Source: Flintibacter sp. KGMB00164
Lineage (GTDB): Bacteria > Bacillota > Clostridia > Oscillospirales > Oscillospiraceae
Length of the DNA: 64,000 nucleotides
Direction: 5' to 3'
Assembly (NCBI RefSeq): GCF_008727735.1
Contig: NZ_CP044227.1
Coordinates: forward strand, 1,922,001-1,986,000
Positions 1 to 64,000 of the stretch are shown in pieces. Below the pieces are notes generated by a model that was not told where the DNA came from, ran no database searches, and was given only the letters and a program-made list of their open reading frames with translations. Both the position numbers and the translations under genes were made by a program. Numbering within the stretch: the first letter of the stretch is position 1; every line of letters starts with the position of its first letter.

Positions 1-1
1 C

Positions 2-787
2 TGCGGCATCGCCGAGGGCAACATGATCGCTGTGGCCGCCGGTGCCTCCACCATGGGACTGGTGCCTTTCGCCTCCAGCTTCGCCATGTTCGCCGCCGGC
101 CGTGCTTTTGAGCAGGTGCGTAACTCCATCGGTTATCCCCACCTGAACGTGAAGATCGGCGCCACCCACGGCGGCATCTCCGTGGGCGAGGACGGCGCGT
201 CCCACCAGTGCTGTGAGGACTTCGCCCTCATGCGCTCCATCCCCGGCATGGTGGTCATGTCCCCCGCCGACGATGTGGAGGCCCGTGCCATGGTGAAGGC
301 CGCCTACGAGTATGTGGGCCCTGTCTATATCCGCTTTGGCCGCGCCGCTGTCCCCGTGTTCCACGAGGAAGAGGGCTATACCTTTGAGATCGGCAAGGGC
401 GAGGTGCTCCAGGACGGCACCGATGTGGCCATCATCGCCAACGGCCTGATGGTCGCCGAGGCCATTGAGGCGGGCAAGGTCCTCGCCGAGGCCGGCATCT
501 CCGCCCGGATCATCAACATGGCTACCATCAAGCCCCTGGACGAGGAGCTGGTGCTGAAGGCCGCCAAGGAGTGCGGTAAGATCATCACCTGCGAGGAGCA
601 CAACATCCTCGGCGGTCTGGGTGAGGCTGTCTGTGGTGTTCTGGCCGAGAAGTGCCCCACCCCCGTGCGCCGCATCGGCGTCAACGACGAGTTTGGCCAC
701 TCCGGTCCCGCTGCCGCTCTGCTCAAGCAGTTCGGTCTCTCCGCGGAGCACATCGTGGAGGTCGCCAAGGACTTCTGCGGCAAGTAA
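2..787 (+). CDS. Transketolase C-terminal subunit (partial, 5' end cut by window)
   Basis: This is the C-terminal half of a split transketolase, covering the pyrimidine-binding and C-terminal domains. Split transketolases move two-carbon units in the non-oxidative pentose phosphate pathway, with the thiamine diphosphate-binding subunit encoded separately. The reading frame is open from base 2, so the start lies outside the window; 261 codons are visible. Motifs typical of the family include GATHGGISVGEDGASHQ near residue 50 and the IRFGR segment that precedes the C-terminal domain. The N-terminal subunit is presumably just upstream. A 1-deoxyxylulose-5-phosphate synthase is less likely, because that protein is a single chain with different motifs. 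The gene ends just before a two-way terminator shared with the convergent gene. Confidence 0.9.
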   Translation, partial: CGIAEGNMIAVAAGASTMGLVPFASSFAMFAAGRAFEQVRNSIGYPHLNVKIGATHGGISVGEDGASHQCCEDFALMRSIPGMVVMSPADDVEARAMVKAAYEYVGPVYIRFGRAAVPVFHEEEGYTFEIGKGEVLQDGTDVAIIANGLMVAEAIEAGKVLAEAGISARIINMATIKPLDEELVLKAAKECGKIITCEEHNILGGLGEAVCGVLAEKCPTPVRRIGVNDEFGHSGPAAALLKQFGLSAEHIVEVAKDFCGK

Positions 788-796
788 TTTATGTAT

Positions 797-833
797 AAAA
801 AGTGCCCCAGGCAATAGCCTGGGGCACTTTTTT
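797..833. terminator. Bidirectional rho-independent terminator
   Basis: A near-perfect inverted repeat with 15-bp arms (AAAAGTGCCCCAGGC and its complement) and an AATA loop has an A-run on one side and a T-run on the other. It sits between the convergent transketolase and sirohaem reductase genes and can stop transcription from both directions. Confidence 0.9.
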
Positions 834-847
834 GCGTTATTTTGATG

Positions 848-1771
848 TTACTGAGCCAGGATCTCGTCCTTACGCTCCAGCAGCTCATCGGACATCAGCA
901 TCTTCTTGACCTCGTCAAAGCCCAGACGGGTGACGGTATCGGCAAAGCGCTCCTTGGGCTCGCCGTAGGCCTTGAAGAGCAGCATGCACTTCTCCACCAT
1001 GTTCAGCACTTCTTCCTCGCTGGTGAAGATCACATCCAGGCAGCGGCCCATAGCGGTGCGCTTGCCCCAGCGGCCGCCCAGATAGACCTGATAACCGGTG
1101 GTCTGGGCCTCAATGGCGTGGAAGGGGCACTTGCGGATGCAGCGGCCGCAGTGGTTGCAGGTGTTGGGGTCGATGGTAGCCTTGCCCTCCACGACCTTGG
1201 CCACGTGCATGGGGCACTCCTTCTCGCACATCTTACAGCCCTTACACAGCTCAGGGTGAACCAGGGGGATCCGCTGACCCACGATGCCCACGTCGTTCAG
1301 GTCGGGCTTGACGCAGTTGTTGGGACAGCCGCCCACAGCGATCTTGAACTTGTGGGGCAGCTTCACCTGATTGTAACCCACAAAGAAACGCTCATGGATC
1401 TTTTGGGACAGAGCGTAGGTGTCAATGAGGCCGTACTGGCAGGTGGTACCCTTACAGGAGACTACCGGGCGCACCTTGGCGCCGGTACCGCCGGTCTCCA
1501 GACCGGCCTGCTCCTTCAGATACTGACGCAGGGGCTCGATGTTCTCAAAGGGAACACCCTGGATCTCCATAGTCAGGCGGGTGGTCATGGCGATCTCGCC
1601 GCTGCCGAACTTCTTGGCGGCCTCAGCTACCACCGCGCACTCCTCGGCTGTAATCTTTCCGTTGCGGGTGATAACCCGGCCATTAAAGCGGTCGGTAGTC
1701 CGCTTGTCCCACAAAAAGCCCAGGCCCTTGACCCGGGTGATCTCACTCTGCGGAATCTTGTTTTCACTCAT
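848..1771 (-). CDS. Nitrite/sulfite reductase-like sirohaem [4Fe-4S] protein with ferredoxin domain
   Basis: The 307-residue protein has the layout of AsrC- or Dsr-like reductases. An N-terminal ferredoxin-like half-domain (about 1-75) is followed by a sirohaem/4Fe-4S region with C106, C111, C149 and C153, an inserted pair of ferredoxin motifs (C176/179/182/186 and C205/208/211/215), and a C-terminal tail. Such proteins pass electrons to sulfite, nitrite or a related substrate in the cytoplasm. The first Cys pair is spaced C-x4-C rather than the more usual C-x5-C. No partner asrA/asrB genes are nearby, so the substrate is unknown. The ATG at 1771 follows a good AGGGAGG site. A promoter and a structured leader lie upstream. 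Confidence 0.82.
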   Translation of the reverse strand: MSENKIPQSEITRVKGLGFLWDKRTTDRFNGRVITRNGKITAEECAVVAEAAKKFGSGEIAMTTRLTMEIQGVPFENIEPLRQYLKEQAGLETGGTGAKVRPVVSCKGTTCQYGLIDTYALSQKIHERFFVGYNQVKLPHKFKIAVGGCPNNCVKPDLNDVGIVGQRIPLVHPELCKGCKMCEKECPMHVAKVVEGKATIDPNTCNHCGRCIRKCPFHAIEAQTTGYQVYLGGRWGKRTAMGRCLDVIFTSEEEVLNMVEKCMLLFKAYGEPKERFADTVTRLGFDEVKKMLMSDELLERKDEILAQ

Positions 1772-1837
1772 AGATAATATAACCTCCCTGTTTTCCGTAC
1801 CGCAATTTCATGCAGCACCGGGCATAAAATCTGCCGC

Positions 1838-1898
1838 ATGTCCAAAGGACCCGGAAGGCTTCCCCACCTTCCTCTGCTGTACAGCCGGTCCTGGACAT
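1838..1898 (-). promoter_or_regulatory. Structured 5' leader RNA of the sirohaem reductase gene (candidate cis-regulatory RNA)
   Basis: Between the promoter and the ATG lies a leader of roughly 135 nt. Its core closes with a long-range stem: ATGTCCA then GGACC at 1887-1898 pair with GGTCC then TGGACAT at 1838-1852. Inside is a clear hairpin, GGAAGG with CCTTCC and an 8-nt loop, and a palindromic CTGTACAG. I do not recognise a known riboswitch class. The structure is read by eye, and the function is inferred from position only. Confidence 0.4.
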
Positions 1899-1913
1899 TC
1901 TTTTACAGGTACT

Positions 1914-1942
1914 AGCATACAGGAATCCCTTTCCCCTGTCAA
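1914..1942 (-). promoter_or_regulatory. SigmaA-type promoter for the sirohaem reductase gene
   Basis: On the minus strand TTGACA (1937-1942) is followed by a 17-bp spacer and TATGCT (1914-1919). The -35 box overlaps the last codons of the upstream lysR gene, so the reductase has its own promoter although lysR reads in the same direction. Confidence 0.65.
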
Positions 1943-2853
1943 TCACCTGCTGCACACGATTCTCCCTCTATGTCCTGGGGAGAGAGCAGTTCAAACAGCT
2001 GCCGGTACCTCTGGGCGAAGACGCTGCCTTTGCGCCACAGGAAGGTGATATCATGGCTCTCCTGAAAATCCTCCAAGGGAATAGCCCGCAAAAGTCCCTG
2101 TCCCAGCTGAGGCTGAGCCGCAGCCTGATAGAGAAATCCCACCCCGCAGCCCAGCAGCAGCAGTTTTTTCAATACATTCATGTCGCTGACCTGAATGACA
2201 CTGCGAAAATCCTCCACCGACCGGTTCTCCCGACTCAGCGCCCGGCGGATGATCTCCCGGTTGCCGGAACCCGGCTCCCGCACCACCAGAGTCTCCCCCA
2301 GAAGGTCGGAGAGCACTTTAGGCTCCCGCTCAAACTGATACTCTGTCCCGCACACTGCCAGATAGGGTTCCCGGCGGTAGAGGAGAGAGTCGTAGTCGCT
2401 TTTGCAGAAATAGCCCTCCACGATGGCAAAATCCAGCTCTCCCTGGTCCAGGGCAGCGCACAGACGTTCTGTATTGGACACCCGCATGGAGATGGGCGCG
2501 TCGGGATACAGCCTGTGATACCGGGCCAGCGGCTCCGGGATCAGCGACATACCTACGGTAGGCGTCACGCCGAAAACCAGGCGGTGGGCTCCAGGTCCTG
2601 GATCGTGAAGGCGGCGGCGCAGCATCTGCTCATCATGCTTTACCGTCAGCGCCATGCTCCGCAGCAGCTCTCCTTCCCGGGTCAGGGAGAGGCGCTTGTT
2701 GGCATAGGTGAACAGCGGCGCCTCATACTGCTCCTCCAGCCAGCGGATATGCTGGGAGACGGCAGGCTGGGTGATGTTCAACGCTTCGGCAGCCCGGGTA
2801 TAGTTCATATATTGGCACACAGCCAGAAAAGTATCCATTCGAAAATCCAGCAT
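1939..2853 (-). CDS. LysR-family transcriptional regulator
   Basis: This 304-residue protein starts with the LysR winged helix-turn-helix: MDTFLAVCQYMNYTRAAEAL, then NITQPAVSQHI in the recognition helix, within residues 1-60. A periplasmic-binding-protein-like effector domain follows at about 90-290. The ATG at 2853 is chosen over an upstream in-frame ATG at 2877 because AGGAGGG sits 6 bases before it. The gene is divergent from the chromate transporter pair, with about 130 bp between the starts, the usual arrangement for a LysR regulator and its target. An inverted repeat in that gap is a candidate binding site. The effector is unknown. Confidence 0.9.
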   Translation of the reverse strand: MLDFRMDTFLAVCQYMNYTRAAEALNITQPAVSQHIRWLEEQYEAPLFTYANKRLSLTREGELLRSMALTVKHDEQMLRRRLHDPGPGAHRLVFGVTPTVGMSLIPEPLARYHRLYPDAPISMRVSNTERLCAALDQGELDFAIVEGYFCKSDYDSLLYRREPYLAVCGTEYQFEREPKVLSDLLGETLVVREPGSGNREIIRRALSRENRSVEDFRSVIQVSDMNVLKKLLLLGCGVGFLYQAAAQPQLGQGLLRAIPLEDFQESHDITFLWRKGSVFAQRYRQLFELLSPQDIEGESCAAGD

Positions 2854-2884
2854 GGGTATCCCTCCTGTTTTTATCATAACATAA

Positions 2885-2902
2885 CTTTATGTATAAATAA
2901 AG
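2885..2902. promoter_or_regulatory. Candidate LysR operator (dyad)
   Basis: CTTTAT and ATAAAG form a perfect 6-bp inverted repeat with a 6-bp spacer, inside an AT-rich gap between lysR and the chromate genes. LysR boxes are AT-rich dyads of this size (T-N11-A). It lies about 10 bp upstream of the -35 of the chromate promoter. Confidence 0.45.
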
Positions 2903-2911
2903 ATAAACAAT

Positions 2912-2940
2912 TTTTCATTATGAAAAAAGTATGCTATGAT
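2912..2940 (+). promoter_or_regulatory. Promoter for the chromate transporter pair
   Basis: TTTTCA (2912-2917), a 17-bp spacer and TATGAT (2935-2940) lie upstream of the AAAGGGG ribosome site and the ATG at 2987. The -35 is weak, as expected for an activator-dependent promoter. Confidence 0.5.
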
Positions 2941-2986
2941 AAAGCCACCTCAGAAAAAGAGAGTACGAAAGGGGAAACAACTTGTT

Positions 2987-3571
2987 ATGAAAACGAAAGA
3001 GAACCCGGCACGGATGCTGTGGCAGCTGTTTAAGGCCACCTTCCTGCTCAGCGCTTTCACCTTCGGCGGCGGCTTTGTCATCGTATCCCTGATGAAGAAG
3101 AAATTCGTGGAAGATCTTCAGTGGCTGGAGGAGGAGGAGATGCTGGACATCACCGCTATCGCCCAGTCCTCTCCCGGTCCTATTCCTATCAACGCCTCGG
3201 TGATCCTCGGGTACCGGATGTACGGAGTGATCGGCTCCCTGGTTGCCATCCTGGGCACTGCCCTCCCCCCCATGATCATCATCTCGGTCATCTCTGTTTT
3301 CTACACCCAGTTCCGCTCCAACCGCATTATCGCCATCGCTCTGCAGGTCATGCGGGCCGGTGTGGCGGCGGTCATCTTCGACGTTGTCATCAACCTGGCC
3401 AAGAACGTGATCGCCACCAAGCGTACCCTCTACATTCTCCTCATGGCCACCGCTTTTGTGGGTAAGGTCATCCTGGGCGTGGACGCCATGATCGTGATCC
3501 TGTGCTGCCTGGTAGTCGGCCTGGTGGATCTGGCCATGGAGCTGCGCAGCAATCGAAAGGTGGTGGCGTAA
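2987..3571 (+). CDS. Chromate transporter, first half-size subunit
   Basis: This 194-residue membrane protein of the CHR family has the signature FTFGGGFVIVSLM near residues 25-37 and a QSSPGPIPINA loop. Short CHR proteins are encoded as tandem pairs that together match one long ChrA and export chromate or a related anion. Four to six hydrophobic segments follow. The start is the ATG at 2987 (MKTKEN), preceded by AAAGGGG; the frame is open further upstream to an ATG at 2936 that lies inside the promoter. The stop codon abuts the ATG of the second subunit, so the two are co-translated. Confidence 0.88.
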   Translation: MKTKENPARMLWQLFKATFLLSAFTFGGGFVIVSLMKKKFVEDLQWLEEEEMLDITAIAQSSPGPIPINASVILGYRMYGVIGSLVAILGTALPPMIIISVISVFYTQFRSNRIIAIALQVMRAGVAAVIFDVVINLAKNVIATKRTLYILLMATAFVGKVILGVDAMIVILCCLVVGLVDLAMELRSNRKVVA

Positions 3572-4147
3572 ATGAACATCCTTACGCAGTTGTTCTTCGC
3601 CTTCATTCAAGTAGGCATGTTCAGTGTGGGCGGCGGCTATGCCGCCATCCCCCTCATCCAGAACCAGATCGTGGACATCCACGGCCTGATGACCCTGGCT
3701 GAGTTTACCGACCTCATCACCATCGCGGAGATGACCCCCGGTCCCATCTCCATCAACTCCGCCACCTTCGTAGGCATGCGCCTGGCAGGCATCCCCGGCG
3801 TGCTGCTGTGCACCCTGGGCTGCATCATCCCCTCCTTCTGCATCTGCCTGGCTCTGGCCCACTTCTATTACAAGTACCGCAGCTTCAGCGGCGTGCAGAC
3901 CGTTCTGTCCGCCCTGCGCCCCGCGGTGGTCGCCCTTATCGCCTCCGCCGGACTGTCCATCCTGCTGCTGGGTGTGTTCCAGTCCGACCTGGCCCACGTG
4001 GCTCTCTCCAATTTCCGCTGGATCGAGGCCGTGATCTTTGCGGGCGCCCTGTTTATCCTGCGCAAGTTCCGCCCCAGCGCCATCGCCGTCATCTTCGGCT
4101 CTGGCGTGGTAGGCACCGCAGCCTATCTGCTGCTGGGCCTGGCGTGA
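3572..4147 (+). CDS. Chromate transporter, second half-size subunit
   Basis: This is the 191-residue partner of the preceding gene and starts immediately after its stop codon. It carries the same signature in diverged form: FSVGGGYAAIPLI near residues 17-29 and EMTPGPISINSATF near 53-66. These are the conserved GGG and TPGPI motifs of CHR transporters. Several membrane segments follow, ending in a hydrophobic AAYLLLGLA tail. With its neighbour it probably forms a heterodimer in the membrane. Chromate is the named family substrate, but in gut clostridia the real substrate may be another anion. Confidence 0.88.
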   Translation: MNILTQLFFAFIQVGMFSVGGGYAAIPLIQNQIVDIHGLMTLAEFTDLITIAEMTPGPISINSATFVGMRLAGIPGVLLCTLGCIIPSFCICLALAHFYYKYRSFSGVQTVLSALRPAVVALIASAGLSILLLGVFQSDLAHVALSNFRWIEAVIFAGALFILRKFRPSAIAVIFGSGVVGTAAYLLLGLA

Positions 4148-4163
4148 GCCTCTCTCCTTTCCA

Positions 4164-4197
4164 CCCGGAACGGGATCTCCCGTTCCGGGCATTTTTT
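4164..4197 (+). terminator. Rho-independent terminator after the chromate genes
   Basis: CCCGGAACGGGA and its complement form a 10-12 bp stem with a very short loop, followed by CA and six T residues. Confidence 0.9.
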
Positions 4198-4204
4198 CTT
4201 GTCT

Positions 4205-4232
4205 TTGACACCCCGCCCTGCTATCATAAAAT
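4205..4232 (+). promoter_or_regulatory. Promoter for the DUF2974 gene
   Basis: A consensus TTGACA (4205-4210), a 16-bp spacer and TAAAAT (4227-4232) lie about 25 bp upstream of the GTG start. Confidence 0.6.
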
Positions 4233-4256
4233 CACCATCCAACAAGGAGGAGTTTT

Positions 4257-5345
4257 GTGGGAACCATCTTTGACTATCTGGACTGGCGGGGAGACATCCC
4301 CTTTGCCCAAGTTCCTTTGAACTCGGTGGACGCGCTGATTTTATCTACCCTGGCCTACGTTCATTTTCAGGACCTGGTCCCCCAGCGGCCCGGTCCCGGT
4401 GTGCCTTTGGCCCAGGCCGCCCAGGCTTTTCTCTCCCTTCCGGAATCTTCTACGGAGGATCGGGTACGGTGTGACAACGACCGCAAGCTCCTCCGCGCCC
4501 TGATGGACGCTCCCCGGTTTTCCGGGCTGACGCTCACCTTCCACCAGGATATCTTCTCCCCCCAGCAGGAGACTCAGTTTGCCGCGCTGGCCATCCGCGT
4601 GAGCCAGGCAGAGACCTTTCTGGCCTTCCGTGGTACCGACTCCACCCTGGTAGGCTGGAAAGAGGACTTCAACATGAGCTTTCTGGACACCGTTCCCGCT
4701 CAGCAGGCTGCGCTGGACTACCTCACCGCCTGGGGCGCCCACAGCCCCGGTCCTGTTATTCTGGGCGGCCATTCCAAGGGCGGTAATCTGGCTGTCTACG
4801 CTGCCGCCCTGGCCTCCCCCACGGTACGGGACCGGGTCAAAGCGGTGTACAACAACGACGGCCCCGGATTTACCAAAAAGGTGCTCACTGCGCCCGGCTA
4901 TCTGGAACTCATCCCCCGTATCCACTCCTTTGTTCCCCAGTCCTCGGTGGTGGGGATGCTGCTGGAGCATGAGGACCCCTACACCGTCATCAAGAGCCGC
5001 CAGCTTGGCATTTTCCAGCACGATCCCTACTCCTGGGAGGTACAGGGCGGCGGCTTTGTGGTGGTGGATCAGGTAACGCAGGGCAGCCGAAAACTGGACC
5101 AGACGGTAAAAACCTGGCTGGACGCCCTCACTCCAACGGACCGGGAAGTTTTCCTGGACGGCCTGTATCAGGCTCTGGCGGGCACCCAGGCCCGCTCCCT
5201 GGATGACCTGGCCCAGCCCAAAAATCTGTACACCGTCTTTCAGGGCCTCACCCGCCTGGACGAGGGCACCCGCACCAGCATCGCCCGCACGCTGGGACTG
5301 CTGGCCAAATCCGCCGCAGGCGTGCTATTGGACGACGATTCCTGA
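4257..5345 (+). CDS. DUF2974 (Mbeg1-like) alpha/beta hydrolase
   Basis: The 362-residue protein has an N-terminal segment typical of DUF2974 (FDYLDWRGD, then DALILSTLAYV) and a lipase-type nucleophile elbow GGHSKGG around Ser173. This points to a serine hydrolase fold, possibly a lipase or esterase. FRGTDST near 124-130 is the oxyanion-side strand common to this family. No signal peptide is seen, so it is probably cytoplasmic. The start is GTG at 4257, 6 bases after a perfect AAGGAGG. It stands alone between a terminator and the next gene's promoter. The substrate is unknown. Confidence 0.82.
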   Translation: MGTIFDYLDWRGDIPFAQVPLNSVDALILSTLAYVHFQDLVPQRPGPGVPLAQAAQAFLSLPESSTEDRVRCDNDRKLLRALMDAPRFSGLTLTFHQDIFSPQQETQFAALAIRVSQAETFLAFRGTDSTLVGWKEDFNMSFLDTVPAQQAALDYLTAWGAHSPGPVILGGHSKGGNLAVYAAALASPTVRDRVKAVYNNDGPGFTKKVLTAPGYLELIPRIHSFVPQSSVVGMLLEHEDPYTVIKSRQLGIFQHDPYSWEVQGGGFVVVDQVTQGSRKLDQTVKTWLDALTPTDREVFLDGLYQALAGTQARSLDDLAQPKNLYTVFQGLTRLDEGTRTSIARTLGLLAKSAAGVLLDDDS

Positions 5346-5354
5346 CGTTCTCTC

Positions 5355-5382
5355 TTTACATCCCCCTGAAACCTGCTATACT
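5355..5382 (+). promoter_or_regulatory. Promoter for the DUF554 gene
   Basis: TTTACA (5355-5360), a 16-bp spacer and TATACT (5377-5382). The expected transcript start near 5389 argues for the ATG at 5419 rather than an earlier in-frame GTG at 5392. Confidence 0.65.
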
Positions 5383-5418
5383 AAATGATTAGTGCAGCAG
5401 ATTTTGGGGGTGTTTTTT

Positions 5419-6162
5419 ATGGTGGGCATGGGTACCATCGCCAACGTGCTGGCCATCGTCGTGGGCGGCTGCATCGGCCTGCTGGCCAAAGGCGGGCTAA
5501 AGCAGTCTGTTCAGGACAGCGTCATCCGCTCCCTGGGGCTGGCCACTCTGTTTATTGGAGCAGGCGGAGCCCTGTGCGGGATGCTGGTGATTTCCGACGG
5601 AGGACTGTCCACCGTCAGCACCCGAGACACCCTGTTTATGATCCTCTCTCTGGCGCTGGGTACTCTGGTCGGCGAATTTTGTGATTTTGACGGCAAGATA
5701 GAGCGGCTGGGCGTGTGGCTGAAAGCCCGTGCCGACCGTAAGGGAGGCGACAACCAGTTTGTCCAGGGCTTTGTTACCGCCTCTCTGGTGGTATGCATCG
5801 GTGCCATGGCCATTGTGGGCTCTATCCAGGACGGCCTGTCCGGCGACCCCTCCACCCTGTACACCAAGTCCATTCTGGACTTTCTCATTGTGATGATTTT
5901 TGCCTCTACCTACGGCAAGGGGGCCATTTTCTCCGCCCTGCCGGTGGGAGTGCTCCAGGGGACAGTCACTCTGTGCGCCGGGCTCCTCTCTCCCGTGTTC
6001 AGCCAGCCTGTCATCGATAATCTATCCTTTCTGGGCAGCATGCTCATCTTCTGCGTGGGCGTCAACCTGTGCTTCGGCACCAAGTTCAAGGTGGCCAATA
6101 TGCTGCCCGCTCTGGTCTTTGGTGCGGTGTTTACCGCCGCCGGACCGCTTCTCCCCTTTTAA
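5419..6162 (+). CDS. DUF554 family membrane protein
   Basis: This 247-residue integral membrane protein has the DUF554 pattern: a start resembling MVGMGTIANVLAIVVGGCIG, repeated glycine-rich helices and a final FGTKFKVANMLPAL segment. Seven or so hydrophobic stretches are visible. The family (YdfK/YqgA-like) has no firmly known function; some authors suspect transport. The ATG at 5419 is chosen because GGGGGTG sits 8 bases upstream and because the promoter places transcription start after the alternative GTG at 5392. It is monocistronic, with its own terminator. Confidence 0.85.
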   Translation: MVGMGTIANVLAIVVGGCIGLLAKGGLKQSVQDSVIRSLGLATLFIGAGGALCGMLVISDGGLSTVSTRDTLFMILSLALGTLVGEFCDFDGKIERLGVWLKARADRKGGDNQFVQGFVTASLVVCIGAMAIVGSIQDGLSGDPSTLYTKSILDFLIVMIFASTYGKGAIFSALPVGVLQGTVTLCAGLLSPVFSQPVIDNLSFLGSMLIFCVGVNLCFGTKFKVANMLPALVFGAVFTAAGPLLPF

Positions 6163-6167
6163 TTTTC

Positions 6168-6208
6168 TTTGCCCCGAGCTGAGATTATCGGCCCGGGGCA
6201 AATTTTTT
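6168..6208 (+). terminator. Rho-independent terminator after DUF554
   Basis: TTTGCCCCG pairs with CGGGGCAAA across a 17-nt loop region, followed by six T residues. Confidence 0.8.
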
Positions 6209-6270
6209 CGTGGGATTTCACGCCAAGCCACGTATATACCAATAGAAACAACAACCAGGGAGGTGAGGAC

Positions 6271-6810
6271 ATGGACCTATGGGCATGGATGGAGCGTCTG
6301 GGCCAGGACGACCACGAAGCCCTGGAACATCTGCTGGCCCACTACGACGGCATGCTGCGCTACATCATCAGCGGCATGCTCTCCGATCCCCAGGACCAGG
6401 AGGACTGCCTGGCCCAGGTCCGCGCCAAGCTGTGGGAGGGCCGTCACCAGTATGACCGGGAGAAGGCCAGCCCCACCACCTGGCTCACCGCCCTGTGCCG
6501 CAACACCGCCTACGACCATCTCCGCGCCCAGCACCGCCGCGGATTCCCGGAGGAGCTGGACCCCCGCCGTCCCGACCCGGCCCCCGGACCGGAGGAGAAG
6601 GTGCTTCAAAAGGAGCGGATCCAGCGTCTGCAGGAGGCACTGGACAAGCTGTCCGCCCGGGACCGCGCCCTCTTCTACCGCAAATATTACTACCTCCAGT
6701 CCACCGCCCGAATCGCCGCCGAGCTGGGCACCACGGAGCGAGCCGTGGAGGGGAAGCTCTACCGTATCCGCAAACGCCTGCAAACCTTGTTAGGAGGTGA
6801 CGCCACATGA
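6271..6810 (+). CDS. ECF-like RNA polymerase sigma factor
   Basis: The 179-residue protein has an ECF-type layout. Sigma region 2 spans about 15-95, with EALEHLLAHYDGMLRYI, the DQEDCLAQVRAKLWEG core and TTWLTALCRNTAYDHLR. A linker follows, then a region-4 helix-turn-helix at about 120-175 (STARIAAELGTTERAVEGKLYRIR). Such factors redirect RNA polymerase to a small regulon. The start is the ATG at 6271 after GGGAGGTGA; an upstream in-frame ATG overlaps the preceding terminator and is rejected. Its stop overlaps the next start (ATGA), so the downstream membrane protein is probably its partner or signal sensor. Confidence 0.88.
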   Translation: MDLWAWMERLGQDDHEALEHLLAHYDGMLRYIISGMLSDPQDQEDCLAQVRAKLWEGRHQYDREKASPTTWLTALCRNTAYDHLRAQHRRGFPEELDPRRPDPAPGPEEKVLQKERIQRLQEALDKLSARDRALFYRKYYYLQSTARIAAELGTTERAVEGKLYRIRKRLQTLLGGDAT

Positions 6811-8384
6811 AGCCGGATGAATTTGACCTCCAGCTGATGGACGAGATGTCCCAACTCCCTCCCCCTGCTCCGGAGGTGCACGACTATACCCCCTGGCAGG
6901 CCTCCATCCGTAAGATCATCTGGGGCATGGTGCTGGTCACGTTCCGCTTTGAATTTTTCTATCTTCAGTACCTGCTGCCCCTGCTGGGAGCCACCCTCCT
7001 CTATCTGGGCTACCGTTCCCTACGGAAAAGCGACCCTTGGTTTACTCTGTGCTGGGGCCTGTCCGCCTTTCTGCTGGTTATCCACATAGCCTATGACATT
7101 CTGACGGCCACCCCAATCATGGCACAAATCACGCAAAATACAGTCCTCAACAACTCCCTGACAGCCCTGATGGTGGTTGCCAACGCCATGATTCTCTTCG
7201 CTCTGCGTGCCGGTATCCGCCGCCGCTTCGTTTCCGTAGCAGGAGTGAAACCCAAGGACTGGCTGGGCCGGGGACTGGTCGCCTACCTTCTGTGCCTGGC
7301 ACTTGCCCTGTGGTCCACCCTGGAGCCAGCTACCGAATCCGGCCTGTTCGGCGACTCCATTACCAACGACTGGCTCTACTATGGCCGCCCCATTGCTGCC
7401 ATTGTCCTTCAGATCTATCTGCTGGTCTGCATCTTCCGCCAAAGTGAGTCCCTGGTCGGCCAGGGCTATGACATCGTACCCGCGCCGGTGCGGGTGCCGG
7501 GCAAGCGCTTCGTGCTAGGCGTTTTTCTTCTGGTGCTGCTGGCCAGCCTCCCCGCCCTATGGCTGAGCAGCCGTCTGCCCACCGGAGAGGCCCGGGAAGT
7601 CACCGCCTCCCTGGCCGGGGAACAGACTGCGGTGCGGGACCATCTGATAGAGCTGGGCCTGCCCCAGGAACTGGCCGACACTCTGGACGAGGCAGAACTT
7701 ACCCGCTGCAAGGATGCCTACGCCGTTCAGACCGGGTCCTGGATAGACCTGAACCTCACGGATGACACGGTCCCCCAGACCGAAGGAACCGATCTTCTTG
7801 TCCAGTTGGACGACGCCCAGGCCCGCTTCTCCGTGTGGCTGGTCTTTCTCCCCCAGGGGCAAGTGCGGTGGTACTACTTCTTTCAGTACGACGCCCTGCC
7901 TGCCCTTCGGCTCCAGGAACAGTTCTCCCTGGATGTATCAAGTAACGACGCTCACGACGACTACACCGCCGCCCTGCTCTGGCAGGAAGGGGAGACTGCC
8001 TACCTCTCCCATCCCCAGGTGCAGCTGGCCGGCGGCCAAACCGCAGAGGAACTCAACGAGGCGCAGCAGTGGTGGTATGAGGAAGAGCTGGAGCGGCTGG
8101 GACACCTCCACTACGCCCCCTACTTCTCCTTCTCCATCCCCCAAAAGGCTACCATGCTAGGCGGCTATCTGGCCTATACCGCAGATGCCAGCGAACACTT
8201 AGAGCGAGAAAACGACTATCCTTACTACGACTTCACCCATCTCTTTCTCCGCCGCCAGACCTCTTTACTCCACTACCCCTTCCGCTCCATCGACGACCTG
8301 GGAGGTTTGGGCTCTTTGGGCGCTTACGGCCCCATCCGCTCCGCCTACGGAACCTTTGAGTACTCCGCTCCCTTCCCACAATGA
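6807..8384 (+). CDS. Membrane protein coupled to the sigma factor (function unknown)
   Basis: This 525-residue protein overlaps the sigma factor by 4 bases. It has a short cytoplasmic head (about 1-35), six or seven membrane segments between 35 and 260, and a large, probably extracellular, C-terminal domain of about 260 residues rich in Trp, Tyr and acidic residues. By position it could act as an anti-sigma factor or sensor, but the head is short and I see no zinc HxxxCxxC motif, so it is not a classical ZAS anti-sigma. I do not recognise the extracellular domain. The length and clean terminator support a real gene. Confidence 0.75.
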   Translation: MKPDEFDLQLMDEMSQLPPPAPEVHDYTPWQASIRKIIWGMVLVTFRFEFFYLQYLLPLLGATLLYLGYRSLRKSDPWFTLCWGLSAFLLVIHIAYDILTATPIMAQITQNTVLNNSLTALMVVANAMILFALRAGIRRRFVSVAGVKPKDWLGRGLVAYLLCLALALWSTLEPATESGLFGDSITNDWLYYGRPIAAIVLQIYLLVCIFRQSESLVGQGYDIVPAPVRVPGKRFVLGVFLLVLLASLPALWLSSRLPTGEAREVTASLAGEQTAVRDHLIELGLPQELADTLDEAELTRCKDAYAVQTGSWIDLNLTDDTVPQTEGTDLLVQLDDAQARFSVWLVFLPQGQVRWYYFFQYDALPALRLQEQFSLDVSSNDAHDDYTAALLWQEGETAYLSHPQVQLAGGQTAEELNEAQQWWYEEELERLGHLHYAPYFSFSIPQKATMLGGYLAYTADASEHLERENDYPYYDFTHLFLRRQTSLLHYPFRSIDDLGGLGSLGAYGPIRSAYGTFEYSAPFPQ

Positions 8385-8387
8385 TCG

Positions 8388-8421
8388 AAAATCCCGCCGG
8401 AACTCCCGGCGGGATTTTTTT
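8388..8421 (+). terminator. Rho-independent terminator after the sigma-factor operon
   Basis: AAATCCCGCCGG and CCGGCGGGATTT form a strong stem, with T residues continuing beyond it. Confidence 0.92.
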
Positions 8422-8489
8422 ACCCTCCTCTGGAAATGCCAGCCCCATTTTGATACAATGGAGAAAACGCGAAGAAAGAGGGAATGTGT

Positions 8490-9329
8490 ATGCGTACCAT
8501 CCAAGCCGCCGCCATCACGGAAGCGGTGGCTCGCCTGTGCATCCAGGCCAACACCTACCTGCCCGCCGACATCGTTGCCGCTCTGGACCGGCAGCGCAAG
8601 GCCGAGCCCTGGCCTCTGGCCAAGGAGACCCTGGGTCTGTTGTGGGACAACATGAAGTTGGCCGAAGAGACCCACATGCCCGTCTGCCAGGACACCGGCA
8701 TGGCCTGCGTATTTGTGGAGCTGGGCCAGGATGTGCACATTGAGGGCGACTTTGAGGCCGCCATTCACGAGGGCGTGCGCCGGGGCTACGGCGAAGGGTA
8801 TCTCCGCAAGTCCATCGTGGGCGACCCCCTGCACCGGGTAAACACCGAGGACAATACCCCCGCTGCCATCACGGTCCGCCTGGTCCCTGGAGACCGGTGT
8901 ACTCTCACTGTGGCCCCCAAGGGCTTCGGCAGCGAGAATATGAGCCGTCTCGGCATGCTCAAGCCCGCCGACGGCGTGGAGGGCGTAAAGAACTTTGTCA
9001 TCGAGACCGTGCGTCTGGCCGGCTCCAACCCCTGCCCCCCCATCGTGCTGGGCATCGGCATCGGCGGCAGCTTTGACAAGGTAGCCTATCTGGCCAAGCA
9101 CGCCTTGCTGCGTCCCATCGACCAGCCTAATCCCGACCCCTACTATGCCCAGCTGGAGCAGGAGCTGCTGGAGTCTGTCAACGCTCTGGGCGTCGGTCCT
9201 CAGGGTTTTGGCGGGCAGACCACCTGCCTGGGGCTGTCCATTGAGACTGCCCCCACCCATGTGGCCGGACTGCCGGTGGCCGTCAATGTGAGCTGTCATG
9301 TGACCCGTCGGGCCACGGAAGAGCTGTAA
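8490..9329 (+). CDS. Class I fumarate hydratase, alpha subunit
   Basis: The 279-residue protein matches the N-terminal (alpha) half of oxygen-sensitive [4Fe-4S] fumarases, which interconvert fumarate and malate. In clostridia this enzyme is split into alpha and beta chains, and both are here. Family motifs include PVCQDTGMACVFVELG near residue 70 and GIGIGGSFDKVA near 190; the cluster cysteines are spread through the chain (for example C71 in VCQDTG). The start is set at the ATG at 8490, 7 bases after GAGGG; the ATG two codons earlier is too close to that site. It is co-transcribed with the beta subunit 14 bp downstream. Confidence 0.92.
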   Translation: MRTIQAAAITEAVARLCIQANTYLPADIVAALDRQRKAEPWPLAKETLGLLWDNMKLAEETHMPVCQDTGMACVFVELGQDVHIEGDFEAAIHEGVRRGYGEGYLRKSIVGDPLHRVNTEDNTPAAITVRLVPGDRCTLTVAPKGFGSENMSRLGMLKPADGVEGVKNFVIETVRLAGSNPCPPIVLGIGIGGSFDKVAYLAKHALLRPIDQPNPDPYYAQLEQELLESVNALGVGPQGFGGQTTCLGLSIETAPTHVAGLPVAVNVSCHVTRRATEEL

Positions 9330-9343
9330 AGGAGGTCCTCGCT

Positions 9344-9913
9344 ATGCAATATAAACTGACCACTCCCGTCACCCGGGAGGATCTGGCTCCCCTGCGGGCC
9401 GGAGATACGGTTCTGCTCTCCGGGGTAGTATACACCGCCCGGGACGCCGCTCACAAGCGGCTCATGGAGCGGCTGGACGCCGGGGAGCCCCTGCCCTTCC
9501 TTCTGGAGGGCAGCGCCATCTATTACGTAGGTCCCACCCCGGAGAAACCCGGGCAGGTCATCGGCTCCGCCGGTCCCACCACCAGCGGACGGATGGACGC
9601 CTACTCCCCCCGGCTTCTGGATCTGGGCCAGTCCATCATGATCGGCAAGGGCAAGCGCAACCAGGCGGTCAAAGATGCAGTGGTACGCAACGGTGCGGTG
9701 TATCTGGCTGCCCTGGGCGGCGCGGGTGCCCTGATGGCGGGGAGCGTCAAAGAGCTGGAGGTCATCTGCTGGGAGGATCTGGGCTGTGAGGCCGTCCGCC
9801 GTTTGGAGGTAAAGGATTTTCCCCTTACGGTAATTCTGGATTCCCAGGGCGGCGACCTCTACGAGAGCGGTCCGGCGGCATACCTAGCTTCCCTTGAGGC
9901 AAAGGAGGGGTAA
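9344..9913 (+). CDS. Class I fumarate hydratase, beta subunit
   Basis: The 189-residue beta subunit carries the Fe-S hydro-lyase C-terminal domain. Motifs are GDTVLLSGVVYTARDAAHKR near 20-40, YYVGPTP near 65 and the IGSAGPTTSGRMD loop near 77-89. The last of these binds substrate in the family. It starts 14 bp after the alpha gene with AAAGGAGG upstream. Fumarase and the closely related L(+)-tartrate dehydratase cannot be separated by eye; fumarase is the likelier role here. Confidence 0.9.
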   Translation: MQYKLTTPVTREDLAPLRAGDTVLLSGVVYTARDAAHKRLMERLDAGEPLPFLLEGSAIYYVGPTPEKPGQVIGSAGPTTSGRMDAYSPRLLDLGQSIMIGKGKRNQAVKDAVVRNGAVYLAALGGAGALMAGSVKELEVICWEDLGCEAVRRLEVKDFPLTVILDSQGGDLYESGPAAYLASLEAKEG

Positions 9914-9916
9914 AGG

Positions 9917-10549
9917 ATGTTCACCTGCGCCCAATGTGCCATCGAGGCCTGCCGTTCCGGACAGCTGGACAAGATGCCCAAGAACTGTCCTATGCAGGAT
10001 CCGGCCTTTTTTGAGCAGCTTTTAGAGGAATACTTTAAGCCGGAGAACCACGATTTCTTTGTCACCAGCGCTGTCATCGAAGCGGCGGGCTACTGCCGCT
10101 GGCCCCGTCTGCGGGAGACGGTGGAGTTTGCCAAGCGGATGGGCTACACCAAGCTGGGCCTGGCCTTCTGCGCGGGACTTCATAAGGAGGCCGCCATTGT
10201 GGACCGCATCTTAAGACAGAACGGCTTTGAGGTCTCCTCGGTGATCTGCAAGACCGGTTCCATTCCCAAGGATCGTGCCGGAGTCCCGGCGGAGTACCGG
10301 GTACGCCCGGGCACCTATGAGGTGATGTGCAACCCCATCGCCCAGGCGGAGCTGCTCAACAAGGAGGGCACCCAGTTCAACATCTGCCTGGGCCTGTGCG
10401 TAGGCCACGACTCCCTCTTTTATAAATACTCCAAAGCCCTGGTCACCACCCTGGTGGCCAAGGACCGGGCCACAGGCAATAACCCCGCCGCCGCCATCTA
10501 CTGCGCCGACGGATATTTCAAATCCCGGCTGGATCTCAACAACCCTTAA
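9917..10549 (+). CDS. DUF1847 family metal-binding protein
   Basis: This 210-residue cysteine-rich protein starts MFTCAQCAIEAC and has further cysteines around residues 54-57, 87 and 114, a pattern typical of DUF1847, whose members are described as probable metal-binding proteins. It follows the fumarase beta gene by 3 bp, so it is in the same operon. It might help the iron-sulfur enzyme or use the same metal, but this is inference from position. RBS AAAGGA precedes the ATG. A strong terminator ends the operon. Confidence 0.8.
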   Translation: MFTCAQCAIEACRSGQLDKMPKNCPMQDPAFFEQLLEEYFKPENHDFFVTSAVIEAAGYCRWPRLRETVEFAKRMGYTKLGLAFCAGLHKEAAIVDRILRQNGFEVSSVICKTGSIPKDRAGVPAEYRVRPGTYEVMCNPIAQAELLNKEGTQFNICLGLCVGHDSLFYKYSKALVTTLVAKDRATGNNPAAAIYCADGYFKSRLDLNNP

Positions 10550-10564
10550 TTCTTTTCATTTTTT

Positions 10565-10594
10565 AAGACCGGAGCAGTCGCTCCGGTCTTTTTT
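10565..10594 (+). terminator. Rho-independent terminator after the fumarase operon
   Basis: AAGACCGGAGC and GCTCCGGTCTT with an AGTC loop are followed by T residues. Confidence 0.93.
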
Positions 10595-10598
10595 CTTC

Positions 10599-10627
10599 TT
10601 GACCGGGACACTCCACCGTGGTATGAT
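10599..10627 (+). promoter_or_regulatory. Promoter for the Crp/Fnr-ABC operon
   Basis: TTGACC (10599-10604), 17 bp, TATGAT (10622-10627). Expected transcript start is near 10634, inside the dyad described next. Confidence 0.7.
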
Positions 10628-10631
10628 CATT

Positions 10632-10649
10632 CTGTCTCAAATAAGACAG
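10632..10649. promoter_or_regulatory. Operator-like dyad at the transcript start of the Crp/Fnr gene
   Basis: CTGTCT and AGACAG form a perfect 6-bp inverted repeat with a 6-bp spacer, placed right after the -10 box. A site at +1 would suit repression, possibly autoregulation by the encoded regulator. Confidence 0.5.
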
Positions 10650-10665
10650 TTTGGAGGTGTCCCCT

Positions 10666-11322
10666 GTGACGGAGCTTACCGCGGCGGAGCGTTCCCTGCT
10701 GAGCCGCTGCCCCCTGCTTCTGGGTGGGGATGAGGCACTGGTGCTGCGCGTTGCCGGGTCGGAAGACGCCTGGGTCCAGGATTTTGCCGCTGGAGAGGTA
10801 CTCTACCAGCCCCACCGGTTTCTCCGCTGTCTGGGGGTACTGCTCTCCGGGCAGGTCAGGGTGACCAATGGTGCGCTGTCAGTCAGCACCCTGGAGGCTG
10901 GAGAACTCTTCGGAGCCGCCGCTCTCTATAACGACGCCCCTGACTACGCCACGACTCTCACTGCTCACACCCCCTGCCGGGCTATTTTCTTTCCCCAGGC
11001 CACGGTGGACCGGCTGCTGGGGGAAGAACCTCTGCTGCGCCGCAACTACCTGCGCTATCTCTCCGGCCGCATCCGATTTCTCTCCGGGCGGCTCCAGTCG
11101 GTGACCCAGTCGGGATCGGAAGGCAAGCTGGCCCGCTATCTGCTGGCCAATGCCGTGGACGGTCCGGTCAACATCTCGGCCACCGATCTTGCCCGGCAGC
11201 TGGGACTCAGCCGCGCTTCCCTCTACCGGGCCTTTGACGCACTGGAACAGGCGGATCTCATCCGCCGCTCAGGGAAGACCATTGAAGTTCCCAGCCTCCC
11301 CGCCCTCCAGTCCGTCCTATAA
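10666..11322 (+). CDS. Crp/Fnr-family transcriptional regulator
   Basis: The 218-residue protein has an N-terminal cyclic-nucleotide-binding-like beta barrel (about 20-120, with LSGQVRVTNG and LEAGELFGAAAL) and a C-terminal helix-turn-helix (ISATDLARQLGLSRASLYRAF, about 164-184). There is no Fnr-type cysteine cluster at the N-terminus, so it is not an iron-sulfur oxygen sensor. The GTG at 10666 lies 8 bases after GGAGG; an earlier in-frame TTG at 10651 overlaps that site. It heads an operon with an ABC importer 31 bp downstream and probably controls it. The effector is unknown. Confidence 0.88.
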   Translation: MTELTAAERSLLSRCPLLLGGDEALVLRVAGSEDAWVQDFAAGEVLYQPHRFLRCLGVLLSGQVRVTNGALSVSTLEAGELFGAAALYNDAPDYATTLTAHTPCRAIFFPQATVDRLLGEEPLLRRNYLRYLSGRIRFLSGRLQSVTQSGSEGKLARYLLANAVDGPVNISATDLARQLGLSRASLYRAFDALEQADLIRRSGKTIEVPSLPALQSVL

Positions 11323-11353
11323 TTTTGTAGTTTCAAAACGAAAGGAAGATATT

Positions 11354-12391
11354 ATGAAACGCAAACTCTCTCTGCTCCTGTGCGCTGCACTCACCCTGTC
11401 CCTGCTGGCAGGCTGCGGTCCTAAAAATACCGGCAACGGCTCCGCTTCCGGTTCGGACAGCACCTCCCAGTCCACTAGTCAGAACACCGAGGACCGCACC
11501 CAGGTAGACTTCATGGTCCTCTCCGGCCCCACCGGCGTGGGCGCGGCCAAGCTGCTCTCTGACAACGACGCGGGCACCACCCTCAACGACTACAATGCCG
11601 AGGTGGTCACCGAGAATGGCCAGATCCAGACTGCCCTCACCTCCGGCGAGGTGGACATCGCCGCCATCGCCACCAATGTGGCCGCCAATCTTGCCGCGCA
11701 AAGCGACGGCTCCATCCAGATGCTGGCGGTGAACACCTTGGGTGTGCTGTATATTCTGGACAAGAATGTAGGCGTCACCTCTCTGGCCGACCTGTCCGGC
11801 AAGACCATCTACGCCACCGGCAAGGGCGCCAATCCTGAGTACATTCTCAACTACCTGCTCACCCAGAACGGCGTGGACCCCACCACGGACGTGACCATTG
11901 AGTGGCTCACCGCCGAAGAGGTTTCCGCTAAAATGATCTCCTCCGACAGCGCCGTGTGTATGCTCCCCGTTCCCGCTGCCACCGCTCTGATGGCCAAGGA
12001 CTCCGCGGTCAAGCAGGCCATCTCCCTGTCCGACGCCTGGGACGAGCTAGGCAACGGTTCCCTGGCCATGGGCTGCGTGGTGGCCCGCACCGAGTTCATC
12101 GAGGAGAATCCCCAGGCTGTGGCCGACTTCCTCACCGAGTATGAGGCCTCCATCAACTACATGAAGGATGAGGCCAATGTGGATACCGCCAGTGAACTGG
12201 TGGCCCAGTATAAGATCACTCCCTCCGCTGCCATTGCCGCTGCGGCCATTCCCCAGTGCAACCTCACCTTTGCCTCCGGTCAGGAGATGAAGGACCTGGT
12301 GGAGGGCTACTTCTCCGTTCTGTTCCAGGCCAATCCCGCCTCCATCGGCGGCGGAATGCCCTACGACAGCTTCTACTATGGCGTGGCGTAA
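11354..12391 (+). CDS. ABC transporter substrate-binding lipoprotein (sulfonate/nitrate/taurine class)
   Basis: The 345-residue protein has a lipoprotein signal peptide (MKRKLSLLLCAALTLSLLAGC, written here as an n-region plus the lipobox LAGC at 18-21), then a Ser/Thr/Asn-rich linker and a type 2 periplasmic-binding fold of the NMT1/SsuA type. GPTGVGAAKLL, LTSGEVDIAAIATNVAANLAA and DLSGKTIYATGKGANPEYI are typical. It is anchored on the outer face of the membrane and delivers ligand to the adjacent permease. The RBS is AAAGGAAG. The gene overlaps the permease start by 14 bp. The ligand cannot be read from sequence; thiamine precursors or sulfonates are possible. Confidence 0.87.
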   Translation: MKRKLSLLLCAALTLSLLAGCGPKNTGNGSASGSDSTSQSTSQNTEDRTQVDFMVLSGPTGVGAAKLLSDNDAGTTLNDYNAEVVTENGQIQTALTSGEVDIAAIATNVAANLAAQSDGSIQMLAVNTLGVLYILDKNVGVTSLADLSGKTIYATGKGANPEYILNYLLTQNGVDPTTDVTIEWLTAEEVSAKMISSDSAVCMLPVPAATALMAKDSAVKQAISLSDAWDELGNGSLAMGCVVARTEFIEENPQAVADFLTEYEASINYMKDEANVDTASELVAQYKITPSAAIAAAAIPQCNLTFASGQEMKDLVEGYFSVLFQANPASIGGGMPYDSFYYGVA

Positions 12392-13145
12392 ATTTCTGAC
12401 TTATCTGCTGCCCCCGGCCTTTTGGCTGGGGGTTTGGCAGTTGGCGGCCCTTTTTGCCCAGAAGCAGAAGCTGGGCATCTTCCTTCCCACCCCCTGGACC
12501 GTAGTCCAGACTCTGGCTGCGCTTTGCGTCACCGGCGAATTTTGGTGTGCCATTGCCCTGTCTCTGGGCCGCATCCTGGCCGGCATGGTGCTGGGCACTC
12601 TGCTGGGCGCTCTGCTGGCCGCTCTCACTTGTGCCTGCTCCTGGGCCGACCTTCTCTTCTCCCCTGTGATCCGCATGATCCGGGCCGTCCCGGTGGTATC
12701 CTTCATTCTCTTGGTCATGCTGGCGGTGTACCGCTCTACGGTACCCATGGTCATTGTCACCCTGATGGTGCTGCCGGTGGTGTGGAGTAACGTAAAGCAG
12801 GGTATTGGCCAGGCAGACCGGCAGCTTCTGGAGCTGGGACGGGCCTACCGCTTCTCCCGCTGGAAGAAGGTCAAGCTCATTTACCTCCCCTCCATCCAGC
12901 CCTATTTTCTCTCCGCCGTTACCACAGGCATGGGCCTGGCCTGGAAGTCCGGGGTAGCTGCCGAGGTGCTGTGTACCCCTCGCCAAGCCATCGGCACCGA
13001 GGTCTACAACGCCAAATTCTATCTGGAGATCCCCACGCTTTTTGCCTGGACCGCGGTGGTGGTGGCCCTGAGCCTGACCATGGAGTGGCTCCTGGCTGCC
13101 GCTGTGCGGCGCTGGAAAGGAGGTGCGTCCCATGCAGGTCACTGA
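12378..13145 (+). CDS. ABC transporter permease (SsuC/TauC class)
   Basis: This 255-residue permease of the BPD_transp_1 family has about six membrane helices. The EAA-type loop contacting the ATPase is visible as [27 protein letters not shown] (about 152-178, shown in part). It starts within the binding-protein gene and ends within the ATPase gene, with 14-bp overlaps at both ends, so the three are translationally coupled. Permeases of this type work as homodimers in sulfonate, nitrate or hydroxymethylpyrimidine importers. Confidence 0.87.
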
Positions 13146-13707
13146 TTTGACCCTCTCTTTTGGGGAAAAGCAGGTGCTGGACCGCTTCTCCCTAAAAATT
13201 CCCCAGGGAGTGACGGTCCTCTCCGGCCCCTCCGGCTGTGGAAAGACCACCCTCCTGCGGGTCATTGCCGGATTGGAACATCCCCAAAGCGGACAGGTGG
13301 AGGGAATCACCCCAGCCGAGACCGCCTTTCTCTTTCAGGAGGACCGGCTTTTCCCTTGGCGCACGGTGGAGCAGCACCTCACCGACATACTGCCCCGCAG
13401 CCGCTGGGATGAGGTCCCCCGCTGGATTGCCCTGGCGGAGCTGGAGGGGGAGGAGTACCGCCGCCCCGCTGCTCTTTCCGGCGGGATGCGCCGCCGTCTG
13501 GCTCTGGTGCGCTGTCTGGCTCTGGGTGGAAAACTCTACCTGTTGGACGAGCCCTTCACCGGCATCGATCCGGAACGCACAAAGCGGCTGATGACCTTTC
13601 TGCGGGAGCTGGGCACACCGGTCCTGCTGTCCAGCCACGAGACTCAGGTACTTTCCCTGGCCGACCAGGTGGTGCAGCTGGACGGATATCCTTTGCATAT
13701 TTTGTAG
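13132..13707 (+). CDS. ABC transporter ATP-binding protein (short)
   Basis: The 191-residue ATPase has Walker A ([10 protein letters not shown]), a Q-loop ([13 protein letters not shown]), a signature of LSGGM, Walker B ([12 protein letters not shown]) and the H-loop (SSHE). At 191 residues it is shorter than the usual 240-260 for SsuB/TauB, because the C-terminal extension and some loops are missing; all catalytic motifs remain. The ATG at 13132 follows AAAGGAGG; an in-frame GTG three codons upstream is too close. It is the last gene of the Crp/Fnr-ABC operon. I saw no clear terminator in the short gap that follows. Confidence 0.88.
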
Positions 13708-13764
13708 AGTTTTCTCCTATTTTTCCCATTTTTCGTCCTTTTTTGCATTTTAACGATCTCTTGC

Positions 13765-13793
13765 TTGCATGTCTCCTCAAAAACCGCTATAAT
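13765..13793 (+). promoter_or_regulatory. Promoter for the AGCS symporter gene
   Basis: TTGCAT (13765-13770), 17 bp, TATAAT (13788-13793). The leader of about 70 nt contains one small hairpin (AGCGGA with TCCGCT); I see no glycine riboswitch. Confidence 0.65.
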
Positions 13794-13869
13794 GTGGAGT
13801 ATCTTTAGTCCTTTACACGGGCACAGCGGATGTGTGTGTTCCGCTGAAACACGAGAGCGAGGGATCACA

Positions 13870-15249
13870 ATGCTTGCACAAATCGAAGCCATTAACAGTG
13901 CGGTAAACGGCGTGGTCTGGGGTCCTATCATGCTGGTTTTATTGGTTGGCACCGGCATCTACCTCACCTTCCGCACCCGGGGGCTGCAGGCCCGGCGCTT
14001 TGGGTTTATCCTGCGCAACACCATCGGCACCCTGTTTTCCAAGGATAAGAAAAAGAGCGGCAGCCAGCATAACCTCACCCCCTTCCAGGCGGTATCTACC
14101 GCTCTGGCCGGCACGGTGGGTACCGGCAACATTGCCGGCGTCACCGGCGCTATCTTTGTCGGCGGTCCCGGCGCGGTGTTCTGGATGTGGGTTTCCGCCT
14201 TCTTTGGTATGATGACCAAGTACGCTGAGATCGTGCTGTCCGTGAAATACCGCCAGGTAGACGAGAAGGGCGCCCACTACGGCGGCCCCATGTACTACAT
14301 TGAGAAGGGCGCAGGCCAGAAGTGGCTGGCCATCCTCTTCGCCCTGCTGGGCGGTATCGCCTGCTTCGGCATCGGCAACATTGCCCAGTCCACCGAGATC
14401 GCCGGCGCGGTGCAGTCCCTCACTGGATTGGATCCCCTGTACACCGGCATTATCCTGGCCATCCTCACCGCCATCGTTGTCATCGGCGGGGTCAAGCGCA
14501 TCGGCCAGGTTGCCTCCTATCTGGTGCCATTTATGGCCATGTTCTACATCGTGGCCGGTCTGGCCATTATCATCCTGCGCATTACCGACGTGCCCGCCGC
14601 TCTGGCCTCCATCTTTACTCAGGCCTTTAGCCTGGAACCCCGTGAGATCGGCGGCGGTGTGGCCGGCTACACGATTATGATCTCCATGCAGCAGGGCGTG
14701 GCCCGGGGCGTGTTCTCCAACGAGGCCGGCCTTGGCTCCGCTCCCATGGCTCACGCCGCCTCCGATACCCAAGAGCCGGTGGAGCAGGGCATGTGGGGCG
14801 TGTTTGAGGTGTTTGTGGACACCATCGTGATTTGTACCCTCACCTCCATGGCCATCCTCCTCTCCGGCGTTCTGGAGTATGACCTCAGCTTCTTCGCCTC
14901 CAACGGCGCGGCGGCCGCAGCGGCCTTCAACGCCATTCTCCCCGGCACCATCGGCGGCACAGTCCTGCAAATTAGTCTGCTGTTCTTCGCGCTCTCCACC
15001 ATTCTGGGCTGGAGCTACTACGGCGAGCGCTGCTGGGGTTACCTGAGCAACAACAACAAGGTGGTCAACGTCATCTTCAAAATCGCCTTTGTCCTTATGT
15101 GTGTCGTGGGCTCTGTGGGCTCCGGCACCCTCATGTGGAACATCTCCGACACCCTCAACGGCATGATGGCCATCCCCAACCTGGTGGGCCTGCTGCTCCT
15201 GTCCGGCACGGTCATTCGCCTGACTCGGGAGTATTTTGACAAGAAGTGA
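13870..15249 (+). CDS. Alanine/glycine:cation symporter (AGCS family)
   Basis: The 459-residue membrane protein belongs to the AGCS family, which imports alanine or glycine with sodium or protons. Signatures are GTGNIAGVTGAIFVGGPGAVFW near 80-100 (in part), KYAEIVLSVKYR near 117-128, GGPMYYIEKG near 140 and SNEAGLGSAPMAHAA near 285-299. About ten membrane helices are visible. The ATG at 13870 follows GCGAGGG; the frame is open 35 codons further upstream but without a ribosome site. It is monocistronic, between its own promoter and the valS T-box region. Confidence 0.92.
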   Translation: MLAQIEAINSAVNGVVWGPIMLVLLVGTGIYLTFRTRGLQARRFGFILRNTIGTLFSKDKKKSGSQHNLTPFQAVSTALAGTVGTGNIAGVTGAIFVGGPGAVFWMWVSAFFGMMTKYAEIVLSVKYRQVDEKGAHYGGPMYYIEKGAGQKWLAILFALLGGIACFGIGNIAQSTEIAGAVQSLTGLDPLYTGIILAILTAIVVIGGVKRIGQVASYLVPFMAMFYIVAGLAIIILRITDVPAALASIFTQAFSLEPREIGGGVAGYTIMISMQQGVARGVFSNEAGLGSAPMAHAASDTQEPVEQGMWGVFEVFVDTIVICTLTSMAILLSGVLEYDLSFFASNGAAAAAAFNAILPGTIGGTVLQISLLFFALSTILGWSYYGERCWGYLSNNNKVVNVIFKIAFVLMCVVGSVGSGTLMWNISDTLNGMMAIPNLVGLLLLSGTVIRLTREYFDKK

Positions 15250-15262
15250 GTGAAGTTCCCCA

Positions 15263-15291
15263 TTGACATTTGGAAACCGCCTCTTTATAAT
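15263..15291 (+). promoter_or_regulatory. Promoter for the valS T-box transcript
   Basis: Consensus TTGACA (15263-15268), 17 bp, TATAAT (15286-15291). Confidence 0.85.
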
Positions 15292-15297
15292 GTTATT

Positions 15298-15536
15298 TTG
15301 TAAAAGCATTGCGGAAGAGGAGTAGCCTGCCCAGGCGGCACAGCGAGGAGACGGTCGGTGCGAGTCTCCCCCCAAAGCAGGTGAAGGTGGCTTCCAAGCT
15401 CCGTCCCCCAAGTCGCAGTAAGGGACGGCGGCTCCCGCCGTTACCGGGTCAGAGCGCGGACCTTAGGTCCGAACTCAGGTGGTACCACGGACGTTTTGTT
15501 CGCCCTGAGCCTTTCAAGGCTCAGGGCGATTTTTTT
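15298..15536 (+). promoter_or_regulatory. T-box riboswitch controlling valS
   Basis: The leader shows T-box landmarks in order. In Stem I, GGAAG pairs with CTTCC around an AGTAG loop-E motif and a specifier loop. The T-box core AGGTGGTACCACGG is at 15477-15490. A rho-independent terminator with 13-bp arms (15501-15528) and a T-run follows. Uncharged tRNA binding would favour the antiterminator. The specifier loop's 3' side reads TGAAGGTGG (15382-15390); GTG (Val) at 15387-15389 agrees with the downstream gene, while GGT one base earlier would be glycine. Confidence 0.93.
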
Positions 15537-15598
15537 GCCCGGAGCCGAACCCCGCCCGGCCCTGCCGGAGCACACAACAGAGGAGTGTTACAACACCC

Positions 15599-18229
15599 AT
15601 GAAAAAAGAACTGCCAAAGGTTTATGAGCCCCAGGAAGTCGAGTCCCGGGTCTATGAGACCTGGGAGAAGAACGGCTGCTTCAAGGGTCACCGTGACCCG
15701 GAGCGCAAGCCCTTTACTATCGTCATGCCTCCCCCCAACGTCACCGGCCAGCTGCATATGGGCCACGCCATGGACTGCGCCCTGCAGGATATCCTCATTC
15801 GCTTCAAGCGCATGGAGGGTTACGCCGCCCTGTGGGTACCCGGCATGGACCACGCCGGTATCGCCACCCAGATCAAGGTGGAAGAGGAGCTGCGCACCAA
15901 GGAGGGCCTGACCCGCTACGACCTGGGCCGTGAGAAGTTCCTGGAGCGTGTCTGGGACTGGAAGCACAAATACGGTGACCGCATCGTCAAGCAGCAGAAG
16001 AAGATGGGCGTCTCCTGCGACTGGGACCGCGCCCGGTTCACCATGGACGAGGGCTGCTCCAAGGCGGTGCGTGAGGTCTTCTGCAGCCTGTACGAGAAGG
16101 GCCTTATCTACAAGGGCAGCCGTATCATTAACTGGTGCCCCCACTGCGTCACTGCTCTGAGCGACGCCGAGGTGGAGTATCAGGACAAGCCCGGCTACTT
16201 CTGGCACATCCGCTACCCCATCCAGGGCGAGGAGGGCCGCTATGTCATCGTGGCCACCACCCGTCCTGAGACCATGCTGGGCGATACCGGCGTGGCCGTC
16301 CACCCCGACGACGAGCGCTATAAGGACATCGTGGGCAAAAAGTGCATCCTGCCCCTGGTGGGCCGTGAGATGCCCATCGTGGCCGACGAGTACGTGGACA
16401 TGGAGTTCGGTACCGGATGCGTAAAGATGACCCCCGCCCACGACCCCAATGACTTCGAGGTCGGCCTGCGTCAGAACCTGGAGACCATCCGGGTACTGGA
16501 TGACAACGGCAAGGTTGTTGAGGGCTACGGCAAGTACTCCGGCATGGACCGCTACGAGGCCCGTAAGGCCATCGTGGCCGATCTGGAGGAGCAGGGCTAT
16601 CTGGTGAAGGTGGAGCCCCACCAGCACAACGTGGGCACCTGCTACCGCTGCCACAGCGATGTGGAGCCCATCATCTCCGCCCAGTGGTTCGTCAAGATGG
16701 CGCCTCTGGCCAAGGAGGCCATCCGTGTGGTGGAAGAGGGCGAGACTAAGTTCGTCCCCGACCGCTTCTCCAAGACCTACCTCAACTGGATGGAGAACGT
16801 ACACGACTGGTGTATCTCCCGTCAGCTGTGGTGGGGCCACCAGATCCCCGTGTGGTACTGCGACGACTGCGGCCACATGACCGTCAGCCGCGAGGATGCC
16901 TGCGAGTGTGAGAAGTGCCACTCCAAGAACATCCACCGGGACCCCGACGTGCTGGACACCTGGTTCTCTTCCGCCCTGTGGCCCTTCTCCACTCTGGGCT
17001 GGCCCGAGGAGACCGAGGACCTCAAGTACTTCTATCCCACTGACGTGCTGGTCACCGGATACGACATTATCTTCTTCTGGGTGGCCCGCATGATCTTCTC
17101 CGCCTGCGAGCAGACCAAGCAGCCTCCCTTCCACACCGTGTTCATCCACGGCCTGGTTCGCGACGACAAGGGCCGCAAGATGTCCAAGAGCCTGGGCAAC
17201 GGCATTGATCCCCTGGAGATCGCCGAGAAGTACGGCGCCGACGCTCTGCGCTTCAACCTGGTCACCGGCAACAGCCCCGGCAACGACATGCGCTTCTACA
17301 CCGAGCGGTGCGAGGCCATGCGTAACTTCGCCAACAAGATCTGGAACGCCAGCCGCTTCCTGATGATGAACCTGACCATTGACAAGTGCGAGCTGCCCGA
17401 GAAGCTGGAGCTGGAGGACAAGTGGATTCTCTCCAAGCTCAACCGGGCTATCGGTGAGATCACCGAGAACATGGACAAGTACGAGCTGGGCGTGGCCGCA
17501 CAGAAGATCTATGACTTCATCTGGGACGACTACTGCGACTGGTATATCGAGCTGACCAAGACCCGCCTCCAGGGCGACGACGAGGACAGCAAGGTCCGTG
17601 CTCAGCAGGTGCTGTGCTATGTCCTCACCGACATGCTCAAGCTGCTGCACCCCTTCATGCCCTTCATCACCGAGGAGATCTGGCAGGCTCTGCCCCACGA
17701 GGGCGACTTCCTCATGCTGTCTCAGTGGCCTCAGGTCAGTGACAGCCGCAACTTCCCCGAGGAAGAGAAGGCCATGGAGCTCATCATGGACGCCATCCGC
17801 GCCGTGCGTACCCGCCGCAGCGAGATGAACGTGCCCCCCTCCAAGAAGGCCCACCTCACCGTGGCCACCAGCGAGAAGGCCGTCTTTGAGCTGGGTATCC
17901 CCTTCCTCAAGAAGCTGGCCTATGCCAGCGAGGTGTCCATTGTGGACAGCGGCGTGGCTCCCGAGGCCGCCGGCACCGTCACCGTGGTCACCCACGTGGC
18001 TCAGCTGTCCATGCCTCTGGCCGAGCTGGTGGATATGGAGAAGGAAAAGGCCCGCATGGAGAAGGAGCTGAAGAAGAACAGCGCCGAGCTGGAGAAGCTG
18101 AACACCAAGCTCAACAACCCCGGCTTTGTCAACAAGGCTCCCGCTCATGTCGTAGAGGCTGAGAAGGAGCGCGCCGTCAAGCTTACCGAGCTGGTGGCCA
18201 AGCTCCAGGAGCAGCTTCAGTCCATGTAA
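15599..18229 (+). CDS. valS: Valyl-tRNA synthetase
   Basis: The 876-residue class Ia synthetase charges tRNA-Val with valine and edits threonyl errors. It has the HMGH form of the HIGH motif at 53-56 in a PPPNVTG context, the CP1 editing domain ([15 protein letters not shown], then [13 protein letters not shown]), the KMSKS motif near 525, an anticodon-binding domain and the valine-enzyme C-terminal coiled coil (about 808-876). The length is normal. The start is the ATG at 15599; a GAGGAG lies about 13 bases upstream, slightly far. It is controlled by the T-box just before it and ends in a cluster of three hairpins. Confidence 0.97.
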
Positions 18230-18286
18230 CTTACTTTTCTTGAAAGAAAAGTAAGCAAAAGAACTTCCTGCGAAACTTCGTTTCGC
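18230..18286 (+). repeat. Two tandem hairpins downstream of valS
   Basis: CTTACTTTTCTT and its perfect complement (18230-18255, 2-nt loop) directly follow the stop codon, and a second hairpin GCGAAAC/GTTTCGC (18270-18286) comes next. Neither has a T-run. They precede the real terminator and may protect the 3' end or be a small dispersed repeat. Confidence 0.6.
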
Positions 18287-18290
18287 CTCT

Positions 18291-18321
18291 GGGGAGACGC
18301 ATTTGCGTCTCCCCTCTTTTT
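18291..18321 (+). terminator. Rho-independent terminator of valS
   Basis: GGGGAGACGCA and its complement with a 2-nt loop are followed by TCTTTTT. Confidence 0.88.
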
Positions 18322-18344
18322 ACCTTCATTTCTCCTTCCTGCTC

Positions 18345-18373
18345 TTGACAGGGCCAGGCAAAGGTTTTTTAAT
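18345..18373 (+). promoter_or_regulatory. Promoter for the aldo/keto reductase gene
   Basis: TTGACA (18345-18350), 17 bp, TTTAAT (18368-18373), 35 bp before the ATG. Confidence 0.55.
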
Positions 18374-18407
18374 AAAGATAAGAAAGCACCTATGAGGAGG
18401 ACTTACC

Positions 18408-19430
18408 ATGGGATTTGTTACACTGGGAAAAACCGGAATCAAAGCGCAAAAGCAGGCCTTTGGCTGCCTGCCCATTCAGCGCATTTCCAAGGAGGATGCA
18501 GTTTCTCTGCTCCATCGTGCCTATGACGGAGGAATGAACTACTTTGACACCGCCCGGGCCTATTCCGACAGTGAGGAGAAGGTGGGCGCTGCCTTTGCCG
18601 GCATGCGGGACAAGGTCTACATCGCCACCAAAACCGGCGCCACTACCGCCGAAGGTATGTGGAAGGATCTGGAGCAGAGCCTGCGCATGCTCCAGACTGA
18701 CTACATCGACGTCTATCAGTTCCACAACCCCGCCTTCTGTCCCAAGCCCGGCGGAGAGGACGGCCTGTATGACGCTGCTCTGGAGGCCAAAAAGCAGGGC
18801 AAGATCCGCCACATCGCCATCACCAACCACCGCCTCTCTGTGGCCCACGAGGCCATCGACTCCGGCCTCTATGAGACCCTCCAGTTCCCATACAGCTACC
18901 TGGCCGGACCTCAGGAGCAGGAACTGGTGGACAAGTGTAAGGCGGCCGACATGGGCTTTATCGCCATGAAGGGCCTGGCGGGCGGTCTCATCCGGGACGG
19001 CATGGTAGCCGCTGCCTTTATGGAGCAGCAGCCCACTGTCCTGCCCATCTGGGGCGTGCAGCACCAGTGGGAGCTGGATGAGTTCCTCTCCTGCATTCAG
19101 GAGATTCCCGCCATGACAGCCGAGCGACAGGCGGTCATTGACCACGACCGCAAGGAGCTCTCCGGCGACTTCTGCCGGGGCTGCGGCTACTGTATGCCCT
19201 GCCCCATGGGGATTGAGATTAACAACTGCGCCCGCATGTCCCTCATGCTGCGCCGCGCTCCCGCCGCCGGCTGGCTCACCGAGGAGTGGCAGGAGAAGAT
19301 GAAGAAGATCGAGACCTGCCTGCACTGCAACAAATGCAGCTCCAAGTGCCCCTACGGCCTGGATACTCCCCGCCTGCTCAAAGAAAACTATGAGGACTAT
19401 TGGAAGGTCCTGGAGGCCAGCAAGGGCTGA
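18408..19430 (+). CDS. Aldo/keto reductase with C-terminal [4Fe-4S] ferredoxin domain
   Basis: The 340-residue protein joins an aldo/keto reductase barrel (about 1-235) to a ferredoxin-like tail. The AKR catalytic set is visible as D47, Y52, K75 and H106. The tail has two cysteine clusters, CRGCGYCMPCP near 252 and CLHCNKCSSKCP near 302, able to hold two [4Fe-4S] clusters. Such fused proteins are common in anaerobes and may exchange electrons between NAD(P)H, a carbonyl and ferredoxin; the substrate is unknown. RBS GAGGAGG precedes the ATG. It is monocistronic between the valS terminator and the next promoter. Confidence 0.9.
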   Translation: MGFVTLGKTGIKAQKQAFGCLPIQRISKEDAVSLLHRAYDGGMNYFDTARAYSDSEEKVGAAFAGMRDKVYIATKTGATTAEGMWKDLEQSLRMLQTDYIDVYQFHNPAFCPKPGGEDGLYDAALEAKKQGKIRHIAITNHRLSVAHEAIDSGLYETLQFPYSYLAGPQEQELVDKCKAADMGFIAMKGLAGGLIRDGMVAAAFMEQQPTVLPIWGVQHQWELDEFLSCIQEIPAMTAERQAVIDHDRKELSGDFCRGCGYCMPCPMGIEINNCARMSLMLRRAPAAGWLTEEWQEKMKKIETCLHCNKCSSKCPYGLDTPRLLKENYEDYWKVLEASKG

Positions 19431-19464
19431 TTTTTCCATTCTCTTTTGGATACCGGATTGTCAC

Positions 19465-19493
19465 TTTACACCCGTTTCGGGGAATGATAGAAT
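19465..19493 (+). promoter_or_regulatory. Promoter for the glycerophosphodiesterase gene
   Basis: TTTACA (19465-19470), 17 bp, TAGAAT (19488-19493). Confidence 0.65.
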
Positions 19494-19542
19494 AAAATGA
19501 GAGAGATCTGGGAGGACCCACCTTGGAGAGGAGGAGATTCCA

Positions 19543-20406
19543 ATGGGTTTTTTTGCCGGCATTGCGGCCCTTTGTACCCCCATCGCGCTGGTCGTCTTTT
19601 GGATCTTTGCCACCCGTGGCCGCCGTAACCATCCTAAGTGGGAGGTACTGCGCCGGTTCCGCTATGCCCACAGAGGGCTGCATGATCCTGCCCAGGGCGT
19701 GCCTGAAAACTCCATGGCGGCCTTTCGCCGGGCCCGTGCCTTTCAGTGCGGCATCGAGCTGGACGTCCACCTTACCAAGGATGGCCGTCTGGCCGTCATC
19801 CACGACAAGAGCCTTCTTCGTACCGCCGGTGCGGATGTCATTGTTGAGCAGTTGACGGTACCGCAGCTCAAAAGTTACCGTCTGGAAGGGACCCAGGAGA
19901 AAATTCCTCTGCTGGAGGAGGTCCTGGAGGTCTTTCAGGACGGTCCTCCCCTGCTGGTAGAATTGAAAGCCGACTACTTTGACGTGAAAAAGTTGGTGGA
20001 GACTGCGGTACGCACCTTGGATCAGTATCGGGTCAACTACTGCATCGAATCTTTCCACCCCGGCGTACTGCTGTGGCTTGCCCGTCACCGCCCCGACATC
20101 TGCCGGGGCCAGTTGTCCGAAAACTTCTGGCGCTGCCGAGGCGAGTTGAAGGCCTGGCAGGCCTTTGCCATGACCAATCTGCTCTCCAACTTCCTCACCC
20201 GGCCCGATTTTATCTCCTTCCGTCAGGAGCACCGCTGGGTACCTTCCGTGTGGCTTTGCCGTAAGCTCCACCGGCTGAAAATGTTCGGCTGGACGGTGCG
20301 CAGCCCCCGGGAGATGGAACAGCTGGAGCGCGAGGGATTCTCGGTGATTTTCGAGGGCTTCCAGCCCCCGCTGCACGCCCCGGTTTGGGCACAAAAAACC
20401 GCATAA
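19543..20406 (+). CDS. Glycerophosphodiester phosphodiesterase
   Basis: The 287-residue GDPD-family protein hydrolyses glycerophosphodiesters to glycerol-3-phosphate and an alcohol. A hydrophobic N-terminal helix (about 1-23) probably anchors it to the membrane, followed by the catalytic barrel. The metal and phosphate motifs are AHRGLHD near 42, PENSMAAF near 55, the ELDV strand near 72 with TKDG, and HDKSLLR near 87. RBS GAGGAGGAG precedes the ATG. It converges with a glycerol kinase operon across a shared terminator. Both act in glycerol/glycerophosphate metabolism, though they are separate transcripts. Confidence 0.9.
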   Translation: MGFFAGIAALCTPIALVVFWIFATRGRRNHPKWEVLRRFRYAHRGLHDPAQGVPENSMAAFRRARAFQCGIELDVHLTKDGRLAVIHDKSLLRTAGADVIVEQLTVPQLKSYRLEGTQEKIPLLEEVLEVFQDGPPLLVELKADYFDVKKLVETAVRTLDQYRVNYCIESFHPGVLLWLARHRPDICRGQLSENFWRCRGELKAWQAFAMTNLLSNFLTRPDFISFRQEHRWVPSVWLCRKLHRLKMFGWTVRSPREMEQLEREGFSVIFEGFQPPLHAPVWAQKTA

Positions 20407-20412
20407 GCCTGA

Positions 20413-20452
20413 AAAAATGAGCCGCTGGAGGTTTCTCCAGCGGCTCATTTTT
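20413..20452. terminator. Bidirectional rho-independent terminator
   Basis: AAAAATGAGCCGCTGGAG and its perfect 18-bp complement with a GTTT loop lie between convergent genes, with A- and T-runs on the two sides. Confidence 0.95.
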
Positions 20453-20456
20453 ATAC

Positions 20457-20702
20457 TTATGCATTGATCTCGGCGCTGCGCGCCTCCAGCCAGGCAGTCA
20501 TCTCAGCCAGGCCCTCCTCGCTGAGAGGAAAGTCGGCCTCCGCCTCGATCTCGCTCAGCTCTTTGGTCAGCGGTCCCCGCCACTGCTGCACATGGATCTG
20601 CTCCTCCTGAGGAGCGGCATAAAACCGGGTATTTCCCAGGCTTCCATACCAGGTATTTCCGTTTTCCCAAAATAACATGGTGGGAATGAATATCTCGCTC
20701 AA
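20457..20702 (-). CDS. Small conserved-looking protein of unknown function, glpK operon
   Basis: This 81-residue acidic protein has an aromatic N-terminal half (LFWENGNTWYGSLGNTRFY) and a helical C-terminal half. The start is TTG at 20702, 7 bases after GGAGG, which is why a start codon search for ATG would shorten it. It begins 18 bp after the end of glpK and ends right at the two-way terminator, so it is the last gene of the glpK transcript. No membrane segment or known domain is seen. Its position suggests a link to glycerol use, without further evidence. Confidence 0.65.
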   Translation of the reverse strand: MSEIFIPTMLFWENGNTWYGSLGNTRFYAAPQEEQIHVQQWRGPLTKELSEIEAEADFPLSEEGLAEMTAWLEARSAEINA

Positions 20703-20720
20703 AATGTTGCCTCCGTGTTC

Positions 20721-22217
20721 TTATTCCTCCGGCTCGGCCCAGTCCAAACTGCGGCCCACCGCTTTGTGCCAGCCCCGGAGCAGCTTCTGCCGCTTGGCCT
20801 CATCCATGGCGGGCTCATACAGGCTGTCCGTCTTCATCCGGCTTTTGACCTCCTCCTGGCTGCTCCAAACCCCGGTAGCAAGTCCGGCCAGCAGGGCGGC
20901 CCCCAGAGCGGTCGTCTCCCGGATCACCGGGCGGCGCACCGGCTTATTGAGAATATCGGCCTGGAACTGCATCAAAAACTTGTCCCGGCTGGCTCCGCCG
21001 TCGGCGTTCAATGCGCTGAGAGGAATCCCGGTGTCCTTCTCCATGGCATCCACCAGGTCCCAGCTCTGGTAGGCAATAGACTCCTGAGCCGCCCGGATGA
21101 TATGATCCCGGTTGGTCCCTCTGGTCAGCCCCACCAACGCGCCCCGGGCATACATGTCCCAGTATGGCGCACCCAATCCGGTGAAGGCAGGCACCAGGTA
21201 GACTCCACCCGTGTCAGGCACCTTGGAGGCATAGTATTCCGCATCTCGGGATTCCGAGATAAACCGCAGCTCATCCCGCACCCACTGGATCACCGCACCG
21301 CCCACAAAAACCGAGCCCTCCAGAGCGTACTGCACCCGACCATTAAGGCCAATAGCAATGGTTGTGAGCAGGCCGTTTTCACTTCGGCACAGCTGTTCTC
21401 CGGTATTCATCAGCAGAAAGCAGCCCGTCCCGTAGGTGTTTTTTGCTTCGCCGGGTTGGAAACAGCCCTGGCCAAAGAGGGCGGCCTGCTGGTCTCCCGC
21501 AATGCCTGCAATGGGCACCTCCACCCCCTGCAGATTGGCAAATCCGTACACCTGGCTGGAGGAACACACCTGGGGCAGCATCTCCATAGGAATGTCCAGA
21601 CGGCGGCAGATCTCCTCGTCCCAGCACAAATTTTGAATGTCAAAGAGCATGGTGCGGCTGGCGTTGGTGTAGTCGGTAACATGCGCTTTTCCTCCGGTCA
21701 GCTTCCACACCAGCCAGGAGTCCACGGTTCCAAACAGCAGTTCCCCCGCTCTGGCCCGCTCCCGAGCCCCTTCCACGTGGTCCAAAATCCACTTGAGCTT
21801 GGTGGCGGAGAAGTAGGCATCGATGAGCAGACCTGTGTGCTCCTTGATGTAGTCCGAAAAGGCCCCTTCCGCCTTCAGCTCCTCACACAGAGATGCGGTA
21901 CGGCGGCACTGCCAGACGATGGCGTTGTAGATAGGGCGGCCGGTGGCTTTGTCCCAGACGATGGTAGTCTCCCGCTGGTTGGTGATGCCAATGGCGGCCA
22001 CCTCGGTGGGGGCAATACCGGTCTGAGCCAGCACCTCTGTGAGTACCGAAGACTGGCTGGACCAGATCTCCATGGGGTCCTGCTCCACCCAGCCGGGCTT
22101 GGGGTAGATCTGGGTAAATTCCCGTTGAGCCACACCCACGATGTTCTGTTCCCGGTCAAAGAGGATACAGCGGCTGCTGGTGGTCCCTTGGTCCAGGGCG
22201 ATGACATATTGCTTCAT
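20721..22217 (-). CDS. glpK: Glycerol kinase
   Basis: The 498-residue FGGY-family kinase phosphorylates glycerol to glycerol-3-phosphate in the cytoplasm. The N-terminus has the ATP motif [13 protein letters not shown]. Family signatures [35 protein letters not shown] (in part) and the C-terminal FGGY region [17 protein letters not shown] are intact, and the length is normal. I did not see the HPr phosphorylation histidine context typical of low-GC Firmicutes in the expected loop, though I cannot be certain. RBS AGGAGG precedes the ATG. It is the first gene of its own transcript. Confidence 0.96.
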
Positions 22218-22247
22218 AGCGCGCCTCCTGAACGAATTGTTTTCTCC

Positions 22248-22276
22248 ATTATGCCAGAAAAGGCGGGGGCTGTAAA
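22248..22276 (-). promoter_or_regulatory. Promoter for glpK
   Basis: On the minus strand TTTACA (22271-22276), 17 bp, CATAAT (22248-22253), inside the 62-bp gap between the alcohol dehydrogenase gene and glpK. Confidence 0.65.
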
Positions 22277-22279
22277 GGT

Positions 22280-23467
22280 TTAGTGGTTGGCCATGCGATA
22301 GATGGCCAGGATATCCTCATAACCCAGTACCCGGAAGGAGCCGATGGTACGGGCTCCGTAGAAGGTACACCGGCGGGCCAGGTCCTGGAGCTCCTCTTCG
22401 GTCTGGATGGGGCAGCCCAGCTCGCTGAGACAGGTGGGCATACCCAGTGCACGGAAGTAGTCCACCGTCTGCATAATCGCCTGCTGTGCCAGATCCTGGA
22501 TGCTGCCGCCGTTGAGCTCCAGCCCCCACACCTTCACGCCCAGTTGGGCAAAGCGGGATGGATTCTCTTTCCAGCAGTAGGCCGCCCAGCTGCCCCACAT
22601 GGCAGACAGAGAGGCCCCGTGGGCGCAGTCAAACTTGGCGCTGAGCTCGTGACCCAGCTGATGGGGGGCAAAGTCCTTGGGCGCGCCCAGGCCGGTGAGA
22701 TCGTTATGGGAGATGCTTCCCGTCCACATCAGTTCGCTCATGGCCTGGTAGTCGTTTGGGGTGGAGACTGCTTTCTTTCCCCAACGCACCGCGTTGCGCA
22801 GCACACCCTCGGCGATCTCATCGGTGAGGGTGTTGTCGGTGACGGAAGTAAAGTAGCGGTCCAGGGTGTGCATCATCATATCCACCACACCGCAGGCAAT
22901 CTGATAGGGCGGCAGGGTATAGGTAAGCTCCGGGTCCATCACCGCAAAGCGGGGCCGGAAGAGCTGGCTGCTCAGCCCCCGCTTCTCCAGGGTGTCATCC
23001 CGGGTGAGAACAGCGGAGTCGCTGGTCTCGCTGCCGGCCGCAGAGATGGTAAGCACCGTGCCTACCGGCAGGGTGCGCTCCACCGGCTGCTTGCGCAGCC
23101 AGAAATCCCACAGGTCGGCCTCCGGGTTGGCCACACCCAAAGCGATGGCCTTGGAGGCATCGATGACGCTGCCGCCTCCCACCGCCAGAATGAAATCTGC
23201 ATTCATTGCCTTTGCCTTTTCCACGCCCTCCCGGACCTGGAACAGCCGGGGATTGGGGTGAATGCCGCCAAAGGTGTCCTGCTCCAGTCCCGCCTGGGTC
23301 AGAGATGCCTGCACCTTGGCAATCAGCCCGCTGCGCACCGCGCTCTGTCCGCCATATACCACCAGCACCCGGTGGCCGCCCTGCCCGGCAATCAGCTTGC
23401 CGGTCTCTGTTTCAGTACCGGGACCAAATACAATTTGCGTCGGAAGAGAAAAGGTAAATGCGTGCAT
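22280..23467 (-). CDS. Iron-containing alcohol dehydrogenase (butanol dehydrogenase-like)
   Basis: The 395-residue group III alcohol dehydrogenase has an N-terminal nucleotide-binding domain with [14 protein letters not shown] near 98-111 and [11 protein letters not shown] near 146, and a C-terminal metal domain with the family histidines ([10 protein letters not shown] near 198, [21 protein letters not shown] near 268, in part). It most resembles the YqhD/BdhA branch that reduces aldehydes with NADPH. Likely roles are ending a fermentation or detoxifying aldehydes. The gene reads into glpK with a separate promoter between. RBS AGGAGG precedes the ATG. Confidence 0.9.
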
Positions 23468-23496
23468 GGAAATTCCTCCTGTCCGTTTTTATTTCT

Positions 23497-23509
23497 GTAC
23501 AAACTGTAC
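23497..23509. promoter_or_regulatory. Operator-like dyad upstream of the alcohol dehydrogenase gene
   Basis: GTACA and TGTAC form a perfect inverted repeat with a 3-bp spacer about 30 bp before the ATG, within the likely promoter region. The binding protein is unknown. Confidence 0.4.
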
Positions 23510-23541
23510 CACATCCCGTCTTTCCGGGCAAGGCACCCGGG

Positions 23542-23568
23542 ACCTTTTTCCCTCTGGTGCATAGGATG
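23542..23568 (+). promoter_or_regulatory. Possible sporulation (sigmaK-like) promoter of the collagen-like gene
   Basis: AC at 23542-23543, 16 bp, then CATAGGATG at 23560-23568 resembles the sigmaK pattern AC-N16-CATANNNTA, with one mismatch. No good sigmaA boxes are seen. The match is weak on its own; it fits the predicted spore-surface product. A hairpin GACTGTGGC/GCCACAGTC (23569-23589) follows. Confidence 0.35.
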
Positions 23569-23610
23569 GACTGTGGCATAGCCACAGTCTTGCGGAAAGA
23601 GGAACTTGCT

Positions 23611-25134
23611 ATGAATCATTATTATCCCTCTCAGAGGGAGTGGAGCCGACAGGGCGAGGTGGTAGCCCACCTCTCCGGCGGGTGTCAGTCATCCCACTGC
23701 CCGCCTCCCTGTCCTCCTCCCTGCCCGCCCCCTTGTCCGCCCTGCTGCCCCGGTCCCACTGGGCCGACCGGAGCAACGGGTCCGGCCGGGGCAACCGGTC
23801 CTGCAGGCTCTGCCGGACCGGCCGGTTCTCCTGGACCTACCGGTCCCATGGGTCCTACCGGACCTCAGGGTTATCCGGGTCCGGATGGCGCAGCCGGTCC
23901 TACCGGGCCTCAGGGCATCGCCGGACCGGTAGGTGCCACCGGTCCTACCGGGCCTCAGGGTGCTGCTGGTGCAACTGGCCCCACTGGGCCTCAGGGTGCT
24001 GCTGGCGCAACTGGCCCCACTGGGCCTCAGGGTGCTGCTGGCGCGGCTGGCCCCACCGGGCCTCAGGGTGCCGTCGGAGCTACCGGCCCCACCGGGCCTC
24101 AGGGCACTGCGGGTGCAACCGGTCCCACCGGACCTCAGGGCGCCGCTGGCGCGACCGGGCCCACCGGGCCTCAGGGTACCGCTGGTGCAACCGGCCCCAC
24201 TGGACCTCAGGGTACCATTGGTGCGACTGGTCCCACCGGGCCTCAGGGTGCCGCCGGTGCGACCGGTCCTACCGGACCTCAGGGTGCCGCCGGTGCGACC
24301 GGTCCTACCGGACCTCAGGGTGCCGCTGGTGCTACTGGCCCCACTGGTCCTCAGGGTGCCGCTGGCACAACTGGTCCCACCGGTCCTCAGGGTACTGCTG
24401 GTGTTATCGGTCCCACTGGTCCTCAGGGCATTGCTGGCCCTGCCGGTGCAACTGGCCCCACCGGTCCTACCGGGCCTGCCGGTGCGACTGGTCCTGCTGG
24501 CGCCACAGGCCCCGCCGGTGCTACCGGTCCCACTGGCCCTACCGGCCCTGCCGGCAACGAGGGCGCTGCAGGAACTGCCGCAACCTTATCCGTTGGCACA
24601 ATTACCACAGGTGATCCCGGTACTGACGCTAAGGTAACCAACTCCGGCACTTCCCAGAACGCGATCCTGGACTTCACCATCCCTCAGGGTCCAACCGGAA
24701 CCACTCCGCCTGTCAGTTTGCTCTCTGCTTACTCTTCCCCCACTCAATCCGGAGCCTCCGGCGATCCGTTGGAATTTGACCGTAATGCACTGAGCTATGG
24801 CACCGATATTTCGCACACCGCGGGCAGTTCGGACTTCACCATCAATCAGCCTGGCGTCTACTCTGTGCAATTCCATGGTGTTCTGTCTCCTGCTGATAGT
24901 GATTCCTTCCCTGCCAATATCGTTACTTCTCTGGAATCTGACGGCAGTATCGTCCCCGGTGCCTCTGTGCCCTACAATTTCCAAAGTGCAGGGGATTCCA
25001 CCCCCCAGTCCTTCTCCGTTCCTCTGGTTGTCTCCAAGGCACCTACCACTCTCCAGGTGGTACCGACCGGAAGCGGATACCAGGCCAGCGCCATTGCCCT
25101 TGACATTACCCGCCTGGGTGATATTCCCACGTAA
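23611..25134 (+). CDS. Collagen-like, BclA-type spore-surface protein
   Basis: The 507-residue protein has four parts. A short N-terminus ends in a Cys/Pro-rich stretch ([17 protein letters not shown], about 30-46). About 90 Gly-X-Y triplets follow (about 47-321), mostly repeats of [13 protein letters not shown] linker comes next, then a C-terminal C1q/BclA-like beta domain (about 370-507). In Bacillus and Clostridioides, such proteins form the hairy nap of the exosporium, trimerise through the C-terminal domain and are glycosylated on Thr of GPT triplets. The ATG at 23611 follows AAAGAGG; the upstream open frame has no site. A glycosyltransferase gene follows. Confidence 0.87.
23751..24575 (+). 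repeat. Collagen-coding tandem repeat
   Basis: About 820 bp of degenerate 9-bp units coding Gly-X-Y, organised into larger 36-bp units ending in a CCTCAGGG-type Pro-Gln-Gly codon run. Units differ mostly at third positions. Such arrays expand and contract by slippage, so repeat number may differ among strains. Confidence 0.9.
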
Positions 25135-25224
25135 GCAAATCACCCTGCCCTCATCCAGGGAGCGGAGCCCATGCTCCGCTCCCTCTTTGACTTTCCGGCA
25201 CACAGCTGCCACAGGAGGCACACT

Positions 25225-26301
25225 ATGAAGATCGTTGTCTATGCTATTTGCAAAAATGAAGCCCAATTTGTATCCCGCTGGATAAAATCCATGTCTGAGG
25301 CCGACCAGATCGTGGTTCTGGACACCGGTTCTACCGACGATACCGTGCAGCGGCTCCGGACACTGGGTGCCCAGGTGACGGTGGAGACCATCTGTCCCTG
25401 GCGCTTTGATGTGGCCCGCAACCGCTCTCTGGAGCTGGTGGACCCGGACGCAGATATCTGCGTCTGCACCGACTTAGACGAAGTATTCCATCCCGGCTGG
25501 CGAAAAGCCCTGGAGTCCGCCTGGGTACCCGGCACTACCCAGGCCACCTACCGCTACACCTGGAGCTTTCGCGCGGATGGTGACGAGGGTGTGGTCTTCT
25601 GGTATGAAAAGATCCATGCCCGTCACGGCTACCGCTGGGTCCACCCAGTACACGAGGTGCTGGAGTGGGTAGGACCTGGTCAGCCGGGCTTGAAGATCTC
25701 GGCAGAGGGAGTCCAGCTGGACCACCACCCCGATCCCAAAAAATCCCGGGCCCAGTACCTGCCTCTTCTGGAATTGGCGGTGTCAGAGACGCCTCAGGAC
25801 GACCGCAGCGTCCACTATCTGGGCCGGGAGTACCTGTTCCACAGCCGGTGGGACGACTGCATCCGCACCCTGACACAGCACCTGACCATGCCCAGCGCCA
25901 CCTGGGCCGATGAGCGGGCAGCCTCTATGCGGTTTATTGCCCAGTCCTATGAGCACAAGGAGCAGCCGGAGGAGGCGCTTCGCTGGTACCTGCGGGCAGC
26001 GGCGGAAGCTCCCCATCTACGGGAACCCCTGGTGGAGCTGGCCCTGCTGCTCTACACCCAGGAGGAGTGGGATGGGGTACTCTACTTTACCCAAAAAGCG
26101 CTGGCCATTGTGGAACGTCCCCGCACCTACATCTGCGAAGCTCGGGCCTGGGGAGCTCTGCCCTACGACCTGCGCTGTCAGGCCTATTACCACACGGGGC
26201 GTCTCCAACTTGCCCTGGAGGCCGCCCGGGCTGCTCTCGCTCTGGAGCCCCAGGACGAGCGGCTCCAGGGCAACGTGAAGCTGCTGGAAGGGCTGTGCTG
26301 A
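25225..26301 (+). CDS. Family 2 glycosyltransferase with TPR-like C-terminus
   Basis: The 358-residue protein opens with a GT-A fold: MKIVVYAICKNEAQFVSRW, then DTGSTDDT near 35-42 and the metal-binding CTDLDE near 90. The C-terminal third (about 210-350) is a set of helix pairs resembling tetratricopeptide repeats (AQSYEHKEQPEEALRWYLRA, then AYYHTGRLQLALEAARAAL). No membrane segment is seen. The ATG at 25225 follows ACAGGAGG. It lies 90 bp after the collagen-like gene, so it is a good candidate to glycosylate that protein's Thr-rich collagen region, as glycosyltransferases near bclA do. That link is inferred. Confidence 0.85.
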   Translation: MKIVVYAICKNEAQFVSRWIKSMSEADQIVVLDTGSTDDTVQRLRTLGAQVTVETICPWRFDVARNRSLELVDPDADICVCTDLDEVFHPGWRKALESAWVPGTTQATYRYTWSFRADGDEGVVFWYEKIHARHGYRWVHPVHEVLEWVGPGQPGLKISAEGVQLDHHPDPKKSRAQYLPLLELAVSETPQDDRSVHYLGREYLFHSRWDDCIRTLTQHLTMPSATWADERAASMRFIAQSYEHKEQPEEALRWYLRAAAEAPHLREPLVELALLLYTQEEWDGVLYFTQKALAIVERPRTYICEARAWGALPYDLRCQAYYHTGRLQLALEAARAALALEPQDERLQGNVKLLEGLC

Positions 26302-26304
26302 ACC

Positions 26305-26333
26305 TTTACGCCGGACCAAAAAGGTGGTATACT
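26305..26333 (+). promoter_or_regulatory. Promoter for the acetyltransferase gene
   Basis: TTTACG (26305-26310), 17 bp, TATACT (26328-26333). Confidence 0.65.
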
Positions 26334-26358
26334 CTCCAGGAACAAGGAGGGATCCCCT

Positions 26359-26928
26359 ATGGCACTGCGACTGGCTACCCCAATGGATGCCCCCGCTCTG
26401 GTGGGCATCTATGGGCAGTATATTCATACCCCAATCACCTTTGAGTATGAGCTCCCTTCGCCCCGGGAGTTTCAGGACCGGATCACCCATACACTGGAAG
26501 GCTACCCCTATTTGGTCTGGGAGGAGAATGGCACTCCCGTGGGTTACGCCTACGCCCACCGCTTCAAAGAGCGGGCCGCCTATCAGTGGGGTGCCGAGCT
26601 GTCCGTCTATGTGGCCCAGGGCCACACCTCCCAAAAAGTAGGCCGGCGGCTGTATGGCGCTCTGATGGAGCTGTTGGCGATTCAGGGAGTGCGCACGGTG
26701 TACGGCATCGTCACCGTTCCCAACGAGAAGAGTGAGGGGCTCCACCGCAGTATGGGCTTTCAGGACGCAGGCATCTGCCGTAATACCGGCTATGTGGACG
26801 GAGCCTGGCGGGATGTGCAGACCTTTGAGAAGGCCATCGGCCCCTACGACCTGGAGCCTGTCCCCATCACCCCCTTCCCGCAGCTCTCCCCGGAGCTGGT
26901 CCAAAGGGTTCTGGCAAAATGGCAGTAA
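26359..26928 (+). CDS. GNAT N-acetyltransferase (phosphinothricin/methionine-sulfoximine acetyltransferase-like)
   Basis: The 189-residue protein has a GNAT fold of the Pat/MnaT type: LRLATPMDAPALVGIYGQYI at the start, the SVYVAQGHTSQKVGRRLYGAL acetyl-CoA loop near 86-106 (shown in part), and LHRSMGFQDAGICRNTGYVDGAW near 129. These enzymes acetylate small amines; named members act on phosphinothricin or methionine sulfoximine, but the natural substrate varies. RBS AAGGAGGG precedes the ATG. It is a single gene between its own promoter and a two-way terminator. Confidence 0.87.
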   Translation: MALRLATPMDAPALVGIYGQYIHTPITFEYELPSPREFQDRITHTLEGYPYLVWEENGTPVGYAYAHRFKERAAYQWGAELSVYVAQGHTSQKVGRRLYGALMELLAIQGVRTVYGIVTVPNEKSEGLHRSMGFQDAGICRNTGYVDGAWRDVQTFEKAIGPYDLEPVPITPFPQLSPELVQRVLAKWQ

Positions 26929-26969
26929 AAAATCTGGAGCATTCCACTGGGAAATGCTCCAGATTTTTT
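26928..26969. terminator. Bidirectional rho-independent terminator
   Basis: AAAAATCTGGAGCATT and its 16-bp complement, with A- and T-runs on both sides, separate the acetyltransferase gene from the convergent DUF1576 gene. Confidence 0.93.
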
Positions 26970-28317
26970 ATACCTCTTTTTCCTCTGTGATCTGATGGGC
27001 AGGTGGAGGCGTTACCGGCTCGTCATGCTCCATAGGATCAAAGTAGTCCTGATCCACCAGAGTGGGTTTGCGGTGCTGGAACACGGCAATGATTACCGGG
27101 TAGAGCACCGTGGCCACCAGACCGCCGGAAAAACCGTTGTTATATAGATTCATTCCCGCCACGGGGCTGCCGGTGTACAGCACCACGGAAGAGTGGATAA
27201 ACCCAGCCAAAACACCATAGGGCCAGCCAAAGTAGCCCGAAATGGGTGCCAGGGTGGTGCAGAACAGGCAGGCCAGCTGCACGGATGGGTTGCTGAGTTC
27301 CCAGTGCATCACCAGGCTGCCCAGGAACACGCCCGCCATGACGGGTACAATGTTGAACACGTGCTTGCCAAAGGCGGAAAAGCCCATGATGGTGAGGATC
27401 CCGCCTACGGTGGGGCCGTTCAGCTCGCCGCCGCCGCCCAGTACGAAAGCCATGCCGATCAGGCCGTTGACTCCCATATTCACCAGCACAGGCCCCGCTC
27501 CAAACATACGCAGATAGTCGCTGGGAGCGCGGCCGCTGGTGGTCAGCAGACGGCGGTATCCCGCCCAGACGGCCCAAACCGGCTTTCCTGATGCGAAGAG
27601 CCCCCCCAGGATCAGAACAACACACAGCACGCCCAGCGCCGCGCCAAAGGGAAGGTCATACCCTTTTGCCCAGTGGTACTGGGTGGTGGGGGTGGCTCCC
27701 ATAGAGCTGATAAGGGGCACCAGCAGGAAGGCTACCAGACCGCAGGCAAAGCCCACGTTATACAGGTTCATGCCGTTTTGGATCTTATATGTATAGGCAG
27801 ACAGAGGCGGCATGATAAAGCCGATGATCACGCCGGTGATCAGTCCTGCCACCGGGTTTCCCCAGCCGTTGTCCAGGGAGATGTAACTCACCGCCGGAGC
27901 CAGGGCGGTGGCCAACAGTCCTACGGAAATATACTTGCCAAAGTGCTCCCGCCGGCTCTTTGCATATAGCCAGGTACCCAGCAGAATGGGCCAGATATTG
28001 ACACAGTTTTTCCCGAACAGGGAAAAGCCTGACATCAGCCCAATCACCACCAAAGAGAAGCCGTTAAACGGCTCCCGGGACAGCTTCAAAAGCACGATGG
28101 AAATTGCGGTGACCAGGGCGGAATTCATCAGCGCGGCACCCGGACCGGCAATCAGCACATAGTCGGTAATCAGGGAGTCCTCGGTCAATACGATGGTGCG
28201 CAATCCGGTCAAAATCTCCTGCGGTGAGGAAAACAGGAAGGCCGCCAGGGCCAGCACAGCAGCATACAGCCAGAAAAACAGATGCATCCGGTTGTAGCGC
28301 ATAGTTTCTCCTTGCAT
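26968..28317 (-). CDS. DUF1576 family membrane protein
   Basis: The 449-residue integral membrane protein has ten or more helices and two internally similar halves; GMNLYNVGFACGLVAFLL near 188 and GMNLYNNGFSGGLVATVLYP near 390 are matching segments. This pattern defines DUF1576, whose members look like transporters of unknown substrate. Two starts are possible: ATG at 28317 after GGAGGGG, and ATG at 28302, which has its own AAGGAG; both fit, and the longer form is given. It ends the rimP-to-ribF operon, 12 bp after ribF, so it may share the demand for growth-linked expression. Confidence 0.82.
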   Translation of the reverse strand: MQGETMRYNRMHLFFWLYAAVLALAAFLFSSPQEILTGLRTIVLTEDSLITDYVLIAGPGAALMNSALVTAISIVLLKLSREPFNGFSLVVIGLMSGFSLFGKNCVNIWPILLGTWLYAKSRREHFGKYISVGLLATALAPAVSYISLDNGWGNPVAGLITGVIIGFIMPPLSAYTYKIQNGMNLYNVGFACGLVAFLLVPLISSMGATPTTQYHWAKGYDLPFGAALGVLCVVLILGGLFASGKPVWAVWAGYRRLLTTSGRAPSDYLRMFGAGPVLVNMGVNGLIGMAFVLGGGGELNGPTVGGILTIMGFSAFGKHVFNIVPVMAGVFLGSLVMHWELSNPSVQLACLFCTTLAPISGYFGWPYGVLAGFIHSSVVLYTGSPVAGMNLYNNGFSGGLVATVLYPVIIAVFQHRKPTLVDQDYFDPMEHDEPVTPPPAHQITEEKEV

Positions 28318-28329
28318 GGCAGCCCCTCC

Positions 28330-29241
28330 TTACATCTGGGGATGGGCGGCAAAGAAGTCCCGGGTCTGCTGGGCGTTGCGTCCGATCTCCTCGGCCAGGG
28401 CCTGGAGAGAGGGGAATTTTTTCTCTCCACGCAGGTAGCTGTAAAACTCCATCCGCAGCTCCTTGCCGTACAGGTCGCCGGAAAAGTCCAGGATAAACCC
28501 TTCCACCGTCACCCGCCCGTCGTTATCGGACACTGTGGGACGAACCCCCACATTGGTCACCGCCATGTGGCTCTCTCCATCCACCACCACCCGGGTGGCG
28601 TATACACCGAAGGCGGGAACGATCACCGGAGCAGGGATACGCAGGTTCACCGTGGGGAAGCCCAGGGACGAACTGCCGATCTTCTTACCGTGAGTCACCC
28701 GGTTGGTAAGCACATGGGGATGGCCCAAAAAGTCCACGGCCCGCTCCATCTCCCCCTGGGCGATGAGGGTACGGATGTAGGTGGAGGAGATAGTGATGCC
28801 CTCCTGCTCCACCTTTCCGATAATGTCGCAGCCCACGCCCAGCTTCTCGCAGGTCTCCTTGAGCCGCTGGGGGTTTCCCTTGCCCATATAGCCGAAATGG
28901 AAGTCGTGACCGGCCACCACATGGACCACATTCAGCTGCTTGATCAAATATTCCGTAATAAAATCCTGCCAGTCCATGCGCATCATGCCGTCAAAGCTGG
29001 ACACGATGACCTCCTGGATGCCGTAGCAGCTACGCATCAGCCACACCCGGTCCTCCACCGAGCTGAGCAGGGGCACCACCTGTCCGGTGATGGCAGCGGT
29101 GGGACTGCGGTCAAAGGTGAAGGCGCAGGCCGCCGCGTCCAGTTCCTGTGCCCGGCGCGTCACGGTGGACAGCAGGGCTCCGTGGCCCTTGTGCACCCCG
29201 TCAAAAAAACCCAGGGCGATCACCCGTTTGGTATTGCTCAA
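28330..29241 (-). CDS. ribF: Bifunctional riboflavin kinase/FAD synthetase
   Basis: The 303-residue protein makes FMN from riboflavin and then FAD. The N-terminal adenylyltransferase domain has the GFFDGVHKGH nucleotide motif at 11-20 and GHDFHFGYMGKG near 113; ISSTYIR near 150 follows. The C-terminal flavokinase domain has SSSLGFPTVNLRIP near 190 and the VEGFILDF strand near 246. Its place after truB is conserved in Firmicutes. It starts 22 bp after truB with AAGGAG upstream and is probably co-transcribed from the rimP promoter. Confidence 0.95.
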   Translation of the reverse strand: MSNTKRVIALGFFDGVHKGHGALLSTVTRRAQELDAAACAFTFDRSPTAAITGQVVPLLSSVEDRVWLMRSCYGIQEVIVSSFDGMMRMDWQDFITEYLIKQLNVVHVVAGHDFHFGYMGKGNPQRLKETCEKLGVGCDIIGKVEQEGITISSTYIRTLIAQGEMERAVDFLGHPHVLTNRVTHGKKIGSSSLGFPTVNLRIPAPVIVPAFGVYATRVVVDGESHMAVTNVGVRPTVSDNDGRVTVEGFILDFSGDLYGKELRMEFYSYLRGEKKFPSLQALAEEIGRNAQQTRDFFAAHPQM

Positions 29242-29263
29242 AAGTATCCTCTCCTTATTTCCC

Positions 29264-30136
29264 TCAAACCTGGAAAAAGCTCTTGATGGTAATGAGCTTT
29301 CCTTGGGAGACCCGACTCAAAGCCAGAAACTCTCCTGCCTCACTGTATACCCGATACTCCCCGGCAGGGGGCGCATCAGGCAGCACCAGTGTCATGCCGT
29401 TGCGCACCTTTTTCTCTGCCGCAGGTTTCAGGATCAGCACAGGGCGGCCGGCAAAGTAGGCATCCACCCCCAGCAGCAGGCTCGCGGGATCCTCAGCCTG
29501 GAGTACCTGCTCCAGAGGCAGGGCGTCCTCCAAGGTAAAACCGGCCGCCATGGTCCGCCGCAGGGAGTACATGGTTCCTCCGCATCCCAGGGCCTGGCCA
29601 ATGTCGTGGCACAGAGTACGCACATAGGTCCCCTTGGAGCAGCGCACCCGGATAAGAAAGTCGGTGGCGCTCTCCTGGCCCTCCACCTCCAGGGAGTGGA
29701 TGGTGATGGCCCGGGGCTTGCGCTCCACCTCACGGCCCTTTCGGGCCAATTCATACAGCTTTTTCCCGTTTACCTTAATGGCGGAGTACATGGGTGGCAG
29801 CTGCTGAATTTCGCCCCAGAAGGGGGCCAGCGCCGCCTCCAATTCTTCCCGAGTCACTGAGACGGGATGCTCCTCCAGCACCCGGCCTGAGGTGTCCTGA
29901 GTGTCGGTGACGGTGCCCAGCCGCAGACCGGCCAGGTACTCCTTGTCCCCCTCACTGGCAAACTCCACTGCCCGGGTTGCCCGGCCTACAAATACCGGCA
30001 GCACGCCGGTAGCCATAGGGTCCAGGGTTCCGGCATGACCGATCCGCTTTTCGTGGAACAGCCCCCGAAGCTTGGCGCACACATCCATAGATGTCCAGTC
30101 CTGTGGCTTATCAATCACAATAATTCCATTAGGCAT
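29264..30136 (-). CDS. truB: tRNA pseudouridine(55) synthase
   Basis: The 290-residue enzyme makes pseudouridine at position 55 of tRNAs. The catalytic aspartate is D39 in RIGHAGTLDPMATG. KVNGKKLYELARKGREV near 121 and SKGTYVRTL near 174 are also typical. The ATG at 30136 lies 7 bases after AGGGGGG. The open frame extends 50 codons upstream, but that is not homologous to TruB. A diverged second copy of its first 44 bases lies 172 bp upstream and forms a leader ORF that ends inside this start region. Confidence 0.95.
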   Translation of the reverse strand: MPNGIIVIDKPQDWTSMDVCAKLRGLFHEKRIGHAGTLDPMATGVLPVFVGRATRAVEFASEGDKEYLAGLRLGTVTDTQDTSGRVLEEHPVSVTREELEAALAPFWGEIQQLPPMYSAIKVNGKKLYELARKGREVERKPRAITIHSLEVEGQESATDFLIRVRCSKGTYVRTLCHDIGQALGCGGTMYSLRRTMAAGFTLEDALPLEQVLQAEDPASLLLGVDAYFAGRPVLILKPAAEKKVRNGMTLVLPDAPPAGEYRVYSEAGEFLALSRVSQGKLITIKSFFQV

Positions 30137-30308
30137 AGCAGGCCCCCCTTTCCTCGCGGCGCAGCCCAGCAAAGCGGGTGCGACGCGAAAAGGAGGAGCC
30201 GCACGCCTGGATAAGCCCCTTTGCCTTGGCGAAGGGGCGTTCCAACAGGGCGTGCTCCGACGCCGTCCAATCCTGGGGTTTATCAATCACAATGATTCCG
30301 TTTGGCAT
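30129..30308 (-). pseudogene. Duplicated 5' end of truB, now a 59-codon leader ORF
   Basis: Bases 30265-30308 repeat the first 44 bases of truB with 38 identities. All six differences are at third codon positions and silent, so both copies encode the same first 14 residues. After TGGAC the match stops and 128 bp of hairpin-rich sequence follows, including GCCCCTT...AAGGGGC. The ORF starts with GGGAGG upstream, stays open through the insert and stops 8 bases inside truB, a coupling-like overlap. It is most likely the remnant of a displaced truB; a role as a translated leader is possible. Confidence 0.8.
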
Positions 30309-30319
30309 GGGTCCTCCCT

Positions 30320-31282
30320 TTACTTGCCCTGGCTCTGCACCTGGCGGATGGCCTCCACCAGCACCTTCCGGGTATAGGCGGGGTCGCCCTCCACGGTGGC
30401 TCCGGCCGCGGCAGCATGTCCGCCGCCGCCCAGAATGGCACACACCGCGCTGGCGTTGAGTTCACCGGGCTCGGTGCGCAGAGAGATTTTGCACACGCCG
30501 GGGCGCAGCTCCCGGATGGTAACCCCAGTGTGGACCCCCTCTACCCCGCCCACAAAGGCGGAAATGTCGTCCAGGTCCTCCTCTTTCGCTTCCACCTGGG
30601 CAATCATGTCCAGGGTCAGGGTAACAATGGCCAGTTTTCCCTCGTCCAGCACTTCCATACCGGAAGTGAGCATTCCCTCCAGCTTCAGTCGCTTGAGGGA
30701 GCGAGTACGGAAATGGCGGCGGTTGATGGGGTAAAAGTCGATTCCCGTCTCCAGCAGAGCGGCAGCCACCGCGTGGGTCGCCGGAGAGGTATTGGAATAG
30801 ACAAAGCAGCCGGTGTCGGTGGACACCGCCACGTAGAGGGGCAGAGCCACCGCCTGGCTCACGCTTCCCCATTGGCGGATCACATCGTACATCAGCTCGC
30901 CGCAGGCAGCCCGGCCTGCGTCCAGGCAGGTCTCCTTGGCAAAAAACTCCTGAGAAGGGTGGTGGTCAAAGGCCAGGTCCACCTTCTCCAGATAGCACTG
31001 GGCATTCTCCGGGAACAGCCCCCGGGCCGCCATGTCTACGCTGACCACCTTCTTAGGCTGGTATCCCTCAGGAGCCAGCAGGCCCTCCAGATAGGGGGCA
31101 AAGATGGCGGTGAGCTCCGGGTTGGGCAGGACATAAGCCTCCTTTCCCTGCTCCCGCAGGGCGGTACAAAGGGCGGCGGCACAGCCCACCGTGTCCCCGT
31201 CTGGGCGCACATGGGTAAGAATCAGGTAACCGTCTCCCTCCAGCAGCCGCTGGGCGGCCTGCTCATAGGTCAGCGTGCTCAT
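30320..31282 (-). CDS. nrnA: DHH/DHHA1 bifunctional oligoribonuclease/pAp phosphatase (NrnA-like)
   Basis: The 320-residue protein has DHH-family motifs in order: THVRPDGDTVG near 23-33, VSVDMAARG near 82, the DHHPS motif near 109 and the C-terminal DHHA1 GGGGHAAAAG near 292. NrnA degrades short RNAs and converts pAp to AMP. The order rbfA-nrnA-truB is conserved in Firmicutes. It overlaps rbfA by 4 bases (ATGA). This gene and rbfA are bracketed by duplicated ends of truB and infB, which suggests the pair has a different recent origin from its flanks. Confidence 0.93.
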   Translation of the reverse strand: MSTLTYEQAAQRLLEGDGYLILTHVRPDGDTVGCAAALCTALREQGKEAYVLPNPELTAIFAPYLEGLLAPEGYQPKKVVSVDMAARGLFPENAQCYLEKVDLAFDHHPSQEFFAKETCLDAGRAACGELMYDVIRQWGSVSQAVALPLYVAVSTDTGCFVYSNTSPATHAVAAALLETGIDFYPINRRHFRTRSLKRLKLEGMLTSGMEVLDEGKLAIVTLTLDMIAQVEAKEEDLDDISAFVGGVEGVHTGVTIRELRPGVCKISLRTEPGELNASAVCAILGGGGHAAAAGATVEGDPAYTRKVLVEAIRQVQSQGK

Positions 31283-31671
31283 TCCTCGTCCTCCTGGTCC
31301 TCACCGTAGTGGTTGTCGGGGTTCACCGGCTTGACCACGTTGGGGTCCCGCAGCATGCTGAGGATGTGGGCGCCCTTGTCGATGGAATCGTCGGGGACGA
31401 AGGACAGCTGGGGGGTGTTGCGCAGGTTCAAAGTGCGGCCCAGCTCCCGGCGCAGATAGCCGCCCGCCGACTTCAGGCCCTTGAGCACCTGGGCCTCATT
31501 GGACTTGTCCAATACACTGATGTGGACCTTGGCATATTTCAGATCCGGTGTGGTCTCCACCGCCGTCACAGAAATCATCCCGGTCACCCGGGGATCTTTT
31601 ACCGTGGGGATCAGGGAAGACAGCTCCCGCTGGATCTCCTCGTTGATACGGCCGATACGATTGGAAGCCAT
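31279..31671 (-). CDS. rbfA: 30S ribosome-binding factor A
   Basis: The 130-residue KH-like protein assists late 30S subunit maturation. It has RIGRINEEIQRELSSLI at the start, DPRVTGMISVTAVE near 26-39, and FVPDDSIDKGAHI near 91-103, all typical. An acidic tail (DNHYGEDQEDEE) extends the usual length slightly. RBS AAGGAGGAG precedes the ATG. A terminator-like hairpin and an infB fragment lie just upstream. Confidence 0.95.
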   Translation of the reverse strand: MASNRIGRINEEIQRELSSLIPTVKDPRVTGMISVTAVETTPDLKYAKVHISVLDKSNEAQVLKGLKSAGGYLRRELGRTLNLRNTPQLSFVPDDSIDKGAHILSMLRDPNVVKPVNPDNHYGEDQEDEE

Positions 31672-31691
31672 AAAAACTCCTCCTTATAGTC

Positions 31692-31722
31692 AAAACAGGG
31701 CGGGCGAAAACGCCCGCCCTGT
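31692..31722 (-). terminator. Hairpin with short T-run upstream of rbfA
   Basis: ACAGGGCGGGCG and its 12-bp complement with a TTTT loop are followed by only four T residues. It may act as a weak terminator or attenuator between the infB fragment and rbfA, which is odd inside an operon. Confidence 0.55.
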
Positions 31723-31741
31723 CGTTGGGTCAAATTATCTT

Positions 31742-31827
31742 TTAAACTTCAATCTGCTCCATCACGAAGGCCTCGATGATGTCGCCTTCCTTGATGTCCT
31801 GGAACTTCTCAAAGGTGATACCGCACT
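31742..31827 (-). pseudogene. Duplicated 3' end of infB (27 codons plus stop)
   Basis: This 86-bp segment matches the last 86 bases of the intact infB at 31972-32057 with 81 identities. The encoded 27 C-terminal residues are identical; all five differences are silent third-position changes, all in the final 14 codons. The segment has the natural neighbour (rbfA) downstream and no infB upstream. It is best read as the tail of an infB that was displaced by the copy now upstream. Confidence 0.88.
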
Positions 31828-31971
31828 TCCCCACGGGATGTTCCATCCCGCGTGGACCCCTTGATTTCAAATGCTCGGGCGAAGTGAATTCGCCCTGCGC
31901 AAATCTCAGCCTGCGGCTTCGATTTTACGCGCCAAAAGGCGCGCCCCGCTGCGCGGGGTACTCGCGCGGTA
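31828..31971. repeat. 144-bp hairpin array between infB and its duplicated tail
   Basis: Five stem-loops occur in a row: GGATG/CATCC inside CCACG/CGTGG, GGGCGAA/TTCGCCC with loop GTGAA, AAATC..AGCC/GGCT..GATTT with loop TGC, CGCGCC/GGCGCG with loop AAAA, and CCCCGC/GCGGGG with loop TGC. No coding sequence, transposase or clear terminal repeats are visible. It resembles REP- or MITE-type intergenic elements, but I cannot assign it to a family. Confidence 0.65.
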
Positions 31972-34386
31972 TTATACCTCGATCTGCTCCATCACAAAGG
32001 CCTCGATGATATCGCCTTCCTTGATGTCCTGGAACTTCTCAAAGGTGATACCGCACTCGTAGCCGGCGGCAACCTCCTTCACGCTGTCCTTGAAGCGCTG
32101 CAGGGAGGCAATGGAGCCGTCATAGATAACGATATTGTCACGCAGCAGACGCATCTGGGCGTTACGCTGCATCTTGCCGTCCAGCACGTAGCAGCCGGCC
32201 ACCATGCCCACGCCGGTGATGCGGAACACGTTGCGCACCTCGGCGCGGCCCAGGTCCACTTCCTTGAACTTGGGAGCCAGCATGCCCTTCATAGCCGCCT
32301 CGATCTCGTTGATGGCGTCGTAGATGACCCGGTACATCCGCATATCCACCTTCATCCGGGCGGCGCTCTCCTTGGCGTTGGCGTCGGGGCGGACGTTGAA
32401 GCCCACGATGATGGCCCCGGAGGTACTCGCCAGCATGACGTCGCTCTCGTTGATGGCGCCCACGGCGCAGTGGATGACCCGCACCCGGACCTCCTCGTTG
32501 GAGATCTTCTCCAGGGAGGACTTCACCGCCTCGGCGGAGCCCTGCACGTCGGCCTTGACGATGATGTTCAGGTTCTTCATCTCACCGGCCTGGATCTGGC
32601 TGAACAGATCCTCCAGAGTGACCTTGCCCACGTTGCTGTTCATGCTGCTCTTCTGCTCTGCCTTGCGCTGCTCGGCCAGCTCCCGGGCCATGCGCTCGTC
32701 GGCCACAGCGTGGAAGTCATCGCCGGCCTCAGGCACTTCGCCCATACCGATGATCTCCACGGGGACGGAGGGGCCGGCCTCGGTGACCTTCTGGCCCTTG
32801 TCGTTGGTCATGGCGCGGACACGGCCCACGGCGGTGCCGGCAATGATCACGTCGCCCTGATGCAGGGTACCGTTCTGCACCAGCAGGGTGGCCACAGGGC
32901 CGCGGCCCTTGTCCAGCCGGGCCTCGATGACGGCACCGTGGGCAGAGCGGTTGGGGTTGGCCTTCAACTCCCGCATCTCAGCGGTGAGGACCACCATGTC
33001 CAGCAGGTTGTCAATGCCCTCGCCGGTCTTGGCGGAGATGGGGCAGATAATGGTGTCGCCGCCCCACTCCTCGGGCACCAGGGAGTACTCGGTGAGCTGC
33101 TGCTTGATGCGCTCGGGGTTGGCGGTGGGTTTATCCATCTTGTTGATGGCCACGATCACGGGGATCTCGGCGGCCTTGGCGTGGTTGATGGACTCCACGG
33201 TCTGGGGCATGATGCCGTCGTCAGCGGCCACCACCAGGATGGCTACGTCGGTGACCATGGCGCCGCGGGCACGCATGGCGGTAAAGGCCTCGTGGCCGGG
33301 GGTGTCCAGGAAGGTGACGGGGCTGCCATTCACATCCACCTGATAGGCGCCGATGTGCTGGGTAATGCCGCCGGCCTCGCCGGAAACCACGTTGGCGTGG
33401 CGGATATAGTCCAGCAGAGAGGTCTTGCCGTGGTCGACGTGGCCCATGACCACCACAACGGGGGCGCGGGGGATCAGATCCTCTTCCTTGTCCTCGGTGG
33501 TGTCGATGAGCTTCTCCTCGATGGTGACAACGACTTCCTTCTCCACCTTGCAGCCCAGCTCCATAGCAACCAAGGCGGCGGTGTCGTAGTCGATGATCTC
33601 GCTGAGGGAGGCCATGACGCCCATCTTCATCAGGGTCTTGACCACCTCGGCGCCGGTCTTCTTCATGCGGCTGGCCAGCTCGCCCACGCCGATCTCGTCA
33701 GGGATCATCACCTTCAGCGGAGCCTTCTTGGCAATCTCCAGCTGCAGACGGCGCAGACGATCCTGCTCCTCCTGCTTACGCTTGTTGCCGGGACCCTGCT
33801 GACGGCCGCGCTGACGCTGTGCGTTGCGGTTCTGGAACTTCTCCTTGCCGCCCCGGTCCTGCTGACGCTGGTCGGTGAAGGACTCCAGACGCTCGTCATA
33901 CTTATCCAGATTCACCGCGCCGCCGCCGCGGGTATCCACCACCTTCTTGGTAGGCACACGGCTGGAGGGCTGAGACACGGTCTGCTGGCTCTGCTGCGCC
34001 TGGGGCTTATGGGCCGCCTGCTGCTGGCCCTGCTGGGGCCGGGCCTGGGCATTGCCGCCCTTGTTCTGCTGCTGGGCGGGCTTGGGCTGTCCGGCGGGCT
34101 TACCCTGCTGGACGGGCTTGCTCTGGGCGGCCTTGGGGGCCTCCGCCTTGGCAGCGGCGGGCTCGTGGTACACATCCTCATAGATGGACTGGATGGAGTC
34201 CACCTGATTGTGCTGGGTGAGATATTCAAACACCAGGGACAGCTCCTGGTCAGTCAGGGGCTGCATGTGGTTCTTGGGCGGATGCCCATACTGAGTCAGG
34301 ATGTCCATGACCTCCTTGGACTGGAGCTCCTTGGACCCCTTCTTAAAATCCTTGGCCACCTTGTGGATGGGATATTTGATCATCAT
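31972..34386 (-). CDS. infB: Translation initiation factor IF-2
   Basis: The 804-residue GTPase places initiator tRNA on the ribosome. An IF2_N domain opens the protein ([11 protein letters not shown]), a low-complexity Gln/Ala/Lys-rich linker spans about 80-190, a second IF2_N segment follows near 215, and the G domain has [16 protein letters not shown] near 312, DTPGHEAF near 362 and NKMD near 416. Domains II-IV complete a normal-length protein. The ATG at 34386 follows GAGGTGG. A silent-site-diverged duplicate of its 3' end lies 144 bp downstream. Confidence 0.97.
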
Positions 34387-34407
34387 ATTCGGGAGCCACC
34401 TCGTTTC

Positions 34408-35022
34408 TTAGGGTTTGTGCCGGAATGTTCCGGACAGCTTGCGGCCGCCTGGGCCGGGTCGATGCTTCTGGCCCGGGCGCGGGCTTCCGGACCGGGGAGA
34501 ACGTGTTTCCGGCGCGCCGGAGGACTCCCCTTTGCCTTTGCGCTGCCCACTGGGAGCGGCGTTTTTCTTCTGGGCGGGGTTTGGTACCGCCCAGGGCTTT
34601 TTCTTTCCGTTTTGCAGGTTTTTCTCGTGCTGGCGCTTCTCCTTCTGCCGCTGAAGCACCCGGTCCGCCTTCTGCCGCAGCTGCTGCGCGGCAGGGCCGT
34701 AGCGCTCCGGGTCCCGGGCGGCCAGCTTCTCGGTCACCGCCGCGGCAAATCCCGCGTCGGTAATGGCCAGCATGGCGCAGGAGCCGCGGCCAAGGTGGAA
34801 GCCCAGTTCCGCTTTGGAGTAGGGCACTTCCAGCCACAGGACGTTGCCTGCCTCGCCAAAGTGGGCGGCCCGGCGGTTGGTGTTGGCCGCCGCGTCGCTG
34901 GCCAGCAGCACCAGGCGGGCCTGACGGGCCCGGCAGACGGCGCCCACCGGCTCCTCGCCGATCTCCAGCCGTCCCGCCTTACGGGCCAGGCCCAGCAGGT
35001 GGAGAATGGGATCATTGGGCAT
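34408..35022 (-). CDS. L7Ae-family RNA-binding protein (YlxQ-like) with long basic tail
   Basis: The first 100 residues are an L7Ae/L30e domain (LLGLARKAGRLEIGEEPV, then ARLVLLASDAAANTNRR), as in YlxQ, which sits at this place in Firmicute nusA-infB operons. The remaining 100 residues are a Lys/Arg/Gln/Pro/Ser-rich, probably disordered tail that ordinary YlxQ (about 100 residues) lacks. It overlaps ylxR by 11 bases. A role in ribosome or RNA binding is likely by family; the tail could add non-specific RNA contact. Confidence 0.85.
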   Translation of the reverse strand: MPNDPILHLLGLARKAGRLEIGEEPVGAVCRARQARLVLLASDAAANTNRRAAHFGEAGNVLWLEVPYSKAELGFHLGRGSCAMLAITDAGFAAAVTEKLAARDPERYGPAAQQLRQKADRVLQRQKEKRQHEKNLQNGKKKPWAVPNPAQKKNAAPSGQRKGKGESSGAPETRSPRSGSPRPGQKHRPGPGGRKLSGTFRHKP

Positions 35023-35290
35023 CCTGGGGCACCTCCTTCATCTGTTCTTCCAGCGCCTGATATACTTCCTCAGGAAGGGGGGCAGAAAAGGCCCGCTCCA
35101 GCGCCTTGGACTTTTTGGCCTTAGCCAGACAGGCGGGATTGGGACACACATAGGCCCCCCGCCCAGGCAGCTTTCCCCGGAAATCCAGGGACACCTGCCC
35201 CTCCGGAGAACGGACCACCCGGATCAGTTCCTTTTTCGGCTTCATCTCCCGGCAGCCAACACACTGGCGCATGGGGATCTTCTTGGGCAC
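35012..35290 (-). CDS. ylxR: YlxR/RnpM family RNA-binding protein
   Basis: The 92-residue DUF448 protein has the family motif [20 protein letters not shown] near residues 7-26 and [16 protein letters not shown] near 43-58. YlxR (RnpM) has been linked to RNase P in Bacillus. The GTG at 35290 is chosen because AAAGGGG lies 8 bases upstream; an ATG six codons earlier has no ribosome site. It lies between nusA and ylxQ as in most Firmicutes. Confidence 0.92.
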
Positions 35291-35325
35291 AGATCTCACC
35301 CCTTTCATGACAAAATTGATATGGA

Positions 35326-36504
35326 TTATTCTTCCTCGCTCTCCACAGGCTCCTCAGCCACCAGAGCGTCGTCCTCCAGCTCCTCCTGCTGGATCTCCTC
35401 GATGGGCTCCAGGGGAGCGGAGGCGGGCTTAATGTCGATCTTCCAGCCGGTGAGCTTGGCGGCCAGGCGGGCGTTCTGGCCCTCCTTACCGATGGCCAGA
35501 GACAGCTGGTCGTCGGGCACTACCACGCGGCAGCTCTTGCCGTCGGGCAGAGGCTCCACGCTGACCACGTCGGCGGGAGAGAGCGCGGCGGCAATGTACT
35601 CGGCGGGATCGTCGGAGTACTTGATGATGTCCATCTTCTCGCCCTTGAGCTCCTCCACGATGGTGTTGACACGCTGACCGCGGGGGCCAACACAGGCGCC
35701 GATGGGATCTACGTTGGGGTCAGCGGACCAGACCGCCAGCTTGGTGCGGGAGCCGGCCTCACGGGCGATGGAGCGGATCTCCACGGTGCCGTCGTAGATC
35801 TCAGGCACTTCCAGCTCAAAGAGGCGCTTGACCAGACCGGGGTGGGTGCGGGAGATAATGACCTGGGGGCCCTTGGTGGCCTTGCGCACCTCCACCATGT
35901 ACACCTTCAGGCGCTGGCCCTCCACGTAGCTCTCACCCTTGACCTGCTCATTGGCGCCCAGATAGGCGTCGGTGAACTCAGAGCCGGAACTGATGCGCAG
36001 GGTGACCGCCCCGTTGCGGGGATCGATGCGGGTAACCACGCCGGTGAGCAGCTCGTGCTCCTTGGAGGAGAACTCGTCGTACACCATGCCCTGCTCGGCC
36101 TCGCGGATGCCCTGGATGATGACCTGGCGGGCAGTCTGAGCGGCAATGCGGCCAAAGCTCTTGGGCTTGACCTCAATGCGCACCACATCGCCCAGCTCGG
36201 CCCGGGGCAGGGCGGCCTTGGCCTCCTGCAGGCTGATCTCGGTGTTGGGATTGTCCACGACCTCTACTACATCCTTCTTCAGGAACATGCGGACGGTGTT
36301 GGTCTCGGGGTTGGCGTCCACAATCAGGTTATCGCCCACGCCCTCATGGTCCCGGCGGTACGCCGACACCAGAGCCTGGGTGATCTTCTCCATCATATAA
36401 CCGGGCTTGATGCCCTTCTCCTGCTCGATCTGAGCAATGGCGGCAAAAAATTCCTGTCCATCCAGCTCGTTGCTATTGACCTTTTTCGTTGTTCTCTTAG
36501 CCAC
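35326..36504 (-). CDS. nusA: Transcription termination/antitermination factor NusA
   Basis: The 392-residue protein binds RNA polymerase and nascent RNA. Its N-terminal polymerase-binding domain (about 1-130), S1 domain (about 140-205) and two KH domains (about 210-360, including [21 protein letters not shown] in part and [19 protein letters not shown]) are present. An acidic tail replaces the C-terminal repeats found in proteobacteria, as usual in Firmicutes. It starts 21 bp after rimP with GGAGGAGA upstream. Confidence 0.96.
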
Positions 36505-36525
36505 GTCGGTCTCCTCCTACTATTC

Positions 36526-36981
36526 TCAGAAGCGGGGGTACAGCCGTACCAGCGCCAATTCTTTCTTCTCAAATTTCATGGGCGCGCCGCCCACATTCAG
36601 GGTCACGTCTCCGTCCTCATAGGACTCCAGCAGCCCCACATAGTCCTTCCGGCCGTCCCGGGCCCGGTAGAGTTTGACCTCCACCTCAGCGCCCTGGAAC
36701 TGGGCAAAGTGCTCCGGCTTTTTCAGTGCCCGGTCCGCTCCGGCAGAGGACACCTCCAGGGTGTAGCTGCCCTCAATGGGGTCGGCCTCGTCCAGAGCAT
36801 CGGACAGGGGGCGGGAGACCGCCTCGCAGTCGTTGATGGACACGCCCCCATCCTTATCAATATAGAAGCGGAGATACCACTCCCCTGCCTCCTTTACATA
36901 TTCCACATCCCACAGGGAGCAGCCCGCCGCCTCCACGAAGGGCTGGGCAAGCTGGGCCGCCATCTCGGTCACTTTTGCCAT
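36526..36981 (-). CDS. rimP: Ribosome maturation factor RimP
   Basis: The 151-residue protein aids 30S assembly. It shows the RimP pattern: AQPFVEAAGCSLWDVEYVKE near 14-33, LRFYIDKDGGVSINDCEAVSR near 41-61 (in part) and YTLEVSSAGADRAL near 77. The ATG at 36981 follows TTTGGAGG by 8 bases; the upstream open frame lacks a site. It is the first gene of the operon that runs to ribF. Confidence 0.94.
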   Translation of the reverse strand: MAKVTEMAAQLAQPFVEAAGCSLWDVEYVKEAGEWYLRFYIDKDGGVSINDCEAVSRPLSDALDEADPIEGSYTLEVSSAGADRALKKPEHFAQFQGAEVEVKLYRARDGRKDYVGLLESYEDGDVTLNVGGAPMKFEKKELALVRLYPRF

Positions 36982-37044
36982 GTCAAAAACCTCCAAACTG
37001 CACTGGGCGCTCCGCTGGCCGGCGGTAGTCGAGCCCATTTGGTC

Positions 37045-37075
37045 AATCAAAAAGAGCGGAGCCGAAACCCCACTC
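37045..37075 (-). promoter_or_regulatory. Leader hairpin upstream of rimP
   Basis: The transcript leader contains GAGTGGGG and CTCCGCTC around a TTTCGG loop, followed by five T residues. A GNRA/TTCG-type hairpin of this kind is usual ahead of rimP-nusA operons in Firmicutes; here it could act as an attenuator. Confidence 0.45.
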
Positions 37076-37103
37076 TAGCCAATACTACCATAATTCTTTA
37101 CTT

Positions 37104-37132
37104 AATATACCACAGCCCCGTTCCGATTGCAA
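37104..37132 (-). promoter_or_regulatory. Promoter for the rimP-nusA-infB operon
   Basis: TTGCAA (37127-37132), 17 bp, TATATT (37104-37109) on the minus strand. Confidence 0.7.
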
Positions 37133-37167
37133 GGGGCTGGAAGATTATTTTTCCTTTTCGTACAAAC

Positions 37168-37194
37168 GTGGAGGGCGGCATAGCCGCCCTCCAC
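37168..37194 (-). terminator. Terminator-like hairpin after the tryptophan ABC operon
   Basis: GTGGAGGGCGGC and its 12-bp complement with a TAT loop follow the ATPase stop codon. The T-run is poor (GTTTGT). Confidence 0.6.
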
Positions 37195-37207
37195 AGGCAA
37201 TTTTCTC

Positions 37208-38014
37208 TTAGGAAAGCAGGATTCGGTCGTTATCCAGCTCTTTTCCCGCTCCCTGGCGGAATTTCGCCAGCAGGTCGTCCACGGTGAGGGTGCTGCGCTC
37301 CTCCCCTGCCACGTCAAACACCACCCGTCCCCGATCCATCATCAGGGTGCGGTTGCCCAGCTCCAGGGCCTGGTGCATGTTGTGGGTCACCATCAGGGTG
37401 GTGATCTTGTGCTCCCGGACCACCTGCTTGGTGATCTCCAGCACCTTCTCTGCAGTGCCCGGGTCCAGAGCGGCGGTGTGCTCGTCCAGAAGCAGCACCT
37501 TGGGCGGCACCATGGTAGACATCAGCAGCGTCAGAGCCTGGCGCTGTCCACCGGAGAGCAACCCCACCGGCTGGCGCATCCGGTCTTCCAGCCCCATGTC
37601 CAGCCGGGCCAGCTGATCCCGGAAAAAAGCCCGGTCCGCCTTGCTGGTGCGGCTGAAAAAGGCGTTCTGGTGCTTGGCGGTACGGAGATAGGCCAGCGCC
37701 AAATTCTCCTCAATGGTCATATGGGGAGCCGTGCCCCGCATGGGGTCCTGAAACAGACGGCCCATTTCCCGGCTGCGCCGGTACTCCGGCTTGTAAGTAA
37801 TATCCTCCCCATCCAGCACAATGGAGCCGCCATCCACATAGAACACGCCGGCGATGGCATGAAACAGGGTGGATTTTCCTGCGCCGTTGGAGCCCACGAT
37901 GGTAATAAAGTCTCCATCTTCTACCGTTAGACTCAACCCGGATAAAGCCGTCTTTTCGTTGACGGTTCCGGGGTTAAAGGTCTTGGTCAGATTCTTCATC
38001 TCCAGCTTACCCAT
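37208..38014 (-). CDS. ABC transporter ATP-binding protein (TrpZ-like)
   Basis: The 268-residue ATPase has Walker A (GSNGAGKST) near 42, a Q-loop (RLFQDPMRGTAP), the signature LLSGGQRQAL near 154 and Walker B (VLLLDEHTAALDP) near 173. DEH in Walker B and the RLFQDP loop are typical of the branch paired with ABC_sub_bind lipoproteins. It is the last gene of the three-gene importer, 2 bp after the permease stop codon. Regulation by a Trp T-box suggests tryptophan import. Confidence 0.9.
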   Translation of the reverse strand: MGKLEMKNLTKTFNPGTVNEKTALSGLSLTVEDGDFITIVGSNGAGKSTLFHAIAGVFYVDGGSIVLDGEDITYKPEYRRSREMGRLFQDPMRGTAPHMTIEENLALAYLRTAKHQNAFFSRTSKADRAFFRDQLARLDMGLEDRMRQPVGLLSGGQRQALTLLMSTMVPPKVLLLDEHTAALDPGTAEKVLEITKQVVREHKITTLMVTHNMHQALELGNRTLMMDRGRVVFDVAGEERSTLTVDDLLAKFRQGAGKELDNDRILLS

Positions 38015-38016
38015 GG

Positions 38017-38925
38017 TTACTGCTCCTCCTTTCTTGCAGCAATGGCCCGACGCTTCTGCATCTGGAATGCAGTCCAGCGGCGCACGGCCGGAGCGGCAAT
38101 GGCGGCGCCCACGATGATGGCGGAGACCAGCTTCATGTAGTCGGCGGGAACATTAAAGCGCAGGGCGGCTGCGTAGATGCAGCGATAGATGATGCTGCCT
38201 GCGATGACGCCCACCACACCGCGAGCCATAGAACTCTTTCCGATGAGGGTCTCGCCGATGACCAAGGCGGCCAGAGCCAGCACCACCATGCCGGTTCCGC
38301 TGTTCACATCGGCGAAGGTGCTGTACTGGGCCACCATCGCGCCGGACAGGCCGGTCAAAGCATTGGCTACACACAGACCGACGGTAATCGTAAAGGTGGG
38401 ATTGATGGAGGAAGCCCGCACCATATCTGCATTGTCACCGGTAGCCCGGATGGACAGTCCCAGCCGGGTCCCCAAAAACAGCACCAGCAGAACTGCCACC
38501 ACAATCACAATTCCCGCTGTCACTGCCAGCTTATACCAGCTTCCGGCAAAGCCGGCCTCATTGGCCATGGTGTAGATGGTATCGGCCATAAACAAGGATT
38601 GATTGCTCTTTCCCATCACCATCAGATTGATGCTGTACAGGCCAATATTGGTAATGATTCCCGCCAAAATAGATGGAACAGACAACTTTGTCTGAAGAAA
38701 CGCCGTCACAAATCCGGCCAGCGCCGCGGCCAGCATTCCGGCAGGCAGAGCCAGGATCGGGTGACCTGCCAGGCACATCATAGCCGACACTGCACTACCC
38801 AGAACGAAAGCCCCATCTGTGGTCATATCGGCAATGTTTAAAATGGAAAAACTGAGAAACAGAGCCAGCGCCACCGGCGCATAGACAAAGCCCGCTTCCA
38901 GTGCGGTTTGAAGTACGGTAACCAC
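38017..38925 (-). CDS. ABC transporter permease (TrpY-like)
   Basis: The 302-residue BPD_transp_2-type permease has eight or nine membrane helices and the family's ISIRATGDN-type loop, here LGLSIRATGDNADMVRAS, which contacts the ATPase. The start is placed at GTG 38925 (VVTVLQTALEAG), 8 bases after GAGGAG; ATG 38955 lies within an upstream hairpin and has no site. It works with the lipoprotein and ATPase on either side. Confidence 0.87.
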   Translation of the reverse strand: MVTVLQTALEAGFVYAPVALALFLSFSILNIADMTTDGAFVLGSAVSAMMCLAGHPILALPAGMLAAALAGFVTAFLQTKLSVPSILAGIITNIGLYSINLMVMGKSNQSLFMADTIYTMANEAGFAGSWYKLAVTAGIVIVVAVLLVLFLGTRLGLSIRATGDNADMVRASSINPTFTITVGLCVANALTGLSGAMVAQYSTFADVNSGTGMVVLALAALVIGETLIGKSSMARGVVGVIAGSIIYRCIYAAALRFNVPADYMKLVSAIIVGAAIAAPAVRRWTAFQMQKRRAIAARKEEQ

Positions 38926-38950
38926 AGCAATCGCTCCTCTCAATGGACAG

Positions 38951-38979
38951 GCCATCCCTCCGCATTTCAGCGGAGGGAT
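38951..38979 (-). promoter_or_regulatory. Intercistronic stem-loop between binding protein and permease
   Basis: CCATCCCTCCGC and its 12-bp complement without a T-run lie between the two genes. Such hairpins often stabilise the upstream message so the binding protein is made in excess. Confidence 0.6.
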
Positions 38980-39009
38980 GGCGGATAAAAATGTAACATC
39001 CTTTGCAGG

Positions 39010-40047
39010 TTAATCCTGGGTGGTCTGAACCTCTACCACCTGGGAACCCATGTCAGAGAACATGGAGTAATCGATGCCCAGGGTCTTAGCGGTATCGGTG
39101 TTCACGGTGATAATGTCGCCGGAGACAGTGATGAAGTCAGGGAACTCGCCGGTCTGGAGCACCTGGAGAGCCAGGTCAGCGGTCTGAGTACCCAGGTCGG
39201 TGTAGTTCACGCCGCAGGTGGCAAAAGCGCCATTGCGGACAAAGGAGTCCGCGCCCGCATAGTGGGGAATCCCCGCCTCAGCCAGCATGGGAGCGATGGC
39301 CAGCTCAGCCGCCTGCACCACATTGTCGGTGGGAGTAAAGACTGCGTCTACCTGATCCAGCATGGAGCTGACCGCGGCGATAATCTCGTCAGAGGTGTTG
39401 CCGGTCTTTTCAATATAGGAGATACCCTTGGCGTCCAGGTATTCCTTGGCGTCCTCAATAGCAGGAGCACTGTTTACCTCAGAGGTGGAGTACAGCAGGC
39501 CCACGGTCTTGACCTCGGGATTCTGGGCCAACATCATATCCAGCAGCAACTCTACATTCAGCGCGTCACTGGTGCCGGTGACGTAGGGAATGCCAGTCAG
39601 TTTGGCTACCTCGGGGTAGCTGACCGTGCCGTAAATCACCGGGGTCTGGGTCTGCTGGGCGGTAGAGGCCATCTGCTGAGCTGCCAGCGTACCAATGGGA
39701 ACGATAGCATCATAGCCGCCGGCGATGATCTCCGCGCCAATCTGAGCCAGAGTGGAAGTATCGTTGTTGCCGTTGAAGTCCTTGTACTCGATCTCCACGC
39801 CCAGTTCCTTTTCCTTGGCATCCAGCTCAGCGGTAATGGCGTCCCGGATCTCATTCATGGACGCATGGTCCAGCTGGCGAACCACCGCGATCTTATATCC
39901 ATCCCCATTTCCGGAGCCAGAGGTGTTCCCAGATCCAGAGGAATTGGACGTTCCAGCGTTGCCGCCGGAGCAGGCCGCCAGAGACAATGCCATGGCACAG
40001 GACAGAGACAGAGCCGCAAACTTCTTGACCACGTTGTTCTTTTTCAT
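39010..40047 (-). CDS. ABC substrate-binding lipoprotein (TrpX-like, ABC_sub_bind family)
   Basis: The 345-residue lipoprotein has a signal peptide with lipobox LAAC (cysteine near 26), a Ser/Gly/Asn linker and the ABC_sub_bind fold: IAVVRQLDHASMNEIRDAI, IGAEIIAGGYDAIVPIGT, TPVIYGTVSYPEVAKL and FTPTDNVVQAAELAIAP. The ATG at 40047 follows GGAGGTAACATT. Comparative work has linked this family (TrpX) to tryptophan when under Trp T-boxes, as here. It is made first and probably in excess, given the hairpin after it. Confidence 0.9.
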   Translation of the reverse strand: MKKNNVVKKFAALSLSCAMALSLAACSGGNAGTSNSSGSGNTSGSGNGDGYKIAVVRQLDHASMNEIRDAITAELDAKEKELGVEIEYKDFNGNNDTSTLAQIGAEIIAGGYDAIVPIGTLAAQQMASTAQQTQTPVIYGTVSYPEVAKLTGIPYVTGTSDALNVELLLDMMLAQNPEVKTVGLLYSTSEVNSAPAIEDAKEYLDAKGISYIEKTGNTSDEIIAAVSSMLDQVDAVFTPTDNVVQAAELAIAPMLAEAGIPHYAGADSFVRNGAFATCGVNYTDLGTQTADLALQVLQTGEFPDFITVSGDIITVNTDTAKTLGIDYSMFSDMGSQVVEVQTTQD

Positions 40048-40144
40048 AATGTTACCTCCATAATTGGCCATTTGGCCGAAATTTGTTTGGGTGGGCGATG
40101 GAGGGGCCGCTGCCAACGGCCTTGATTTGGAGTCTTGCGGGTAT

Positions 40145-40422
40145 AAAAAAACAGCCCCTTATCCCACATGGGACAAGAGCCTGACTCCTGCGATACCACC
40201 CAAATTGACGTTTTCACGTCCGCTCGCTTCACGCGCCATCACGCGTGCCCGATGGATAACGGGTGGGTCCCCGTCGGCATCTACTAGGTTGCCCGTTCAA
40301 GCCGCCCTCGAAAGACCATTCACTCGGCCGCGCCCCGCCCTGATCTCACCACCCAGGACTCTCTTTGGGTTTGCTGCACCGGCTACTCTTCTTTCTCATA
40401 GGTTTGGATTGGATTTACTTGT
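40145..40422 (-). promoter_or_regulatory. T-box riboswitch (tryptophan) controlling the trpXYZ-like importer
   Basis: On the minus strand the leader shows Stem I with GAAAG/CTTTC around an AGTAG motif, the specifier loop with GAA then TGG at 40316-40318 (Trp), a T-box core GGGTGGTATCGCAGG (40187-40201) and a terminator with 15-bp arms (40152-40183) plus a T-run. Low charged tRNA-Trp should raise importer expression. Confidence 0.93.
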
Positions 40423-40429
40423 TGGTGCT

Positions 40430-40458
40430 ATTATATGCACGGCCTTTTGGTTTGTCAA
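40430..40458 (-). promoter_or_regulatory. Consensus promoter for the Trp T-box operon
   Basis: Perfect TTGACA (40453-40458), 17 bp, perfect TATAAT (40430-40435). Confidence 0.9.
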
Positions 40459-40478
40459 CCCTTTTTTTCACATCCTAC

Positions 40479-40505
40479 AAAAAGGGCGGCTGACTCCAGC
40501 CGCCC
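40479..40505 (-). terminator. Rho-independent terminator after the 233-residue membrane protein
   Basis: GGGCGGCTG and CAGCCGCCC with a 4-nt loop, followed by five T residues on the minus strand. Confidence 0.88.
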
Positions 40506-40524
40506 CTCTGCTATGCATACCACA

Positions 40525-41226
40525 TTATTCCTCTTCCAGTGCTTCCACTGCCTGTTCCAGAGTTTGAGCCTCCAATGCATTGGCCACCCGGCCCAAGTAG
40601 TTCACATAGTACACCGCTGCCACCAGCGAAAAGACCGAAATCACTACGCCAGCTACCAGTAAAATAATTGCTCCCGTGTCTATGACTGCGGGTGTCGGAA
40701 TCAGTGCATACCCGCATGCCACTATGGTCGATGCAGCACTCAGCCACCAAAGGATTTTTCCCCGACGCAAGATTTCATCTTGCTCCAGATTCTCCAGCAG
40801 ATGTCGGGTTCCCAGAATGACAAGCCACAGTACCACCAAAGTTCCCAAGGTTTTGATGGTACTCAGAATCTGTCCTAATACGCTTCCTGAGCCCACCAAA
40901 GCTTGGATAATTGCCAACACAATCAATACGATTTCACAAAGAAAAGCATCTTTGTACTCTGGCCGGACATCTCGCAGCCCATACAGTCCTACCAGGTATA
41001 CAATACCGCCAACCACCGCCGCGATCCCGCTCAGCAGCACAAAGAACGTAATCAGTCCCATTCCCCCGGTCACAAAGAAGGCGAATGGATTGCTCCATAC
41101 AATCATAAGAGCAAGAATTGCATTTGCGAGGATCACCGCCAGGGAAACCAGAGTCACAATATTCCCAGTGCGCATTAAGCGAAACTTCCGGGAGGCGTGC
41201 AGAGCTGTTTCACGATCGATCGTCAT
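40525..41226 (-). CDS. Membrane protein of unknown function
   Basis: The 233-residue protein has six hydrophobic segments (about 22-45, 48-75, 80-85, 95-125, 130-145, 165-210) and a short acidic C-terminus ending ALEEE. I do not recognise the family. The gene is less GC-rich than its neighbours, and its upstream region is strikingly AT-rich, which may mean later acquisition. AAAGGAG lies about 10 bases before the ATG. Two promoters, the distal one with a pair of matching operators, lie upstream, so it is probably tightly regulated. Confidence 0.7.
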   Translation of the reverse strand: MTIDRETALHASRKFRLMRTGNIVTLVSLAVILANAILALMIVWSNPFAFFVTGGMGLITFFVLLSGIAAVVGGIVYLVGLYGLRDVRPEYKDAFLCEIVLIVLAIIQALVGSGSVLGQILSTIKTLGTLVVLWLVILGTRHLLENLEQDEILRRGKILWWLSAASTIVACGYALIPTPAVIDTGAIILLVAGVVISVFSLVAAVYYVNYLGRVANALEAQTLEQAVEALEEE

Positions 41227-41262
41227 ATCCGGCTCACTCCTTTGTTGCTTTTTTATATTTTT

Positions 41263-41291
41263 ATCATGCTCCTATTTTTATATTTTGTCAA
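41263..41291 (-). promoter_or_regulatory. Proximal promoter of the membrane protein gene
   Basis: TTGACA (41286-41291), 17 bp, CATGAT (41263-41268) on the minus strand, about 37 bp before the ATG. Confidence 0.55.
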
Positions 41292-41379
41292 TTTTGCTTA
41301 ATCATATTTAAGGCTTGTTTTCTGCTTATTTACCCCACTCTGCATTTTTCCTGTTTTCTGCAACCAATTCTTCTTTTAA

Positions 41380-41397
41380 GGTTTATATCAATAAACC
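41380..41397. promoter_or_regulatory. Operator 1 (GGTTTA-N6-TAAACC)
   Basis: A perfect dyad, GGTTTAT and ATAAACC with a 4-bp centre. It shares the GGTTTA-N6-TAAAC pattern with operator 2, 32 bp away centre to centre, about three helical turns. Confidence 0.6.
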
Positions 41398-41411
41398 CAC
41401 TTTCTATTTGA

Positions 41412-41429
41412 AGTTTATCACACTAAACC
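41412..41429. promoter_or_regulatory. Operator 2 (GGTTTA-N6-TAAACT), over the distal promoter -10
   Basis: On the minus strand GGTTTA, six bases, TAAACT. The TAAACT half is also the likely -10 of the distal promoter, so a bound protein would block polymerase. Confidence 0.6.
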
Positions 41430-41440
41430 TTCTGTGTCAA
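41412..41440 (-). promoter_or_regulatory. Distal promoter upstream of the membrane protein gene
   Basis: TTGACA (41435-41440), 17 bp, TAAACT (41412-41417) on the minus strand. The transcript would have a leader of about 180 nt, AT-rich, holding one possible 15-codon ORF but no clear structure. Confidence 0.5.
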
Positions 41441-41441
41441 G

Positions 41442-41472
41442 AAAAATCCCCCTGTCAAATGACAAGGGGATT
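41442..41472 (-). terminator. Third terminator downstream of tuf
   Basis: AATCCCC-type 13-bp arms with a 2-nt loop and five T residues on the minus strand, directly before the distal promoter of the next gene. Confidence 0.85.
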
Positions 41473-41532
41473 CGAGAACATAAGGATTACCTTTTCGATC
41501 TTAAGGCGCCTTTCCCGCAGAAGAGCGCCCAT

Positions 41533-41563
41533 AAAAAATACCCGGCCAAAAGGCCGGGTATTT
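41533..41563 (-). terminator. Second terminator downstream of tuf (belongs to the tuf fragment)
   Basis: AAATACCCGGCC and its 12-bp complement with an AAAA/TTTT loop and a T-run. It follows the duplicated tuf tail as a natural gene terminator would. Confidence 0.9.
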
Positions 41564-41576
41564 AGAGGGAGCAAAA

Positions 41577-41600
41577 TTACTCCTCGATCTCGATAACAGC
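41577..41600 (-). pseudogene. Duplicated 3' end of tuf (7 codons plus stop)
   Basis: The last 24 bases of tuf (41671-41694) recur here with 23 identities; the single difference is silent. The encoded residues AVIEIEE and the stop are the same. Upstream codons no longer match. It has its own terminator. It may be the remnant of a displaced or second tuf gene. The match is short, so chance cannot be fully excluded, but the pattern matches that at infB. Confidence 0.65.
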
Positions 41601-41627
41601 ACTTTTGCCGCGGAAGGTTACCCATAT

Positions 41628-41654
41628 AAAAACCGCCCGGCAAAAGCCGGGCGG
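41628..41654 (-). terminator. First terminator of tuf
   Basis: CCGCCCGGC and GCCGGGCGG with a 4-nt loop, followed by five T residues on the minus strand, 17 bp after the stop codon. Confidence 0.92.
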
Positions 41655-41670
41655 CATAGGGAGTTGTTAA

Positions 41671-42873
<1,203 letters not shown>

Positions 42874-42937
42874 TAGAATTTCCTCCTTATATTGCAGTAA
42901 TCAAACATAAATAAAATGGGTCTTGCATATCAGGGCT

Positions 42938-42966
42938 ATTTTATCCTATTCTGGCCATAATTGCAA
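42938..42966 (-). promoter_or_regulatory. Internal promoter for tuf
   Basis: TTGCAA (42961-42966), 17 bp, TAAAAT (42938-42943) on the minus strand, in the 130-bp gap between fusA and tuf. It would allow tuf to be expressed above the rest of the operon. Confidence 0.65.
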
Positions 42967-42992
42967 GCCTAATTTCCCGGGTGCGGAGCCCA

Positions 42993-43011
42993 AGGAGTAA
43001 AAATTACTCCT
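42993..43011 (-). promoter_or_regulatory. Hairpin that includes the fusA stop codon
   Basis: AGGAGTAA and TTACTCCT with a 3-nt loop; the stop codon lies in the stem. There is no T-run, so it is more likely a stability or processing element than a terminator. Confidence 0.45.
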
Positions 43012-45109
43012 GGCTGCGGCCGCGCTCGGCAATGATCTTCTCAGCAATGCTCTTGGGAATCTCCACATAGCTGTGGGGCTCCATGGAGTACTGGCCACGG
43101 CCCTGAGTAGAAGAACGCAGGTCGGTAGCATAGCCAAACATGTTGGCCAGAGGCACCAGAGCGTCGATCTGGGTAGCGCCGGGACGGCTCTCCTGGCCCT
43201 GGATCTGTCCGCGGCGGCTGTTCAGGTCGCCGATGACGTTGCCCAGGTACTCGTCGGGAGCAATGACAGAAACCTTCATCATAGGCTCCAGCAAGATGGG
43301 CTGAGCCTTGCGGCAGGCCTCCTTGAAGGCCATGGAACCGGCAATCTTAAAGGCCATCTCAGAGGAGTCGACCTCGTGGTAGGAACCGAAGGTCAGGTGG
43401 ACCTTCACGTCCACAACGGGATAGCCAGCCAGAACACCGGCCTGCATGGCACCCTGGATACCAGCGTCGACAGCGGGGATATACTCCTTGGGGATGACGC
43501 CGCCGGTGATCTCATTGAGGAACTCATAGCCCTTACCGGACTCGTTGGGCTCCACAGTGATGCGGACGTGGCCGTACTGGCCCTTACCGCCGGACTGACG
43601 GGCATACTTGGTATCCTGCTCCACGCTCTTCTTGATGGTCTCCTTATAGGCAACCTGGGGAGCACCCACGTTGGCCTCGACCTTGTACTCACGCAGCAGA
43701 CGGTCCACGATGATCTCCAGGTGCAGCTCGCCCATGCCGGCGATGATGGTCTGACCGGTCTCCTCATCGGTGTAGGTCTTAAAGGTGGGATCCTCCTCGG
43801 CCAGCTTCATCAGGGCGATGCCCATCTTCTCCTGACCAGCCTTGGTCTTAGGCTCGATAGCCACGCGGATAACGGGCTCGGGGAAGTCCATGGACTCCAG
43901 AATGATGGGGTGCTTCTCATCACACAGAGTGTCACCGGTGGTGGAGTTCTTCAGGCCGATTACGGCGCAGATGTCGCCGGAATAGCAGCACTCGATATCC
44001 TCACGGTGGTTGGCGTGCATCTGCAGAATACGGCCGATGCGCTCCTTCTGCTTCTTGGTGGAGTTGAGCACGGTGGTACCGGTGGTCAGAACGCCGGAGT
44101 ACACACGCACAAAAGACAGACGGCCCACGTAGGGGTCGGTGGCAATCTTAAAGGCCAGAGCGGAGAAGGGACCCTCGTCCTCGGAGTGACGCTCCTCCTC
44201 TTCCTCGGTCTCGGGGTTGACGCCCTTGATGGCGGGGATGTCAACAGGAGAAGGCAGATAGTCCACGATAGCATCCAGCAGCTTCTGGACACCCTTATTC
44301 TTGTAAGAGGTGCCGCACACCACAGGAACCATCAGGTTATCAATGGTGGCCTTACGGATGGCCCGACGGATCATGTCCTGAGGAACAGGCTGCTCCTCCA
44401 GAACCAGCATCATAATCTCCTCGTCCACGTCAGCGCAGGCGTCCAGCAGCTTGGTGCGGTACTCCTGAGCCAGCTCCATCATGTCAGCGGGGATCTCCTC
44501 CACGCGCATGTCCTTGCCCAGGTCATCGTAGTAGATGTCCGCGTCCATCTCAACCAGGTCGATGATACCCTTAAAGGTCTCTTCCTTGCCGATGGGCAGC
44601 TGGATGGGCACCGCATTACACTTCAGACGGTCGTGGATCATGTTGAGCACGTTGTAGAAGTCAGCGCCCATGATGTCCATCTTGTTGACGTAAATCATGC
44701 GGGGGACCTTGTAGTCGTCAGCCTGACGCCAAACAGTCTCGGACTGGGGCTCTACGCCGCCCTTGGCGCACATGACGGTAACAGAGCCGTCCAGCACGCG
44801 CAGGGAACGCTGAACCTCAACGGTGAAGTCCACGTGGCCCGGGGTGTCGATGATGTTCAGACGGGTCTGGGGGAACTGATTCTTGGTTCCCGTCCAGTAA
44901 CAGGTGGTAGCAGCGGAAGTGATGGTGATGCCGCGCTCCTGCTCCTGAGCCATCCAGTCCATGGTGGCGGTACCCTCGTGGGTCTCGCCGATCTTGTAGT
45001 TTACGCCGGTGTAGTAAAGGATACGCTCGGTAGTAGTGGTCTTACCAGCATCGATGTGAGCCATGATGCCAATGTTTCGGGTATTCTGCAAAGAAACTTT
45101 TCTAGGCAT
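43004..45109 (-). CDS. fusA: Elongation factor G
   Basis: The 701-residue translocase moves tRNAs and mRNA through the ribosome. The G domain has [20 protein letters not shown] (about 14-33), DTPGHVDF near 87 and NKMD near 141. Domains II-V follow, with the catalytic loop region [12 protein letters not shown] near 510. The length is normal. RBS AAGGAG precedes the ATG. It lies 18 bp after rpsG, in the standard str order rpsL-rpsG-fusA-tuf. Confidence 0.98.
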
Positions 45110-45127
45110 ACTTTGTCTCCTTCTAAA

Positions 45128-45598
45128 TTACCAGCGATAGTGAGCGAAGGCCTTGTTGGACTCGGCCATCTTGTGGGTGTCCTCGCGCTTCTTCACGGCG
45201 CCGCCAAGGTTGTTGGCAGCATCCATGATCTCGCCAGCCAGACGCTCCTTCATGGTCTTCTCGCCGCGGCTGCGGGCATAGCTGGTCAGCCAGCGCAGAC
45301 CCAGGGTCTGACGGCGCTCGGGACGAACTTCAATAGGCACCTGGTAGGTAGCGCCGCCCACACGGCGGGCCTTGACCTCCAGGGAGGGCATGATGTTCTC
45401 CAGAGCCTGAGTGTAAACCTCCATGGGCTCCTTACCGGTCTTCTCCTTGATGATATCGAAGGCACCGTAGACCACCTTCTGAGCCACGCCCTTCTTGCCA
45501 TCCAGCATGATGCTGTTGGTAAGCTTGGTAACCAAAACGGAGTTATACAGCGGATCGGGCAGAACCTCCCGCTTGGGTACATTTCCTCTTCTGGGCAC
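45128..45598 (-). CDS. rpsG: 30S ribosomal protein S7
   Basis: The 156-residue protein starts assembly of the 30S head. Typical stretches are [20 protein letters not shown] at the start and [19 protein letters not shown] near 78. The start codon is GTG at 45598, after AAGGAGG. The C-terminus ends AFAHYRW as is usual. A long, structured gap precedes it; in some bacteria S7 represses its own operon by binding there. Confidence 0.97.
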
Positions 45599-45639
45599 TT
45601 TGCTTCCCTCCTTCTTATAATAATATAGAAATCATAGGT

Positions 45640-45780
45640 ACTCGAACTGCTTTTTGCAATCCGTGTAATGCCTGTCCGAGGTTTTCCCATATATATAGGT
45701 AAACGCTCGGCAAGGCAGCTTGCCTTGCGCAAACGCACAATGCAATCTCAGTGGTCAGCCTCTTAGGACTGACAGGGGAA
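45640..45780 (-). promoter_or_regulatory. Structured rpsL-rpsG intercistronic leader
   Basis: The 196-bp gap before rpsG holds a strong hairpin (GCAAGGCA and TGCCTTGC with loop AGC) and a second one (GTCAG/CTGAC near the rpsL end). In E. coli the matching gap is the S7 autoregulation site; whether that holds here is untested. Confidence 0.35.
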
Positions 45781-45794
45781 GTATCCGGTTTGGA

Positions 45795-46220
45795 TTACTT
45801 CTTCTTACCGGCCTTGGGACGCTTGGCACCGTACTTGGAACGAGCCTGCATACGGCCGTTGACGCCCTGGGTATCCAGAGTGCCGCGGATGATGTGGTAA
45901 CGCACACCGGGCAGGTCCTTAACACGGCCGCCGCGGATCATAACCACGGAGTGCTCCTGCAGGTTGTGGCCCACGCCAGGGATATAAGCGGTGACCTCGT
46001 AGCCGTTGGTCAGACGCACACGGGCGATCTTACGCAGAGCGGAGTTCGGCTTCTTAGGAGTAGAAGTACGAACGGCAGTGCAGACACCTCTCTTCTGGGG
46101 AGAAGGCAGATCGGTCTGGCGATTCTTCAGGGTGTTCAGGCCGTGCTGGAGGGCGGGAGAAGTGGACTTATAGGTCACCTGCTCGCGGCCCTTGCGAACC
46201 AGCTGATTAAAAGTAGGCAT
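45795..46220 (-). CDS. rpsL: 30S ribosomal protein S12
   Basis: The 141-residue protein lies at the decoding centre. It has the conserved [15 protein letters not shown] and the [11 protein letters not shown] and [11 protein letters not shown] segments. The lysine in TPKKPNS (K43-equivalent in E. coli) is wild type, so no streptomycin-resistance change is visible at that site. RBS AAAGGAGG precedes the ATG. It follows the L7Ae-like gene in the same transcript. Confidence 0.97.
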
Positions 46221-46321
46221 GATTTTCCTCCTTTCCTGAAATCTGTCCCTTGTGGGACATGGTATTTATTTTAACAAAATAAGGGGAACCTTATTCTGCT
46301 AAAACCAAAAAAGTTTTTCGA

Positions 46322-46561
46322 TCACACCAGGGCGGCGATGGCCGCACCCACAGCGATCCCGCAGGCCTCCCCCAGTGCCTTCATGGTGCTCACCTGCTCC
46401 AGGGGCACCTGCTGGCGCACCGCCTCCTGTACCAGAGGCTGGAGAATACGGGGGTCTGCGTCCTGGGCCATATACACACGTTTGGCCCGGTGGTCCTTCA
46501 AGGCCCGGCGGGTCTGCTTGGCACCCACCACCTTGTTTTCCTGCTTGAGTTGCTCGATCAT
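46322..46561 (-). CDS. L7Ae/L30e-family ribosomal protein (YbxF/RplGB-like)
   Basis: This 79-residue protein is an L7Ae-type K-turn-binding domain: KVVGAKQTRRAL near 10, VYMAQDADPRILQPLVQEA near 29 and a C-terminal LGEACGIAVGAAIAALV. Its place directly before rpsL matches ybxF of Bacillus. The ATG at 46561 follows GAGGAGGG; an in-frame ATG 14 codons upstream precedes that site and is rejected. It opens the str transcript. Confidence 0.9.
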   Translation of the reverse strand: MIEQLKQENKVVGAKQTRRALKDHRAKRVYMAQDADPRILQPLVQEAVRQQVPLEQVSTMKALGEACGIAVGAAIAALV

Positions 46562-46643
46562 AATTCGGTGCCCTCCTCTCCCCCGTTGCCAGGGGCGTTT
46601 CATCGGGTAAAAGGGCAGATTGCCCCTACCACCGCAATTTGGA

Positions 46644-46672
46644 ATTATAGCATGTTGTCAAGGCCACGTCAA
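46644..46672 (-). promoter_or_regulatory. Main promoter of the str operon
   Basis: TTGACG (46667-46672), 17 bp, TATAAT (46644-46649) on the minus strand. Confidence 0.8.
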
Positions 46673-46784
46673 GCACAGATTTTCTCTAAATTTTCCGCTC
46701 TTTCTGTCTATTTTCTCCAGAAGGGCAGTATGAGCCTGGAAGTTGGGGAAATACTACCTCAAACAGGGAAAGGAGGTATGCGTT

Positions 46785-46970
46785 TTGACCGTCCATGTCA
46801 ACGACAACTGCATCGGCTGCGGCCTGTGTGTCAACATGTGCGGCAACGTCTTTCTGATGACAGAGGGAGGCGTAGCCGCTGCCCGGGACGAGATCTTCCC
46901 GGAACAGGAGGCCCCTGCTCAGGAAGCCGCGGAGAGCTGCCCTGTTCAAGCCATTGAGATTCGTGAGTAA
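46785..46970 (+). CDS. Small [4Fe-4S] ferredoxin
   Basis: The 61-residue protein has a single cluster motif CIGCGLCVNMC near 9-19 and the distal CPVQAI near 53, as in one-cluster ferredoxins. It probably carries electrons in anaerobic redox reactions. The start is TTG at 46785, 8 bases after AAAGGAGG; an out-of-frame ATG lies within that spacer. It stands alone, divergent from the str operon. The sequence upstream to 46672 shows no strong promoter. Confidence 0.82.
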   Translation: MTVHVNDNCIGCGLCVNMCGNVFLMTEGGVAAARDEIFPEQEAPAQEAAESCPVQAIEIRE

Positions 46971-47024
46971 CCGCTTTATTTCCGTTTTTTTAGCGGCAAA
47001 ACCGGAATGTCAGGCGGCAAACTC

Positions 47025-47062
47025 AAAAAGAAGGACACGACTTACGTCGTGTCCTTCTTTTT
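47025..47062. terminator. Bidirectional terminator between ferredoxin and tRNA-Gly
   Basis: AAAAAGAAGGACACGAC and its 17-bp complement with a TTAC loop. It ends the tRNA transcript on the minus strand and can also stop the ferredoxin message. Confidence 0.93.
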
Positions 47063-47137
47063 GGAGCGAGTGACGAGGCTCGAACTCGCTACCTCCACCT
47101 TGGCAAGGTGGCGCTCTACCAGATGAGCTACACTCGC
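47062..47137 (-). tRNA. tRNA-Gly (GCC), downstream copy
   Basis: On the minus strand GCGAGTG pairs with CACTCGC, the anticodon loop is TTGCCAA (anticodon GCC), the T-loop has GTTCGAGCC, and TCCA at the 3' end encodes CCA. The length is 76 nt. It is identical to the upstream copy. Confidence 0.96.
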
Positions 47138-47142
47138 AAAAT

Positions 47143-47170
47143 ATAAGATGTACCATTGGGTACATCTTAT
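47143..47170. repeat. Perfect hairpin in the spacer between the two tRNA-Gly genes
   Basis: ATAAGATGTACC and its 12-bp complement with a 4-nt loop fill most of the 47-bp spacer. No T-run of terminator length follows. It could be a processing site or a partial terminator that lowers the second copy. Confidence 0.6.
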
Positions 47171-47184
47171 TGCATGATTGCACT

Positions 47185-47260
47185 TGGAGCGAGTGACGAG
47201 GCTCGAACTCGCTACCTCCACCTTGGCAAGGTGGCGCTCTACCAGATGAGCTACACTCGC
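47185..47260 (-). tRNA. tRNA-Gly (GCC), promoter-proximal copy
   Basis: It has the same 76-nt sequence and features as the copy at 47062-47137: a GCGAGTG/CACTCGC acceptor stem, anticodon GCC and an encoded CCA. It lies 14 bp after its promoter's -10 box. Confidence 0.96.
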
Positions 47261-47274
47261 AAGCGACAATCGGT

Positions 47275-47302
47275 ATTATAACAGAATTTTCAACAATGTC
47301 AA
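47275..47302 (-). promoter_or_regulatory. Promoter for the tRNA-Gly pair
   Basis: TTGACA (47297-47302), 16 bp, TATAAT (47275-47280) on the minus strand. Confidence 0.88.
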
Positions 47303-47342
47303 CCGCTTTTTTAAAATTTTCAAAATTATTTTCAGAGCGGAA

Positions 47343-48410
47343 TCAATTGCAGGCAGGGACCTGCTGGGTATCCCAGACATACCCCTGCTGCGTCATGGTC
47401 TGATCTACGTTATAGGCCACATTCCCTGTGCGGCTCAGATCCACATGTCGGTAACCCGAAGCGGTCTGCACCACGTTCCAGAAGTGACTCTGTCCATTCT
47501 TCTGCCCATCCACCACAGAGCAGGTGATCCCCACCTGACGGCAAAGCAGACTGAAGGCCAGCGCCACGCCCTGGCTGTCTCCGCCTCCGCCCAGCAGGGC
47601 GTCATAAGCAGTACTTCCCCCCTGGGCAGAATACGCCCCCAAGGATTGCAGGGTACCGGTAATTCCATCCAGCTTTTCTTTGATGGTCAGCTCCGTCAAT
47701 GGCTGGCAGATACGCTCCGCCTCCCGGGAGAGGGAATTGCGCCAGCTCTCCAGCGTCTGCAGAGACTGGTGGTAGGTCAGAGTAACTTCCACGATCCGCT
47801 GCTGGCCGCTTTCTGGGTACATGGCCACCTGGGCATCGGGAAAATCCAGCGCCGTGGCCGGATTGGAGAGGTAGGCCTGCCGCACCAGCTGCTGGATGTA
47901 TGCCTCATCCTCCTCAAAGTAGCTGATGCGCAGCACCACCTCAGTGTCAAAGGAGGACAGGGCGCGGCTCAGCTCGCTGCGAATGGCAGCGGCTCCCGTG
48001 GCGTCTACGATGGAGGCCACCTGTTCCCGGGTGCGGCGGTAGGTGATCTGCACGTCGGCCTCATAGCTGCCCACGATGGAGATGACGCTGTACTTGATGT
48101 AATCCACCGCGTAGGCTCCCAAAGGATCCTCCTGTTTCACCTCCAGGCAGGCTTCATCCATCAGCTTTTTGAAGTCCGCTTCTTCTCCGGAGTAACGGAT
48201 GGAACCGCTCTCCTCCCCCTGGTTAATGAGGTAGATGAGCGCATTGACCAACTCCTGGTAGTTCTGCACCCGCATGGTATTTGCGTCGCCCTCGGCAGTC
48301 GGGGTGGCGCTGTGAACGGTGACCGAGGAGTAGTCCCGGTTGAGCATGGAGGAACACCCTGTGCTCAAGAGCATCAGGGCGGCCATAACAGCACAAATCA
48401 TCTTTCGCAT
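47343..48410 (-). CDS. Lipoprotein with transglutaminase-like domain lacking the catalytic cysteine
   Basis: The 355-residue protein has a lipoprotein signal (lipobox STGC, C19) and a long N-terminal region (about 45-240) of unknown fold. Its C-terminal transglutaminase-like core reads GDSQGVALAFSLLCRQVG, SHFWNVV and HVDLS. The usual Cys-His-Asp triad appears as S279, H309 and D324, so the nucleophile is replaced by serine. It may be a non-catalytic binding protein, or a serine variant. It sits on the outer membrane face at the end of the topoisomerase-yitT-lutC operon. Confidence 0.75.
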   Translation of the reverse strand: MRKMICAVMAALMLLSTGCSSMLNRDYSSVTVHSATPTAEGDANTMRVQNYQELVNALIYLINQGEESGSIRYSGEEADFKKLMDEACLEVKQEDPLGAYAVDYIKYSVISIVGSYEADVQITYRRTREQVASIVDATGAAAIRSELSRALSSFDTEVVLRISYFEEDEAYIQQLVRQAYLSNPATALDFPDAQVAMYPESGQQRIVEVTLTYHQSLQTLESWRNSLSREAERICQPLTELTIKEKLDGITGTLQSLGAYSAQGGSTAYDALLGGGGDSQGVALAFSLLCRQVGITCSVVDGQKNGQSHFWNVVQTASGYRHVDLSRTGNVAYNVDQTMTQQGYVWDTQQVPACN

Positions 48411-48442
48411 CCGGGACTCCTCCTCTTATCCGCTCCGGGCGG

Positions 48443-49033
48443 TCACATACCCAGTTCTTCCTCGATCAGTACCACTTCTGCCTGTTCAAAGCCGGTGGGC
48501 TTTCTCCACAGGACGCTCAGGCCCCGGCAGATGCGTTCGGGACTCTTACAGTCGTAGCAGCGGTCCGCCTTGACGGCGCAGGGCGTCTTTTTCCCCAGAC
48601 GCTGCGCATTCTTGGGGGCAGCCACATTTCGTGCCCGCCACAGGGCTTTTTCAAAATCGGGGGCGATCTTGTTGCAGCCCACCACATAATAGACCCGCTT
48701 GGGACCAAACATGGAAGCGGCTACCCGGTTACAGTTACCGTCGATGTTGACGATCTCGCCCGTCTCCGCCAGGCCGTTCACCGAGGTGAGGTACACGTCG
48801 GCCAGCATGGCCCGGCGCAACTCGCCCCCCTCCCAGTGCCAGATCACTTCATTGTGCTTGGACAGGCGTTCCGACAGTCCCATGGCCTGAATGGTCATGG
48901 AGCCGCCGATGCCCACCGTAGCCCCGTCGATCTGGGCGTCCAGATAGTCTGCCGCCTCCTTGGCCGTGGCAAAGCAGCTGGTCTGAAAGCCCCGCTCCTC
49001 CAGATTCTTTCTTACACGTTCCATGTCCGCCAT
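48443..49033 (-). CDS. LUD domain (LutC-like) protein
   Basis: The 196-residue protein carries the LUD/DUF162 domain: TVGIGGSMTIQAMGL near 39, DVYLTSVNGLAETGEIVNID near 79 and a C-terminal cysteine-containing segment (RCYDCKSPERICRG). LUD proteins include LutB and LutC of lactate utilisation, but no lutA/lutB are here and many clostridial singletons have unknown roles. It starts 34 bp after the YitT gene, with AAAGGAG upstream. Confidence 0.85.
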   Translation of the reverse strand: MADMERVRKNLEERGFQTSCFATAKEAADYLDAQIDGATVGIGGSMTIQAMGLSERLSKHNEVIWHWEGGELRRAMLADVYLTSVNGLAETGEIVNIDGNCNRVAASMFGPKRVYYVVGCNKIAPDFEKALWRARNVAAPKNAQRLGKKTPCAVKADRCYDCKSPERICRGLSVLWRKPTGFEQAEVVLIEEELGM

Positions 49034-49067
49034 ACTTGCTGCTCCTTTCCGGGAAAATCCCCTGTCC

Positions 49068-49940
49068 TTACACCGCGTCTTTGCGGTAAGTCTTAAAGCC
49101 GTTGCCCGTCACCTCGTGGGCGTTGCAGACGATAATGAAGGCATTTTTATCGATCTCAAAGATCATTTCCTTCAGGGTAACGATCTCCTTCTGCTTAAAG
49201 GCACACATGAGCACCCGCTTCTCCGATCCGGAGTAAGCGCCCTCGCCCCGCAGCACCGTCACGCCACGGTCCAGGTCCCGCACGATCACATCGGAAACGG
49301 CCTGGGCCCGGTCGCTGATGATATAAGCCACCTTGGCGGTGTCCATGCCGTAGAGCACCGCATCGGTCACGTAGGCGGACACTACCTGGGCGATCACGCC
49401 GTACAGAGCGGCGGTCACATCGCCAAAGGCGATGGCTACCAGCACGATGACTGCCAGATCGATAACCAGCAGCAGCTTGCCCATGGGCGCCCAGGGCAGC
49501 TTTAATTTCACCAGGCGGGCGATCAGGTCGGTGCCGCCGGTTGTGGCTCCTTTGACAAAGATAATGCCCAGAGCCAGACCGATCACCGCACCGCCGCAGA
49601 TGGCGGCCAGCATACGGTCCATGGGTGCAAAATCAAACATCCAGTCGATCACGTCCACCGCTACCGAGGACAGGGCCATGGAGTACAGCGAGGTGACCAG
49701 CAGGTGGCCGCCGATATACTTCCAGCCCAGCACAAACAGGGGGATGTTGATGACCAGCACGAAAATACCGATGGGGATGATGGGCAAATAGGCGTTGACC
49801 ACCTGGCCCACACCGGTGATGCCACCAAAGCCGATGGCGTTGGGGGTGTAGAACCAGTCAAAGCCAACGGCATACAAAATGGATCCAAAGGTGATCCAGA
49901 AATAGGCCTCCGCCGTCTTTTTTACTGTAACTTTACTCAT
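49068..49940 (-). CDS. YitT family membrane protein
   Basis: The 290-residue protein has five N-terminal membrane helices (about 10-205) with the family motifs PNAIGFGGITGVGQV and GATTGGTDLIARLV, then a soluble DUF2179 domain (about 215-290). The family's function is unknown. RBS AAGGAGG precedes the ATG. It is co-oriented with and 47 bp from the topoisomerase A gene. Confidence 0.9.
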   Translation of the reverse strand: MSKVTVKKTAEAYFWITFGSILYAVGFDWFYTPNAIGFGGITGVGQVVNAYLPIIPIGIFVLVINIPLFVLGWKYIGGHLLVTSLYSMALSSVAVDVIDWMFDFAPMDRMLAAICGGAVIGLALGIIFVKGATTGGTDLIARLVKLKLPWAPMGKLLLVIDLAVIVLVAIAFGDVTAALYGVIAQVVSAYVTDAVLYGMDTAKVAYIISDRAQAVSDVIVRDLDRGVTVLRGEGAYSGSEKRVLMCAFKQKEIVTLKEMIFEIDKNAFIIVCNAHEVTGNGFKTYRKDAV

Positions 49941-49987
49941 AGAAAACCTCCTTACTCCTTCTCACAGTAACACAAAACACTATGCGC

Positions 49988-52240
49988 TTACTTACTCTCC
50001 GGCTCCAGCAGGGACATCTGAGTCTCTCCCCGGTCCTCCTCCCGCAGCAGCGCGCCGGCGATGGGCAGGCTGCGGGCACGGTAGCGGGACAGGTTGACAA
50101 TGGGGGTGTCCGCCAAAGGCTTGGCATCGGTCACCACCCGCTTGGGCTTAAGGGCCATCACATTGACGCCCTGGGTGGTGCGGGTAGTTTTGGGAGCCAG
50201 GGCGGCGGTGTGGAAGATCATGCACCGGCCGTCGCTGGAATAGACCGCCATCTCCAGATCCTCCCGCAGCAGCAGGGCGGACACCAGGGGCGACTTATCC
50301 GAATAGGCTCCGGTGAGCTTTTTCCGCCGGGTCTGGGTCTGGTAGGCGGACAGCTCCACCCGGGCCACCTTGCCGTTTTCAAAGAAGAACAGCAACTGTC
50401 CGGAGTAATCTCCGGAGATACAGGCCCACAGCACCCGCTCCTCCGCCTCCATGGCCAGCTTGGTGGGCAGGTAGTCGCCCAGAACACTGGCCTTGCTGTC
50501 GTCGAACTCACTCAGGCGGGTTTTGTAGCACTGCTGCTTGTCGGTAAACACCAGCAGCTCGTCCCGGTTTGTGGCCTCCCACTGGAGGAAGGGACCATCC
50601 CCCTCCTTATACTTCTGGTCACTGGCCATGCGCAGGGACTGTGGCGTGATCTTTTTCAGATACCCCTCCCGGGAAAGGAACAGGTTGACCGGGTAGTCGG
50701 GCGTCTCGTCCTCCTGGGGCTCCTCCTCCAGCATGTGCTCGTAGACGATGTCGGTACGCCGGGGCTGGGCGTACTTCTTCTTCACGTCGGTAAGCTCCTT
50801 GGTGATGATCTTACGGATGCGCTTGGGATCGTTCACCGTGGCCTGGAGGTCGGCGATCTCTCCCTCCAGTGCCTCCACCTCCTGGGTGCGCTTGAGGATA
50901 TACTCCTTATTGATGTTGCGCAGGCGAATGTCTGCCACATATTCGGCCTGGATCTGGTCGATGCCAAACCCGATCATCAGGTTGGGCACCACCTCCGCGT
51001 CCTCCTCCGTCTCCCGGATGATGGCGATGGCCCGGTCGATGTCCAGCAGGATCCGCCGCAGACCTTTCAGCAGGTGCAGCTTATCCTCCTTCTTCTTCAT
51101 CTCATGGTACACCCGGCGGCGCACACAGTCCATACGCCAGGCGGTCCACTCCTCCAGAATTTCCCGCACTCCCATCACCCGGGGCATGCCCGCAATGAGG
51201 ATGTTGAAGTTGCAGGACTGGGAATCCATGAGCGGGGTGGCCCGGAACAGCTTGGCCATCAGCTTGTCCGGGTCGGTGCCCCGTTTGAGGTCAATGGTCA
51301 GCTTCAGACCGGAGAGGTCAGTCTCGTCCCGCATGTCGGCAATTTCCTTGATCTTGCCCGCCTTGATGAGCTCCGCCACCTTGTCCATAATGGCTTCGGA
51401 GGTGGTGGAGTAGGGAATCTCATAGATCTCGATGAGATTTTCACTTTTCAGATAGCGCCACTTGGAACGCACTTTAAAGGAGCCGCGGCCCGTGCGGTAA
51501 ATTTCTCCCAGCGCCTTCTCATCATAGATGAGCTCGCCGCCGGTGGGCAGATCAGGCCCCTTCAGGGTGGCCATCAGGTCGCACTCCGGATCCTTCAGAT
51601 AGGCGATGGTGGTATCGCACACCTCTCCCAGATTGAAGCCGCACAGGTTGCTGGCCATACCCACGGCGATGCCCTGGTTGGCGCTCACCAGCACGTTGGG
51701 GAAGGTGGTGGGCAGCAGGGTGGGCTCCTTCATCTTGCCGTCGTAGTTGTCCACAAAGTCCACGGTGTCCTGGTCGATGTCCCGGAACAGCTCGCCGCAG
51801 ATGGCGTCCAGGCGCACCTCGGTGTACCGGCTGGCCGCCCAGGCCATGTCCCGGGAGTACACCTTACCGAAGTTACCCTTGGAGTCCACAAAGGGGTGCA
51901 GCAGCGCCCCGTAGCCCCGGCTGAGGCGCACCATGGTGTCGTAGATGGCCGCGTCGCCGTGGGGATTGAGTTTCATGGTCTGCCCCACCACGTTGGCGCT
52001 CTTGGTCCGAGCCCCGCCCAGCAGCTTCATCTGGTACATGGTGTACAGGAGCTTGCGGTGGGAGGGCTTGAAGCCGTCGATCTCCGGGATGGCCCGGGAG
52101 ACGATGACGCTCATGGCGTAGGGCATATAGTTCAGTTCCAGCGTCTCAGTAATGGGCTGCTCCAGCACCTCGGCGTGCAGCCCCATGACGTTGGGGTTAT
52201 CGAATTTTTTCCCCTCCTGAGGGGTCTTCTTTTTTGCCAT
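49988..52240 (-). CDS. DNA gyrase/topoisomerase IV subunit A-type protein
   Basis: The 750-residue type IIA topoisomerase breakage-reunion subunit has the active-site Tyr139 in AASRYTEVRL, the PHGDAAIYDT loop near 93-102 and a long coiled-coil gate region (about 410-490). The C-terminal domain has weak beta-propeller-like repeats. Alanine 97 occupies the position of gyrase Ser83, a quinolone contact, while Asp101 matches Asp87. The gene is paired with its B subunit and lacks the GyrA box as far as I can see, so a topoisomerase IV-like role is favoured over gyrase. Confidence 0.88.
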   Translation of the reverse strand: MAKKKTPQEGKKFDNPNVMGLHAEVLEQPITETLELNYMPYAMSVIVSRAIPEIDGFKPSHRKLLYTMYQMKLLGGARTKSANVVGQTMKLNPHGDAAIYDTMVRLSRGYGALLHPFVDSKGNFGKVYSRDMAWAASRYTEVRLDAICGELFRDIDQDTVDFVDNYDGKMKEPTLLPTTFPNVLVSANQGIAVGMASNLCGFNLGEVCDTTIAYLKDPECDLMATLKGPDLPTGGELIYDEKALGEIYRTGRGSFKVRSKWRYLKSENLIEIYEIPYSTTSEAIMDKVAELIKAGKIKEIADMRDETDLSGLKLTIDLKRGTDPDKLMAKLFRATPLMDSQSCNFNILIAGMPRVMGVREILEEWTAWRMDCVRRRVYHEMKKKEDKLHLLKGLRRILLDIDRAIAIIRETEEDAEVVPNLMIGFGIDQIQAEYVADIRLRNINKEYILKRTQEVEALEGEIADLQATVNDPKRIRKIITKELTDVKKKYAQPRRTDIVYEHMLEEEPQEDETPDYPVNLFLSREGYLKKITPQSLRMASDQKYKEGDGPFLQWEATNRDELLVFTDKQQCYKTRLSEFDDSKASVLGDYLPTKLAMEAEERVLWACISGDYSGQLLFFFENGKVARVELSAYQTQTRRKKLTGAYSDKSPLVSALLLREDLEMAVYSSDGRCMIFHTAALAPKTTRTTQGVNVMALKPKRVVTDAKPLADTPIVNLSRYRARSLPIAGALLREEDRGETQMSLLEPESK

Positions 52241-52255
52241 TGGATTCCTTCCTTA

Positions 52256-54241
52256 TCACGAAATATCCGCCAGTTCCAGATATTTATAGCCGTTGTCCGC
52301 AATGTGGTTCTTCCGGCCCGCCAGGTCATCGCCCAGCAGCAGGTCAAAGACCTGAGCGGTGCGCTCCACGTCCTCCGGCATGACCTTGATGAGGCGGCGG
52401 GTGGCCGGGTTCATGGTGGTCAGCCACATCATGTCCGGCTCGTTCTCGCCCAGGCCCTTGGAGCGCTGGATGTCGTACTTCTTTCCCTCCAGAGTGGCCA
52501 CAATGTCATTCTTCTCCTTATCGGAGTAGGCAAACCAGGTTTTCTCCTTGCAGGTAATCTCATAGAGGGGAGATTCCGCGATATATACATAGCCCTGCTG
52601 GATGAGGGTGGGAGTCAGGCGGTAAAGCATAGTGAGCACCAGAGTACGGATCTGAAATCCATCCACGTCAGCATCGGTACAGATGACGATTTTGTTCCAG
52701 CGCAGGTTGGCCAGATCGAAGGTGGCCAGATCCTTGGCCCGCTTGTCGTGGACCTCCACGCCGCAGCCCAGCACCTTTAACAGGTCGGTAATGATGTCGC
52801 TCTTGAAGATCTTGCCGTAGTCGGCCTTCAAACAGTTGAGGATTTTTCCTCGGATGGGCATGATGGCCTGGAACTCTCCGTCCCGGGCCAGCTTGACGCT
52901 GCCCAGAGCGGAGTCACCCTCTACGATATACAGCTCGCTGCGCTCGATGTCCTTGGTGCGGCAGGGTACAAACTTCTGCACCCGGTTGGAGATATCCATG
53001 GAGCCGGTGAGCTTCTTTTTGATGTTCAGCCGGGTACGCTCAGCAGTCTCCCGGGAGCGCTTATTCACCAGCACCTGCTCGGCGATCTTCTGGGCATCGA
53101 AGGGATTCTCGATAAAGTAGACCTCCAGCTGAGAGCGGAGGAAATCGGTCATGGCCTCCTGAACAAACTTGTTGTTGATGGCCTTTTTGGTCTGGTTCTC
53201 ATAGGATGTCTGGGTGGAGAAGTTGTTGGAGACCAGCACCAGGGCGTCCTGCACATCGTTAAAGGTGATCTTGGCCTCGTTTTTCTGGTACTTCCCCTGC
53301 TGCTTGAGGTAGGCGTCAATGGCGGAGACGAAAGCGGACTTCATGGCCTTCTCCGGAGAGCCGCCGTGCTCCAGCCAGGAGGAGTTGTGGTAGTGCTCCA
53401 CCAGGGACACCCGGTTGGAGAAGCAGAAGGATACGCTCAGCTTTACCTTATATTCCGGCTTGTCGTCCCGGTCCCGGCCTTTCCGCTCGGTCTGCCAAAA
53501 CACAGGCTGGGTGAGGGGATCCTCCCCCGCCAGCTCGGTGACATAGTCCAGGATTCCGTTTTCATACTGAAAATCGGTGGTGATAAACTTGCCCGGAGTG
53601 GTCTCCTCCTTAAAGCGGAAGGTCACCCCTGCGTTGACCACTGCCTGGCGCTTCATCACGTCGGTGTAGTAGTCCACCGGGATGTCGATGTCGGTAAAGA
53701 CCTCCAGATCGGGCTTCCAGCGGAAGGTGGAGCCGGTCTTCTTACCCCGGTCGGTGGGCTCCTTCTTCAGTCCGCCCACATTTTCGCCCTTTTCAAAGTG
53801 GAGGGAGTACTTAAACCCGTCCCGCCAGATGGTAGCGTCAAAGAACTCACTGGCATACTGGGTGGCGCAGGAGCCCAGGCCGTTGAGACCAAGGGAATAT
53901 TCATAGTTGTCCCCGTCTCCGCCGTACTTGCCGCCGGCGTACAGCTCGCAGAACACCAGCTCCCAGTTGTACTTCTGCTCCTTCTCATTCCAGTCCACCG
54001 GACAGCCCCGGCCCTGGTCCTCCACCTGGATGGATTTGTCCAAAAAGCGGGTGACGGTGATCAGGCTGCCGTGGCCCTCCCGGGCCTCGTCGATAGCGTT
54101 GGACATAATTTCAAAGACGGCATGCTCGCATCCCTCCAGCCCGTCCGAGCCGAAAATAACACCGGGCCGCTTCCGTACCCGGTCGGCCCCCTTCAGGGCG
54201 GAAATGGATTCGTTGCCGTAGCTTGCTTTTTTCTGAGCCAT
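52256..54241 (-). CDS. DNA gyrase/topoisomerase IV subunit B-type protein
   Basis: The 661-residue ATPase subunit has the GHKL ATP site (EIMSNAIDEAREG near 43, DQGRGCPVD near 73, GLNGLGSC near 116), a transducer domain and the Toprim domain (YIVEGDSALGSVKLARD near 435, CTDADVDGFQIRTL near 530). The final PXXW-type tail is present. The ATG at 54241 follows GAGGACGAAAAAGG; an earlier in-frame ATG at 54286 overlaps the promoter. It starts the five-gene minus-strand operon ending in the lipoprotein. Confidence 0.9.
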   Translation of the reverse strand: MAQKKASYGNESISALKGADRVRKRPGVIFGSDGLEGCEHAVFEIMSNAIDEAREGHGSLITVTRFLDKSIQVEDQGRGCPVDWNEKEQKYNWELVFCELYAGGKYGGDGDNYEYSLGLNGLGSCATQYASEFFDATIWRDGFKYSLHFEKGENVGGLKKEPTDRGKKTGSTFRWKPDLEVFTDIDIPVDYYTDVMKRQAVVNAGVTFRFKEETTPGKFITTDFQYENGILDYVTELAGEDPLTQPVFWQTERKGRDRDDKPEYKVKLSVSFCFSNRVSLVEHYHNSSWLEHGGSPEKAMKSAFVSAIDAYLKQQGKYQKNEAKITFNDVQDALVLVSNNFSTQTSYENQTKKAINNKFVQEAMTDFLRSQLEVYFIENPFDAQKIAEQVLVNKRSRETAERTRLNIKKKLTGSMDISNRVQKFVPCRTKDIERSELYIVEGDSALGSVKLARDGEFQAIMPIRGKILNCLKADYGKIFKSDIITDLLKVLGCGVEVHDKRAKDLATFDLANLRWNKIVICTDADVDGFQIRTLVLTMLYRLTPTLIQQGYVYIAESPLYEITCKEKTWFAYSDKEKNDIVATLEGKKYDIQRSKGLGENEPDMMWLTTMNPATRRLIKVMPEDVERTAQVFDLLLGDDLAGRKNHIADNGYKYLELADIS

Positions 54242-54287
54242 ACCTTTTTCGTCCTCACAATAAAAAAATCCACAATGTAACAGCATA

Positions 54288-54317
54288 ATGATACTCCATT
54301 TCCCCGGAAAAAGTCAA
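54288..54317 (-). promoter_or_regulatory. Promoter for the topoisomerase operon
   Basis: TTGACT (54312-54317), 18 bp, TATCAT (54288-54293) on the minus strand. Confidence 0.5.
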
Positions 54318-54394
54318 GGAATGGGCGTCATGCTGTGTTTCTCGTATAAAATTCTCCATTCCACCCAAACTGTATTCCAAAAGGGGGAGAATTC

Positions 54395-54850
54395 ATGGGC
54401 TGTTTTGAAGTATTGGAATCGGGAGAGGGAATTCAGGATGAGATCGCCCGGCGGCTCCAGGACACCGGTGCCCTGGCCTGCGGCTGGTCCAGCCCCAGCC
54501 GCCCCGCCCTGCTGATCATCTCTCCCCGGGTGGCCGCCCAAACGCCCCACCTGGAGGGCGGGTGCCGCACCGTGCTGCTGCCTGGGGATGCCCCGGCGGA
54601 GCACTGGCAGCTCCAGGCGGCCAGCGCCGTCAGCTATGGCCCCGGTCCCCGGGACACCCTCACTCTGTCCAGCCGGGAGGGAAATCGGCTGTGGCTGGCC
54701 CTGCAGCGGGAGGTGGTCACCGTTCAGGGGCAGGTGGTGGAGCGGCAGGAGTTTCCCTTTCGTTCCACGGCGGCCCAGCCCACCCAGGCCGCCCTGGCGG
54801 TGGCGGGGGCGCTGCTTTTGCTGGGAGTTCGCCCAGAGCATCTGAGTTAG
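54395..54850 (+). CDS. Hypothetical protein
   Basis: This 151-residue protein has no domain I recognise. It looks soluble and alpha/beta, with a short hydrophobic alanine-rich stretch near the C-terminus (AALAVAGALLLLGV). Codon use matches neighbouring genes, and GGGGGAGA lies before the ATG, so it is probably real. It is divergent from the topoisomerase operon and precedes the copper operon, but has no evident link to either. Confidence 0.6.
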   Translation: MGCFEVLESGEGIQDEIARRLQDTGALACGWSSPSRPALLIISPRVAAQTPHLEGGCRTVLLPGDAPAEHWQLQAASAVSYGPGPRDTLTLSSREGNRLWLALQREVVTVQGQVVERQEFPFRSTAAQPTQAALAVAGALLLLGVRPEHLS

Positions 54851-54866
54851 CCTTTGCTATTTCCTA

Positions 54867-54895
54867 CTTGACAAGCAGGGATTTATGGACTACAA
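54867..54895 (+). promoter_or_regulatory. Promoter for the copA-csoR operon
   Basis: TTGACA (54867-54872), 17 bp, TACAAT (54890-54895). Confidence 0.8.
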
Positions 54896-54900
54896 TCAAG

Positions 54901-54924
54901 ATACCCCCCACCCCAGGGGGGTGT
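54901..54924. promoter_or_regulatory. CsoR operator
   Basis: ATACCCCCC and GGGGGGTGT flank an ACCCCA centre. This GC-rich pseudo-palindrome at the transcript start is typical of CsoR sites, and csoR is the last gene of the operon. Copper binding to CsoR would release it. Confidence 0.75.
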
Positions 54925-54950
54925 CATCCATAAGAAAGCAGGTGAACCCT

Positions 54951-55055
54951 TTGAAACAGACCTTTCCGATGCCCGACATGACCTGTTCCGCCTGCTTCAC
55001 ATCTCGTCCAAACCACATTGCCTGTGCGAAGATAAACAAGAGGTACATGAAATGA
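54951..55055 (+). pseudogene. Duplicated 5' end of copA, now a 34-codon leader ORF
   Basis: A TTG start with AGGTGA upstream begins a frame coding MKQTFPMPDMTCSAC, against MKQTFNVTGMTCSAC for copA itself. The DNA copies differ mainly at third positions except for four central codons. After the CxxC motif the match ends, and the frame runs on to a TGA that overlaps the copA ATG (ATGA). Two readings fit: a scar of a displaced copA, or a translated leader peptide with cysteines at 12, 15 and 25 and a histidine at 22. Confidence 0.72.
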
Positions 55056-57622
55056 AGCAAACATTCAACGTAACCGGTATGACCTGCTCCGCTTGCTCCG
55101 CCCATGTGGAAAAGGCAGTCAACAAGCTGGAGGCCGTCTCCAAGGCCGAGGTCAGCCTGATGACCAACTCCATGTCGGTGGAGTACGACTCCAACGCCAT
55201 CAGCCCCCAGGACATCATCCACGCTGTGGAACAGGCGGGCTACGGTGCCTCTCTCCCCCAGAAAGACAAATCCGCTCCCCTTCCCGATCCCAACAGCCAG
55301 TTAGCTCATGAACTGGGAGCCATGAAGCGGCGCCTCATCTGGTCCTTTGTCTTTCTCATTCCCCTCTTTTACATCTCCATGGGCCACATGCTGGGCGCTC
55401 CCCTTCCCTCCTTCTTGGTGGGCATGGAAAACGCGCTGGCCTTCGGCCTCACTCAGCTGCTGCTCACCCTGCCTATCTTATATGTCAATGATACTTACTA
55501 TAAGGTCGGCTTCAAAACCCTGTGGCACCGCGCCCCCAACATGGACTCCCTTATCGCCGTAGGCTCGGCGGCGGCAGTGACTTACGGTATCTTCGCCATC
55601 TACCAAATCGGCTATGGCCTGGGCCACAGCGACATGGAGCTGGTGGAGCGCTACCACATGGACCTGTACTTTGAGTCCGCCGGCATGATCCTCACCCTCA
55701 TCACCCTGGGCAAGTTTTTGGAGAAGCGCTCCAAGGGAAAAACCTCCCAGGCCATCAACCGCCTGATGGATCTGGCCCCCAAGACCGCCCATGTTCTCCG
55801 GGACGGCGCAGAGGTGGAGATCCCCGTGGAGGAGGTCCGGGTAGGCGACCATATTGTGGTCCGGCCCGGTCAGTCCATCCCGGTAGACGGTGTGGTGGTG
55901 GAGGGCAGCTCCGCCGTAGACGAGTCCGCCCTCACCGGCGAGTCCCTCCCGGTGGACAAGGGACCTGGTGACAAGGTGGCTGCCGCGTCCATGAACCGCT
56001 CCGGCTCCTTCACCTTTGAGGCCCTGCGGGTTGGCGAGGATACCACCCTGGCCCAGATGATCCGCTTAGTGGAGGAGGCCGCCGCCTCCAAGGCTCCTAT
56101 CGCCAAGCTGGCCGATAAGGTGGCCGGAGTATTTGTCCCGGTGGTCATGGCTATCGCCGCCGTCACCGCCCTGGTGTGGTTCTTTGTGGGCGGCTATGAC
56201 GTGACAAAGGCCCTCACCGCCGGTGTGGCCGTGTTGGTCATCTCCTGCCCCTGTGCTCTGGGGCTGGCCACCCCCGTGGCCATCATGGTGGGTACCGGCA
56301 AGGGGGCCGAAAATGGTATCCTAATCAAATCCGCCGAGGCACTGGAGACCCTCCACAGCATCGACACGGTGGTGCTGGACAAGACCGGCACCCTCACCCA
56401 GGGCAAACCGGTGGTCACCGACATCCTCCCCGGTAACGAGACCGACGAGGCCGGACTTCTCACTCTGGCCGCTTGCCTAGAGGCCCCCTCAGAGCATCCC
56501 CTGGCTACCGCCATTGTAGAGGAGAGTCGCCGCCGCGGCCTATCCTCCGCCGCGGTCACCAACTTTACCGCCGTCCATGGCCGGGGTGTGCGAGCCAATC
56601 TGAAGGGCCATCCTTTCCTGGCAGGCAATCAGGCCATGATGGAGGAGGCAGGCGTGTCCTTGGGCGACTTTCCCCAGAAAGCGGAGAAACTGGCCGCCCA
56701 GGGCAAGACGCCGTTGTACTTCGCTGACGAGAAGCAGGTGCTGGGCATCATTGCCGTGGCTGACACCCCCAAGCCCACCAGTGCCCAAGCGGTGTCCTCC
56801 TTCCGGCAACTGGGTCTGGACGTGGTCATGCTTACCGGCGACAACCAGCGCACTGCCGACGCTATCGGCAAGGAGCTGGGGGTCACCCAGGTCATGGCCC
56901 AGGTGCTTCCCCAGGACAAGGAGGCCAAGGTGCGCCAGCTCCAGGAGCAGGGCAAAAAGGTAGCCATGGTGGGCGACGGCATCAACGATGCCCCCGCTCT
57001 GGCCCGGGCCGACGTGGGTCTGGCCATTGGAGCAGGTACCGATGTGGCCATCGAGAGCGCCGATATCGTGCTGATGAAGTCCGACCTGCTGGACGCCGCC
57101 GCCGCGGTGGAGCTCAGCCGGGCCACCATCCGTAACATCAAAGAAAACCTGTTCTGGGCTTTCTTTTACAATACCCTTGGCATCCCTCTGGCCGCCGGTG
57201 TATTCTACCATTGGACCCACTGGCAGCTTAACCCCATGTTTGCCGCCGCAGCTATGAGCCTGAGCTCCTTCTGCGTGGTGTCCAACGCCCTGCGGCTGCG
57301 TTTCTTTAAGAGCAAATTCCGTCCCGCTCCCTGCGCCGGAGCCTGTCCTGCGGAACAGCCGGAGTTCGACGAGTCCAACCAAATCAACGAGAAAAAAGGA
57401 GACGAACAAACCATGGAAAAGAAAATTCAGATCGAAGGCATGATGTGTCAGCACTGTGTGGCCCACGTGGAAAAGGCTCTCACCGCTCTTGGCGGGGTCA
57501 GTGCCGCCCAGGCCGACCTGGAGGGCAAGTGCGCTACTGTCACCCTGTCCGCTCCGGTCTCTGACGAGGAGCTCAAGGAGGCGGTCACCGCCGCCGGCTA
57601 CGAGGTGGTGGGCATCCAGTGA
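55052..57622 (+). CDS. copA: Copper-exporting P-type ATPase with C-terminal CopZ-like domain
   Basis: The 856-residue P1B ATPase pumps Cu(I) out of the cell. It has an N-terminal heavy-metal domain (MTCSAC, C12/C15), eight membrane helices, the CPC motif in SCPCALGLATPVA near 399, the phosphorylation site DKTGT near 444 and GDGINDAPAL near 643. After the last helix, a linker and a second heavy-metal domain (MMCQHC) form residues 788-856. Most bacterial CopA end before this, so it is a fusion with copZ; an internal start may release it. It overlaps csoR by 4 bases. Confidence 0.95.
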   Translation: MKQTFNVTGMTCSACSAHVEKAVNKLEAVSKAEVSLMTNSMSVEYDSNAISPQDIIHAVEQAGYGASLPQKDKSAPLPDPNSQLAHELGAMKRRLIWSFVFLIPLFYISMGHMLGAPLPSFLVGMENALAFGLTQLLLTLPILYVNDTYYKVGFKTLWHRAPNMDSLIAVGSAAAVTYGIFAIYQIGYGLGHSDMELVERYHMDLYFESAGMILTLITLGKFLEKRSKGKTSQAINRLMDLAPKTAHVLRDGAEVEIPVEEVRVGDHIVVRPGQSIPVDGVVVEGSSAVDESALTGESLPVDKGPGDKVAAASMNRSGSFTFEALRVGEDTTLAQMIRLVEEAAASKAPIAKLADKVAGVFVPVVMAIAAVTALVWFFVGGYDVTKALTAGVAVLVISCPCALGLATPVAIMVGTGKGAENGILIKSAEALETLHSIDTVVLDKTGTLTQGKPVVTDILPGNETDEAGLLTLAACLEAPSEHPLATAIVEESRRRGLSSAAVTNFTAVHGRGVRANLKGHPFLAGNQAMMEEAGVSLGDFPQKAEKLAAQGKTPLYFADEKQVLGIIAVADTPKPTSAQAVSSFRQLGLDVVMLTGDNQRTADAIGKELGVTQVMAQVLPQDKEAKVRQLQEQGKKVAMVGDGINDAPALARADVGLAIGAGTDVAIESADIVLMKSDLLDAAAAVELSRATIRNIKENLFWAFFYNTLGIPLAAGVFYHWTHWQLNPMFAAAAMSLSSFCVVSNALRLRFFKSKFRPAPCAGACPAEQPEFDESNQINEKKGDEQTMEKKIQIEGMMCQHCVAHVEKALTALGGVSAAQADLEGKCATVTLSAPVSDEELKEAVTAAGYEVVGIQ
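57413..57622 (+). CDS. copZ: Copper chaperone CopZ-like product from an internal copA start
   Basis: Inside copA, in the same frame, AAAAAAGGAG (57392-57401) is followed 11 bases later by ATG at 57413. Translation from it gives a 69-residue heavy-metal-associated protein (MEKKIQIEGMMCQHC...) that is a complete CopZ: CxxC in the first loop, a beta-alpha-beta-beta-alpha-beta layout and the C-terminal AAGYEVVGIQ. Independent translation is inferred from this site; the E. coli copA gene makes a chaperone from its own start by frameshifting, so dual products are known in this family. Confidence 0.5.
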   Translation: MEKKIQIEGMMCQHCVAHVEKALTALGGVSAAQADLEGKCATVTLSAPVSDEELKEAVTAAGYEVVGIQ

Positions 57623-57882
57623 AAGCCGACCACGACCAGGTCACCCGCCTGCTGAAAACAGCCCGGGGACAGATCGACGGCATTTTGAAGATGGTAGAGG
57701 AGGACCGCTACTGCCTGGATGTATCCAATCAGCTCATGGCCACCCAGTCCATCTTGAAAAAGGCCAACCGCATGGTGCTAAAAGCCCATATGAACAGCTG
57801 CGTGCGCCAGGCAGTGGTCTCCGGCGATCCGGAGGAGAAGCTCAATGAACTGGCCCTGCTCTTGGATAAGCTGGCCGACTGA
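57619..57882 (+). CDS. csoR: Copper-sensing repressor CsoR
   Basis: The 87-residue all-helical CsoR/RcnR-family repressor has the Cu(I) ligand set C32, H57 and C61 (YCLDV and KAHMNSC). The start is GTG at 57619, overlapping the copA stop (GTGA). It probably binds the GC-rich dyad at the operon promoter and represses copA, csoR and itself until copper binds. The Cys-His-Cys pattern favours copper over nickel, formaldehyde or persulfide sensing. Confidence 0.93.
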   Translation: MKADHDQVTRLLKTARGQIDGILKMVEEDRYCLDVSNQLMATQSILKKANRMVLKAHMNSCVRQAVVSGDPEEKLNELALLLDKLAD

Positions 57883-58044
57883 GGCAAAAAACGGAAGGTC
57901 TGTAAAGCTATCTTAAGCTTCCTACACCTTTCTTGCCCTCCAGCCTAGAATTATGGTATGTTGAGCACGCGGACAGGGCGGCATTCCCCCTCTACCCCGC
58001 CCAACGTCCCGCCGATTTATCTTGCTTTTCTTCCTCTCCAAAGT

Positions 58045-58090
58045 ACAGCGCGCGCCTTGCAGAACAAGGCGCGCGCTGTGCTGTTTTTTT
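58045..58090 (+). terminator. Rho-independent terminator after csoR
   Basis: ACAGCGCGCGCCTTG and its 15-bp complement with a 5-nt loop, then GCTG and seven T residues. About 160 bp separate it from csoR; that gap shows no gene. Confidence 0.88.
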
Positions 58091-58092
58091 AA

Positions 58093-58347
58093 TTATCCGG
58101 CGGCAAGAACTTTCAAGGCCGCCACCAGAGCCTGCTGCTCCTCCGGACCATCGCAGCAGATCTCGATGGGGGTATCCCGTTTGATCCCGGCGGCCATCAC
58201 GCTGAGGATGCTCTTTCCATTGACGCTTTTATCTCCCACCTTGATGGTCACCTTGCAGGGATAGTTGGCTACCGCGCTGACAAACTCCTGAGCGGGCCGC
58301 ATATGAAGTCCACTTTCATGTAACACCGTGGTTTTCGCACATACCAT
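58093..58347 (-). CDS. HPr-family phosphocarrier protein
   Basis: The 84-residue PTS carrier has His15 in GLHMRPA (phosphorylated by enzyme I) and Ser46 in NGKSILSV (the HPr-kinase site in Firmicutes). It passes phosphate to the fructose-type permease encoded just upstream on the same strand, 16 bp away. A duplicated or pathway-specific HPr is likely, since no enzyme I gene is in the window. Confidence 0.92.
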   Translation of the reverse strand: MVCAKTTVLHESGLHMRPAQEFVSAVANYPCKVTIKVGDKSVNGKSILSVMAAGIKRDTPIEICCDGPEEQQALVAALKVLAAG

Positions 58348-58363
58348 ATGTCCGTTTCTCTCC

Positions 58364-60301
58364 TTACTGACCCGATTTTTTCACAGTCTCTGGTTCCGGT
58401 TGGTCCTTTTTCTTCTTCAGCACAGCCAGCAGCACCATTCCTACCAGGGATCCTGCCGCCAAGGCTGCCAAATATCCTCCGGGATTGATCATCACCGGGC
58501 ACAGGAAAATTCCTCCGTGGGGTGCCGGAAGGGCACAGCCAAACAGCATGGACAGCCCGCCGGATACGGCAGATCCCACAATGCAGGCCGGCAGCACCCG
58601 CAGCGGATCTCCCGCGGCAAAGGGCACCGCTCCTTCTGTGATAAAACACAGTCCCAGAATATAGTTCACAGTGCCTGACTTACATTCCTCCTGGGTAAAG
58701 CGGCTTTTAAAGAAGGTGGTGGCCAGAGCAATGGACAGCGGGGGCACCATGCCTCCGATCATCACCGCCGCCATCACATCCGAGCGCTGCCCGCTGGCTA
58801 ACGCTGCCAGCGTAGACGTACCAAACAGGTAGGCCGCCTTATTAAAGGGACCGCCCATATCGATGGCCATCATAGCCGCCAGCAGCGCCCCCAACGCCAC
58901 GCGGCTCTCCGGTCCCAGGGTCTGCAGCGTACCGTACAGCGCCTCATTCAGTGCCCCCACAAAAGGATTGATCAGACACATGAAGAGCCCTACCATCAGA
59001 AGGCCCGCCACCGGGTAGAGCAAAATAGGTTTGACCCCCTCCATAGCCCGGGGCAGCCGATCCAGCAGCTTTTTCAGCCCCAGCATCAGGTAGCCTCCGG
59101 CAAATCCGGCAATCATAGCCCCCAAAAAGCCCGCCGCTACGCCGGATCCCTCTGGGGCAGCAAAGGTGGAGCCAGAGGCCGCCAGCGCGCCTCCCACGAA
59201 TCCAACCATCAGGCCGGGCCGGTCGGCAATGGACACCGCGGTAAATCCCGCCAGAATGGGCAGCATAAAGCTCAGTGCCGCCTGACCCATCGCCCGCAGC
59301 CAGGCCGAAACCGGGGTATTGGAACCAAAATGGGCATAGCCCAGGGACAGATCATCCAGCAAGAAGGCCAGCGCAATGAGGATTCCTCCGCCAATGACAA
59401 AGGGCAGCATGTGGCTTACCCCGTTCATCAGCTGGCGGTAGGCCCGTACGCCCGCCCGTTCGATGCGTACCACCTCCCGGGGCAAGTCCACGCCGCCGTA
59501 TACCGGAGCATCCCCTGACGCGGCCTTCTGTACCAGCTCTTCTGCCCGGTAGATTCCCTCGTTCACCGATACCCGCAGTACCTTGATCCCTTGGAAGCGG
59601 CTCATATCCACCTCCCGTCCGGCAGCGATAACAACTGCGGTACACTGCCGGATCTCCTGCGGGGTCAGCTTGTTCTTTGTTCCGCCCGCACCTTGGGTCT
59701 CCACCTTCACCGAGATACCCAGACGCTGCCCCGCCCGCTCCAGAGCGTCGGCTGCCATATAGGTGTGGGCAATTCCTGTGGGGCAGGCGGTCACCGCCAG
59801 CACCTTGGCGGTGGGAGCCTCCTGCCATCGGCTGTCCAGCTGGGGCAGGCGCTGCTCAAACTCATCGACAATCTCCAGAAATTCCTCTGGCGTGATCGCC
59901 TGGCGCAGCTGCTCCAGAAATTCCGGCTCCAAAAGCAGCCTGGTCAGCCGGGCCAGCACTGCCATATGGAGTTCTGCGTCGGCGGGGGCTGCAATCATAA
60001 AAAAGATATCTGAGGGCACCCCATCCAAAGCCCCGCAGTCAATTCCTTCTCTCAAGGTGACAACCGCAAGACTGGGGTAGCGTACCGCTGCAGATTTGGC
60101 GTGGGGCACCGCCACACCGGCCTCCACCGCCGTTCCCCCCTGAGCTTCCCGGGCCATCATGTCCCGACGAAAGGCCTCCAGGTCCAGGATAGCCTCTCCA
60201 TAGCCTTCCAACTTCACCAGCCGCTCCAACACGGCCTGCTTGTCCTGCAGGGGGAGATTCAATTCGATGCGCTGTGGACTGAGCAGATCTGCAACTCCCA
60301 T
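58364..60301 (-). CDS. Fructose-family PTS permease, fused IIABC
   Basis: The 645-residue protein carries a IIA domain (about 1-150, His67 in VPHAKS), a IIB domain (about 165-265, Cys173 in TACPTGIAHT) and a IIC membrane domain (about 285-630, with GGPFNKAAYLFG and INPGGYLAAL). It takes up and phosphorylates fructose or a related sugar. No 1-phosphofructokinase or DeoR-type regulator is adjacent, unlike typical fru operons. The promoter carries an operator-like dyad over the -10. Confidence 0.93.
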   Translation of the reverse strand: MGVADLLSPQRIELNLPLQDKQAVLERLVKLEGYGEAILDLEAFRRDMMAREAQGGTAVEAGVAVPHAKSAAVRYPSLAVVTLREGIDCGALDGVPSDIFFMIAAPADAELHMAVLARLTRLLLEPEFLEQLRQAITPEEFLEIVDEFEQRLPQLDSRWQEAPTAKVLAVTACPTGIAHTYMAADALERAGQRLGISVKVETQGAGGTKNKLTPQEIRQCTAVVIAAGREVDMSRFQGIKVLRVSVNEGIYRAEELVQKAASGDAPVYGGVDLPREVVRIERAGVRAYRQLMNGVSHMLPFVIGGGILIALAFLLDDLSLGYAHFGSNTPVSAWLRAMGQAALSFMLPILAGFTAVSIADRPGLMVGFVGGALAASGSTFAAPEGSGVAAGFLGAMIAGFAGGYLMLGLKKLLDRLPRAMEGVKPILLYPVAGLLMVGLFMCLINPFVGALNEALYGTLQTLGPESRVALGALLAAMMAIDMGGPFNKAAYLFGTSTLAALASGQRSDVMAAVMIGGMVPPLSIALATTFFKSRFTQEECKSGTVNYILGLCFITEGAVPFAAGDPLRVLPACIVGSAVSGGLSMLFGCALPAPHGGIFLCPVMINPGGYLAALAAGSLVGMVLLAVLKKKKDQPEPETVKKSGQ

Positions 60302-60352
60302 GGACAGCGCTCCTTTCCCGACCCCGGTCCTTTTTCAGCCGAAGCCGCTCTT

Positions 60353-60367
60353 ATGGTACTATACCAT
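60353..60367. promoter_or_regulatory. Operator-like dyad over the PTS promoter
   Basis: ATGGTA and TACCAT form a perfect inverted repeat with a 3-bp centre that overlaps the -10 box TATAGT. Confidence 0.5.
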
Positions 60368-60386
60368 GTCCGCCGCCCCAGTTCAA
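60358..60386 (-). promoter_or_regulatory. Promoter for the PTS-HPr operon
   Basis: TTGAAC (60381-60386), 17 bp, TATAGT (60358-60363) on the minus strand. Confidence 0.6.
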
Positions 60387-60433
60387 ACCTTTTTCCCTAT
60401 ATTTTTCCACCCAACAAGGCAAAACGGCCGGTT

Positions 60434-60462
60434 TTGCTTTTTCCAGCCGGATGTGCTATGAT
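60434..60462 (+). promoter_or_regulatory. Promoter for the AlaX-like gene
   Basis: TTGCTT (60434-60439), 17 bp, TATGAT (60457-60462). Confidence 0.65.
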
Positions 60463-60503
60463 GGTCCGGACAACGATTTGGAAGAAATGAGGTCGTTTCA
60501 GCC

Positions 60504-61652
60504 ATGGAAAAGCTCTATGAAGCACAGCCCTACCTCACCCATTTTTCTGCCACGGTGGAGTCCTGTACCCAGGGCAAAAAGGGGTGGGATATTCTCTTGG
60601 ACCAGACCGCCTTTTACCCCGAGGGCGGCGGACAGCCCTATGACACCGGCACGCTGGGAGGTGTACCGGTGCTGGAGGTCCACCAGCGTGAGGGGCGGGT
60701 CGTCCACACCTGCGCCGCTCCACTGGAGGCAGGCAGCCAGGTGGAGGGGCAGATCGACTGGCCCCGCCGCTTTGATCTCATGCAGCATCACTCTGGAGAG
60801 CACATCGTCTCCGGCATCGCCCACAGCCTCTACGGCTGTGACAATGTGGGCTTCCACATGGGCAGCGACGTGATCACCATTGATCTGAATGTAGAGCTCA
60901 CTCCGGAGCAGGTGGCCCAGCTGGAGGCACGGGCCAACCAGTACATCTGGGAGGACCATCCCATCGCCGTCACTTATCCTACTCCCCAGGAGTTGGAGGT
61001 GTTGGAGTATCGTAGCAAAAAGGCCCTCACCGGCCAGGTGCGCATCGTCTCCTTCCCTGGAGCCGACACCTGTGCCTGTTGCGGCACCCATGTATCCTCC
61101 TCGGGACAGGTGGGGCTGGTCAAGCTGCTCTCCTGCCAGAAGTTCCGGGACGGGGTACGCATCGAGCTGGTATGCGGCAAGCGGGCATTGGACTACCTGT
61201 CTCAGGTCTGGGAGCAGAACCATCAGATTTCCAACCTGCTCTCCGCCAAAACCATGCAGACCAGCGGGGCAGTGCGCCGCCTGCTGGATGAAAACGCCGC
61301 CCTCAAGTCCCGCATTCTCACCATGGAGGAGCGGCAGTTTGCCGCTCTGGCCCAGCGGTATACTGGCCAAGGGGATGTGGTGGTCTTTGAAGAAGGCCTG
61401 TCCCCCGACAGCCTGCGCCGTCTGTGCGGCGCGGTACAGGCCGCATGCGGCGGGCGCTGCGCCTGCTTCTCCGGAGAGGACGGCGCAGGTTATCAATATG
61501 CGGTGGGCCAGCCCGGCGGAGACCTGCGTCCCCTGGCCAAGGCCCTGAACCAGGCTCTCCAGGGCCGTGGCGGCGGCAAGCCCGACTTTATTCAAGGTAC
61601 CGTCTCTGCCCCGCGTGAGCAGATCCTGACCTTCTTCCAGGAGCACGTATAA
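60504..61652 (+). CDS. AlaX-type alanyl-tRNA editing protein with DHHA1 domain
   Basis: The 382-residue protein has an AlaRS-like second-additional domain with zinc ligands HHSGEH (HxxxH, about 96-101) and CACCGTH (about 189-195), preceded by the beta barrel (FYPEGGGQPYDTG), then a coiled linker and a DHHA1 domain (about 300-380, CGGRCACF and GGGKPDFIQG). It is a long AlaX that removes serine or glycine mischarged to tRNA-Ala. It lacks the aminoacylation core. It begins 42 bp after its promoter. Confidence 0.93.
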   Translation: MEKLYEAQPYLTHFSATVESCTQGKKGWDILLDQTAFYPEGGGQPYDTGTLGGVPVLEVHQREGRVVHTCAAPLEAGSQVEGQIDWPRRFDLMQHHSGEHIVSGIAHSLYGCDNVGFHMGSDVITIDLNVELTPEQVAQLEARANQYIWEDHPIAVTYPTPQELEVLEYRSKKALTGQVRIVSFPGADTCACCGTHVSSSGQVGLVKLLSCQKFRDGVRIELVCGKRALDYLSQVWEQNHQISNLLSAKTMQTSGAVRRLLDENAALKSRILTMEERQFAALAQRYTGQGDVVVFEEGLSPDSLRRLCGAVQAACGGRCACFSGEDGAGYQYAVGQPGGDLRPLAKALNQALQGRGGGKPDFIQGTVSAPREQILTFFQEHV

Positions 61653-61661
61653 GGAGTATAT

Positions 61662-62987
61662 ATGGACTATTCTGCCTATCAGCTTCTGTGGTTTTTCCTG
61701 GTCTATGCCTTTCTTGGCTGGCTGGGTGAAACTGCACTGGCCGCTGCAAAAAAGCGGCGGCTGCTCAACCGCGGCTTCCTCAGCGCCCCCTTCTCCCCCG
61801 TCTACGGTCTGGCCGGAGTTCTGTTTGCCCTCTTCCTGCCTGAGCTGCGGGAAGACATCTTCTTCCTGTTCCTGTTCGGTATGATCCTAGCCACCGCTCT
61901 GGAGCTGGCCACCGGCGTGCTGCTGGAGCGGATTTTCCGCCAAAAGTGGTGGGACTATTCCGACGAGCCCTGGAACTTCCAGGGACACATCTGCCTGAAA
62001 TACTCCCTGATCTGGGGCGTTCTGGCTGTTATATGTATCTTTTTTGCCAATCCGCTGCTGGTCCGGCTGATTGATCTGATCCCCCGCCCGGTGGGCAATC
62101 TTCTGGTGTGGGTCCTCTTGATTTTGCTGACGGTGGACTTTCTGGGGTCCTGGGCCGCTCTGGTGCAGCTCAACGGCGAACTGAAGGAACCCTCCGAGAT
62201 CTCCCGGCGCTGGAAACGGATCTCCACCGCCCTGGACAACGCGGTCACCCGCTCCATCCAGCGCCGTATGGCCCGGGCCTATCCCAGTCTGGATAAAGAG
62301 CGTATCCGCACCCAACGCAAGGCCGCCCCGGTGCGGGACAGCCAGGTATTTGCCGCCGGATGCAGCTTTTACAAGCTGGCCTGTCTCTTCTTTATCGGCG
62401 CTTTTCTGGGCGACATCATCGAGACCATCTTCTGCCGGGCTACTGCCGGAGTATGGATGAGCCGGAGCAGCGTGGTCTACGGCCCCTTCTCCATTGTATG
62501 GGGGTTGGGCGCGGTTCTGCTGACCGCGGTGCTCTACCGCTATCGGGACCGCAGCGACAGCTTTGTCTTTCTGTTCGGCACCGTGCTGGGCGGAGCCTAT
62601 GAGTACGTCTGCTCCGTCTTCACGGAGCTGGTCTTCGGTACGGTCTTCTGGGATTACAGTCACCTGCCCTTCAATCTGGGCGGCCGCATCAACCTTTTGT
62701 TCTGCTTCTTCTGGGGTATTGCGGCGGTAGTGTGGCTCAAGCTGTGCTATCCCCGGCTGTCCGGCCTGATCGAACGTCTCCCGATCCGCCTTGGAAAGCG
62801 ACTCACCTGGATCATGATTGTATTCATGGTCATCAATATTTTGGTTTCCGCCCTGGCATTGGCACGGTACACCCAACGCCACACCATGCCCGATGCTCCT
62901 CCTACCGCCCTGAGCCAACTTCTGGACCAGCGCTTCCCGGACGAACGCATGGAGCACATCTATCCCAACGCCAAATTGGTGGATTGA
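61662..62987 (+). CDS. Putative ABC_trans_CmpB-family membrane protein with internal duplication
   Basis: The 441-residue protein has two similar halves of PF06541 type. Each half has four or five helices and a signature: KWWDYSDEPWNFQGHICLKYS near 100 and FWDYSHLPFNLGGRINLLFC near 327, joined by a basic linker (about 175-225). Single-domain members are half this length, so the gene arose by duplication. The family is called a putative ABC transporter permease, but no ATPase is nearby and the role is unknown. It starts 9 bp after the AlaX gene and is probably co-transcribed. Confidence 0.85.
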   Translation: MDYSAYQLLWFFLVYAFLGWLGETALAAAKKRRLLNRGFLSAPFSPVYGLAGVLFALFLPELREDIFFLFLFGMILATALELATGVLLERIFRQKWWDYSDEPWNFQGHICLKYSLIWGVLAVICIFFANPLLVRLIDLIPRPVGNLLVWVLLILLTVDFLGSWAALVQLNGELKEPSEISRRWKRISTALDNAVTRSIQRRMARAYPSLDKERIRTQRKAAPVRDSQVFAAGCSFYKLACLFFIGAFLGDIIETIFCRATAGVWMSRSSVVYGPFSIVWGLGAVLLTAVLYRYRDRSDSFVFLFGTVLGGAYEYVCSVFTELVFGTVFWDYSHLPFNLGGRINLLFCFFWGIAAVVWLKLCYPRLSGLIERLPIRLGKRLTWIMIVFMVINILVSALALARYTQRHTMPDAPPTALSQLLDQRFPDERMEHIYPNAKLVD

Positions 62988-62990
62988 CCT

Positions 62991-63017
62991 ACGGCCCCTT
63001 CGGGGGCCGTTTTTTTT
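62991..63017 (+). terminator. Rho-independent terminator after the CmpB-family gene
   Basis: ACGGCCCC and GGGGCCGT with a TTCG loop, followed by seven T residues. The end of the convergent spmB gene touches it. Confidence 0.93.
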
Positions 63018-63537
63018 ATGAAAAACAGATCCGCACCGCCCAGGCCGCCGCCAGAAACCCAGTGAGATCGGCGCACAGGGCGGCAGGCACCGCATAGCGG
63101 GTGCGTGTAATTCCCACCGCGCCAAAATAGACGGCGATGGTATAAAAGGTGGTCTCGGTGGAGCCCAGCATAACTGCCGCGGTCCGCCCCAGCTGAGAGT
63201 CCGGACCATAAGTCTGTATGAGCTCTGCCCCCACACCCAGCGCCGCGGAACCGCTGATGGGGCGCACCAGCATCAGCGGCAGAAGCTGGGCGGGAAGCCC
63301 CACCCGGTCCAACAGCGGAGCCAGTACCTCCGCAGCCAGCTCCAGCGCCCCGGAGGCCCGCAGCATAGCCACCGCCGTCATCAGGCCCACCAGGGCAGGA
63401 AAGATCCGCAGCACGACCTCCAGACCTCCGCCGGCCCCTTGGACCAGAGCATCGTACACATCTACTCCCCGTCCCAACCCATACATAGCCACTCCGGCAA
63501 TGGTCAGGGGGACTACCATAGTAAACAGCAGCTCCAT
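63016..63537 (-). CDS. spmB: Spore maturation protein B
   Basis: The 173-residue Gate-domain (nucleoside recognition) membrane protein matches SpmB, which with SpmA is needed for spore core dehydration in Bacillus and Clostridium. Typical segments are LLPLMLVRPISGSAALGVGAEL near 86-107 (in part) and GSTETTFYTIAVYFGAVGI near 124-142. The ATG at 63537 follows GGAGGG; the in-frame GTG five codons upstream lies in spmA. It follows spmA by 2 bp. Confidence 0.93.
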   Translation of the reverse strand: MELLFTMVVPLTIAGVAMYGLGRGVDVYDALVQGAGGGLEVVLRIFPALVGLMTAVAMLRASGALELAAEVLAPLLDRVGLPAQLLPLMLVRPISGSAALGVGAELIQTYGPDSQLGRTAAVMLGSTETTFYTIAVYFGAVGITRTRYAVPAALCADLTGFLAAAWAVRICFS

Positions 63538-63539
63538 CG

Positions 63540-64000
63540 CTAATCCCTCCACACTCTGGAAAGCAATTTACATACTAGAATCCCCACTCCCACCGACAAA
63601 CTGGAGGCAAGCCACACAGCGGGCAGAATATCAAAGGGTGTCTGACTGCCTGCTGCGGCCCGGACCGTAGCCACGGTGGTGGGGATGAGCTGAATGGACG
63701 CGGTATTGCACACCACCAACATACACAGCTCATCGTTGGCCCTTCCGGGACTACTTCGGCTCATCCGCTGGGCCACCTGGATCCCCAGCGGCGTGGCGGC
63801 ATTGCCCAGTCCCAGCAGATTGGCCGACACATTGGCACAAATGCAATCCATGGTCTCCCGGTCCCGGGCTGCTTTGGGAAAGATCAGCCGTAGCACAGGA
63901 CTCAGCATCCGGGACAGACCATCCGCCAGCCCGGAGCGGCGCATCACCTCCATCACTCCCATCCACAGGCACAGCATCCCTGCAATCCCCAGACATAGCT
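63540..64000 (-). CDS. spmA: Spore maturation protein A (partial, 5' end cut by window)
   Basis: The frame is open to the window edge, giving 152 C-terminal residues of an expected 190-200. The Gate-domain motif ANVSANLLGLGNAATPLGI (near the middle) and ELCMLVVCNTASIQLIPTT are characteristic of SpmA. It pairs with SpmB, whose gene starts 2 bp after this stop codon. The upstream start lies outside the window. Confidence 0.92.
   Translation of the reverse strand, partial: LCLGIAGMLCLWMGVMEVMRRSGLADGLSRMLSPVLRLIFPKAARDRETMDCICANVSANLLGLGNAATPLGIQVAQRMSRSSPGRANDELCMLVVCNTASIQLIPTTVATVRAAAGSQTPFDILPAVWLASSLSVGVGILVCKLLSRVWRD

Follow-up and report, generated by a model that had tools for sequence, protein, structure and literature searches.

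Short structured elements between duplicated gene ends in Flintibacter and related gut bacteria

In Flintibacter sp. KGMB00164, a window of 64,000 nucleotides (the whole stretch of DNA analyzed here) contains four genes, truB, infB, tuf and copA, that each possess a second, partial copy of one of their ends. The 144-bp insert that separates the two infB ends is a member of a structured dispersed repeat that occurs at at least 120 places in GTDB genomes, in Flavonifractor-group gut bacteria. The explanation that we favor, to which we give about an even chance, is that miniature mobile elements of at least two families duplicate a gene end on insertion, that the first family is probably guided by an address, and that the duplicated ends have then recombined with the alleles of relatives.

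The four duplications had been reported in a preliminary description of this DNA, and they are real (44, 86, 26 and approximately 48 nt, respectively; Table 1). The infB copies are 94% identical with 5 differences, all silent; the truB starts are 86% identical, with 5 silent and 0 non-silent differences in the 12 codons compared; and the tuf copy has a single, silent difference from positions 41669-41694. The copA copy, which repeats positions 55052-55099, is genuine, since the relative G014 has a single copy, and by eye it is degraded, with several amino-acid changes; this is consistent with silence having been claimed for three cases only. As a control for chance, the window and 20 sampled stretches of the genome (400 kb of 2.92 Mb) were each subjected to one first-order Markov shuffle, and the same scan found no gene-end pairs in any of the shuffled sequences, the control by which the preliminary description had proposed to judge such pairs. 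In the 20 unshuffled stretches the sole gene-end copy among the pairs inspected was at lepA (L035); the scan also listed L042, L043, L048 and L051.

Table 1. Gene-end copies and elements in the window
Feature	Position	Strand	Remarks
truB start contiguous with gene body	30093..30136	-	TruB by NCBIfam TIGR00431
Family-2 element at truB, 128 nt, antisense to truB	30137..30264	+	address not detected
Second truB start, 44 nt, abutting native upstream region	30265..30308	-	single copy in G014
Second copy, 86 nt of infB 3' end with own stop codon, abutting native downstream terminator region	31742..31827	-	
Family-1 element at infB, 144 nt	31828..31971	-	dispersed repeat in relatives; no Rfam match in this stretch
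Family-1 invariant core motif	31872..31899	-	only match in the window; 0 in 100 shuffles
Putative address segment, complementary to infB target across insertion junction	31952..31973 (approximate)	-	local score 11, imperfect in this copy
First copy, infB 3' end, contiguous with gene, ending at stop codon	31972..32057	-	infB by NCBIfam TIGR00487
Second copy of tuf 3' end, 26 nt, remnant-like	41575..41600	-	
Degraded second copy of copA start	54951..54998	+	heavy-metal P-type ATPase, copper type, by NCBIfam

The elements are non-coding and structured, mostly approximately 115-200 nt in length and, by eye, GC-rich, and their ends differ from locus to locus; the evidence for them spans many genomes in two collections. 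In the first family, compensatory pairing is present in 96% of cells, with two-sided change in 8 of 13 pairs, which exceeds 500 of 500 shuffles as well as slid controls, and the 3' hairpin is retained in 108 of the 120 listed copies, with 99 different arms. Direct repeats bound 53 of the 68 copies with full flanks in set one and 66 of the 99 in set two, where no repeat was detected at 33, compared with 13 of 360 random positions. These repeats are mostly 20-110 bp, with median lengths of 74.5 nt (set one) and 57 nt (set two). The order is a first copy joined to the gene, the element, and a second copy on native flanking DNA. In 40 of 53 and 35 of 66 cases, a stop codon is found no more than 7 nt from where the first repeat ends (0 and 3 in a mirror control); in most sense copies the first copy stops at the stop codon, and survival alone does not explain this position. 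The stop codon of the second copy lies within 3 codons of that of the first in 46 of 53. The element recurs in several species at each of infB, lepA and aspS (aspartate--tRNA ligase by NCBIfam, L098), copies at one gene not being independent events, and single-copy, unoccupied sites exist in relatives. The preliminary description had proposed a repeated process, possibly an element that inserts at gene ends and supplies a substitute end; the process is indeed a repeated one, and the insert is a recurring element that is located at gene ends, where the end of the gene remains complete. Read-through into the second copy was considered and set aside, as there is no frame preference and the spacing is not a multiple of three (35, 37 and 48 by remainder). 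A fixed mobile unit, suggested by the fact that longer repeats go with shorter inserts (r = -0.73), was likewise not retained, as decay that shortens the detected repeat may explain much of it.

Most first-family copies open with a segment of roughly 13-23 nt, the putative address, that is complementary to the unoccupied target and crosses the insertion junction. A score of at least 10 for complementarity to the copy's own target was reached by 41 of 53 copies in set one and 53 of 65 in set two; among non-self pairs the numbers were 96 of 1030 and 131 of 1275. Of the 43 copies with a score of at least 9, 39 span the junction. On these sequence comparisons the first family is probably address-guided, and the matching segment may represent a new mode of insertion-site choice. 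The complementary segment would serve as the insertion address, and the two strands would be opened tens of bases apart, thereby duplicating the gene end; insertions elsewhere within the gene would be lost because the gene would be broken. Where the two gene ends differ, the address fits the second better in 9 cases and the first in 4, with 8 ties, a preference that the insertion model does not predict.

Both gene-end copies are constrained as coding sequence (dN/dS 0.058 and 0.080). The comparison of silent and non-silent differences that the preliminary description had called for gave 164.5 against 37.5 in 49 copies and 127 against 38 in 53 further copies. When the two copies of a genome were set against that gene in the other sampled genomes, they were closest to each other in 30 of 36 comparisons, so the repeat was made from, or homogenized with, the host's own gene, or came from a closer unsampled strain. 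This weakens the idea that foreign ends were simply juxtaposed, closer unsampled donors being possible, and the proposal that genes were replaced by relatives' copies is not supported as written. A milder version with some exchange does fit, because 13 of 62 copies have a one-sided pattern of differences at p<0.05 and some gene ends travel with the element: an infB end, ...EEVER*, adjoins the element in G026 and G008, with a similar end in G011, and the first 14 nt of truB next to the element are the same in G000 and G001, and in G010 except for one base. We suggest that homologous recombination or co-conversion swaps the copies with functional ends from other alleles; the nearly silent divergence would follow from this exchange, neither copy being dead for long. 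Recombination is supported by the one-sided patterns together with silent-only divergence even where the element is antisense, as at truB. Recent movement between species is not supported as a general rule, the core and third codon positions diverging equally on average (0.22 and 0.22 over 122 pairs, 20 of them below half).

The second family, represented at truB, rests on less evidence than the first. Its short motif has flanking repeats at 12 of 41 matching places, and an address was detected in 2 of 9 scored copies (L243 and L359) and in none of the truB copies scored. Across 7 genomes, the 12 codons compared between the paired truB starts differ by 18 silent changes and no non-silent ones.

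MITEs are short, non-coding and dispersed, are flanked by direct target repeats, are AT-rich and have terminal inverted repeats of approximately 4-30 bp, according to a review (PMC10969869). The present elements resemble them in being short, non-coding, dispersed and flanked by direct target repeats. They differ in their apparent GC-richness, their location at gene ends and, in most copies, the target-complementary segment. Target duplications of MITEs span a few to approximately 15 bp, far less than the medians given above and repeats of up to 110 bp. The combination of a structured scaffold and an adjacent short, guide-like segment recalls IS110 bridge RNA and the omega RNA of IscB/TnpB, which are guide-carrying mobile systems; the long gene-end duplication does not, and neither a nuclease or transposase partner nor, in the loci scanned, an Rfam match was found. 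Some integrative elements restore the end of their host gene, and here too the host gene is complete with the second copy on the far side, but the present elements are much too short to code for an integrase. No mobilizing enzyme was found; the candidates compared were a reverse transcriptase and a Y1 transposase. RVT_1 is present in 11 of 30 genomes with the element and 16 of 31 without it, with no positive association seen, many genomes being incomplete and a trans-acting or lost enzyme possible; for the Y1 transposase, present in 30 of 61 genomes, no positive association was seen either, and it has no match at E<=0.001 in element-bearing genomes such as G010 and G018. Searches of PMC papers yielded no recognized description of such elements, and one may exist in bioRxiv or the subscription literature. 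Should the address serve in targeting, common gut bacteria would possess a compact targeting system that is reprogrammed naturally.

An unlikely alternative is that the element behaves like an intron, the first copy and element (approximately 229 nt) being removed from the mRNA and the gene joined to the second copy, while unspliced mRNA would give the same protein from the first copy, stopping before the folded element. The address would then be a splint for the joined ends; group I introns have an internal guide sequence that pairs with both sides of the junction in a fixed order, and the segment described here pairs with both sides in that order. Constraint on both copies, the close agreement of the two stop codons, the end of the first copy at a stop codon and the 9 to 4 preference of the address are all in keeping with this reading, as are the distribution of amino-acid changes (15 in the second copy, 9 in the first and 26 assignable to neither) and an element no more open in the second copy's frame than in others. 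Against it are a silent pattern that is no different at truB, where the element runs antisense to the gene, two loci that keep gene and element but have no second copy (L166 and L207), second copies that stop early or end differently (e.g. L209, L262, L276 and L287) and the one-sided mosaics. In addition, Rfam, group I and group II introns included, produced no hits at E<=1 in the 14 loci scanned or in the window's 29-56 kb. The elements differ from group I introns in their small size and in the repeated gene end. A related proposal from the sequences, to which we also assign a low probability, is that these are RNA-acting elements that carry a spare gene end, with a programmable address of approximately 13-23 nt that would allow them to occupy the ends of many housekeeping genes; the gene body could be joined to either copy, so that insertion would be harmless whether or not the element is removed. 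Use of the second gene end would be a new route to harmlessness for a bacterial mobile element, and either insertion with duplication or action on RNA would explain the recurrent partial duplications at conserved gene ends in the Flavonifractor group.

It is also quite improbable that the address is a by-product, formed when the 3' end folds back at insertion, copies the junction and leaves an inverted copy, with targeting itself unguided. By eye, the segment is such an inverted copy of the target junction and lies directly after the first copy; priming microhomology, however, was not seen by eye in the small number of copies inspected. As a general account of the four genes, small tandem duplications without any common origin, or artefacts of assembly, are very improbable: a core, structure and address are shared, with recurrence in many genomes of two collections. 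This account is contradicted at infB and truB and is possible for tuf and copA. The four cases are of different kinds: infB and truB carry two different families, copA is degraded and tuf is remnant-like. The core is absent from the 68 nt that separate the tuf copies, and the tuf copy with its terminator resembles a 94-nt remnant unit; in the relatives' loci L105 and L111, full elements are present at tuf.

The preliminary description had reported that the ends of four genes recur as short copies beside the intact genes, and the second copies of the infB, truB and tuf ends are present as described in the window (positions 1,922,001-1,986,000 of a single-contig genome of 2.92 Mb). The second copy at copA is likewise real but degraded, bearing several amino-acid changes, and the copA site in the relative G014 holds one copy only. 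The names infB, truB, tuf, copA, lepA and aspS were assigned by NCBIfam matches, that of copA by a copper P-type ATPase subfamily match lying below the CopA equivalog cut-off; the remaining gene names were assigned by eye. A scan for repeat pairs of at least 24 nt spaced 60-700 nt apart found none in shuffled stretches (one first-order Markov shuffle each). Since lepA was the only further pair examined in a 400-kb sample of this genome, the window is richer in such pairs than the sample, although it was picked on account of these very cases.

A search of the infB region against 60 relatives revealed that the two infB ends enclose a repeat with copies scattered across the genus. We designate the element type inserted at infB family 1 and that at truB family 2; the first copy is the gene end joined to the gene, and the second is the end joined to native flanking DNA beyond the element. 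The order infB end, insert, infB end occupies the same place in several species (G000, G014, G018, G026, G008 and also G082), with flanking repeats of 86-70 nt in the first five; two further species carry repeats of 41-45 nt at infB, and others a single infB end. A motif from the middle of the element occurs in 30 of the 61 genomes of the genus, its reversed pattern in none. The exact element pattern occurs in at least 120 stretches of GTDB genomes; among the matches listed (80 titles of the at least 120) are Flavonifractor, Pseudoflavonifractor, Intestinimonas, Dysosmobacter, Oscillibacter, Sporobacter, Oscillospiraceae and similar names, the others being titled Clostridia, Clostridiales, Clostridium sp. 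or bacterium.

Of 20 dispersed copies retrieved first, 19 have an insert enclosed by direct repeats of 27-202 nt, the longest lying within a tandem array. In a first collection of family-1 copies (set one), repeats flank 54 of 75 distinct copies (53 of 68 where both flanks are complete), with medians of 74.5 nt for the repeat and 150.5 nt for the insert. Set two comprises 120 new distinct copies, six identical to set-one copies having been dropped; repeats are present in 66 of its 99 full-flank copies (median 57 nt), as against 13 of 360 random positions. Several of the 15 full-flank set-one copies without a repeat lie, by eye, beside tRNA-gene terminators and three are in tandem arrays; at two others of the 15, L166 and L207, the gene is present and the second copy absent. 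A sense stop codon falls within 7 nt of the first-copy end in 40 of 53 set-one and 35 of 66 set-two copies, and within 15 nt in 43 and 48, respectively, the mirror control giving 0 and 3. Survival explains why a stop codon lies inside the repeat, but not why the repeat ends there. A few copies are antisense, and their repeat holds a gene start.

Most copies of the element open with the reverse complement of their target, matching the head of the first copy and then the tail of the upstream sequence. This address segment reaches a local alignment score of at least 10 against its own target in 41 of 53 set-one copies versus 96 of 1030 comparisons with other copies' targets, and in 53 of 65 versus 131 of 1275 in set two, counts that exceed the number of events because copies sharing an orthologous site cannot be taken as independent. 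The match spans the junction in 39 of the 43 set-one copies scoring at least 9, and for the infB copy of the window the score is 11. Among copies whose two gene ends differ within the matched region, nine have an address closer to the second end and four one closer to the first, with eight ties. The target around the junction is mildly G-rich. The tuf copy in the window is without the element core; tuf in two relatives adjoins an element whose core is by eye a variant, with a repeat of 87 nt, an insert of 172 nt and a 14-nt address match in G010 (L105), and a repeat of 46 nt, an insert of 211 nt and a weaker match in G008 (L111). The two tuf terminators at L105 differ in the hairpin loop alone (TTTT versus AAAT), the coding part being identical.

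The element itself is structured. In a 40-sequence alignment three helices show pairing in 96% of cells and two-sided change in 8 of 13 pairs, covariation exceeding that in all 500 shuffles and in slid controls, and a hypervariable 3' hairpin retains complementarity in 108 of 120 copies with 99 different arms. No Rfam family matched the element in a scan covering 14 loci and a 27-kb part of the window.

Both gene-end copies have remained under coding constraint. The 49 set-one copies compared show 164.5 synonymous and 37.5 non-synonymous changes between the first and second gene end (dN/dS 0.058; the other five of the 54 were left out, four for lack of a sense gene end and one as a tandem artefact), and 53 set-two copies show 127 and 38 (dN/dS 0.080; the other 13 of the 66, lacking a sense gene end, were left out). 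In 46 of the latter 53 the second stop lies within three codons of the first. Were the second copy dead, non-silent changes should exceed silent ones. Relative to other genomes, the deviating amino-acid differences lie in the first copy in 9 cases and in the second in 15 (26 assignable to neither), the silent ones in 93 and 65 (128 assignable to neither). Read alone, this constraint and the lack of frame preference in the element, in which the second copy's frame is open no more than the others, would suggest an intron-like removal of first copy and element from RNA. However, family 2 is antisense to truB, whose two starts differ by 18 silent and no non-silent changes over 12 codons in seven genomes (the one amino-acid difference, in G010, is at codon 2, outside these codons), and an RNA structure formed by one strand would have no effect on the opposite one. 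Moreover, one-sided differences are commoner than chance predicts (13 of 62 copies at p<0.05), as expected from recombination with other alleles. We therefore favour insertion plus allelic recombination, with the intron-like removal from RNA as its main rival. The family-1 antisense starts L278, L241, L269 and L324 also differ, by eye, mostly silently; at L309 the second copy has non-silent changes. Non-coding parts of the repeats, in the 14 copies having them, differ at 22 of 430 positions versus 26 of 245 third positions, or 10 of 310 versus 22 of 206 once L176 (a tandem artefact) and L096 (antisense) are excluded. In 30 of 36 comparisons for one gene, the two copies of a genome resemble each other most closely. 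Between copies at the same gene, the core has on average diverged as much as the third positions (both 0.22, 122 pairs), and less than half as much in 20 pairs.

Family 2 was located at 51 sites spread over 17 of the 61 genomes, and the lepA case of the host genome is family-2-like by eye. It rests on less sure footing than family 1, since, of the 41 places in the loci examined where its short motif (one mismatch allowed) comes with flanks, only 12 have flanking repeats, seven of the 12 being truB, and of nine copies scored only two (L243 and L359) have a clear address.

With its target-matching segment and the long duplication of a gene end, the element fits none of the families compared, within the searches made here; its mechanism is one that we infer. 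Among candidate partner enzymes, RVT_1 occurs in 27 of the 61 genomes (11 of 30 element-bearing, 16 of 31 element-free) and Y1_Tnp in 30 of 61, being absent from the element-bearing G010 and G018 among others.

The family-1 core motif also lies on ten viral-contig stretches (L328-L337), and repeat and element form tandem arrays with a spacing of ~190-235 nt at L098, L158, L231 and L253. By eye, a core variant with a different 3' part adjoins the terminators of opposing tRNA genes at six loci (L084, L192, L195, L185, L188, L203). At L178, on a MAG contig that may be rearranged, an unrelated gene is followed by the element and then by a copy of a gene end, by eye that of acetate kinase.

Other features of the window
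Feature	Position in window	Remark
Two identical tRNA genes	47061-47139 and 47184-47262	123 bp apart
T-box leader	40166-40408	Barely over Rfam gathering score
Tandem collagen-like coding repeats	23886-24468	Repeat scan
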